32,212 bases of DNA, from assembly GCA_011390645.1 (NCBI GenBank), contig JAABRY010000030.1, positions 1 to 32,212 of the forward strand. The letters are read 5' to 3'. The notes beneath the pieces were generated by a model. That model did no database searches, had not been told where the DNA came from, and saw only the letters and a list, made by a program, of their open reading frames with translations. Positions 1-32,212 of the stretch are shown here, one piece after another. Numbering within the stretch: the stretch's first letter is position 1; each line of letters opens with the position of its first letter. This DNA comes from Gemmatimonadota bacterium (GTDB lineage: Bacteria; Gemmatimonadota; Gemmatimonadetes; Gemmatimonadales; GWC2-71-9). The translations under genes and the position numbers were made by a program.

Positions 1-836
1 AACCCGACCGTTCCTGTCGCGCCCTCGACGAGCAACGCACCCTCCGGCATCTCGCCGTTGGAGCTGAAGCCACCGCTGAGCGTGCCGCGCACGAAGCCAT
101 CCCGATCCATCGCATCCGGGAGGTCGCGCTGCACCACGTTGATCACTCCTCCCAACGCGTCAGAGCCGAACAACACCGACGCCGGGCCCCGAATCACCTC
201 GATGCGCTCCGCGGTCGCGGTCTCGACGTTCGGTGCATGCTCGTCGCCCCACTGCTGGGTCTCCAGACGCTGGCCGTTGTCGAGGATGAGCACGCGGTTG
301 CCGGTGAGGCCTCGGATCACCGGCTTCGCGATCCCGCTCCCGGTCGAGAAGTTGCGCACCCCTGGCAGTCCATCGAGTACGGCCCCGAGGGAGGGGGCCT
401 GCGCCGCGGTCAGCGCGTCGCCCTGCAACACGGCGAGCGGCTGCGGCGAGTCGAGTGCACTGGTCGCCAGCGGGGTTGCGGTGACCTGGATCGGGGCGAG
501 TTCCACGTACGAAGGTGCCATCACGACATCGCGCACGACGTCGCCCCCACGGATCGTCACGCGCAACACACTCGGGCGATAGCCGACCGCGGTGAACGAC
601 ACACCCCAGGTCCCCTCGGGAATGTTGGCAAAACGATAGCGACCGTCCACATCGGTCTGCACCGCGCGGGAGGCTTCCTGAATGGTGACCAGTGCGCCGA
701 TCACGGGCGCACCGGTCGAATCCGTGACCCGACCGCTCAGGGCAAACGGCGGGGGGGGGAGCAGGCCGGTCCTCGGCACGGCGGCCTCGACCGGGGAGAC
801 CGCGAGCAGCGCGGCGGCAAGCAGCGAAGAGAACAT
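1..836 (-). CDS. TonB-dependent outer-membrane receptor, N-terminal part (cut by window edge)
   Basis: About 278 residues of an outer-membrane receptor are visible; the beta-barrel lies beyond position 1. From the ATG at 836 the protein has a short signal peptide (MFSSLLAAALLAVSPVEA), then a carboxypeptidase-regulatory-like domain around residues 33-110 (SGRVTDSTGAPVIGALVTI, followed by a DVDGRYRF motif). A TonB plug domain follows, with GLPGVRNF, IRGLTGNRVLILDNG and the plug signature IEVIRGPASVLFGSDALGG. A QQWGDEHAPN segment in the plug is the kind of His/acidic insert seen in receptors linked to metals or small chelates. The family imports ligands with energy from TonB/ExbBD. The substrate is not determined; a metal is my inference from the His-rich secreted protein upstream. 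A C9 run on the coding strand (plus-strand G run 751-759) falls just after the signal peptide, so slippage there would switch the gene off. Confidence 0.88.
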   Translation of the reverse strand, partial: MFSSLLAAALLAVSPVEAAVPRTGLLPPPPFALSGRVTDSTGAPVIGALVTIQEASRAVQTDVDGRYRFANIPEGTWGVSFTAVGYRPSVLRVTIRGGDVVRDVVMAPSYVELAPIQVTATPLATSALDSPQPLAVLQGDALTAAQAPSLGAVLDGLPGVRNFSTGSGIAKPVIRGLTGNRVLILDNGQRLETQQWGDEHAPNVETATAERIEVIRGPASVLFGSDALGGVINVVQRDLPDAMDRDGFVRGTLSGGFSSNGEMPEGALLVEGATGTVG

Positions 837-930
837 TGAAACGCTCCACAAGGGATCTGCCGTGCCCGACCCTCCCCGGCTGGAAGCGTCGCGACACGAT
901 CGGTATGGCGCACACGGAGATGCCGCGCGA

Positions 931-968
931 CGCCTGATGTTGTTCAGATGATTCGAAAGGATCAGGCG
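931..968. promoter_or_regulatory. 8-bp inverted repeat between His-rich gene and TonB receptor
   Basis: CGCCTGAT at 931-938 is perfectly repeated in inverse as ATCAGGCG at 961-968, with a 22-base loop. It covers the stop codon of the upstream His-rich gene and lies about 95 bp before the receptor ATG. It could be a weak hairpin that attenuates read-through into the receptor, or an operator. No run of T follows, so a strong intrinsic terminator is unlikely. The remaining gap up to 836 shows no other clear signal. Confidence 0.35.
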
Positions 969-1288
969 CGGGCTGGGGGTGCCCGTGGTCCAAGACCGGA
1001 GCTGGCGACAGGCGTGGCGACCGGCGCCTCGGGCGCACGCGCGCTGAGCGGGAGGAGGACCGCTTCGAAACGACCACACGCCACGGGTGAATCGGCCGGC
1101 GTGACGGGCGTCGCCAGCGTACCGAGCACGCATCGCTCGCTGTGCGCGTCCGTCTCGGCGGCCTCGATGTGTGTCGCCGCATCATGATGATGGTGGTCGA
1201 AGACCAGCGCGTCGAGACTCGGCGACCCGAGGGTGCCGAGCACGAAGAGGAGGAGCCCGAGCAGGGCGCGCCAGCGTCGGGTGGTCAC
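962..1288 (-). CDS. Small exported His-rich protein upstream of TonB receptor
   Basis: A 108-residue protein from a GTG whose last bases overlap the kinase stop (GTGA). The N-terminus VTTRRWRALLGLLLFVLGT is a convincing signal peptide. The mature part starts with FDHHHHDAATHIEAAETDAH, a His/acidic stretch suited to binding Zn or Cu. Two cysteines follow (SERCVLG and PVACGRF), then a Pro/Ala-rich tail. It recalls the small His/Cys periplasmic proteins found beside metal TonB receptors (DUF2946-like in style), but I cannot assign a family. Overlap with the kinase and position before the receptor suggest co-expression and a role in sensing or handling a metal. This is inference. A later start is possible, but it would remove the signal peptide. 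Confidence 0.62.
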   Translation of the reverse strand: MTTRRWRALLGLLLFVLGTLGSPSLDALVFDHHHHDAATHIEAAETDAHSERCVLGTLATPVTPADSPVACGRFEAVLLPLSARAPEAPVATPVASSGLGPRAPPARA

Positions 1289-2889
1289 GCGGCGGTGGCC
1301 TCTCGCCGCTGCGGCGGGCCGTCCACCGGGAGCATGAACCAGAAGGTGCTCCCCTTGCCGACGATCGACTCGACGCCGATCTGCCCGCCATGCATTTCGA
1401 CAAAACGCTTCGAGAGGGCGAGCCCGAGGCCCGTCCCCTGCGCAGCGCGGGAGGCCGAGGCATCCACCTGCGTGAATTCGCGGAACAGCTTGTTCATGTC
1501 CCCACTCTCCACCCCGATGCCCGTATCGGAAACCGACACCCAGACGACGTCGCGGGTGCCCATGCGCAACGATCCGCCCTGCCACTCGGGCTGGGTGAGC
1601 GGCATGGGTGCGGCGGTCCGCACTGCCGAGATCGTGATCTGCCCACCCTCGCCTGTGAACTTCGAGGCGTTCGACAACAGGTTGAACAGAATCTGCCGGA
1701 TCCGGGTTCCATCGGCGAGGACTTCGAGATCGCCCGATTCGGGCAGATCCACGACACACCGCTGTTCCTTGGCCGTGCGCAACGGGGCGGTGTCGGTCAC
1801 GGCAGCGGTGACGATCTCCCGGATCTCGCAGGCGGCGAGCGAGAGGGTCATCCGCCCGGCCTCGATCTTGGAAAGATCCAGCACCGAATTGATGAGCCCG
1901 AGCAGATGGCGGCCGTTGCGAAGGATCGCCTCGAGAAACTCCCGCTGCTGTTCCTCGAGCGGCCCGAGCCCCTCGCTGAGGAGCAGGTCGGAGAATCCGA
2001 TGATCGAGTTGAGCGGTGTCCGCAGTTCATGCGACATGTTCGCGAGGAACTCGCTCTTGAGCTGGGTGGCTCGCTGCAACTCGCGATTCTTCGACGCAAG
2101 CATCCGCTCGTTGCGACGGAGCTCTTCCAGCACCGTGGTACGATCGAGGCCCAGGACGACCTGGTCGCCGAGCGCCTGCAGCAGTTGGCGATCGTGGTCA
2201 CTGAAGGGCGTGCCGTTGCGCGGGTTGTAGGCACAGACGGATCCGACGACGAGGCCGGCCGAGCGCAGCGGCACCATTGCCGCCGCATGGAGGCGGCCCG
2301 CCAACTGTTCATGCGGGTGGTTGCGCGGATCGCTCTCCATGTCGTCCACCAGCACTGCCTCGTCCTCGACGATCACATGGCCGACCAGCGAGCGCTCGAT
2401 CGGCACCAAGGTGCCGACGGCGTCGACCAGGGGTCCCGATCCCGCCACGACCTTGACGAAGCGCCCCTCTTCCACGACGAGCATGATTGCCCCCCCCTCG
2501 GCGTCGAGCAGGTCGGCCGCCGCCTGGGCGATCTGGCGGTTGAGGGTGGCGAGGTCGGTGCCAGCGAGCAGGTTGGCCGCGAGTTCGCGCAGCCGCTCCA
2601 GCTCCCGGTTGCGCCGGGACGCGGCCGAGAGGGCACGCGAGAGCGAGGCCTTCTGGGCCGTGGCGAGTTGACGCCCACGCTTGAGGGTGATGAGGGCGAG
2701 CGCGCTGGCCACGGCCGCGGCGGAGAGCCCGGCGTCGTAACGTTCGGGGCCGGTCGCCAACAGGGCGACGGCGGTCCACCCTGCCACCAGGCAGAAGAAG
2801 ACGAGGGAACCCGTACTGGTCAGGCTCCCGTGCCAGGGGCGCGGTCGCCGTGCCGTCTCGATCGCGTGCGTTTCAGTCGCCTGGCTCAG
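1285..2889 (-). CDS. Membrane GAF-domain sensor histidine kinase
   Basis: An autophosphorylating sensor kinase of a two-component system. Read from a CTG at 2889 it has 534 residues: two membrane helices (about 27-47 and 51-69), a coiled segment, a GAF domain (about 105-245), then HisKA with the H-box SHELRTPLNSIIGFSDLL near residue 290. The HATPase domain follows, with the N-box NLLSNASKFT, G1 box SDTGIGV and G2 box GTGLGLALS. No receiver domain is present and no response regulator gene is nearby, so its partner lies elsewhere. The first ATG/GTG/TTG in frame is the GTG at 2787, but that start cuts through the first helix and has no good ribosome site. The CTG at 2889 overlaps the preceding stop (CTGA) and sits just after GGAGGAGG. 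A C8 run lies at 2490-2497, inside the GAF region. Confidence 0.85.
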   Translation of the reverse strand: MSQATETHAIETARRPRPWHGSLTSTGSLVFFCLVAGWTAVALLATGPERYDAGLSAAAVASALALITLKRGRQLATAQKASLSRALSAASRRNRELERLRELAANLLAGTDLATLNRQIAQAAADLLDAEGGAIMLVVEEGRFVKVVAGSGPLVDAVGTLVPIERSLVGHVIVEDEAVLVDDMESDPRNHPHEQLAGRLHAAAMVPLRSAGLVVGSVCAYNPRNGTPFSDHDRQLLQALGDQVVLGLDRTTVLEELRRNERMLASKNRELQRATQLKSEFLANMSHELRTPLNSIIGFSDLLLSEGLGPLEEQQREFLEAILRNGRHLLGLINSVLDLSKIEAGRMTLSLAACEIREIVTAAVTDTAPLRTAKEQRCVVDLPESGDLEVLADGTRIRQILFNLLSNASKFTGEGGQITISAVRTAAPMPLTQPEWQGGSLRMGTRDVVWVSVSDTGIGVESGDMNKLFREFTQVDASASRAAQGTGLGLALSKRFVEMHGGQIGVESIVGKGSTFWFMLPVDGPPQRREATAA

Positions 2890-3137
2890 GCCGCCTCCTC
2901 CGCGTCACACGAGGCCTCGGGGATCTCCTCGAGGAGTTCCCGAAAGATGGTCGTGCCGTCGGCAAGCATCTGGCGCAGATACGGACGGCACATGCCGCAC
3001 TGGTCACCACACCCGGTCTCCTGGATGAGTTGCTCGAGCGTCCATGCTTCGGCGCGCGCGACCGGCAGGAGCCGGTCGAACGTCACGCGCTGGCAGACAC
3101 AGCGGTCAATCCGGAGTTCGGGGCGCCACATCGACAT
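2886..3137 (-). CDS. Bfd-like [2Fe-2S] ferredoxin
   Basis: An 83-residue protein with the Fer2_BFD cysteine pattern: C13-x-C15, then 31 residues, then C47-x2-C50 (motifs RCVCQRV and CGDQCGMC). E. coli Bfd has the same C-x-C ... C-x2-C arrangement and delivers electrons to bacterioferritin for iron release. Here no bacterioferritin gene is adjacent, so the partner is unknown. An extra cysteine, C43, lies next to the second pair. The start ATG at 3137 overlaps the thyX stop (TGATG); a second ATG at 3131 is possible. The stop overlaps the kinase start. The acidic C-terminal tail (EEIPEASCDAEEAA) is not part of the core fold. Confidence 0.82.
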   Translation of the reverse strand: MSMWRPELRIDRCVCQRVTFDRLLPVARAEAWTLEQLIQETGCGDQCGMCRPYLRQMLADGTTIFRELLEEIPEASCDAEEAA

Positions 3138-3892
3138 CAGACCTTGTGGAATCCGACGCGGCCGGCCATCTCGCCATCGGGCGCCTGATACAGCTCGAAG
3201 TCGCCGAAGAGCGCCGGCGCTTCTCCACGCAACACCTCGAGGGCCCCGACAGCGGCACGACGAATCTCGCGCTCGGCGCCCTCACCCAGGCGCAACTCGA
3301 GCATGGTCCGCCACGCGCGCACGTTCCCGCTGACGACAATCTTCGTCTCGGTCGCGTTCGGCAGCACCGACCGCGCCGCCTCGCGGGCCATCTTGCGACG
3401 GTGGATCTTGTCCTCGACCCAACTGTACTGCGCCATCAACCCGTCGACCGCGTGCACGTAGGCCGCATGCGCCGACGCGACCTGCTCTTCCCACGCCTGT
3501 TCGAGTGCGAGATTGCCCTGAATGGCCGGCGGCATCACAAAGGCCGCCCGTCCCTCGTCCACGTACCGCTGTGAGAGTTGCGAGTAGCCGAAGCCCGCCC
3601 GGTGCCGCACCAGCTCGTGCGTGAGCGACCGTGAGACCCCCTCGAAGAGCAGCACGTACGTCGCATGCTCAAAGACCGAGCCATGCCCCTGCTTGAGGAT
3701 ATTGCCGAGATACTCAGCCGTGGTCCGCCCAGCGGGGTTGTGCTGGCTCATGTAGCAGAGCCGCCCGGCAAACTCCGCCAACCGCTCGGCGTCACTCGCC
3801 TCGCCCTTCTGCTGCACCGCGAGATGCTCCGGCTCCAGGAACTGGGGCCGGGCAAGGAGGGTGATGACGGGCTCGCGGTAGATGGTCAGCAT
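3137..3892 (-). CDS. thyX: Flavin-dependent thymidylate synthase ThyX
   Basis: Converts dUMP to dTMP with methylene-tetrahydrofolate, FAD and NADPH, without forming dihydrofolate. The 251-residue protein shows the ThyX signature around residues 96-110 (RHRAGFGYSQLSQRY), the conserved HGSVFEH segment at 70-76, SGNVRAWRTMLELR and a C-terminal region of normal length. I chose the ATG at 3892 (MLTIYREPVITLL). The same frame stays open upstream to 3997, but that extension only reads through the heptamer array. The array ends three bases before this ATG, so no Shine-Dalgarno site is visible, and all 193 bp between this gene and the upstream oxidase are repeat element and core. The promoter must therefore lie within the element or upstream of it. 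The stop overlaps the Bfd-like gene. Confidence 0.93.
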   Translation of the reverse strand: MLTIYREPVITLLARPQFLEPEHLAVQQKGEASDAERLAEFAGRLCYMSQHNPAGRTTAEYLGNILKQGHGSVFEHATYVLLFEGVSRSLTHELVRHRAGFGYSQLSQRYVDEGRAAFVMPPAIQGNLALEQAWEEQVASAHAAYVHAVDGLMAQYSWVEDKIHRRKMAREAARSVLPNATETKIVVSGNVRAWRTMLELRLGEGAEREIRRAAVGALEVLRGEAPALFGDFELYQAPDGEMAGRVGFHKV

Positions 3893-3895
3893 TTG

Positions 3896-4105
3896 GGATG
3901 TTGGATGTTGGATGTTGGATGTTGGATGTTGGATGTTGGATGTTGGATGTTGGATGTTGGATGTTGGATGTTGGAATCGGCGAGCGGCGAACCGCATTTA
4001 GCGGCGCATCCGCAGAAATGTAGCAGGTTGGCACCTATCCCCAACATCCAATAGCCAACATCCAACATCCCACATCATCCAGGCATCAGCCGACATCCAG
4101 CATCC
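3896..4105. repeat. Heptamer element 1: GGATGTT array and degenerate inverted array
   Basis: The left arm, 3896-3975, has eleven perfect GGATGTT units plus GGA. A 67-base core follows. The right arm, 4043-4105, holds nine units of the inverse type AACATCC; units 1, 3 and 4 are exact and the rest drifted (AATAGCC, GACATCC, AGCATCC), but the 7-bp register is kept. The right arm runs into the end of the oxidase gene and supplies its last residues (MLDVG) and its TGA stop. The left arm stops three bases before the thyX ATG. Inverted arms could pair into a long hairpin or cruciform. The perfect left arm beside a decayed right arm suggests recent expansion by slippage on one side only. Confidence 0.9.
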
Positions 4106-5675
4106 CTCCGCCCCACCGCGCCTCCGCCTCCACCCGCCGCCAGGCCTCCGCCATCCCGTCGGGCAGCGGTGCCGCCGCCTCACCGACCTTCAGGTCAACG
4201 AACGGGTCGTCACCCGCAGGAATGATCACACCGGGATTCCAACGGTGGAGCGGATCGAAGGCGGCCTTGACGTGGCGGAACGCCTCGAGGGCGGTGGGCC
4301 CGAGAAACGGCTCGATCAGCCCGGCGCGAAGCCTGCCCGCCCCGTGCTCGCCGGCCGGGGTCCCCCCCAGGCGGAGCAACGCGCCGGTGACTTCCAGAAA
4401 GATCGCCCGGACCCGGTCGAGCCAGCCTTCCTGGGTGAGGTCTGGCAGGAGATTCACATGCACGTGGCCATCACCGGCGTGACCGAAGAGCACGACATCC
4501 ATATTCTGCCTGGCACAGGCCGCATCGACGGCGTCGAGATACTCCGCCAAGCGCGGGACAGGGACGCAGCCGTCCTCGATCACCTGCAGCGACCGTCGTC
4601 CATCGGTCAACGCCGCGAGCCGGGAGGATGCCCCGTGGCGTATCGACCAGAGCTCGTGGATACCGGCCGGGTCGAGCGCCTGCTCGACCTGCGCGACCCC
4701 GGGACCAAGGGCCTCCAGTTGCGCGACCAGCGCGGTGATGCGCGCCGACACGCGCTCGGCGTCCTCGTCCTCGAGGTCCACGAGCAGCACGGCAGCGACG
4801 CTCGGCGCGTCAGGGCCATGGACAATCTTCAGGAACGACGCATCAAGGAATTCGATGCGGACCGCATCTGCCTCATGCAAGCAGATGACAGTCGAGGGAA
4901 GCGCGGACCGCGCGGTGAGCATGACACGGACCGTGGCCTGCGCGGGGGCCGTGGGTGCAAGCCGGAGCCTGACTTCGGTGACGGCCCCGAGCGTGCCCTC
5001 CGCACCGATCACGAGGTCGACGAGGTCTCCGCTCTGGTACCAGGTATCGAGGGCATAGCCGAGGGTGTTCTTGCGGGTCCGGGGCCATCTGGCGAGGATC
5101 GCTTCGCGATGCTGCACGAGGTACGGAAGCGCCTCGCGGTTGAACCGCCGGACCACAGGGTGCGCAGGATCCGGGGGCACACCCCGCGCAAGCACCAGCG
5201 GCCCTTCGCCGGCCTCGAGCGTGAGCCCGTCGACCCAGGCGCGCATGGGGCCGTCGCGCACGGTTCGGGCACCCGCGGCGTTGGTGCCCACAAGTCCGCC
5301 AATCGTCGCCCATCGCGCGCTGGAGGGATCCACCGGAAGGTGGAGTCCATAGGGATGAGTCGCCGCGTGCAATGCGGCAAGCCGGACGGCCGGTGACACG
5401 ACTGCCCCGCGGGATCCGGGATCCACCACGAGCGCGTCTCGCTCGAAGGATTGGAGATCCAGCACGACGCCGCGACCGAGATTCCCCCCACCCATCGCGC
5501 TGCCGGCGGCGCGAGGCGTCAGCGAGAGCCCCGCGACCGACGCCGCCTCGATCACCTCACGGAGCGATGTCACCGTGGTTGGCCGCGCGACGGCCTGCGG
5601 CACGATCCGGTAGATCCCCCCGCCCTGCGCCACAGCGGCGCGGGCACGGAGATCGGTGTCCAGTCGAGAGGGCAT
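4086..5675 (-). CDS. FAD-linked 2-hydroxyacid oxidase/dehydrogenase (GlcD/D-lactate dehydrogenase type)
   Basis: A 529-residue flavoprotein of the VAO/FAD_binding_4 family. The N-terminal FAD domain (about 30-200) has GSAMGGGNLGRGVVLDL and TIGGLVGTNAAGARTVRDG. The middle has NTLGYALD and VIGAEGTLGAVTEVRLRL. The C-terminal FAD-oxidase domain carries the conserved FGHAGDGHVHVNLLP, GGTPAGEHGAGRLR and DPLHRWNPGVI. Such enzymes oxidise D-lactate, glycolate or related 2-hydroxyacids; the exact substrate cannot be read here. No iron-sulfur domain is fused. The last residues, MLDVG, are encoded by the heptamer element and the stop lies inside it, so the original C-terminus has probably been replaced or extended. 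Start ATG at 5675; it diverges from DUF116 across 66 bp. Confidence 0.88.
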   Translation of the reverse strand: MPSRLDTDLRARAAVAQGGGIYRIVPQAVARPTTVTSLREVIEAASVAGLSLTPRAAGSAMGGGNLGRGVVLDLQSFERDALVVDPGSRGAVVSPAVRLAALHAATHPYGLHLPVDPSSARWATIGGLVGTNAAGARTVRDGPMRAWVDGLTLEAGEGPLVLARGVPPDPAHPVVRRFNREALPYLVQHREAILARWPRTRKNTLGYALDTWYQSGDLVDLVIGAEGTLGAVTEVRLRLAPTAPAQATVRVMLTARSALPSTVICLHEADAVRIEFLDASFLKIVHGPDAPSVAAVLLVDLEDEDAERVSARITALVAQLEALGPGVAQVEQALDPAGIHELWSIRHGASSRLAALTDGRRSLQVIEDGCVPVPRLAEYLDAVDAACARQNMDVVLFGHAGDGHVHVNLLPDLTQEGWLDRVRAIFLEVTGALLRLGGTPAGEHGAGRLRAGLIEPFLGPTALEAFRHVKAAFDPLHRWNPGVIIPAGDDPFVDLKVGEAAAPLPDGMAEAWRRVEAEARWGGGMLDVG

Positions 5676-5709
5676 CCGTCAAAGCTACTGCAACGGCCCC
5701 GCCCCTTGA

Positions 5710-5730
5710 CTCCGACCGCGACAGTCGGAG
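5710..5730 (+). promoter_or_regulatory. Hairpin covering the DUF116 ribosome site
   Basis: CTCCGAC at 5710-5716 and GTCGGAG at 5724-5730 form a 7-bp perfect inverted repeat with a 7-base loop. The right arm contains GGAG, the only plausible Shine-Dalgarno site for the ATG at 5742. A TTGACT at 5706-5711 overlaps the left arm and could be a -35 box, in which case the repeat would act as a DNA operator rather than an RNA hairpin. Both readings are inference. Confidence 0.35.
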
Positions 5731-5741
5731 ATTTCGCCCAG

Positions 5742-6542
5742 ATGACCACGCCCCGTGCAGAACTGATCCACATTGACGTAGACCGTCGGCTCGGCCACGA
5801 GTGGGACGAGTGGACCGGCGAGCCCCTCCCCAACGGCGGGAACTACGATTCGCCCCCGTCGCTGTTCTTCCTTTGGGCGATCACCTCGCTCATCGTCTTC
5901 CTCGGGTTTGTGGCACTCGGGCTCTTCCTGCTCGACCCGCGTCTCGCAGACCTCCATCCCGCCCTCCCGCTCATCGTCTGGACCGGCCTCGGCCTCGTGA
6001 CGGCGGCAGCATTCGTCTGGTGGCTCATTCTCGGGATTTCCTACCTGACGCGCCGCGCGCTCCTGCCGAGAGGGCTCGGAGAGCGGGGTCTCTTCCTGCA
6101 GGTGATGCGGCTGACCTCCCGCGTGGCCTCGTGGTTCGGCAAGCGGGACTGGGTCGAGAACGCCTCCGTGAAGGTCTACAACGCCCTGGCACTGTTGCGC
6201 ACGCGCAAGGTCGGCACCGGCGAACTGCTGCTGCTGATCCCACGCTGCCTCTCGCGGGCGACCCTCGACACCGTCCTCAGCCTGGCCGGGAAGTATGGTG
6301 TCCCCGTCTTCGTGGCGACGCGCGGCCAACTCGCCCGACGGGTGATCCGCGAACGGCGGCCGCGCGCCGTGGTCGCCGTCGCCTGCGAGCGCGACATGGT
6401 GACGGGACTGCACGATGTGGCGGGAAAGGTGCCGGTCCTCGGCCTGACGATGACGCTGCCCGCAGGGCCCTGCAAGGATGCGGCGCTGGATTTCGAGATG
6501 CTGGAGCGGTATTTGGGGGCGTTTGTTGGGGTGAAGTCGTAG
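5742..6542 (+). CDS. DUF116 family membrane protein
   Basis: A 266-residue protein. Two strong membrane helices lie in the first third (SLFFLWAITSLIVFLGFVAL and LIVWTGLGLVTAAAFVWWLI), followed by a cytosolic DUF116 domain. The family's conserved cysteines are present in LIPRCLSRATL, VAVACERDMVTGL and LPAGPCKDAALDF; cysteines at these places are typical of DUF116 and may bind a metal or cluster. The biochemical role of DUF116 is not established. Start ATG at 5742; the reading frame is open upstream to 5451, but that part is antisense to the oxidase gene. The stop TAG lies in the first heptamer unit of element 2 (AAG TCG TAG), so the repeat defines the C-terminus. Confidence 0.85.
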   Translation: MTTPRAELIHIDVDRRLGHEWDEWTGEPLPNGGNYDSPPSLFFLWAITSLIVFLGFVALGLFLLDPRLADLHPALPLIVWTGLGLVTAAAFVWWLILGISYLTRRALLPRGLGERGLFLQVMRLTSRVASWFGKRDWVENASVKVYNALALLRTRKVGTGELLLLIPRCLSRATLDTVLSLAGKYGVPVFVATRGQLARRVIRERRPRAVVAVACERDMVTGLHDVAGKVPVLGLTMTLPAGPCKDAALDFEMLERYLGAFVGVKS

Positions 6543-6666
6543 GTCGTAGGTCATAGGTCGTAGGACCTGAAAGCCGGCTCCCTCCACAGGAAGCCGGCCT
6601 TCGTGCACTTACGACCTACGACCTACGACCTACGACCTACGACTTATGACCTACGACCTACGACCC
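6534..6666. repeat. Heptamer element 2: GGTCGTA inverted arrays around a hairpin
   Basis: Left arm 6534-6564 has about 4.4 units of AGGTCGT with variants (AAGTCGT, AGGTCAT). Right arm 6611-6666 has eight units of ACGACCT with variants (ACGACTT, ATGACCT). Between them lies a 46-base core holding a stem-loop. The element separates two convergent genes, and each takes its TAG stop from it with the same last codon, TCG TAG. The right arm ends in a run of C next to the lipoprotein end. Confidence 0.92.
6571..6601. terminator. Stem-loop inside heptamer element 2
   Basis: GCCGGCT at 6573-6579 pairs with AGCCGGC at 6592-6598, extended by AA/TT outside and CC/GG inside with single bulges. It lies between convergent genes and could terminate transcription from both sides. 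T-runs after the stem are short (CCTT on plus, CTTT on minus), so intrinsic termination would be moderate unless the flanking inverted arrays add to the structure. Confidence 0.5.
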
Positions 6667-7122
6667 CCCGCCGTAGGCGGCCTTCAACCCCTCCACCACC
6701 ATCCGCACCCGATTCGCCACCGGGTGTTCCCCCGACACATGCCGTTCCAGCGCGCGCCCATCCTGCGACGGATCCGCGAGGGGGCGGTGCACCACCTCGA
6801 TGGTGATCATGGCGTGGTTGGGCCGACCGGGTTCGATGATCGCGCGCACCTTGACCACGTCCGGGCCGAGGATGCGCGCGTTGGTGGGCTGGAGCGTGGT
6901 CGCATCGAACCAGGGTGTCTCGAGCCAGCCGTCCTCGGGTTCGGTGCGGCTGACCGGAATCGAATCGGCATCCAGCGCGACGGCCAGTGCGCGCGTGGCC
7001 GCGGGGACGAAGAGTTCGATCTCCGCGGTCAGCGCATCCGGCACTGGGACCAGATGCGGTCGCGTGGTCGTCGGGTAGCAGGCCGCCAGCGCGACGCAGA
7101 GCAGCATCCCCCCCCCACGCAT
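6658..7122 (-). CDS. Small putative lipoprotein
   Basis: A 154-residue protein of unknown function. From the ATG at 7122 (TGATG overlap with the preceding dehydrogenase stop) the N-terminus reads MRGGGMLLCVALAACYPTT, a short lipoprotein signal with lipobox LAAC. The mature part looks like one soluble periplasmic domain (DALTAEIELFVPAATRALAVA, then VKVRAIIEPGRPNHAMITIEV). The three glycines come from a G9 run (plus-strand C 7108-7116) between two in-frame ATGs (7122 and 7107), so a length change would disable the first start but not the second. The end GGS-stop uses the TAG of heptamer element 2. It is probably translated with the fatty-acid genes upstream; any functional link is unclear. Confidence 0.7.
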   Translation of the reverse strand: MRGGGMLLCVALAACYPTTTRPHLVPVPDALTAEIELFVPAATRALAVALDADSIPVSRTEPEDGWLETPWFDATTLQPTNARILGPDVVKVRAIIEPGRPNHAMITIEVVHRPLADPSQDGRALERHVSGEHPVANRVRMVVEGLKAAYGGGS

Positions 7123-8006
7123 CACAGGCCGAGGTCCATCGGAACGGGCGACTCGCCGCGCCAGTCGTAGAAGCCGATGCCGTTCTTCCGCCCGTGGTAG
7201 CCGGCGGCGACCATCCGCCGCAGCAGCGGCGTGGGGGCGTATCGTGCGTCGCGGTATTGGTCGAACATGATCTCGCCGATTTGCACCACGGTGTCGAGGC
7301 CGACCGTGTCGAGCAGCGTGAAGGGCCCCATCGGGTGCCCGGCCCCCAGGCGCATCGCCGTGTCGATGTCGGCGATCGTGCCACTGCCCTGCTCGAGGGC
7401 ACGGACGGCATCGAGGAGGTACGGCACGAGCAGCAGGTTCACGATGAAGCCCGAGGTATCGCGTGCGGCGACGGGCACCTTGCCGATCGCGTGAGCGAAG
7501 TCCATCATCGCCGCCACGATGTCTGGCGACGTGCGGATCGAGCGGACGACCTCGACCAGCGGCATCAACGGGACCGGATTGAAGAAGTGGAGTCCGACGA
7601 GCCGCTCGGGATGTTGCAGGCCGTGGGCCTGATCCACGACCGACAGCGACGAGGTATTGGTCGCGAAGGGCACGTCCGCGCGGCAGAGTCGCTCCAGCGT
7701 GGCCCACAGCGCCCGCTTTGCCTCCAACTGCTCGACGATCGCCTCGATGACGAGGTCGCAGCCGACGAGATCGGCGACATCGGGCACGAAGTGCAGGCGG
7801 GTCAAGGCGGCATCGCGGGCTTCCGGCGCGAGCTTCCCCTTCTCGACGAACTTCGCGAGCGAGGCCTCGATCGCGCCGCGCGCGGCGTTGATCTGCGCGC
7901 CGTTGCTGTCATGGACGCGCACCACGAGCCCGGCGGTCGCGATCACCTGCGCGATGCCGCGTCCCATCAAGCCCGCGCCTACGACCCCTACTGTCTCGAT
8001 CGCCAT
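7122..8006 (-). CDS. 3-hydroxyacyl-CoA (3-hydroxybutyryl-CoA) dehydrogenase
   Basis: A 294-residue NAD-dependent dehydrogenase. The Rossmann motif GVVGAGLMGRGIAQVIA is at the N-terminus, followed by the family segments DLVIEAIVE, FATNTSSLSV and GLHFFNPVPLMPLVEVV (with the catalytic His) and DTSGFIVNLLLVPYL. The C-terminal domain shows MRLGAGHPMGPFTLLDTVGLD and ends with GFYDW. Length and motifs fit the single-function Hbd/PaaH type rather than a FadB fusion. It oxidises 3-hydroxyacyl-CoA to 3-ketoacyl-CoA, or runs in reverse in butyrate or PHB-type metabolism. The ATG at 8006 overlaps the upstream stop (TGATG), behind GAGGAG; a GTG one codon earlier is possible. It shares the transcript with the thiolase upstream. 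Confidence 0.92.
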   Translation of the reverse strand: MAIETVGVVGAGLMGRGIAQVIATAGLVVRVHDSNGAQINAARGAIEASLAKFVEKGKLAPEARDAALTRLHFVPDVADLVGCDLVIEAIVEQLEAKRALWATLERLCRADVPFATNTSSLSVVDQAHGLQHPERLVGLHFFNPVPLMPLVEVVRSIRTSPDIVAAMMDFAHAIGKVPVAARDTSGFIVNLLLVPYLLDAVRALEQGSGTIADIDTAMRLGAGHPMGPFTLLDTVGLDTVVQIGEIMFDQYRDARYAPTPLLRRMVAAGYHGRKNGIGFYDWRGESPVPMDLGL

Positions 8007-8881
8007 CACTTCTCCTCGAGGGCCTTGCGCACCTCGGTGGTGATTTCCCGCACTGCCGACCCGACGCCGCGGGCAATCGTGCGGGACCGCGGTTCCGGCG
8101 GCAGTCGCCCGCCGCTTGCGTTCGGTTGCCGCTCAAGGTGGTCGAGCACGCGCGCGAGCCCGAGCCCCGTGCGCTCGGCGATCGGGAGATAGGCACGCGC
8201 GGTGGCGAGACCACCCACTGCCCCGGCCATCCCCGGCAGCAGGGCGAGCAGCTCGCCCGCGGGTGAGCCGACCAGCGTGAGCAACCCGGCACTCATCGCC
8301 ACGCCGATCGTCCCGACCACGGCACCACCCGCCACATAGCCCGAGCGTGACTTCCGCACGGTGGCGGACAGGGCGACATGACAGAACCCAGCCTCCAGCG
8401 GGGTGATCACCGCGGTCACCAGCGTTGCCTTGTCGAGGTAGCGCCGGCCGGCGGAACTGTCGAAGACACGCTTCAGCGCACGCATCCCGGCGGCGAGTGA
8501 GTCGAGGGGTTCGAAGGTGATGCGCCCGGGGATCGCACGCTGCACCGTGAAGTGCTCCTCGCGATCCAGCAACACCGTGAGTGCCTTCGCCACGTCGGCT
8601 TCGCTCCCCTGCACCACGCGGTCGGCCTGGAAATCGGCCGGTGCCAGCGCGTGGTCGAGCCATCCGGCATTCACATGGGGTGCGACGCGGGTGCGCTCCT
8701 CGAGGAGTGCCTGCCGCAACTGCACCTCGGGAATCCCGACCTCGTGTCCGAGGGCGATCACTTCGTCTTCGGTGAGCCCCTCGCCGATGTCACGCGAGAC
8801 CGCCTGCAACTCCGCCGCGCGTTGCAGCACGCGCTCGAAAGTGGCACGATCAATCCGCGCGGGGAGATGCGGTGACGTCAT
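8006..8881 (-). CDS. Uncharacterised protein with helical N-domain and two membrane helices
   Basis: A 291-residue protein that I do not recognise by name. The N-terminal 65 residues are helical and contain GLTEDEVIALGHEVGIPE, a module I would expect at the front of other hypothetical proteins. The middle (about 80-185) is mixed soluble sequence. Two hydrophobic segments follow near 190-245 (YVAGGAVVGTIGVAMSAGLL and LLALLPGMAGAVGGLATA), glycine-rich like a hairpin in the membrane. The tail is basic and ends in EVRKALEEK. It lies between the thiolase (10-bp gap) and the dehydrogenase (1-bp overlap), so it is surely co-transcribed with them. The context says acyl-CoA metabolism; the sequence gives no catalytic motif. 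Confidence 0.75.
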   Translation of the reverse strand: MTSPHLPARIDRATFERVLQRAAELQAVSRDIGEGLTEDEVIALGHEVGIPEVQLRQALLEERTRVAPHVNAGWLDHALAPADFQADRVVQGSEADVAKALTVLLDREEHFTVQRAIPGRITFEPLDSLAAGMRALKRVFDSSAGRRYLDKATLVTAVITPLEAGFCHVALSATVRKSRSGYVAGGAVVGTIGVAMSAGLLTLVGSPAGELLALLPGMAGAVGGLATARAYLPIAERTGLGLARVLDHLERQPNASGGRLPPEPRSRTIARGVGSAVREITTEVRKALEEK

Positions 8882-8891
8882 CGCGGCCGCC

Positions 8892-10085
8892 TCAGCTCGC
8901 GAACCCTTCGACGATCACGGCGATTCCCTGCCCGCCACCGATGCACGCCGACCCCAGTCCGATCCCCCCCCCACGTGCGCGCAACGCATGCAGGAGGTGC
9001 GTGGTGATGCGCGCACCACTCGCGGCAAGCGGGTGACCGATCGCGATCGCGCCACCGTGCACGTTGGTGCGATCGCGGTCGAGCCCCAGCTCGCGTTCCA
9101 CCGCCAGATACTGCGCGGCGAACGCCTCGTTGACCTCGACGAGGTGCATCGCGTCGAGCGACATCGCCGCGTGCGCGAGTGCCTTGCGCGCCGCCGGCGC
9201 GGGGCCGATGCCCATCTCCGTGGGCGGGACGCCCGCCACGCCCCAGCCGATCAGGCGGCCAAGGGGGCGCACGCCGACCGCGGCCGCGTGCGCGGCCGTG
9301 GTCATCACCAGCATCGACGCGCCATCATTGATTCCCGATGCCGTCCCGGCGGTCACGGTGCCGTCCGCATGCGTGATGGCCGGCAGCCGCGCGAGCGACT
9401 CGAGCGTGGTCCCCCCACGGATGTGCTCATCGAGTGCCCACGCGACATCCTGCTTCGTCTTGCGGTCGCGGATCATCACCGGAATCACCTCATCGGTGAA
9501 CACACCGCCGGCCCATGCCGCGGCCGCTGCCTGTTGTGAGCGCACCGCATACGCCTCACACTCGGCGCGGGTGATGCCGTACTTCGTCGCGAGATTCTCT
9601 GCGGTGTCACTCATCGCGCAGCCGCCGTACGAATCGCGCAGCCCCTCGTAGAGGGAATCCTCGAGCATCGGCGACGGGCCGTACTTGATCCCCCAGCGCG
9701 CCCCGCGCACCATGTGCGGGGCCTGGCTCATGTTCTCGGTGCCGCCCGCGAGCACCACCGTCGCCTCGCCAAGGAGCAGGCGATGGGCGCCCTGAATCAC
9801 CGCCTCGAAGCCGGAGCCGCAGAGACGATTGACCGTGACGGCTGGCGTTTCAATCGGGAGGCCCGCGCGCAGCCCGACGTGGCGCGCACAGTACATCGCG
9901 TCGCGTGAGGTGGGCATCGCATTGCCGACGATGACATGGTCCACGCTCGCCCGGTCGAGTCCGCCGCGGTCGAGCGCGGCATCAGCGGCGATGACGCCGA
10001 GGTCGGTCGCGGTGAAGTCCTTGAGGGCACCACCAAAGGTGCCGAACCCCGTGCGCACGGCGGCGCAGAAGACGATGTCGGTCAT
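8892..10085 (-). CDS. Acetyl-CoA C-acetyltransferase (thiolase)
   Basis: A 397-residue thiolase of normal length. The nucleophilic cysteine is C89 in VNRLCGSGFEA. The second half has VEVNEAFAAQYLAVE, the catalytic His in GGAIAIGHPLAASGAR and the acid-base Cys in GSACIGGGQG. It cleaves 3-ketoacyl-CoA with CoA or condenses two acetyl-CoA. With the 3-hydroxyacyl-CoA dehydrogenase two genes downstream it makes two successive steps of beta-oxidation or of acetoacetyl/3-hydroxybutyryl-CoA formation. The region after the start is heptamer element 3, so the promoter probably lies in or upstream of that element. A G9 run (plus-strand C 8964-8972) encodes three of the glycines just before the last catalytic motif. 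Confidence 0.94.
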   Translation of the reverse strand: MTDIVFCAAVRTGFGTFGGALKDFTATDLGVIAADAALDRGGLDRASVDHVIVGNAMPTSRDAMYCARHVGLRAGLPIETPAVTVNRLCGSGFEAVIQGAHRLLLGEATVVLAGGTENMSQAPHMVRGARWGIKYGPSPMLEDSLYEGLRDSYGGCAMSDTAENLATKYGITRAECEAYAVRSQQAAAAAWAGGVFTDEVIPVMIRDRKTKQDVAWALDEHIRGGTTLESLARLPAITHADGTVTAGTASGINDGASMLVMTTAAHAAAVGVRPLGRLIGWGVAGVPPTEMGIGPAPAARKALAHAAMSLDAMHLVEVNEAFAAQYLAVERELGLDRDRTNVHGGAIAIGHPLAASGARITTHLLHALRARGGGIGLGSACIGGGQGIAVIVEGFAS

Positions 10086-10119
10086 CTTGGGAATCTAGCG
10101 GTGTTGGCGGGGAGGCTGG

Positions 10120-10233
10120 GGTGAAACGTGAAAGGTGAAAGGGGAGCCGTCCACGAAGCGTGATGTGCCAGACAGGCCGATGGTGCACCCGCACCCCCTT
10201 TCACGTTTCACCTTTCACGTTTCACCTTTCACC
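10120..10233. repeat. Heptamer element 3: GGTGAAA inverted arrays
   Basis: Left arm 10120-10140 has three units (GGTGAAA, CGTGAAA, GGTGAAA) plus GGGG. Right arm 10199-10233 has five units of TTTCACC/TTTCACG, preceded by a run of C. The core is about 55 bases. Arms pair through GGGG/CCCC and the units. The last unit gives the zinc-ribbon gene its stop (GGG TGA). In both arms the first base of the unit alternates between G and C. Confidence 0.9.
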
Positions 10234-10924
10234 CCAACCCGCCCCCACACTCCGGACAGAAGCTCCACTCCCGCTCCACCGTGGTTCCGCACCCTGGGCA
10301 GCTCGGCGCGCGCTGGTCGGCACCGCACGCGACGCAGAACTTCACGACCCGGTCGGTCGGGAGCGGGGTCTGGCAGCTCCAACAACTGGGGCCGGGTGGG
10401 GAGAAGGCCACACCGGTCAGGAACTCCGCCGGTGGCTCGTCCGGCATTCTGGGCTCAGGCTGGGCCTCGATCGCAACCTCGGGACGGATCGGGAAGACCG
10501 TGCGCGGCGAGGGTGGGCTGGGTTCAGCGACCACAGGCGAGACCGTCGGGGGAGGCTCAGGTGAGGCCACTGGCATCGGACGGACACCCTCCAGCCGATC
10601 GATCGCGTCATCGGTGAAGGTCATCGCGGCAGAATGGAGACGGCGCAGCAGGTCGAGGTCCGGCAGCTTGCTGGCAAGCGTCTCCCGGGCCATCGCCGCG
10701 GCAGCCGACGGTTCGGTCTGCACCAGGCCGCCCTCTTCGGCGATCAGCCTGAGGACCAGCATCTCGTAGTCCTCGCTGACGTCGATGCCGAGGAGTTTCC
10801 GCGCCGTCCGATACGGAAGCGTCCGGTCGAGCAGGGAGCCCACGGCGATCGCGTCGCCCTGATGGCGACCTTCCTGGAGCCATTCAGCCAGAAGGACGGC
10901 GGCGAAGCGTTCGAGGTCGGTCAT
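10229..10924 (-). CDS. Zinc-ribbon protein with helical N-domain
   Basis: A 231-residue protein with three parts. Residues 1-115 are helical (MTDLERFAAVLLAEWLQEG ...) without a known catalytic motif. Residues 116-175 form a Pro/Glu-rich linker. The C-terminus is a double zinc ribbon: CWSC, CVACG, CPGCG and CPECG, giving four CxxC knuckles for two Zn sites. Such tails occur on scaffold and regulatory proteins in many bacteria; the function here is unknown. The start ATG overlaps the RNase H stop (ATGA). The C-terminal stop is the TGA of the first repeat unit of element 3, right after GGGLG. Confidence 0.75.
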   Translation of the reverse strand: MTDLERFAAVLLAEWLQEGRHQGDAIAVGSLLDRTLPYRTARKLLGIDVSEDYEMLVLRLIAEEGGLVQTEPSAAAAMARETLASKLPDLDLLRRLHSAAMTFTDDAIDRLEGVRPMPVASPEPPPTVSPVVAEPSPPSPRTVFPIRPEVAIEAQPEPRMPDEPPAEFLTGVAFSPPGPSCWSCQTPLPTDRVVKFCVACGADQRAPSCPGCGTTVEREWSFCPECGGGLG

Positions 10925-11556
10925 CCCTTGCCCTCCGCAATGGGGAAACGCTCGCCCGCGGCGAGTCGCTGCTCCAGCGCCGCAAACGCGGCATCCGGAT
11001 CATACTGCGCAAAGAGGCCCTTCGCCTGCTTCGCCGCGAGCCAGTCGGCGTACCCCGAGGGGACGATGCCTTCGGAGGTCACCTGCTCGGTGGCGGCACG
11101 AATGGCAAGATCGTTGGCGTATTCGTTCTTCGGGTGACCAGCGTGGCCGCGCACCCAGGTGAACTGGGCATCGTGCTTCTCGAGCGACGGCAGCAGCGCC
11201 TGCCACAGCGCCAGGTTCTCGATCGGCCCACCCTTCCGGGTCCAGCCGCGCGCCTTCCAGCCGGGGGCCCATTCGCGAACGCCCTTCACGAGGTACTCGG
11301 AGTCACTGATGATCAACACCCGCAATCGGTTGCCCTTGTGGGCGAGGAGCTGCAGCGCCGCGATCGCACCGGCCAGGGCCATCCGATTATTGGTCGTGGC
11401 CGGCGCGTGGAGATAGAACTCGCGTCGCTCCACGCCAGCGCCGGAGCGGATTTCCACCAATCCGCCGGCTCCGCCGGGATTGTCACCCGGCTTGCCATTG
11501 CCGAGACAGGATTCATCGAGATGCAGGATGGCAATCGGAAGCGGCTTGGTGGTCAG
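10921..11556 (-). CDS. RNase HI-like protein with non-canonical active site
   Basis: Reads as an RNase H fold of about 211 residues if started at the CTG at 11556, which overlaps the previous stop (CTGA). The first strand then includes the catalytic Asp (LPIAILHLDESCLGNG, D14). The usual second catalytic residue, Glu in the NNRMEL motif of E. coli RNase HI, is Ala here (TTNNRMALAGAI, A60). The third (D85 in ISDSEYLVKGV), the substrate-binding His (RGHAGHPKNEY) and the last Asp (ANDLAIRA) are present. The segment GWTRKGGPIENLALWQAL matches the handle region. A C-terminal extension of about 60 residues (SGYADWLAAKQAKGLFAQYD ...) is unusual. The only ordinary start, TTG at 11460, would drop the first Asp. 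It may act on RNA:DNA hybrids or only bind them. Confidence 0.8.
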   Translation of the reverse strand: MTTKPLPIAILHLDESCLGNGKPGDNPGGAGGLVEIRSGAGVERREFYLHAPATTNNRMALAGAIAALQLLAHKGNRLRVLIISDSEYLVKGVREWAPGWKARGWTRKGGPIENLALWQALLPSLEKHDAQFTWVRGHAGHPKNEYANDLAIRAATEQVTSEGIVPSGYADWLAAKQAKGLFAQYDPDAAFAALEQRLAAGERFPIAEGKG

Positions 11557-11777
11557 GAATCAATTACCTGGAAGAAGTCGAGATCGTCGAGCACGAAGAG
11601 CATCTCCTCACCCGTCATCGCGAGGTAGCCCGAGAGGGCCTCGCGACCACGCGAGGTGGTGAGCGCACTGGCCACCACCACGTACTCGTTCCCGCGGCGG
11701 CGCAGGATCACCCGCTGCCGCTTCTGCACGGCATGCTCGAGTTGTTCCATGCGGGTGGGGGTCCAGCGGAAGGTCAT
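11553..11777 (-). CDS. Small conserved-looking protein, function unknown
   Basis: A 74-residue soluble protein, basic in the first half (QKRQRVILRRRGNEYVVVA) and acidic at the end (EEMLFVLDDLDFFQVIDS). It has no signal peptide, membrane helix or cysteine. Start ATG at 11777; heptamer element 4 begins three bases upstream, so no clear ribosome site is seen. Its stop overlaps the proposed CTG start of the RNase H-like gene, so the two are translationally linked. The Arg-rich strand could touch nucleic acid, but that is a guess. Confidence 0.6.
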   Translation of the reverse strand: MTFRWTPTRMEQLEHAVQKRQRVILRRRGNEYVVVASALTTSRGREALSGYLAMTGEEMLFVLDDLDFFQVIDS

Positions 11778-11780
11778 GTG

Positions 11781-11930
11781 AGGTCGTAGGTCGTAGGTCG
11801 TAAGTCGTAAGTCGCAGGTCGTGTTGAATGTAGTCCACTGCGCGCAGGACGGATGATCCCTCTCGAGCAGTCCTTCGACCTACGACCAATGACCAATGAC
11901 CTATGACCTATGACCTATGACCTACGACCC
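11781..11930. repeat. Heptamer element 4: GGTCGTA inverted arrays
   Basis: Left arm 11781-11822 holds six units (AGGTCGT three times, AAGTCGT, AAGTCGC, AGGTCGT). Right arm 11875-11930 holds eight units (TCGACCT, ACGACCA, ATGACCA, four ATGACCT, ACGACCC). The core is 52 bases. The right arm ends with a C run and gives the TAG stop of the membrane protein at 11922 (TCG TAG), the same joint as in element 2. The two arms carry different variant units (GTCGTAA on the left, GGTCAT on the right), so they have expanded separately. Confidence 0.92.
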
Positions 11931-12275
11931 CCCAATCAACCGCCCCACCACCCAGCCCAGCCCGCCCACCACCAGCGCCCCAGCCAGTCCATAGAGCGGC
12001 ATCCGAATGTTGCACTTGGTCTGGTCGTCATCGTTGTAGGAGCAAGCACCCATCCCGATGAACGTCCCGAAGGCTCCCCCGAGTATGCCGCCGGTGATGA
12101 CCCCGACGGTCGAACCCGAGACACGACGCATCGACGCGCTCAGGGCGTGAGCTGTCTCAGCGGCAACTGGCACCCGAGTTGGGAGCGAATGGGCGGATGG
12201 CCCCGCGACGCGTGCCTGCGCCAGCAGAGGAATCGGTAGCAGGAGAAGTGCAAGCGAGAGCGCGACAGATCTCAT
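11922..12275 (-). CDS. Small exported or membrane protein with glycine-zipper helices
   Basis: A 117-residue protein of unknown role. It has a clear signal peptide (MRSVALSLALLLLPIPLLAQA), a short polar part, then two glycine-rich helices: GVITGGILGGAFGTFIGMG and YGLAGALVVGGLGWVVGRL. The loop between them is acidic and has a cysteine pair (ACSYNDDDQTKCN) that could form a periplasmic disulfide. Glycine-zipper hairpins of this kind occur in small outer-membrane or inner-membrane proteins. The last codons, GGS-stop, run into heptamer element 4. The gene stands alone between element 4 and a short degenerate repeat. Confidence 0.65.
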   Translation of the reverse strand: MRSVALSLALLLLPIPLLAQARVAGPSAHSLPTRVPVAAETAHALSASMRRVSGSTVGVITGGILGGAFGTFIGMGACSYNDDDQTKCNIRMPLYGLAGALVVGGLGWVVGRLIGGS

Positions 12276-12294
12276 GGGAGCACGCCAGGAGGTT

Positions 12295-12324
12295 GGATGT
12301 TGGACGTTCGCGGTTCACGGTTCG
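12295..12324. repeat. Short degenerate heptamer patch (element 5)
   Basis: GGATGTT at 12295-12301 and GGACGTT at 12302-12308 are followed by CGGTTCA and CGGTTCG at 12311-12324. It looks like a small or decayed relative of elements 1 and 6. It fills the 39-bp gap between two genes, and the amidohydrolase stop TGA (12315-12317) lies in it. With only about two units per side, chance cannot be excluded. Confidence 0.5.
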
Positions 12325-13646
12325 ATCCACCGGCCGGCAGCCATTACGCGCACCACCTGCCGCGTGTTTCGGATGTCGGCGAGCGGGTCGCCGCCGAGCA
12401 CGACGAGATCCGCGACGGCATTCGGCTGCAGCCGACCGAGTGTGTCCGCCATCAACAGGGTGGCGCCGTGCAGGGTCGCGGCTCGCAACGCCTCGAGGGG
12501 TGCCAATCCGGCGAGCACGAGGAGTTCCATTTCGAGGTGGACCCCCGCCCCCGGTACCAGCAATTGGTTGGAGGCATCCGTCCCGGTGGCGACGAAACCT
12601 CCATCCGACACGAACGTCCGGACGAAGCGGTCCTGCAGCGGGCGGCCGGCACGGAAGATCGGGAAATCATCGCGGGTCCATCCCGCGCGCGCGATCATGC
12701 CGGGGACGTTCCAGTTCGCCTGTGCGGAATCAGGAACACTCGCGAGCGCGGCGCTGCGATAGACCGCGGAATCATCGAGTCGCGCAAAGGTGTCGTGCAG
12801 GCCGAGTGTCGGGACGAGAATCACCCCGGTCGCCGCGAGTTCGCGTGCGAGGCGATCGAGGGCGAGCGTATCGAGCATCGACCAGCTCTGGGCGAAGGCG
12901 GTCCATCCCTGGAAGAACCCGAGGCGGTGCGCGGCCTCGAGTTCGTCGGCCATCCCGATCGCTTCGGGGATTCCACTGAGGTGTTCGATCGATCGGACGC
13001 CGAGTCCGGCCGCGACGAGCGCATCGGTGAGCCCGAGGTGTGCCGCGACGGGCAACCGCCTGGCGCGGGCGGCGATGACGACGTCTTCCATCACCTCAGG
13101 TGTGATCCGCGTATACGCCTTGATCCATCTGGCCCCCAGCGCGGCCGCGCGGTCCACCGCGGCGGTGGCACCCGACGCATCGACCGCGATCGCATCGGGG
13201 TAGGTCGTGGGGGGGGCATCCACCATCGCGATGGCCTGAACCAGTCGTGGCCCGCCGGCCGCGCGGGCCATGCTGCTCAACTCGCGCGCGAGTGGCTCAC
13301 CGGCGTGCAGGTCGCGCACGGTGGTGACACCATGCGCCAGCGAGGCAGCGAGCCCCCAAGGCTGCAGGTGCGCATGCGCATCGATGAAGCCGGGCACGAC
13401 CCAGCGCCCGGCGAGATCGGTTTGTCGCGCGCCCGTGGGGACGCCGAGCTCGTCGCGTGAGCCGACAGCGAGGATGCGGCCATCACGAATGAGGATGATG
13501 CTGTTGCGCGTTTCGCGACCGCTCACCACGTCGACGACGGTCGCGCCCACGAGTGCTTCCACCCCCTCGCCAGGGGGTGGGCCAATCCGGCATCCAACCA
13601 GCAGTGCCGCTGCCAGGCCCGCGGCCCACCAGCGGCACGAAGACAT
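12315..13646 (-). CDS. Exported amidohydrolase, lipoprotein
   Basis: A 443-residue metal-dependent hydrolase of the imidazolonepropionase/prolidase-like branch. The lipoprotein signal ends at ALLVGC. The N-terminal small barrel (GATVVDVVSGRETRNSI) is followed by metal ligands in FIDAHAHL, Lys in RWIKAYT, His in VAAHLGL and SIEHLSG, and the catalytic Asp in VATGTDASNQ. The end (GRLQPNAVADLVVLGGDPL) is typical. Members cleave cyclic amides or peptides such as Xaa-Pro; the substrate here is unknown, and export suggests a nutrient-scavenging role. The ATG at 13646 overlaps the stop of the histone-like gene (TGATG), so the two are co-translated, an odd pair. A run of eight C on the coding strand (13209-13216) lies mid-gene. 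Confidence 0.85.
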   Translation of the reverse strand: MSSCRWWAAGLAAALLVGCRIGPPPGEGVEALVGATVVDVVSGRETRNSIILIRDGRILAVGSRDELGVPTGARQTDLAGRWVVPGFIDAHAHLQPWGLAASLAHGVTTVRDLHAGEPLARELSSMARAAGGPRLVQAIAMVDAPPTTYPDAIAVDASGATAAVDRAAALGARWIKAYTRITPEVMEDVVIAARARRLPVAAHLGLTDALVAAGLGVRSIEHLSGIPEAIGMADELEAAHRLGFFQGWTAFAQSWSMLDTLALDRLARELAATGVILVPTLGLHDTFARLDDSAVYRSAALASVPDSAQANWNVPGMIARAGWTRDDFPIFRAGRPLQDRFVRTFVSDGGFVATGTDASNQLLVPGAGVHLEMELLVLAGLAPLEALRAATLHGATLLMADTLGRLQPNAVADLVVLGGDPLADIRNTRQVVRVMAAGRWIEP

Positions 13647-14458
13647 CACTTCCGCTTCTTGGCGACCTTCTTGGTCGTCGCCTTTGCCTGCTTGACCGCC
13701 TTCTTGACCGCCTTGGTGGTCTTCTTCTCGGTGCGCTTCACCGAGGCCTTGGCCTGCTTCACGGCCTTCCTGGTGGTCGTTGTGGCGGCCTTCTTGGCAC
13801 TGGTCGCCTTCTTGGTGGCCGTCTTCTTCGTCGCCGCAACCTTCTTGGTGGCGGACTTCTTCGCGGCCGTCGCCTTCTTGGCAGCGCCCTTCTTCACTGC
13901 AGCAACCTTCTTGGTCGCGGACTTCTTCGCGGCGGTGGCCTTCTTGGCAGCGCCCTTCTTCACCGCAGCAGCCTTCTTGGTCGCGGACTTCTTGACCGCT
14001 GCGGCCTTGGTGGTGGCCGCTTTCTTCGGGGCAGCGGTGTTGCCGGTCACACGCTTCTTGGCCTTGGACACCGCCGTGGTGACGGCCTCGCGGACTTTCG
14101 CGACCTGCTTCGCGGCCGACTTCTCGGCCGATGCGAGCTTCTTGGCGGCCTCGGTGCGTGCGGGTTTGGTCGCCTTGGCGATGTCGGCGGCCACGTCCTT
14201 CGCGGCGGCCGTTGCCTTGGCAGCAGCGGCAGCGGCGGCCTTGGTGACCTTGGCCTGGACCACCTGTGCCCGCGTTGCCTCCGCTGGGGGGGGGGCACGC
14301 TTCGCCACCGGCTTCGGCTTGGGCCGCCGCTTGGGACGCTTCGCGGGGAGGCCCCCGACGGCGGGTTCGGGGATGGGTGGCAACGTGGGCGAAGAGGACG
14401 CGGCATCCTCATCGGTTTCGAGGGATCCACGGAAATCGAGCAACGATCCTTCGGACAT
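13646..14458 (-). CDS. Lysine/alanine-rich histone H1-like DNA-binding protein
   Basis: A 270-residue protein. The first 45 residues are acidic to neutral (MSEGSLLDFRGSLETDEDAA); the rest is Lys/Ala repeats such as KKATAAKKSATKKVAAVKKG, resembling the C-terminal tail of eukaryotic H1 and bacterial Hc1/Hc2- or AlgP-like proteins. Such tails bind DNA backbone and compact the nucleoid. A central part (about 75-145) is predicted to be a long charged helix (AKVREAVTTAVSKAKKRV). The start ATG at 14458 has AGGAG six bases upstream and a TATAAT box about 65 bp upstream, so it is probably well expressed. Exact 66-bp internal repeats make its length likely to vary between strains. A C10 run encodes the RAPPPAE segment. 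Confidence 0.87.
   Translation of the reverse strand: MSEGSLLDFRGSLETDEDAASSSPTLPPIPEPAVGGLPAKRPKRRPKPKPVAKRAPPPAEATRAQVVQAKVTKAAAAAAAKATAAAKDVAADIAKATKPARTEAAKKLASAEKSAAKQVAKVREAVTTAVSKAKKRVTGNTAAPKKAATTKAAAVKKSATKKAAAVKKGAAKKATAAKKSATKKVAAVKKGAAKKATAAKKSATKKVAATKKTATKKATSAKKAATTTTRKAVKQAKASVKRTEKKTTKAVKKAVKQAKATTKKVAKKRK
13841..13997. repeat. 66-bp tandem repeats inside the histone-like gene
   Basis: Two near-identical 66-bp units (13841-13906 and 13907-13972) and a partial third encode 22 residues each (core AAKKATAAKKSATKKV). The units differ at only a few positions, more alike than needed to keep the protein sequence, so recent duplication or gene conversion is likely. Length is a multiple of three, so copy-number change keeps the frame. 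Confidence 0.8.
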
Positions 14459-14522
14459 CGGAGGCTCCTGCAACGAAGGCGGTGGTGAAGTGAGGGCTGC
14501 CCCGTCGAGTTGACGGCGCGCT

Positions 14523-14528
14523 ATTATA
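14523..14528 (-). promoter_or_regulatory. -10 box for the histone-like gene
   Basis: On the minus strand the six bases read TATAAT, an exact consensus -10 in otherwise very GC-rich DNA. It lies 65 bp before the histone-like ATG. No good -35 is present at the usual distance (a TTGCAG is four bases too far). The divergent dehydrogenase starts at 14569, so the same short AT-rich spot may also serve it. Confidence 0.6.
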
Positions 14529-14568
14529 TGTCGCGTACTTCTCCCACTTCTGCAAGGTGCCTCGACCC

Positions 14569-15609
14569 ATGCGCGCGCTCTGCCTGACCGCCACGGGTGG
14601 CCCACAACACCTCGCCCTGCGCGAGATCGCCCCCCCGGGACCGCCCGCTTCCCACGAAGTCCAGGTCGCCGTGCGGGCGGTCGCCCTCAATCACCTCGAC
14701 CTCTGGGTGGCCAATGGCCTCCCCGGTGTCCCCGTGCCGTCACTCCCGCATGTCGTGGGATGCGACGGCGCAGGGGAGATTCGGGCCATCGGGAGCGCGG
14801 TGCAGCATGTGGCCGTCGGCGACCGCGTGGTGATCAATCCCGGATGGGGCTGCGGCACCTGCGAGGCGTGCCTCGCGGGAGACGATGTCTATTGCCGCCA
14901 ATTCGGGGTGATGGGCGAACACCGCCCTGGCGTCGCCGCCGAGTGGGTCAATCTCCCTGCCCGCGCGGTCACCGCCATCCGCGGACACTGGCATTGGGCG
15001 GAGGCGGCCGCCTTCCCGCTCGCGACGCTGACCGCGTGGCGCATGCTGGCGACGCGGGCGCGGCTGCACGCCGGCGAGACCGTGCTCATCTGGGGAGTCG
15101 GTGGCGGCGTGGCCACCCAGGCACTCCAGATCGCTCGGCATCTCGGTGCACGGGTGGCCGTCACGTCGTCGTCGGAGGAGAAGCTGGACCGGGCGCGGAC
15201 GATGGGCGCTGAACTTGGCATCAACCACACCACGACCGACGATGTCGGCCGAGCCGTCAAGGAGCACTGGGGCCATGGGGCCGACGTGATCGTGGATTCG
15301 GTCGGTCAGGCCACCTGGAGCCGTTCCCTCCGGGCGATGCGCCCCGGCGGGAGGCTGGTGACCTGTGGCGCGACGACCGGCCACGCGGTCGAGCTCGACC
15401 TGCGACGGCTCTTCTGGTTCCAGTGGTCGCTGCTGGGATCGACGATGGGTACCCCCCGGGAGTTCGCCGAGGTGGTGGCCCGTGGCGAAGAGGGGCACCT
15501 CCGACCGATCATTGATGGCGTGTATCCCCTCGCCGACGGGGTCGCGGCCTATCGGCATCTCGCCGAGGGACGGCAGTTCGGCAAACTCGTGCTTGAGGTT
15601 TCACCGTGA
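14569..15609 (+). CDS. Zinc-type MDR alcohol dehydrogenase / quinone oxidoreductase
   Basis: A 346-residue medium-chain dehydrogenase. The GroES-like domain has NHLDLWVANGLPG and PHVVGCDGAGEI. The structural zinc site has four cysteines in CGTCEACLAGDDVYC. The Rossmann domain has VLIWGVGGGVATQALQIA and binds NAD(P)H. The end, RQFGKLVLEV, is typical of the family. The catalytic-zinc region differs from classic ADH (NHLD instead of C-x-TD), so it may reduce enones or quinones rather than alcohols. ATG at 14569 is preferred over an in-frame GTG at 14557 since the protein then starts MRALCLTATGG, the family's usual beginning. The stop overlaps the next gene (GTGA). Confidence 0.87.
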   Translation: MRALCLTATGGPQHLALREIAPPGPPASHEVQVAVRAVALNHLDLWVANGLPGVPVPSLPHVVGCDGAGEIRAIGSAVQHVAVGDRVVINPGWGCGTCEACLAGDDVYCRQFGVMGEHRPGVAAEWVNLPARAVTAIRGHWHWAEAAAFPLATLTAWRMLATRARLHAGETVLIWGVGGGVATQALQIARHLGARVAVTSSSEEKLDRARTMGAELGINHTTTDDVGRAVKEHWGHGADVIVDSVGQATWSRSLRAMRPGGRLVTCGATTGHAVELDLRRLFWFQWSLLGSTMGTPREFAEVVARGEEGHLRPIIDGVYPLADGVAAYRHLAEGRQFGKLVLEVSP

Positions 15610-16313
15610 ACGTCCTCGTGGATCGCCTGCGCTTCGGCGCAGCCGAGATCTGGGCCATCCTGCCCGCACTGCTCGGCGCAGCAGTCATCTTCGTGACGGG
15701 CTACTTCGTGGCGCGCACGATCGAGCGTTGGGTGGATCGCACCCTGCTGAAGCTCGACTTCAATCGTGTGGCCGAAGAAGGCGGGCTGCGCGAGGTGGTG
15801 GATCGTACTGGGGCACGCCTCGACCCCGCTCATGCGATCGGCAAGCTGATCTTCTGGCTGGTGATGCTGATCGTGATCCTGCTGGCGTCCGCCGCGCTCG
15901 GCCTCGAGAGCATCAACGAGATGTTCTCGATCATGATCTCGTTCATCCCGACCCTGATCAGTGCGATCGTGATCGTGATCCTGGGGATGGTCGTGGGGGA
16001 ATTCCTGCGCGGGTTGATCCTCGCCTCGGCGGGCACGGTCGAGGGCGTGCCCACGCTGGCGAACGTGACGAAAGCCGCGGTCGTGGTGATCGCGATCTTC
16101 ATGGCGCTCCAGCAGGTGGGTGTCGCGGACGAAATCGTGATCGCCGGCTTCACGCTGGTCTTCGGCGCGGCCGCCTTGGCGGTGGGCCTCGCGTTCGGCC
16201 TCGGCAACACGGGATTGGCGGGTGAGGTGACGCGGCGCTGGTACGAGAGCCTGCGGGACGTGCCCCCGACACCGCCGCGCGAGCCGCCGCGCGAGCCGCC
16301 CCTGCTCGATTGA
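15606..16313 (+). CDS. CmpX/MscS-like conserved TM-helix membrane protein
   Basis: A 235-residue inner-membrane protein. It has about five membrane helices (IWAILPALLGAAVIFVTGYF, IFWLVMLIVILLASAALGL, FIPTLISAIVIVILGMVV, AAVVVIAIFMAL and the final FGAAALAVGLAFGLGN). The pattern matches the conserved-TM-helix repeat of the CmpX family, related to the pore part of small mechanosensitive channels but without the MscS beta domain. The final GLAFGLGNTGLAGEV resembles the pore-lining helix. The Pro-rich tail (PPREPPREPP) is short. A GTG start overlaps the dehydrogenase stop. Role in osmotic or membrane-tension response is likely from family, not shown here. Confidence 0.8.
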   Translation: MNVLVDRLRFGAAEIWAILPALLGAAVIFVTGYFVARTIERWVDRTLLKLDFNRVAEEGGLREVVDRTGARLDPAHAIGKLIFWLVMLIVILLASAALGLESINEMFSIMISFIPTLISAIVIVILGMVVGEFLRGLILASAGTVEGVPTLANVTKAAVVVIAIFMALQQVGVADEIVIAGFTLVFGAAALAVGLAFGLGNTGLAGEVTRRWYESLRDVPPTPPREPPREPPLLD

Positions 16314-16319
16314 TGGGCC

Positions 16320-16354
16320 GGTGGGGGGGGCAGGTCACGCCTCCCCCCCCCACC
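16320..16354. terminator. G-run/C-run hairpin between convergent genes
   Basis: GGTGGGGGGGG at 16320-16330 pairs perfectly with CCCCCCCCACC at 16344-16354, giving an 11-bp stem with a 13-base loop. It is the whole space between two convergent genes and can act on both strands. No T-run follows, so it is atypical; the very stable stem, or a G-quadruplex-like structure of the G strand, would be the working part. Confidence 0.6.
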
Positions 16355-16357
16355 TCG

Positions 16358-17428
16358 CTACATCCCGTCGGGCATCCGGTAGCGCAGGAGCCGAATCCCC
16401 TCAGGGAATTCCTCGGCCATCAGGATGTGCGTCGCGGTGACGCCCAGCGCGTTGCCGCGGCTCGGCACTCGCACGATCGCGCGCACCCCGGTGGAGTCCA
16501 CCACCTGAAAGCTCCGCACCGAGTCGAGCGCGGGCGCGCTCTTGAAGAGCCAGATGCGTCCGTCGGCACCGGCGAAGGCGCGCTCGACCGGCGGCTTGAT
16601 CATCGCAAAGCGCACCCCACGCACCTGCGTCCGGTACACTTCCTCGTAGCGGCGCATCCAGATCTGGCGGTCCATCTCCTCCACCGTGAAGACGGGATCG
16701 GGCAGTCCCGGTGTCCGGACACCCTCCCCCCCCCCGGGAGGGACCCACTCGACGAAGTTGCGCACGCGGCGCGCGATCCAGAGCGTGCCATCCGACTGCA
16801 CGCCCCAGTAGTCGCGACCCGAGAGTGGCATCGCCTCGTAGCGCGTGGCCCCGTCGCGCTCGACCTTGGCATGGTCGATCGGCGCCAGCATCGCCACGGT
16901 ATCGAACCGCGTCAGCAGCGCATCACCGCGCACGACCGCCAGCGAATCGAGATTGCCGATCCCGTCCCGACCCGGATTGGGAAGCATCTCGAAATACCAT
17001 TGCCCGGCGGCATCCCGGGCCCGCGGGAAGGCGCCGCGCAGCGCCTCCGGTGTGGGCACGGCATCCACCCGACGACCGTCCGGGACCCACGACGTGAAGC
17101 GCCGCAATCCCCAGTCACCCACGATGATGGTATCCCCGACATGCATCAGTGCCGTGGCACCGGGCACCTCCTCCTTCGTGATGCCCGGGTGCAGCGTGAC
17201 GGTGTCCGCCGCGAAGTCGGCCACGTGGATCTCGCCTTCCATCGGCGCGAGCAACGCCCAGGAGCCATCCGTGCGCGGCACGGCGGTGGTGACATCCACG
17301 ACGGGGACGATGAGGGAGTCCGCGACCGAGTCGGCCGCGAAGACGGGTGGCGGTGGGGGAGGCTCCCCACCACAGGCCGCGAGCGCGAGCGCAAGCGTGG
17401 CCGGCAGCGATCGAGTGAGTGTGGACAT
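16358..17428 (-). CDS. Lipoprotein with beta-propeller-like repeats
   Basis: A 356-residue exported protein of unknown role. The ATG at 17428 gives the lipoprotein signal MSTLTRSLPATLALALAACGG; the frame continues upstream to 17488, but without a signal. After a Pro-rich spacer (GGEPPPPPPVF) the chain shows repeated short beta segments (GSWALLAPMEGEIHVAD, ALMHVGDTIIVGDWGLRRF, DYWGVQSDGTLWIARR, AGADGRIWLFKS), the pattern of an NHL or six-bladed propeller. No catalytic motif is visible. A G10 run (plus-strand C 16726-16735) sits mid-gene. The stop is 4 bp from the hairpin terminator. Confidence 0.75.
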   Translation of the reverse strand: MSTLTRSLPATLALALAACGGEPPPPPPVFAADSVADSLIVPVVDVTTAVPRTDGSWALLAPMEGEIHVADFAADTVTLHPGITKEEVPGATALMHVGDTIIVGDWGLRRFTSWVPDGRRVDAVPTPEALRGAFPRARDAAGQWYFEMLPNPGRDGIGNLDSLAVVRGDALLTRFDTVAMLAPIDHAKVERDGATRYEAMPLSGRDYWGVQSDGTLWIARRVRNFVEWVPPGGGEGVRTPGLPDPVFTVEEMDRQIWMRRYEEVYRTQVRGVRFAMIKPPVERAFAGADGRIWLFKSAPALDSVRSFQVVDSTGVRAIVRVPSRGNALGVTATHILMAEEFPEGIRLLRYRMPDGM

Positions 17429-17463
17429 CCTGCAAAGATACCGTGAGGGACCGACCTGCGAAG

Positions 17464-19062
17464 TCAGAACCACCGATCGGCGAGCCACGCGGTGATGGCC
17501 ATCGTCACGCCTGCCGCCAGACGGCGATCGGGCAAGGTGAAGTAGAGTCCAGGATCGCCGATCGGATCCGCCAGCATCAGATGGTTGACGCCGGGCAGGA
17601 CCAGGCGGTCCACCGCAGCACCACGCTGGCCCAGTGCGGCGGCAAGCCGCGCCGCGTCGCCAGGGGGAATCTGACGATCCGTCGTGCCGTCGAGCACCAG
17701 CGTTGGCACCTGCAGGCGACGCGCCTCGCGCACGGGGTCGTGGCCCAACAGGTCGCGCAAGGCGGGTGACTCTGCCGCAAGCACCTCGAGGGCCAGGGCC
17801 GCCTCGCGCACGAGTGAGTCCACGAGCACCACGCGACGGTCCGCGGCAGTGTCACGGACCAGCCGTTCCGCGCCGTACCGCTGCTGCCAGGCGATCACCT
17901 CGCGACCACGTGATGCCGGGGCACCCGCGAGGACCATTGCGCCTACCATCTCGGCCCGAGCCACCTGGATCGCCACCAACGCGCCCTCACTGTGCCCGAC
18001 CAATCCGACCCGTGTCGGATCGACCTCAGGCCGACCCGCGAGCCACTGGAACGCGACGCGTGCATCGGTGACCAACGTCTCGAGCGTGAAGCCCTGATAG
18101 CGTCCCCCCGAGGCACCGACCCCGCGATCATCCAGCCGCAACGAGGCGATGCCCGCCCGCGCCAAGGCATCGGCCAGCTCGCGGAAGGGCCGGTAGCCAC
18201 TCATCATCCGACCGTCGCGGTCCTGTGCGCCCGAGCCGGACAGGAAGAGTACGGCGGGCACCGGCCCGTCGCGCCCCGTCGGTATGGTCAGCGAGCCACC
18301 GAGTGCCGGGCCCCCGCGTGGCACGAGCCGAACATCCTCGACCACATATGGCGCGTCGCTGGGGGCGGCATAGTCGACCGCCTCGCTTGGCCAGGGCGCA
18401 TCGGCCTCCGCGTCGGGGAGGCGCACGTAGCGCAGGCCGAGCCAGGCCGACGATGGCATCGCACCGCTGATCAGGCCGTCATCATCCAGCGCGAGGTCCA
18501 CCTGCTGCCGTGCCACGTAGGCACGCAGGGAATCCAGACCACGCGCATAGAAGGCGATGGTGTCCACCACCGGTCCCTCGGCCCCGACCACGAGCACCGG
18601 GGTCGTGAACTGGCCATTGTACCAGATGTCGCCCTCCCGCTCGGCCCGACGCACCAGGCGCTGCAGCAAGGCCAATGAGGCGGGAAAGAGCGGCGAGGTG
18701 CCGCGCGCCACCGGAAAGGCGGCGAGCACCTCACCCCCAACGGCGTCGCGCACCACGGCGGAGTCGGCGGTGATCACGATCTCACGAGATGACGTGGGGG
18801 GGGCATTGGCCGGTCGCGCGGGGGAATAGGCCGTCGTGACGAGTCGCTTCGTGCCGCTCTCGGGGTCGGCCTCGGCGAGGAAGCGATACCACGGCCGGCC
18901 ATGCATCGTGAGCAGAGCCTCGGTCCGATCGCCACTGCGCACCCAGCGCTCTACCATGACGGTGTCGCCGCTCCCGGTGAGCAGCGCGAACGCCCGACGC
19001 TCCGGCGCCTGCGCACCGAGGAGCGTTGGCACGGCGAGCAGGAGGCACGCGAGGCGGCGCAT
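17464..19062 (-). CDS. Exported alpha/beta hydrolase (serine peptidase S9/S33-like)
   Basis: A 532-residue secreted hydrolase. It has a signal peptide (MRRLACLLLAVPTLLGAQA), about 230 residues of beta-rich N-domain, then the hydrolase fold: oxyanion region VLFLSGSGAQDRDG, ASLRLDDRGVGASGG, nucleophile Ser in GLVGHSEGALVAIQVA, Asp in LVLDGTTDRQIPPGD and His in VLPGVNHLML. This order matches exported esterase/peptidase proteins that cleave small acyl or peptide substrates; the substrate is unknown. Upstream (19063-19163) lies heptamer element 6, so its promoter is close to or inside the element. A run of eight C on the coding strand (18796-18803) lies in the N-domain. Confidence 0.85.
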   Translation of the reverse strand: MRRLACLLLAVPTLLGAQAPERRAFALLTGSGDTVMVERWVRSGDRTEALLTMHGRPWYRFLAEADPESGTKRLVTTAYSPARPANAPPTSSREIVITADSAVVRDAVGGEVLAAFPVARGTSPLFPASLALLQRLVRRAEREGDIWYNGQFTTPVLVVGAEGPVVDTIAFYARGLDSLRAYVARQQVDLALDDDGLISGAMPSSAWLGLRYVRLPDAEADAPWPSEAVDYAAPSDAPYVVEDVRLVPRGGPALGGSLTIPTGRDGPVPAVLFLSGSGAQDRDGRMMSGYRPFRELADALARAGIASLRLDDRGVGASGGRYQGFTLETLVTDARVAFQWLAGRPEVDPTRVGLVGHSEGALVAIQVARAEMVGAMVLAGAPASRGREVIAWQQRYGAERLVRDTAADRRVVLVDSLVREAALALEVLAAESPALRDLLGHDPVREARRLQVPTLVLDGTTDRQIPPGDAARLAAALGQRGAAVDRLVLPGVNHLMLADPIGDPGLYFTLPDRRLAAGVTMAITAWLADRWF

Positions 19063-19080
19063 GGTGAAAGGTAGTGCGAT

Positions 19081-19157
19081 GTCGTAGGTCGTAGGTCGTA
19101 GGTCGTAGGACCTCGGTTGGCCATCTGCCGTTCACCGTTCACCGTTCACCGTTCACC
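19081..19157. repeat. Heptamer element 6: mixed arms, GTCGTAG and TTCACCG
   Basis: Left arm 19081-19108 has four perfect GTCGTAG units plus G. Right arm 19131-19157 has nearly four TTCACCG units (inverse of GGTGAAC). The 22-base core has no clear stem. Unlike elements 1-4 the two arms are of different families and cannot pair with each other, yet the polarity is the same: GG-units on the left, CC-units on the right. A single GGTGAAAGG-like copy (19067-19073) lies at the hydrolase start. It separates nosY from the hydrolase gene. Confidence 0.88.
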
Positions 19158-19163
19158 AATCCC

Positions 19164-19955
19164 CTAGAAATCCTTCCGCGCAAACACTCGCGCCGCCACC
19201 ATCGGCGGCACGGTCAGCCACAGCAGCAGGGCGCTCCCCAGCGCGAGTCGTCCGACATCGGTGCCGAGGGTCCGTTGCAGCACCGCCCCGGTGTACCCGA
19301 GGAGTGCGGCGGCATCAGTACCGAGCAGCAGGAGGACCCGGGCGAGGTCGAGCGGATTGATCGCGAGCATGACGAGGAGGGGGCCTTCGATCGGTCGCGC
19401 GCCGAGGCCGAGGGCAATCAGTAGAATCAGGCCATCCCACAGGACGGCGGCGACCAACCAGACCGCGAGCGCGATGCCCAGGGCCCGGACGCGGTCGTCG
19501 GCGCGCAGCGCGATGATGAAGGCAAACGCGGTGGTCACCAGCGCCAGGGCTCCGGAGGCGGCCGCCAGGGCGACGATGCGCCAGGCATCGGGACCCACCA
19601 GCAGCCCATGCCACGCGAACGGGGCCAGCAGGCCGATGACGAGGGCGAGGGCCAGTGGCAGCGCGGTCCCGAGATAGAGCGCGATGAAGAGGCGCCCCCG
19701 CGCAATGGGTTGCGCGAGCAGCAGTTCCGTGACTTCGCGGGCGTGATGCACCTGCATCGTGCCGATCACGAGTCCCGCCAGCGGCGTGAGAATCAGCGCG
19801 ACATCGAGCAGCGAGACGAGTGTGGTTGGGCCGCCGCCACTGAAGCGGAGCAGCAGTTCACCCAGGAGCGCGAGCCCGATCATCAGGCCAAGCAGCCAGC
19901 GACCGCGCACGGCTTCGCGCGCCGCGGGGACCAGGAGACGCAGGATCGTGTTCAT
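19164..19955 (-). CDS. nosY: NosY-type ABC permease of the nitrous oxide reductase assembly
   Basis: A 263-residue membrane protein with about six helices (LLVPAAREAVRGRWLLGLMIGL, VALILTPLAGLVIGTMQ, LGTALPLALALVIGLLAPF, and more). It is an ABC-2 type permease and pairs with NosF and NosD for CuZ maturation, moving a sulfur species or driving metal-site assembly (established for the Nos family). The HHAREVTELLLAQPIARGR segment is typical of the coupling region of NosY-like permeases. The ATG at 19955 overlaps the NosF stop (ATGA). Last gene of the nos series; its TAG stop lies seven bases after element 6. Confidence 0.85.
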   Translation of the reverse strand: MNTILRLLVPAAREAVRGRWLLGLMIGLALLGELLLRFSGGGPTTLVSLLDVALILTPLAGLVIGTMQVHHAREVTELLLAQPIARGRLFIALYLGTALPLALALVIGLLAPFAWHGLLVGPDAWRIVALAAASGALALVTTAFAFIIALRADDRVRALGIALAVWLVAAVLWDGLILLIALGLGARPIEGPLLVMLAINPLDLARVLLLLGTDAAALLGYTGAVLQRTLGTDVGRLALGSALLLWLTVPPMVAARVFARKDF

Positions 19956-20674
19956 GCGACCGCCAGTGCCGCGCCGCCAGCGAGCAGCCGCGCGACGGCA
20001 CGTTCGAGGGTCGGTTCCCCGGTGTGCCGCTCGAGCTCCCGCACCGCGCCGGCCCACGCCGCGCGCCCGGCATCGAGGTACAGCACGTCGTCGGCGAGTT
20101 CCTCAAGTTCCGGCAACACATGCGACGTGATCAGCACCGTGGTGCCGCGGGCCCGCTCGGCGAGGAGTCGATCCTTGAGCACGCGGCACGCCAAGGGATC
20201 GAGGCCGGCGGTGGGCTCGTCGAGGATCAGCACCGAGGGACGAAACGCCATGGCGAGGACCGCGTTGACCTTCTGCCGCATGCCGCCCGAGAGCACACCG
20301 AGTGGGCGATCGAACTGATCTCCAAGGTCAAAGGCATCGGCGAGCGACAGATCGGGCGCCATGTCATCGCCACGCAATGCGGCGAGCATGCCGAGCAGGT
20401 CACGGCCGCTGAGATGCGCAGGAAAGCGCGCAATCTGGGGCATGTAGCCGATCTGGCGGCGATACTCCGGCGACCCGTCGAGCAGGCGATCGCCCACCGC
20501 CACGGTGCCGGCGTCGGCCCGGGCGAGCCCGAGGAGAATCTTGAGGAAGGTCGTCTTGCCGGCACCGTTGGGCCCGAGCAAGGCGGTGACGCGTCCCCCG
20601 ATCATCGTGGCGTCGAGGCCTGCCAGGACCACCCGCGTTCCGAACCGCTTGGCCAGCCCACGTACATGAATCAT
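19952..20674 (-). CDS. nosF: NosF ABC ATPase
   Basis: A 240-residue ATPase. Walker A is GPNGAGKTTFLK, the Q-loop is in YMPQIARFP, the signature is LSGGMRQKV, Walker B is VLILDEPTAGLD and the H-loop His is in LITSHVLPELEE. It energises the NosY permease with NosD as partner in making the Cu-S centre of N2O reductase. The ATG at 20674 overlaps the NosD stop (ATGA), behind GGAGG. Length and motif spacing are normal for NosF. The C-terminal part (HTGEPTLERAVARLLAGG) is short and Ala-rich. Confidence 0.9.
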   Translation of the reverse strand: MIHVRGLAKRFGTRVVLAGLDATMIGGRVTALLGPNGAGKTTFLKILLGLARADAGTVAVGDRLLDGSPEYRRQIGYMPQIARFPAHLSGRDLLGMLAALRGDDMAPDLSLADAFDLGDQFDRPLGVLSGGMRQKVNAVLAMAFRPSVLILDEPTAGLDPLACRVLKDRLLAERARGTTVLITSHVLPELEELADDVLYLDAGRAAWAGAVRELERHTGEPTLERAVARLLAGGAALAVA

Positions 20675-21897
20675 TCCGCACCTCCGCGATCGGCGCGCAG
20701 CATCTGCGGCGCCTCGTCCACCACGCCACGCGGCGTGAGTACCGGCAGGACCCGCTCTGCCGCATCGAGCACCCGCACGAACAGCGATCGCTGCAGCAGC
20801 ATCGCCACGGGTGCGCGTTCGACCAACAGGGCGAAGAAGCGCACCGGATAGTGCGCGACATCCCCGGTGCCGTCCGCATCGAGATCCCAGCCCCGATAGC
20901 TGTCCCACCGATTGCCCTTGAACACGCCGAGGGTGCCGCGCCCGTTCACCGTCACGTCGAACGCATTGCCGACGAACGTGTTGGCAAGAAAGCGCCCACC
21001 GGAGGTGCTGGCGAGCAGGCGGATCGCCCAGCCGTTGCTCTCGAAGCGGTTCTCGCGCACCTCGACCCGCTCTGCCCCGTCAGCGAGAATGCCGGTGGTG
21101 TTGTTGATGAACCGGTTGCGCGCGAGCACCGCGTCGGTGATCTCCTTGAGCAGGAGGCCGTAGGCGGTTGGTCCCCGGTTCCCGGAGAAGTCGTTGTCGT
21201 GCATCACCACGCCGCGCGAGTACATCACCGCGACCCCGCTGCCGTTGGCCACGAACCGATTGCGCGCGTAGGTGGAGGAATCGGCGTACATGAAGTGCAG
21301 CCCGTAGCGGAAGTGCCCCGTGCTGACGTTGTCGTGCACCGTGGCATGACGCGTGAATTCGAGGTAGATCCCGTCGCGATGACCACGCAAGTCATTGCGC
21401 TCGATGCGCAGATTGCGTGAGCCCCACGAGTGAATCGCGTTGCCGGTGGCCGACTCGGTGCCCGGGGTGCCGACCACCAGGTTGTCGCGCACGGTGCAGC
21501 CCTCGACCCGCGAGAGATAGATCGCGAAGAAGGTTTCCTCGAAGCGATTCTGCTCGATGAGGCAGCCCCATGCGCCGTCCACGTGCAGCGCCGCGCGATC
21601 CTCGCTGTAGGTCGTGCCCGTGTTGCGGAAGGTGAAGCCGCGCACGATCACGCCGCCACCCCGCACCACCAGCAGTTCGCGCTCCCCCTCGCCATCCAGC
21701 ACGGCGCCCGGCATCCCCTCCAGGGTGATCGCCTCGGTGATCTCGATGGTCGGCTCACGCCAGACGCCGGCCGCGACGCGCACCGTCGCACTGCGCGGCG
21801 CCGCCGCCACCGCCGCGGCGATGGTGCGGTATGGCCCATCGGGCGTGACCTCGAGCACCACTTGCGGTGCCAGGGCGAGGGCGAGCAGGATCAGCAT
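20671..21897 (-). CDS. nosD: NosD periplasmic copper-site maturation protein
   Basis: A 408-residue exported protein with a signal peptide (MLILLALALAPQVVLEV). The body is a right-handed parallel beta-helix with CASH-type repeats: IEITEAITLEGMPGAVLDGE, VIVRGFTFRNTG, CLIEQNRFEETFFAIYLSRV, HSWGSRNLRIERNDLRGHRD, FHYGLHFMY-like (FRYGLHFMYADSS), GNRGPTAYGLLLKE and NRWDSYRGWDLD. These last segments are specific for NosD. It works with NosF/NosY to load the CuZ site. The C-terminal LVERAPVAMLLQRSLFVRVL is a hydrophobic stretch typical of the NosD tail. It starts one base after the nosL stop (TGAGATG). Confidence 0.92.
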   Translation of the reverse strand: MLILLALALAPQVVLEVTPDGPYRTIAAAVAAAPRSATVRVAAGVWREPTIEITEAITLEGMPGAVLDGEGERELLVVRGGGVIVRGFTFRNTGTTYSEDRAALHVDGAWGCLIEQNRFEETFFAIYLSRVEGCTVRDNLVVGTPGTESATGNAIHSWGSRNLRIERNDLRGHRDGIYLEFTRHATVHDNVSTGHFRYGLHFMYADSSTYARNRFVANGSGVAVMYSRGVVMHDNDFSGNRGPTAYGLLLKEITDAVLARNRFINNTTGILADGAERVEVRENRFESNGWAIRLLASTSGGRFLANTFVGNAFDVTVNGRGTLGVFKGNRWDSYRGWDLDADGTGDVAHYPVRFFALLVERAPVAMLLQRSLFVRVLDAAERVLPVLTPRGVVDEAPQMLRADRGGAE

Positions 21898-21898
21898 C

Positions 21899-22357
21899 TC
21901 AATGTCCCCCGTGCCCGCCACCACCGAGTCCCTCGGTGGCAACGGCGGTGGTGACATCACTCCAGCGGAGCACCGGACCATCCCAGGGGGTGGTGCCACG
22001 CGCCGCGCCGACGGCAACGAAGCCCATCCCCATCGGCGAGGAGCCGGGCGCCCCACGGTGGAAGCGCACCGAGGCCAACGCCACCAGCGCACCAGGCGCC
22101 ATCGCATCGGTGACCCAGAGCGCCGTGGGTGCCTCGGTGGCCTTCGCCACCCAGGCCGCCAGGCACTCGATCGAGTCGAAGCGCACCACCCGGCCACCGG
22201 CCGTGGTCGCCGCCGCCGCATAGCGTCGATCACTGATCGTCATCCGGCAGTGCTCGCAGCTATCGAGGTCGAAGGTGATCTCGGGCGTGCCCTGCGCGCA
22301 GGCCGGGAGGGGCAGCAGTGCGGCGAGCAGCACGATGACGGCATCGCGGCGGTTCAT
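21899..22357 (-). CDS. nosL: NosL copper chaperone lipoprotein
   Basis: A 152-residue outer-membrane-type lipoprotein. The signal ends at LPLPAC (C20). The Cu(I)-binding motif is CEHCRM (C34, C37, M39), followed by ATTAGGRVVRFDSIECLAAWV, the NosL core that recognises the delivered Cu. It supplies copper to apo-NosZ. The tail EGLGGGGHGGH is His-rich and could add a metal site. The start ATG overlaps the previous gene's stop (ATGA); the ribosome site GGAGG is part of the G9 run (plus-strand C 22365-22373), so slippage there would change the C-terminus of the upstream protein while keeping the ribosome site. Confidence 0.92.
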   Translation of the reverse strand: MNRRDAVIVLLAALLPLPACAQGTPEITFDLDSCEHCRMTISDRRYAAAATTAGGRVVRFDSIECLAAWVAKATEAPTALWVTDAMAPGALVALASVRFHRGAPGSSPMGMGFVAVGAARGTTPWDGPVLRWSDVTTAVATEGLGGGGHGGH

Positions 22358-22941
22358 GTGGCCTCCCCCCCCCGGCGACGGCTGCGCAGCAGCACCACCA
22401 CACCGGCCAGGAAGGGCACGCCGAGCGCCAGCGCACCGAATCCCGGCCAGGCCGTGGCGGTGAAGTTGAGCAACTGCTTGCTGCCGATCAGCGGGGGCTG
22501 ATAGGTCATCCCGGGGACGATGATGATCGCCTTGTCCATGTCGAGATTGTGGCCGTAGTCATACTCCCACCGCCAGAAATCCCAGAGCCCGACCGCGCCG
22601 AGCAGGGCAAAGACGACCAGCCAGATGAGGAGGGCGCGACGCGAACCGCGCCACGCCACGGCCGCGCCGGCCACCAGCAGGCCGACGATGATCCACGGCA
22701 TGAACTTCAGCTCGGGAATCGCATCGGGACGGATCTCCTGCATCCCGATGTAATGGTTCAGCCCATTGATGTTCTGAAGGTCGTGCTCCTTGATCCCCGC
22801 CACGGTGTGGGCGAAGATCTGCAGCCCGAGACCTTCCGGGTACTGCGGCGCCCCGAGACGCACCTCCCACAGCGGGAGGACCAGGGCGGCCAGACCGACC
22901 ACCATCGTCAGCCCGAGCAGGAGGCGCATCCGGGGAGTCAT
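22354..22941 (-). CDS. Conserved membrane protein of clade II nos clusters
   Basis: A 195-residue inner-membrane protein with about four helices (LLLGLTMVVGLAALVLPLW, FMPWIIVGLLVAGAAVAW, LLIWLVVFALLGAVGLWDFW, FGALALGVPFLAGVVVLL). A periplasmic loop between helices 1 and 2 has APQYPEGLGLQIF and HDLQNINGLNHYIGMQEI, rich in His, Asn and Met; another loop has WRWEYDYGHNLD. I recall similar proteins beside nosZ in Bacteroidota-type clusters, with no proven function. It lies where NosB is found in Wolinella-type clusters, but I do not claim orthology. The ATG at 22941 starts one base past the nosZ stop (TGACATG). Likely in copper delivery or electron supply. Confidence 0.72.
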   Translation of the reverse strand: MTPRMRLLLGLTMVVGLAALVLPLWEVRLGAPQYPEGLGLQIFAHTVAGIKEHDLQNINGLNHYIGMQEIRPDAIPELKFMPWIIVGLLVAGAAVAWRGSRRALLIWLVVFALLGAVGLWDFWRWEYDYGHNLDMDKAIIIVPGMTYQPPLIGSKQLLNFTATAWPGFGALALGVPFLAGVVVLLRSRRRGGEAT

Positions 22942-22942
22942 G

Positions 22943-24982
22943 TCAGCGCCCGCCCTTCCCGCCAGCGGGTGCGACCGGAGCCGCTGCCGATGGCGGCACG
23001 GTCCGCGCCGCCCGCGCCTGCTGCGTGGCCGACCGCTCACTCAGCCCGGCGGTGAGCTTCACGCCACTCCCGGGGGCGCTGACCCGCAGGTAGCCCTGCA
23101 TCTCCTGGTGCAGCGCGCTGCAGAAGTCGGTGCAGTAGAACGGATAGACCCCTGGCTCCTGCGGCACAAACTTGATCGTGCGCGTCTCGCCGGGGGCAAT
23201 GATGATTTCTGCCGTCCGCATGCCGAGGACCGCGAAGCCGTGCACGATGTCCCAGTCCTGCTCGATGCTGGTCACGTGCCAGTACACGGTATCACCGACC
23301 TCGACGCCTTCGATCACGTCGGGCGCGAAGTGTGAACGCACCGCGATCGCCTTGACGTGCACCGCCTTGCCCCGCCGCTCGACCGTTGCCTCCGCCTCGG
23401 ACTTGGTGGCCCAGGGGTGGGTGTTGTCGGCCAGCGAGAAGAACTTCACCTGCTTGTCCTTGATCATCGACGCCGGCAGCGCTTGCGCGTAGTGCGGCTC
23501 GCCCTGCGTCGGGAAGTCGAGCAGCATCTCCATCTTCTCGCCGCTGATGTCAATCAACTGGGCCGAGTGGGTCAGCTCCGCACCGGTCGGGAGGTAGCGA
23601 TCCTTGGTGATCTTGTTCATCGCCACCAGATACTTGCCCCACGGCGTGACACCGTCCCCACCGGGAATCATCAGGTGACCAACCGAGTAGTACACGGGCA
23701 TGCGGTCGAGCACTTCCCAGGTGCCCAGCTTCCACTTCACCACTTCGGACGAGATGAACATCGTGGTGTAGGCGTTGCCCTTGCCGTCGAATTCGGTGTG
23801 CAGCGGCCCCAGCCCCGGGCGCTCCACTTCGCCTGCAATCACCGACTCGTAGCGCAGCACCGGGATGCCATCGAGTTCGTTCTCGAAATCCTTCGCCTCG
23901 ATCGCCGCGAGCATCTTGGTGAAGGAGTGCACCGGGATCACCGAGGCGAGCTTGCCACCCCCGACGATGTACTCGCCGGTCGGGTCCACATCCACGCCAT
24001 GCGGCGACTTCGGGGTCGGGAGGAAGTAGAGCACCCCCGGACAATCGGCCGGCACCAGCATCTTCACTGAGGTCTTGGTCTCACTGGTCGCGCTGCGCGA
24101 GCCATGATCCATCGTGTTGTGCATGTACCGCGCTGGCGCGACCTTCGCCTTGCCATCGGCGACGCACTTCTCGGCGACCTTCCAATTGACCGCCGCGATG
24201 TAGTCCTTGTCGTTCTTCGAGGCGTTCAGCTCGAGCAGCGTATAGGCCTGTTCGGTGTTGTAGGTCGTGAAGAAGAACCACCCCTCCGACTTCGCCTTGC
24301 CCGCGCGGCCGAGGTCGTAGTTGTACCCCGGCATCAGGATCTGGAAGGCGATGTCCATCTCGCCCGGCTTGTTCGCGGTCACGAACGAGAGCGAGCCCTT
24401 GAAGTTCTGCTTGTACGTCTCGATCGGCACGTCCTTGTTCGGGACGGGCAGCGAGAAGCGCACCGCCGACACCAGGTACTCCGAGTTCGGGGTCACGAAC
24501 GGCGAGGCATGGCCACCGGCCGAGTGCGGGATCTCGATGATCTCGTCGGTTTCGAAGGTGGTCAGGTCAATGCGCGCAACGCGCGGCGTGTTGTTGCCGT
24601 TGATGAAGAGCCAGCGTCCGTCAGGCATCCCGTCGGTCTGGGAGAGCTGCGGATGGTGGGTGTCGTCCCACGGGAGGAAGCCGTAGGAGGTCTCCAGCAT
24701 CGGCTTGGTTTCCTCGGAGTAGCCGTACCCGTTCTCGGGGAACTGCGAGAAGACGGGAATCGTCTTGAGCAGGCGCCCGGACGGGAGCCCATACACGGTC
24801 ACATTGCCACTGTAGCCGCCGGACATGAACGAGTAGTACTCGTCATGCTCTCCTGGCGGGACATAGGTGCGGCTCGCCGCATCGCCCGTGACCAATCGCG
24901 AGGGGCTGGGCGCGCTGCACGCCACTGCGCCGAGCGCGAGCGTCGCGAGTGCTGCCTGCCCGAACCACCGTTGTACCGCCAT
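22943..24982 (-). CDS. nosZ: Nitrous oxide reductase, Sec-exported clade II type
   Basis: Reduces N2O to N2 in the periplasm. The 679-residue chain starts with a Sec lipoprotein signal (MAVQRWFGQAALATLALGAVAC, C22) and not a Tat motif, which marks clade II. The seven-bladed propeller carries the CuZ histidines in DDTHHPQLSQTDG, PHSAGGHASPF, ARYMHNTMDHGS, PKSPHGVDVDP, GPLHTEFDG and SVGHLMIPGGD. The C-terminal cupredoxin has the CuA ligands in VHGFAVLG and FYCTDFCSALHQEMQGYL. A tail of about 45 Ala/Pro/Ser-rich residues after the CuA domain is longer than usual. Start ATG at 24982 has GAGG five bases upstream. A Crp-type palindrome lies 121-136 bp upstream. No nosR or cytochrome gene is in the window. 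Confidence 0.97.
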   Translation of the reverse strand: MAVQRWFGQAALATLALGAVACSAPSPSRLVTGDAASRTYVPPGEHDEYYSFMSGGYSGNVTVYGLPSGRLLKTIPVFSQFPENGYGYSEETKPMLETSYGFLPWDDTHHPQLSQTDGMPDGRWLFINGNNTPRVARIDLTTFETDEIIEIPHSAGGHASPFVTPNSEYLVSAVRFSLPVPNKDVPIETYKQNFKGSLSFVTANKPGEMDIAFQILMPGYNYDLGRAGKAKSEGWFFFTTYNTEQAYTLLELNASKNDKDYIAAVNWKVAEKCVADGKAKVAPARYMHNTMDHGSRSATSETKTSVKMLVPADCPGVLYFLPTPKSPHGVDVDPTGEYIVGGGKLASVIPVHSFTKMLAAIEAKDFENELDGIPVLRYESVIAGEVERPGLGPLHTEFDGKGNAYTTMFISSEVVKWKLGTWEVLDRMPVYYSVGHLMIPGGDGVTPWGKYLVAMNKITKDRYLPTGAELTHSAQLIDISGEKMEMLLDFPTQGEPHYAQALPASMIKDKQVKFFSLADNTHPWATKSEAEATVERRGKAVHVKAIAVRSHFAPDVIEGVEVGDTVYWHVTSIEQDWDIVHGFAVLGMRTAEIIIAPGETRTIKFVPQEPGVYPFYCTDFCSALHQEMQGYLRVSAPGSGVKLTAGLSERSATQQARAARTVPPSAAAPVAPAGGKGGR

Positions 24983-25048
24983 CGTTGCCTCGTCCGTAGG
25001 GCCCTGTCGGGCCAGTTGGTGCCGCGGTCGGCTGGTGCCGTTCCGCCT

Positions 25049-25072
25049 GTGGGCCGCGCCTTGCGGCCACAC
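25049..25072 (-). promoter_or_regulatory. Hairpin in the nosZ leader
   Basis: GGCCGC at 25052-25057 pairs with GCGGCC at 25063-25068 around a 5-base loop, with an outer GTG/CAC step and one bulged G. It lies about 70 bp before the nosZ start and after the Crp-type site, so it would be in the leader RNA. It may stabilise the mRNA. Chance is possible in DNA this rich in G and C. Confidence 0.3.
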
Positions 25073-25102
25073 TTCAAACTCCGGCTTTACCACGCTGCCC
25101 GC

Positions 25103-25118
25103 CGTGACGGTTGTCACA
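25103..25118. promoter_or_regulatory. Crp/Fnr-type palindrome upstream of nosZ
   Basis: CGTGACGGTTGTCACA has the form GTGA-N6-TCAC, the CRP-type spacing. It is almost the same as the site at 26395-26410 in the regulator/cupin intergenic region. It overlaps the stop codon of the 4-TM gene at 25114 and is 121 bp from the nosZ ATG. It fits an activator site for the nosZ promoter, so nosZ can be transcribed apart from the upstream genes. Confidence 0.65.
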
Positions 25119-25560
25119 GTGTGGCGCGAGCGCCGGCGCCCGCCGGTCGAATGCGATGGCGCAGGGCCAGCACCACCGCCACCATCCCCAGCACCTGCAG
25201 CGCGCCCCCCCCAACGACCAGCACCGGCAGCGCGGTGGCCGCGCTCGTGGCCCGCGCCACCTCGGCACCCGCGCGAAGCAGCGTCCCTGGCGCCAGGCAC
25301 CACCACCCGATCATCGCCCACGGCGGCTCCCGCACCACCGGAGTGCCACGACGTGGCAAGGGGAACATCCACAACGCCACGCCTGCGATGACTTGCATCA
25401 CCGTGCCGACGAGCACGAGATGGGCATGGGCGCTGGTGAGGTGCGGGGTGGGCCAGATACCGAACAGTTCCCGGCGCACCAGGAGCCAGAGCCCCAGTGA
25501 GAGGCCCAGCAGCAGCGATAGCGCCGCCGTGGCGAGGAAGCGCCGGGTCACGGGAGGCAT
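25114..25560 (-). CDS. 4-TM protein A, paired paralogue next to nosZ
   Basis: A 148-residue protein with four membrane helices (FLATAALSLLLGLSLGLWLL, HLVLVGTVMQVIAGVALWMF, WAMIGWWCLAPGTLL, LVVGGGALQVLGMVAVVLAL). The second helix begins with SAHAHLVLVG, a His-x-His motif. It is alignable by eye to VHLHLLLLGFVVMFIAGVA in the neighbour gene. HxH at the start of a helix followed by GxV...IAG is seen in NnrS and in the low-spin-heme helix of cbb3-type oxidase subunit I, so haem or copper binding is possible. At this length it is only a quarter to a third of those families. ATG at 25560, one base after the partner's stop. Confidence 0.62.
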   Translation of the reverse strand: MPPVTRRFLATAALSLLLGLSLGLWLLVRRELFGIWPTPHLTSAHAHLVLVGTVMQVIAGVALWMFPLPRRGTPVVREPPWAMIGWWCLAPGTLLRAGAEVARATSAATALPVLVVGGGALQVLGMVAVVLALRHRIRPAGAGARATL

Positions 25561-25561
25561 C

Positions 25562-26011
25562 TCAGCTCCGAGCCACCGGGAGGGGGCGTGCGGCCGGCAG
25601 CCGTGACGGCGGCACGACCGCGCCATCGAGCGTCCGCCAGAGATTCCAGGCGAGGAAGTAGGCACCGCTCGCGGAGAGGATGCCCCCCGTGGCCAACAGC
25701 GCGGGGGCAAGCGCGGGGTGCTGCACGCGCGCGATGAAGCCGCACGCCAGCAAGACCAACCCGGCATTCGCCACCCAGAGGTGTACCGCGGCGAGGCGAT
25801 TCGAGTGCAACGGCGCGGCCGTGAAGCGCGGCACCACGTGATAGGCCACACCCGCAATGAACATCACGACGAAGCCAAGCAGCAGGAGATGCAGGTGCAC
25901 GGGGCGATACACCAGCCAAGCGGGGATCATCGCGATCGCCGCACCGAGCGAGGTCCCGACCACCAACCAGACGATCGCCGCGCGAAGGAACCCCATGACG
26001 AAGCGTTCCAT
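25562..26011 (-). CDS. 4-TM protein B, paired paralogue with HxH and YH motifs
   Basis: A 149-residue protein with four membrane helices (GFLRAAIVWLVVGTSLGAAI, HLLLLGFVVMFIAGVAYHVV, LAAVHLWVANAGLVLLACGF, LLATGGILSASGAYFLAWNL). Histidines sit where a haem could be held: VHLHLLLLG, AYHVVPRF and AAVHLWVAN. It has more of the conserved positions than protein A. It resembles NnrS or a fragment of haem-copper oxidase subunit I but is too short for either, so a two-subunit membrane haem protein made by A and B is a fair hypothesis. ATG at 26011 overlaps the cupin stop (TGATG); GTG codons at 26020 and 26014 would add a few residues. Confidence 0.62.
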   Translation of the reverse strand: MERFVMGFLRAAIVWLVVGTSLGAAIAMIPAWLVYRPVHLHLLLLGFVVMFIAGVAYHVVPRFTAAPLHSNRLAAVHLWVANAGLVLLACGFIARVQHPALAPALLATGGILSASGAYFLAWNLWRTLDGAVVPPSRLPAARPLPVARS

Positions 26012-26337
26012 CACGCGCACCCAGGGCAGCAGCCGGCAATCAGGTGGACTTCAACGTCCCACGCATGCGCACCCGCTTCCAGCGCGTGCACCACATTGGG
26101 CTCGAGTTGCACCGATTCTCCTGCCGCGAGCATCCGGGAACCCAGTCCCTCCACCGCCAGCAAGCCGGTGCCACGCCGAGCCGTGATCCGCAGGCGTGAC
26201 CCGTTGCGGTGATCGGGCAGCTTCTGACCCGGCTGGAAGTGCAGCACAAACGACTTGCCCTCTGGCCCATCCTGCCTGTCCGTGACGGCCGGCCGGGTGA
26301 GCGTCGAGGTGGTGGGAACGCCATAGGGTGACGACAT
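26011..26337 (-). CDS. Small cupin-domain protein
   Basis: A 108-residue single-domain cupin. Motif 1 region is FQPGQKLPDHRN and later LAAGESVQLEPNVVHALEA contains the second conserved His, so a metal could be bound by a reduced ligand set. The C-terminus is cysteine-rich (IAGCCPGCA), which is unusual for cupins and may add a metal or redox site. It is the first gene of the minus-strand nos block, divergent from the Crp-family gene, with a palindromic site between them. Small cupins beside denitrification genes are often of unknown role; sensing or storage of a small ligand is possible. ATG chosen at 26337. Confidence 0.72.
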   Translation of the reverse strand: MSSPYGVPTTSTLTRPAVTDRQDGPEGKSFVLHFQPGQKLPDHRNGSRLRITARRGTGLLAVEGLGSRMLAAGESVQLEPNVVHALEAGAHAWDVEVHLIAGCCPGCA

Positions 26338-26394
26338 GAGCCTGCTCCGTGAGAAAGGGTCTGCCCCAGTCTCGCTCCGCATCAGCCCCCGCGC

Positions 26395-26410
26395 CGTGAC
26401 GCTTGTCACG
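26395..26410. promoter_or_regulatory. Crp/Fnr-type palindrome between the regulator and cupin genes
   Basis: CGTGACGCTTGTCACG is a perfect palindrome outside the central bases, again GTGA-N6-TCAC. Its centre is 36 bp before the regulator ATG and 65 bp before the cupin ATG. The position near the regulator start would suit autoregulation, by repression or a short-leader promoter. Activation of the minus-strand transcript is also possible from this place. Confidence 0.65.
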
Positions 26411-26438
26411 CCGGGCCCGCGCACCCTTATTCGATCGT

Positions 26439-27137
26439 ATGCCCGATGTGATCGCGCTCCTGCGGGGCGCCCCGATCTTTGCCGACCTGAGTGAGGCCGT
26501 CCTCTCCCGCCTCGCCGCGCGCTGCGTCCCGCGTACCGTCGGCGAGGGGTTCTCCCTCTTCCGCTCGGGCGACTCCTGCCAAGGGACGTATTTCGTGCTC
26601 GAGGGGCGCGTGCGGATCTACCGCACCTCGGCGAGCGGGCAGGAACAGACCCTTGCCGTGGAAGGCGCCGGGCGCCCGGTGGCGGAATTGCCGATGTTCG
26701 ACGGTGGCACCTACCCCGCCTCGGCCGTGACCACCATGCCGGCCCGGCTGATCTACCTGCCCCGCGCCGAGTTCGAACACGCCTTCCGCACCGATCCTGA
26801 CGTGGCGGCCGCGGTGGTGCGCGCCTTGGGGCGCCGCCTCCGCCACCTGGTCCAGCTCGTGGAAACGGTGGCGTTCCGTGACGTGGCCGCTCGGCTGGCG
26901 ATGATCCTCGCCGACTACGCCGATCGCGATGGGACAATCACTGCCGACGGGGTAGCGCTGGTGCTCGAGCGAACCCAGGATGAGCTGGCCGCCGAGATCG
27001 GCACGGCACGGGAATCGGTCTCGCGGGCCTTCAAGCAGTTGCAGGCGAAAGGGTTGTTGCGCGAGCGGAAGGGAAGTCGGCTCCTGCTGGTGCCAGCGGA
27101 CCGGCTGCGGGGATGGGCGCGTGGCGACGGCACGTGA
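26439..27137 (+). CDS. Crp/Fnr-family transcription regulator
   Basis: A 232-residue regulator. An N-terminal cyclic-nucleotide-binding-like beta barrel (LFRSGDSCQGTYFVLEGRVR) is followed by a long dimer helix (VVRALGRRLRHLVQLVETVAF) and a C-terminal helix-turn-helix (TQDELAAEIGTARESVSRAF). The four cysteines of oxygen-sensing Fnr are missing, and only two isolated Cys are present, so an NO-haem sensor of the DNR/NnrR kind or another ligand is more likely. The recognition helix keeps Arg-Glu-x-x-x-Arg (about R191, E192, R196), as in CRP, which contacts GTGA. That agrees with the GTGA-N6-TCAC sites at 26395 and 25103. ATG at 26439; the frame is open upstream, but that part overlaps the site. 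Confidence 0.85.
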   Translation: MPDVIALLRGAPIFADLSEAVLSRLAARCVPRTVGEGFSLFRSGDSCQGTYFVLEGRVRIYRTSASGQEQTLAVEGAGRPVAELPMFDGGTYPASAVTTMPARLIYLPRAEFEHAFRTDPDVAAAVVRALGRRLRHLVQLVETVAFRDVAARLAMILADYADRDGTITADGVALVLERTQDELAAEIGTARESVSRAFKQLQAKGLLRERKGSRLLLVPADRLRGWARGDGT

Positions 27138-27183
27138 GACATCCGTCACGGCGGGGGCGCGTGACGGTGACGAGCTTGGAGGC

Positions 27184-27714
27184 ATGAATCCTCCCTTTCC
27201 TGATTTCGACCCGTCCAGGATCATCGAGCTGGACGTGCGTGACATCCTGCGAGGCGGTGGTGAGCCACTCCCGCAAATCCTGGCGGCCGCTGATCGCCTG
27301 CTGAGTGGCTGGGTCCTGCACCTGCGCTCGCCCTTTCAGCCCGTCCCGCTCTACGCGGTGATGGCCGAGCGCGGCTTCCGACATCACAGCACGATGTTCG
27401 CGGGTGACGACTGGTCCACCTGGTTCTGGCGGGCGAGCGAAGAGGCGGAAGCCACCCACACCGCGCCGGCGCCGGCGCTCCCACGCACTCCGGCGCCCCC
27501 GGATGCGCGTGACCTCCGCGACCTCCCCCCCCCAGAACCGCTCCTGGCGATTCTCGCGCACGTCCAGGACGTCGGTACCGCCTGCCGGATGGTCCTGCCC
27601 TATGCACCGACACCGCTCGCGACGCTGCTTGACGGGCATGGCTGGGAGGTCGGACCCAGCGAGACGCTGGCCGACGGCAGCGTGGTGGTGGCGATTCGGC
27701 CGCGGGGCGGCTGA
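27184..27714 (+). CDS. DUF2249 protein, two copies of the domain
   Basis: A 176-residue soluble protein. The first DUF2249 domain (about 13-82) starts with ELDVRDILRGGGEPLPQIL and has LHLRSPFQPVPLYAVMAERG. A Pro/Ala-rich linker (TAPAPALPRTPAPPDARDLR) joins a second, weaker copy (about 118-170: LLAILAHVQDVGTACRMVLP, then PLATLLDGHGWEV). DUF2249 is common beside NO and N2O metabolism genes and near hemerythrins; its action is not known. It follows the Crp-family gene by 46 bp with TTGGAGG before the ATG and is probably co-expressed. The gap carries GTCAC and GTGAC half-sites but not in the GTGA-N6-TCAC form. A C9 run (27525-27533) encodes Pro at the linker end. Confidence 0.78.
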   Translation: MNPPFPDFDPSRIIELDVRDILRGGGEPLPQILAAADRLLSGWVLHLRSPFQPVPLYAVMAERGFRHHSTMFAGDDWSTWFWRASEEAEATHTAPAPALPRTPAPPDARDLRDLPPPEPLLAILAHVQDVGTACRMVLPYAPTPLATLLDGHGWEVGPSETLADGSVVVAIRPRGG

Positions 27715-27746
27715 CAGCGAACGGCGATCGGCAAGCAGGGAACGGC

Positions 27747-27855
27747 GGTGAAAGGTGAAAGGTGAAAGGGATCCGTCCCTACCCGTTTCACGTTTCACGT
27801 TTTACCTGTTGCCGTTCCCCCTCACCCCTCACCCCTCACCCCTCACCCCTCACCA
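27747..27855. repeat. Heptamer element 7: GGTGAAA inverted arrays followed by CTCACCC array
   Basis: Left arm 27747-27767 has three perfect GGTGAAA units. After an 18-base core (GGGATCC and inverse-like GTCCCTACCC) come three inverse units TTTCACG, TTTCACG, TTTTACC at 27786-27806. A 14-base gap then leads to five CTCACCC units at 27821-27855 (inverse of GGTGAGG). So this locus holds two families on one side. It separates the convergent DUF2249 gene and the ABC permease. No gene takes its stop from it; the permease stop is 7 bp beyond the last unit. Confidence 0.92.
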
Positions 27856-27861
27856 TCTCTT

Positions 27862-28950
27862 TTACTCCAGCGTCTTCCGCGTCTGCATCACCGCCAAGCC
27901 CAACACCGCCGCCCCCGCGATCCCCAGCCCGACAATTGTTGGCCCCACCTCGGCGAGGCCGGCACCGCGCACCAGCACCGCGCGCATCAAGCCGACGAAG
28001 TGCATCACCGGGTTGGCGTGTGCCACGGCCTGCGCCCAGTCGGGCATCGCCTCCAGCGGGGTGAAGAGGCCACTCATCAACAGGAAGATCAGCAGCACGA
28101 AGAAGGCGACGAACATCGCCTGCTGTTGTGTCTGCGTGACGGTGGAGATCCAGAGCCCGATGCCGAGTGCCACGGAGAGATAGACCATCGCCGCGAGGAA
28201 GACGATCGGCACCGCGCCAACTGTGGGAATGGCGAAGACCACCTTCGAGACGATGAGGCCCACCGTGAAGATCCCCATCGCGATGCCCCAGAACGGGAGC
28301 AGCTTCGCGGTGATGAACTCGCCCTTGGTGACCGGCGTCACGTTGAGCTGCTCGAGGGTGCCGAGTTCCTTCTCCCGCGTGATGCTTTGTGCCGTGAGCA
28401 GGAGGCCGATGATCGTGGTGAGCGAGACCAGAATGCCGGGCACCATCCAGTCCTTGTAGCGGCGCGTCGGATTGAACCACCCCTGCTGCCGCACCTCGAG
28501 CGTGCTGGGCGCCCCCGCTTGCCGCTCCACGATGGCCAGCGCGGCCTGCTGGATGAGGCCGGCCACCGCGCCCTCCTCTGCGTTGATCTGCAGTTGGACC
28601 GCAGTGGGCTCCCCGCGGGCAACAGCCGCTGCGAAGCCAGCCGGGATCTGCAGCACCGCTGCCGCCTCGCGCCGACGCAGCACGGCCTCGATGTGCGCCG
28701 GTGCGACCGCGGTCCCCACCACGGTGAACTCCCCGCTGCCGACCAGTTCCGCCACCATCGCGGCCGAGGCGGGAGTGCGATCATCGTCTCGCACCAGCAA
28801 GCGCGTCGCACCGGTGTCGAAGGTTGCCGCGTTCGCGAGCACGACGAGCTGGATCAGCGGAATCGCGAGCACCTGCACGAGGGTCGGAGGATCCCGGAAG
28901 ACCTGCAGCACTTCCTTGCGCATCAAGGCGCCGATCGTGCGGAGCTTCAT
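27862..28950 (-). CDS. ABC-2 exporter permease (YbhR-like)
   Basis: A 362-residue permease of the DrrB/YhhJ/YbhR type. After a cytosolic start and a first helix (LVQVLAIPLIQLVVLANAA) it has a periplasmic domain of about 140 residues. Five more helices follow (ILVSLTTIIGLLLTA, FWGIAMGIFTVGLIVSKVVF, AVPIVFLAAMVYLSVALGIG, MFVAFFVLLIFLLMSGLF, VGPTIVGLGIAGAAVLGLAV). The motif SITREKELGTLEQLNVTP after the second helix is characteristic of the family, as is SGLFTPLEAMPDW. It forms a heterodimer with the preceding permease and is energised by the two ATPases upstream. Last gene of this operon. ATG at 28950 overlaps the previous stop (ATGA). Confidence 0.88.
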   Translation of the reverse strand: MKLRTIGALMRKEVLQVFRDPPTLVQVLAIPLIQLVVLANAATFDTGATRLLVRDDDRTPASAAMVAELVGSGEFTVVGTAVAPAHIEAVLRRREAAAVLQIPAGFAAAVARGEPTAVQLQINAEEGAVAGLIQQAALAIVERQAGAPSTLEVRQQGWFNPTRRYKDWMVPGILVSLTTIIGLLLTAQSITREKELGTLEQLNVTPVTKGEFITAKLLPFWGIAMGIFTVGLIVSKVVFAIPTVGAVPIVFLAAMVYLSVALGIGLWISTVTQTQQQAMFVAFFVLLIFLLMSGLFTPLEAMPDWAQAVAHANPVMHFVGLMRAVLVRGAGLAEVGPTIVGLGIAGAAVLGLAVMQTRKTLE

Positions 28951-30050
28951 GGCAACCGTATCGCCAGGCGTCGGATGCCGATGCCAAGCAGCGCCACCGA
29001 CATCGCGGCCAGGATCGCGAGTTCCCGCCAGAGATCGGCGAGCCCGGCGCCCTTGACCATCACCCCGCGCACAATGGTGAGGAACCACCGTGCCGGGATG
29101 AGGTGAGAGATTGCCCAGAGCGGGCGTGGCATTGCCTCGAGCGGGAAGATGAAGCCCGAGAGCATCAGCGTCGGCAACAAGAGGCCCGCCAGCGCTGCCA
29201 TGATCGCGGTGCGCTCCGTCTCCGCCTTGGTCGAGATCAGGATCCCGAGCCCGAGGGAGGCGATCACGTAGAGCAGCGAGGCGCCGAGCAGCACCAGCGG
29301 ATGACCGCGCATCGGCACGCCGAACACGCCGCGAGCCGCGAGCAGCACCGTGAGCATGTTCGCCATCCCGAGCACCACGTAGGGCGCGACCTTGCCGAGC
29401 ACCACCGCCGACGGCCGCAGGGGCGAGACCAGCAGCAACTCCATCGTGCCCCGCTCCTTCTCCCGCGTGATCGAAATCGCTGTCATCATGGCGGCCACGA
29501 TCGTGAGGATCAGCGCAATCAGACCGGGCACGAAGAGGTTCACGCTCTCGAGCGTCGGGTTGAAGCGCATCCGCGTGAGCAGCGACACGCCACCCGATGG
29601 TGCGACCCCGGCTCGCTCGGCGTGCCATCGCCGCAGCAGTGCCCCGGCATAACCCTCCATCACGCGACCGGTGTTCGGATCGGAGGCATCGGTGATCAGG
29701 CCGACCACCACCCGCTCGCCGCGCACCAGGCGGCGATCGGTCTCGGTCGGCAGTACGATCGCCTGTCGGACGGTGCCCGCCTGGAACAACGCATCGAGGG
29801 TCGCCTCGCTCCGCAATGTCCCGTGCAACTGGAACTGCTCCGATTGTGCGAATCGCGCAATCAGCGCCCGCGTTGCGGCATCCGGCGCGACATCCACCAC
29901 CACGATCGGAATCGCGCGCACGTCGGTGCGCACCGCAAAGCCGAACAACAACACGGAGACCACCGGCAGCAGAAAGAGAATCGCCAGGGTCTGCCGATCG
30001 CGGAGCAGATGCAGCGTCTCCTTGCGCACGAGACCGCGGAAGGCGCTCAT
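28947..30050 (-). CDS. ABC-2 exporter permease (YbhS-like)
   Basis: A 367-residue permease with the same design as the next one: first helix (LAILFLLPVVSVLLFGFAV), a periplasmic domain to about residue 165, and five helices, with SITREKERGTMELLLVSPL and LSGFIFPLEAMPRPLW. The LFGFAVRTDVRAIPIVVVD segment is typical of YbhS/YhhJ proteins. It pairs with the YbhR-like permease and exports drugs, lipids or other amphiphiles in known systems; the substrate is not indicated here. ATG at 30050 overlaps the stop of the ATPase gene (ATGA). Confidence 0.88.
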   Translation of the reverse strand: MSAFRGLVRKETLHLLRDRQTLAILFLLPVVSVLLFGFAVRTDVRAIPIVVVDVAPDAATRALIARFAQSEQFQLHGTLRSEATLDALFQAGTVRQAIVLPTETDRRLVRGERVVVGLITDASDPNTGRVMEGYAGALLRRWHAERAGVAPSGGVSLLTRMRFNPTLESVNLFVPGLIALILTIVAAMMTAISITREKERGTMELLLVSPLRPSAVVLGKVAPYVVLGMANMLTVLLAARGVFGVPMRGHPLVLLGASLLYVIASLGLGILISTKAETERTAIMAALAGLLLPTLMLSGFIFPLEAMPRPLWAISHLIPARWFLTIVRGVMVKGAGLADLWRELAILAAMSVALLGIGIRRLAIRLP

Positions 30051-30784
30051 GGCGCGGCGACCGCGCGGGTGAGGGTGAGGAAGACTTCGTCCAGCGTGGA
30101 CACACCGACCTGGGCACGCACCTCCGCCGGCGTGCCCATCGCTGCGATCCGACCGTCCACCATGATCGAGAGACGATCACAGTACTCCGCCTCATCGAGG
30201 TAGTGCGTGGTCACCAGCACCGTGGTGCCTTCCGCCGCGGTGGCATAGATCAACTCCCAGAAGCGACGGCGGGTGATCGGGTCGACCCCACCAGTGGGCT
30301 CGTCGAGGAAGACCACCTCGGGCCGGTGCAGGAGCGCCACCATCAGGGCAAGCTGTTGCTTCCAACCGAGGGGGAGCTGGCGCACGAGGGTGTCACGTGA
30401 CGCCGTGAGCTGAATGCGCTCGAGCAGTTCCGTCATCCGGGAGCGGATCTCCGCGCGCGAGAGTCCGTAGATCGTGCCGTAGAGCTCCACGTTCTCACGG
30501 ACCGTGAGATCATCGTAGAGGGAGAAGCGCTGGCTCATGTATCCGATGCGTCGACGCACGGTCGCCGGATCTGTGCGCACATTGGCGCCGGCGACGGTGG
30601 CCTCGCCGTCCGAGGGCGCCAGCAGCCCGATCAGCATGCGAATGGCGGTGGTCTTCCCGGCCCCATTGGCGCCGAGGAAGCCGAAGACCTCACCGCGCGC
30701 CACGGAGAGGGTGATGGCATCCACCGCCACGAAGTCACCGAACCGCCGGGTGAGATTGGTGGTCTCGATCGCCGGCGTGGTCAC
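30047..30784 (-). CDS. ABC exporter ATPase (second)
   Basis: A 245-residue ATPase. Walker A is GANGAGKTTAIRML, the Q-loop is in YMSQRFSLYDDLTV, Walker B is VVFLDEPTGGVDP and the H-loop is in LVTTHYLDEAEYC. The ABC signature is altered: LPLGWKQQLAL in place of LSGGxKQ, a change common in the second half of YbhF-type ATPases. The GTG start at 30784 overlaps the first ATPase's stop (GTGA). In E. coli YbhF both ATPases are fused in one chain; here they are two genes. Confidence 0.9.
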   Translation of the reverse strand: MTTPAIETTNLTRRFGDFVAVDAITLSVARGEVFGFLGANGAGKTTAIRMLIGLLAPSDGEATVAGANVRTDPATVRRRIGYMSQRFSLYDDLTVRENVELYGTIYGLSRAEIRSRMTELLERIQLTASRDTLVRQLPLGWKQQLALMVALLHRPEVVFLDEPTGGVDPITRRRFWELIYATAAEGTTVLVTTHYLDEAEYCDRLSIMVDGRIAAMGTPAEVRAQVGVSTLDEVFLTLTRAVAAP

Positions 30785-31728
30785 GCAGCACGCTCGTGCT
30801 CGGCGAGACGATGAATGAAGACATCCTCGATCCCGGCGGTGATCGCCTCGCCCTCGAGGTCCGCAATCCCGTGCGCCCCGGCCCACTCGCGCAGCTCCGC
30901 GAGCACCAGCGCGGGGGCCGCCCCGACGCGAGCATCGGTGTAGTGCACCGTCTCGCCAAACGGCCAGGCGCCCACGGCATGCGGAAAGTCACGCAGCACG
31001 CTGAGCATGCCGATGCGATCGGCGGCGCGCAACGCCAGCAGTGGCAGTGGAAACCCGGCACTGATGCCCGCTGGCGTATCGACCGCCAGGAAGCGCCCCG
31101 CCTGCATCAGCGCGACGCGATCACACCGCGAGGCCTCGTCCATGTAGGGCGTCGAGACGATGATCGTCAAGTCATCGCCCCGCAGGGTGTCGAGCAGGTC
31201 CCAGAACTCGCGCCGGGAGACCGCATCCACGCCAGTGGTCGGTTCGTCGAGCACCAGCAGCGTGGGCCGATGCACCAGGGCACAACAGAGGGCGAGCTTC
31301 TGTTTCATCCCACCGGAGAGCGCGCCCGCGCGTCGCGCAGCAAACGGCGCGAGCTGGGACCAGATGGGGGCGATGCGAGCCATCCCCGCTGCAACCGTGG
31401 TATCGAAGACGTCCGCGTAGAACGCCAGATTCTCCGCCACCGACAGGTCCGGATACAACGCAAAACGCCCGGGCATGTAGCCAAGCTGCGGTCGGATCAT
31501 CCACGGCGCCCCGGCGACGTCGTGACCCAGAACGTGTGCGGTGCCTCGATCCGGGACGAGCAGCGTCGTGAGCATGCGGAAGAGGGTGGTCTTCCCCGCC
31601 CCATCCGGGCCGATCACCCCGAAGCGTTCGCCCCGCGGCACCGTGAACGACACGCCGTCCACCGCGCGTGTGCTGCCGCGGGTGAGGTGGAGGTCGTGCA
31701 CCACGATCGCAGCGTCGGACGAGCTCAC
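30781..31728 (-). CDS. ABC exporter ATPase (first)
   Basis: A 315-residue ATPase with a C-terminal extension of about 90 residues. Walker A is GPDGAGKTTLFRML, signature LSGGMKQKLAL, Walker B LLVLDEPTTGVD. The H-loop has Pro in place of His (IIVSTPYMDEASRCD), as in the N-terminal half of YbhF-like proteins. The extension (AADRIGMLSVLRDFPHAVG ...) matches a domain found after such ATPases. The GTG start at 31728 overlaps the HlyD-like stop (GTGA). With the second ATPase it makes one pair of nucleotide sites, possibly with one impaired site. Confidence 0.88.
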   Translation of the reverse strand: MSSSDAAIVVHDLHLTRGSTRAVDGVSFTVPRGERFGVIGPDGAGKTTLFRMLTTLLVPDRGTAHVLGHDVAGAPWMIRPQLGYMPGRFALYPDLSVAENLAFYADVFDTTVAAGMARIAPIWSQLAPFAARRAGALSGGMKQKLALCCALVHRPTLLVLDEPTTGVDAVSRREFWDLLDTLRGDDLTIIVSTPYMDEASRCDRVALMQAGRFLAVDTPAGISAGFPLPLLALRAADRIGMLSVLRDFPHAVGAWPFGETVHYTDARVGAAPALVLAELREWAGAHGIADLEGEAITAGIEDVFIHRLAEHERAA

Positions 31729-32212
31729 GGTGTGGCGACACCCAGCACGAGTTCGCCCGGCATCCCCACCTTGAGGGTCCCGTCGGGATTGGCCACCACC
31801 ACCTTCACGGCGTATACCTGCGTGACCCGTTCATCGCGCGTCTGGATCGGCGTCGGCGTGAACTCCGCGCGATCGGCAATCCATGTGACGATGCCGGCGT
31901 GTTCCTGCAATGTCCCCCCCCCTGCATCGGTGCGCACCATCACCGAGGCGCCGAGGCGCAGGTCAGGCAATTGGCCTCCACTGACCCACGCGCGGAACGT
32001 GAGCGTGTCGAGCGCGGCCATCACGATGATCGGCCGTCCCGGCGCCACGACCTCGCCGGGCTCCGCGAGGCGGACCAGCACGGTTCCGCCGAGCGGTGCG
32101 CGCACCACCGAACGCACGACGCGATCCTCGAGCTGCGCCACCTGCGCGCCGATCGCCGTCACCTCGCGGCCGATCGTCCCGCGCGTGGCATCGAGCCCCT
32201 CGCGCTGTGCCA
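31725..32212 (-). CDS. HlyD/YbhG-type membrane fusion protein, C-terminal part (cut by window edge)
   Basis: About 161 residues of the C-terminal part of a periplasmic adaptor; the start lies beyond 32212. The visible part begins in the coiled-coil hairpin (REGLDATRGTIGREVTAIGA), then the lipoyl half (VVRAPLGGTVLVRLAEPGEVV and GRPIIVMAALDTLTFRAWVS) and the beta-barrel domain (LPDLRLGASVMVRTDAG, VYAVKVVVANPDG, LKVGMPGELVLG). It links the ABC exporter to an outer-membrane channel. A G9 run (plus-strand C 31914-31922) lies in the beta-barrel domain. The stop overlaps the first ATPase. Confidence 0.88.
   Translation of the reverse strand, partial: AQREGLDATRGTIGREVTAIGAQVAQLEDRVVRSVVRAPLGGTVLVRLAEPGEVVAPGRPIIVMAALDTLTFRAWVSGGQLPDLRLGASVMVRTDAGGGTLQEHAGIVTWIADRAEFTPTPIQTRDERVTQVYAVKVVVANPDGTLKVGMPGELVLGVATP

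What the first reader, a model, noticed from the sequence alone, without database searches (positions are those of the whole stretch)
3896..27855. A family of inverted 7-bp repeat arrays at operon boundaries
Seven loci (3896-4105, 6534-6666, 10120-10233, 11781-11930, 12295-12324, 19081-19157, 27747-27855) carry tandem 7-bp units. The unit differs by locus: GGATGTT, GGTCGTA, GGTGAAA, GGTGAAC, GGTGAGG. The period is always 7, the unit nearly always begins with GG, and the layout keeps one polarity: GG-units on the left, then a core of about 20-70 bases, then CC-ending inverse units. All are between genes, and the intervals between them match whole transcription units. Heptanucleotide tandem repeats are known in cyanobacteria (STRR), but those are single direct arrays as far as I recall. 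Units of different sequence in one architecture suggest a process that copies 7 bases at a time, whatever they are, or selection for hairpins at operon ends.
Basis: partly seen in the sequence, partly recalled or inferred. Interest (0 to 1): 0.88.

Follow-up and report, generated by a model that had tools for sequence, protein, structure and literature searches.

The report
GG-first seven-base palindromes between genes
A bacterium of the Gemmatimonadota group fills many gaps between its genes with mirror-paired runs of seven-base repeats that should fold into hairpins in RNA; the repeat differs from gap to gap and species to species while its orientation stays the same, and the cause of that was not found here.

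Summary
The window is a contig of a genome whose named relatives are Gemmatimonadota. In 599.8 kb of that genome I found 144 tandem arrays of period 7, against 8, 0 and 12 of periods 6, 8 and 9; 134 of 144 lie between called genes. Neighbouring arms of opposite type run G-rich then C-rich in 63 of 64 cases over four samples; the exception straddles a probable missed gene. Arms mostly carry the same unit: 27 of 35 pairs within one base, 9.7 expected; 22 of 23 in 80 related loci, 5.8 expected. At one orthologous gap 13 loci carry arrays with 12 units. Five of the window's seven loci fold strongly, two do not. Convergent gaps without arrays fold about as strongly, so the arrays are most likely one source of hairpins at transcript ends. 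The polarity is unexplained. The kind is known: Rehm et al. 2015 report G-rich heptamer arrays in Xanthomonas, with inverted pairs and the same position rule. New here: many units per genome, arms matched per locus, unit turnover at orthologous sites.

The parts
3896..3975 (+). G-type arm, GGATGTT x 11.4, begins 3 bases from the thyX start codon (thyX 3137-3892, minus strand)
4041..4105 (-). C-type arm, CCAACAT units (4041-4076 regular, then decayed), reaching into the end of the FAD-linked oxidase gene 4086-5675
   Evidence: RNA fold of 3893-4085 (minus strand) z -7.6
6536..6564 (+). G-type arm, GGTCGTA x 4; its first unit supplies the TAG stop of the DUF116 gene 5742-6542
6565..6609 (.). core between the arms; holds a separate GC-rich stem-loop
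   Evidence: sequence; fold
6610..6665 (-). C-type arm, TACGACC x 8; overlaps the end of the convergent minus-strand gene 6658-7122
   Evidence: fold of 6534-6666 z -12.2
10121..10142 (+). G-type arm, GGTGAAA with one CGTGAAA
10199..10233 (-). C-type arm, TTTCACC/TTTCACG alternating
   Evidence: fold of 10119-10234 z -6.1
11781..11821 (+). G-type arm, GGTCGTA x 6
11872..11929 (-). C-type arm, TATGACC/TACGACC x 8
   Evidence: fold of 11781-11930 z -8.6
12288..12323 (+). single imperfect G-type array (GGATGTT, then GTTCRCG units), no partner, no unusual fold
   Evidence: score 11; fold of 12285-12330 z -0.35
19081..19109 (+). G-type arm, GGTCGTA x 4
19128..19157 (-). C-type arm with a different unit, CCGTTCA x 4; the two arms do not pair
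   Evidence: fold of 19080-19158 z +0.33
27747..27769 (+). G-type arm, GGTGAAA x 3.3, convergent gap
27784..27802 (-). C-type arm 1, CGTTTCA x 2.7
27818..27854 (-). C-type arm 2, CCCCTCA x 5.3 (unit unlike the other two)
   Evidence: fold of 27746-27856 z -3.9

Best explanation
These are intergenic palindromes built of 7-bp tandem units: a G-rich array, a core of about 50 bases, and a C-rich inverse array with usually the same unit. Shown: period 7, intergenic position against the gene edges, G-first polarity, arms matched locus by locus, and different units at the same gap in different species. Inferred: each array lengthens and is homogenised in place by replication slippage, so units turn over quickly. 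Arms are kept matching mainly because the pair is useful as a stem in RNA. They are one of several interchangeable sources of hairpins at transcript ends and between cistrons, acting as terminators without a U-tract or as barriers to 3-prime exonucleases. The polarity is a real extra constraint that this explanation does not derive.
For: Arm pairing: duplex energy of cognate arms -31.6 against -19.2 kcal/mol for non-cognate, 0 of 20000 permutations; same unit within one base in 27 of 35 pairs (9.7 expected) and 22 of 23 in the 80 related loci (5.8 expected). Counting arms below detection, in gaps up to 600 bp, a complementary partner lies on the 3-prime side of the G strand for 76 of 119 arrays here and 64 of 90 in related loci, on the 5-prime side for 0 and 2; the same search in another array-bearing gap succeeds in 31% and 10%, in a random gap in 8% and 2%. 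Covariation across loci at one gene pair: GGATTGC/GGATTGC, GGAACGC/GGAACGC, GGAATGC/GGAATGC twice, GGAGTGC/GGAATGC. Locus-level, not genome-wide, identity: L066 has GGAACGC, GGATTGC, GGTGCGT and GGTGAGA pairs at four sites. Link to transcript ends: convergent gaps fold strongly with arrays (mean z -5.3, n 14) and without (-4.3, n 13; difference p 0.37); divergent gaps without arrays do not (0.0, n 38); co-directional gaps -3.7 with (n 40), -1.2 without (n 40), p 0.0003. Arrays in 64 of 197 gaps of at least 60 bp with a stop codon against 8 of 60 divergent gaps, p 0.003. U-tract terminator-like sites were not above chance in window 3000-20000 (6 found, 4.9 expected).
Against: Eight of 35 pairs have arms differing by two or more bases, seven of them by 3-4, yet keep the polarity; window 19080-19158 and 12285-12330 do not fold unusually. 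Divergent gaps are not avoided in the related loci (8 of 69 against 56 of 391, p 0.71). At the thyX gap 10 of 13 loci have only a C-type array detected, five of them in gaps of 17-33 bp, too short for a hairpin. A hairpin needs no polarity, and ordinary hairpins here show no G-first bias (16 against 17, 11 ties, own sample). No RNA data were available.
Confidence: 0.5

Rival explanations
1. Mutational by-product without function: once a short inverted repeat exists, polymerase stalling at the hairpin favours slippage when the newly made strand is G-rich, so only G-first palindromes grow until coding sequence stops them. The polarity then comes from the copying step, not from use.
For: Polarity holds for matched and mismatched arms and in co-directional, convergent and divergent gaps. 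Arrays abut gene edges: 60 of 118 start within 15 bp of the gene on their 5-prime side, 3 of 118 on the other. 15 of 67 arrays have swallowed the stop codon. Unit turnover between species.
Against: Arms match better than independent slippage would give. Fold strength follows gap type even without arrays. Beyond the arrays, decayed unit remnants are richer on the gene side than on the core side (about 3.8 against 3.4 of 7 matches, control 3.3), while unit-to-unit divergence inside long arrays is higher on the core side (0.57 against 0.45; related loci 0.77 against 0.31), so the direction of growth is unclear.
Confidence: 0.3
2. G-quadruplex elements as proposed for the Xanthomonas and Nostoc heptamers: the G strand folds into a quadruplex and the paired arm is secondary.
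For: Same polarity and position rule as in PMC4692102 (sections 10 and 13 read); 70 of 144 arrays fit a two-G quadruplex pattern.
Against: Only 7 of 144 arrays fit a pattern with runs of three or more G; the commonest copy numbers are 3 (50 arrays) and 4 (46), no peak at 4, though detection cuts off below about 2.6; matching arms are not needed for a quadruplex.
Confidence: 0.07
3. Mobile or trans-templated element: a REP-type transposase, or a telomerase-like reverse transcriptase, writes the units.
For: One Y1 transposase gene in the genome; the G-first order resembles two 3-prime ends each extended with G-strand repeats and then joined.
Against: The Y1 gene is flanked by its own unrelated palindromes, and no Y1 match is found in the array-bearing G009 (98% complete) or G083 (94%). 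No reverse transcriptase match in this 86%-complete genome. Several units coexist per genome with arms matched per locus, which one trans template would not give.
Confidence: 0.05
4. Arrays of binding sites for a DNA- or RNA-binding protein, as suggested for TAACTGA repeats in Beggiatoaceae.
For: Regular spacing and gene-edge position.
Against: The unit changes from locus to locus and species to species at the same gap, which a fixed recognition sequence would not allow.
Confidence: 0.05

Closest known systems
GGGAATC / GGGGA(C/T)T heptamer repeats of Xanthomonas and Nostoc (Rehm et al. 2015, PMC4692102; sections 3, 10, 13, 14, 16 and found passages read)
   Same: Period 7, G-rich strand, intergenic; array nearer to the ORF on its 5-prime side whatever the ORF's orientation; convergent inverted pairs (70 in Xcc, 75 in Xac, few in Nostoc); single-or-paired type usually preserved between the two Xanthomonas species; length varies.
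   Different: There one unit family per genome was studied, with runs of three or four G, read as a quadruplex. Here 24 distinct modal units in one 600-kb sample (some one base apart) with mostly two-G runs, arms matched locus by locus, and different units at one orthologous gap in related species.
STRR repeats of cyanobacteria (named in the finding; I saw only search listings, and Rehm's introduction, which mentions three heptanucleotides in Calothrix)
   Same: Tandem heptanucleotides in a bacterial genome.
   Different: No inverted locus-matched arms are described in what I saw.
TAACTGA direct repeats of Beggiatoaceae (MacGregor 2015, PMC4679880; abstract and section 8 read)
   Same: Abundant intergenic heptamer arrays, many beside start codons.
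   Different: One fixed unit, related heptamers rarely repeated, one indirect repeat against 169 direct sets.
REP / BIME / REPIN palindromes with RAYT transposases (recalled; opening of the abstract of PMC2817692 seen in a listing)
   Same: Intergenic palindromes, often between cistrons.
   Different: Fixed palindrome per family, spread by a transposase; the Y1 gene in this genome sits among other palindromes.

Membership tests
G-rich intergenic heptamer SSRs (Rehm type) | tandem units of 7, over-represented against other unit lengths | tested here: met
   144 against 0-16 for other periods except 14 (30)
G-rich intergenic heptamer SSRs (Rehm type) | intergenic, G strand nearer its 5-prime ORF | tested here: met
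   134 of 144 intergenic; nearer the 5-prime gene in 95 of 118; weaker in other samples, 62 of 93, 18 of 21 and 9 of 15
G-rich intergenic heptamer SSRs (Rehm type) | convergent inverted pairs occur | tested here: met
   63 G-then-C pairs, 1 C-then-G
G-rich intergenic heptamer SSRs (Rehm type) | unit GGGNATC or GGGGAYT with G runs of three or more (quadruplex) | tested here: not met
   7 of 144 arrays have such a pattern; units differ
G-rich intergenic heptamer SSRs (Rehm type) | preference for four units | tested here: inconclusive
   50 arrays of 3, 46 of 4, 19 of 5; detection cuts off below about 2.6 units
REP/REPIN spread by a RAYT | palindrome family beside and dependent on a Y1 transposase | tested here: not met
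Telomerase-like reverse transcription products | reverse transcriptase in the genome | tested here: not met
   no PF00078 match; genome 86% complete, so absence is not certain
Intrinsic (U-tract) terminators | GC-rich stem followed by a run of T | tested here: not met
   window 3000-20000 only, 6 sites against 4.9 expected, none at the arrays of that stretch
Known RNA family | Rfam match | tested here: not met
   0 matches in the window at gathering scores

The most novel reading that the evidence does not exclude
G-first order is a general law of bacterial heptamer palindromes (here 63 to 1 across Gemmatimonadota; by published description also in Xanthomonas), set by an undescribed copying step that adds 7-base units to a G-rich strand at hairpin-stalled sites. 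That step builds hairpins at gene borders and rewrites their sequence in every species while keeping their shape, so that non-coding structure is conserved without conserved sequence.
Probability: 0.2. Interest if true: 0.8.

Novelty: new variant of a known kind. Interest (0 to 1): 0.5.

Why it matters
If right, gene borders in a bacterial phylum carry a structure conserved as architecture (period 7, G-first, arms matched) while its sequence is replaced from species to species. That makes two open questions testable: why bacterial long simple repeats favour 7 bases, and what sets the strand polarity already noted in Xanthomonas and Nostoc. It would also give a sequence-independent way to look for transcript ends in genomes poor in U-tract terminators.

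Tried and rejected
Reverse-transcriptase (telomerase-like) writing: no RVT_1 match in the genome. RAYT/REP: one Y1 transposase, flanked by its own palindromes; no Y1 match in array-bearing G009 and G083. Stop-codon supply as the reason for polarity: 102 of 134 own units carry a stop triplet on the G strand, but only 18 of 96 in the related loci, where 19 of 23 pairs have no stop triplet yet keep the order. Avoiding Shine-Dalgarno-like G runs before starts: the order also holds in convergent gaps, 13 to 0 over four samples. Weaker RNA:DNA hybrid of the C arm: no difference for GGTCGTA or GGATGTT, though there is one for GGTGAAA and others (parameters recalled). General hairpin asymmetry: own sample 16 against 17; in related loci convergent hairpins lean G-first (14 to 3) and co-directional ones the other way (28 to 45). 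Mirrored block copying between arms: not seen. Direction of growth: contradictory signs. Rfam: nothing. Mean lag-7 autocorrelation at the thyX gap is highest of lags 2-19 (0.372; lag 14 0.369; others at most 0.327), but the best lag of 4-13 is 7 in only 11 of the 39 co-directional gaps of 40-600 bp; of the other 41 loci 33 had shorter gaps, 4 an opposite-strand neighbour and 4 no upstream gene. Papers opened without use: PMC4666352 (outline and abstract), PMC4060949 (word search, no hits). Not done: strain comparison, RNA ends, other phyla in the same pipeline.
Full report
What was examined. The window is contig C155 of a draft genome (2.93 Mb, 295 contigs, 86% complete). The 80 loci found by its ThyX come from records nearly all titled Gemmatimonadetes, Gemmatimonadota or members of that phylum (at least one genome gave two loci, so loci are not all separate species). 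I read the window, 20 stretches of the same genome by contig number (four all N, dropped) and 20 more from contigs already seen to hold arrays: 599,761 bases in 25 contigs. I also used the 80 related loci (1.17 Mb) and, chosen for their hits, ten stretches each of two relatives, G009 and G018.

Period. With one scoring rule for all periods, this genome has 144 arrays of period 7; periods 6, 8, 9 and 12 give 8, 0, 12 and 16, period 14 gives 30, and a Markov copy at most 2 for any period. In the less selected first part exact runs were 34 of period 7 and 8 of all others. The 80 related loci give 131 of period 7 (35 inside called genes) against 31, 18 and 44 of periods 6, 8 and 9 (27, 8 and 38 inside genes). 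Forty of the 80 loci have at least one intergenic period-7 array, against 8, 5 and 4 with periods 8, 9 and 6.

Units. The commonest units here are GGTGAAA (31), GGTCGTA (23), GGTGAAC (16), GGATGTT (15) and GGGGTGA (13) of 144. In 102 genomes of the family, species differ in what they use: counted as overlapping pattern hits, this genome has 320, 335 and 111 for the three unit groups searched; G009 has only the GGYGAAM group, G008 only GGTCRTW, G018 64 of GGYGAAM and 1 of GGTCRTW, G073 only GGATRTT. Only 16, 11 and 5 of the 102 genomes have any hit to the three groups, though others may carry other units.

Position and polarity. With my own gene calls (520 genes, 88% coding) 134 arrays fall into 82 gaps and 10 inside called genes. 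Neighbouring arms of opposite type are G then C in 35 cases and C then G in one. That one joins window 11872-11929 to 12288-12323 and straddles ORF 11922-12275, a probable gene that my caller missed. The 80 related loci give 23 to 0, G009 3 to 0 and G018 2 to 0. The order holds in co-directional, convergent and divergent gaps. Within 30 bp of a stop codon the G strand is the sense strand in 103 of 117 arrays, and within 30 bp of a start codon the C strand is sense in 39 of 47, over the four samples (G018 alone gives 3 and 3 at starts). An array starts within 15 bp of the gene on the 5-prime side of its G strand in 60 of 118 cases and ends within 15 bp of the other gene in 3 of 118; facing a stop codon the median distance is 6 bp. 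In the other samples the corresponding counts are 52 against 9 of 93, 11 against 3 of 21 and 9 against 3 of 15. Rehm et al. (PMC4692102, sections 10 and 13) describe the same rule for Xanthomonas and Nostoc.

Arm matching. Of 35 pairs 27 have units within one base of each other against 9.7 expected when arms are dealt out anew (0 of 20000 shuffles). In the related loci it is 22 of 23 against 5.8 (0 of 10000). Cognate arms form better RNA duplexes than non-cognate. A sensitive search finds a complementary partner on the core side for 76 of 119 arrays here and 64 of 90 in related loci, on the gene side for 0 and 2; in another array-bearing gap the rate is 31% and 10%. The order of variant units in the two arms is not mirrored.

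Same gap, different unit. The gene pair FAD-linked oxidase and thyX is adjacent in 70 of the loci compared, the window included. Thirteen carry detected arrays (threshold 10), with 12 different units (for example GGATGTT, GGTCGAA, GGTGAGA, GGGTGTC twice; some are one base apart), each with a C-type array towards thyX; three of the thirteen show both arms. At a second gene pair 11 of 24 loci carry arrays, and the five with both arms read GGATTGC, GGAACGC, GGAATGC, GGAATGC in both, and GGAGTGC with GGAATGC. One genome (L066) has different matched pairs at four sites, so matching is a property of the locus, not of the genome.

Folding and gap type. The window loci at 3893-4085, 6534-6666, 10119-10234, 11781-11930 and 27746-27856 fold far better than shuffles (z -7.6, -12.2, -6.1, -8.6, -3.9), and 19080-19158 and 12285-12330 do not (+0.33, -0.35). 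Over gaps of 70-300 bp (the first 40 per class at most), convergent gaps fold strongly with arrays (mean z -5.3, 11 of 14 below -3) and without (-4.3, 9 of 13). Co-directional gaps do so mainly with arrays (25 of 40 against 6 of 40). Divergent gaps without arrays do not (1 of 38) and with arrays weakly (3 of 8, difference p 0.28). This is the main evidence that the palindromes are one source of a hairpin wanted at transcript ends. Divergent gaps are under-used here (8 of 60 against 64 of 197, p 0.003) but not in the related loci (p 0.71).

What stays open. The polarity has no shown cause; the candidate causes tested do not fit (Tried and rejected). Whether units are added by slippage alone, and whether the hairpins terminate transcription, protect RNA or do nothing, needs experiments.

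Novelty. Six literature searches in the held library (only the top 15-30 papers of each were listed) brought up Rehm et al. 2015 and MacGregor 2015 as the closest descriptions. Other listed papers concern heptamer repeats in phase variation of single genes, such as the 7-bp repeats of Haemophilus hmw (listing only). None of the listed titles and abstract openings describes several heptamer units with locus-matched inverted arms, or heptamer palindromes in Gemmatimonadota. Most subscription papers are not held, so this is no proof of absence.

Noticed in passing
window 11922-12275 (minus): Probable small exported protein (117 aa, signal-like N-terminus by eye) missed by my gene caller; it separates two array loci and accounts for the single polarity exception.
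   Followed up: partly
window 13646-14458 (minus): Lysine- and alanine-rich repeat protein (KKAATKK-type, histone H1-like by recall) with 33/66-bp DNA repeats; no Pfam match.
   Followed up: no
window 22943-24982 (minus) and neighbours to 19164: Nitrous oxide reductase-like gene (Pfam nos_propeller) followed by what look like accessory genes (a NosD-like repeat protein, an ABC ATPase and a permease, by recall).
   Followed up: no
own genome C30:15309-15653 (L129): Single Y1 (RAYT-like) transposase gene flanked by its own GCTCGCGGCT..AGCCGCGGC-type palindromes, a separate repeat family.
   Followed up: partly
own genome, for example C1:58466-58691, C116:29720-29948, C2:4315-4564: A second intergenic element, TGTCATYCCGAGC..., sits in or beside heptamer palindromes: 7 of 10 copies in the sample lie within 250 bp of an array.
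   Followed up: partly
L046, upstream of thyX: The same inverted architecture with what looks like period 8 (GGGGAAAC units left, CCCCGTTT-type right), so 7 is not absolute.
   Followed up: no
G082 (family genome): The control pattern (the GGYGAAM unit read backwards) has 24 hits in this genome and 1 in the other 101, so a reversed-order unit seems to be in use there.
   Followed up: no
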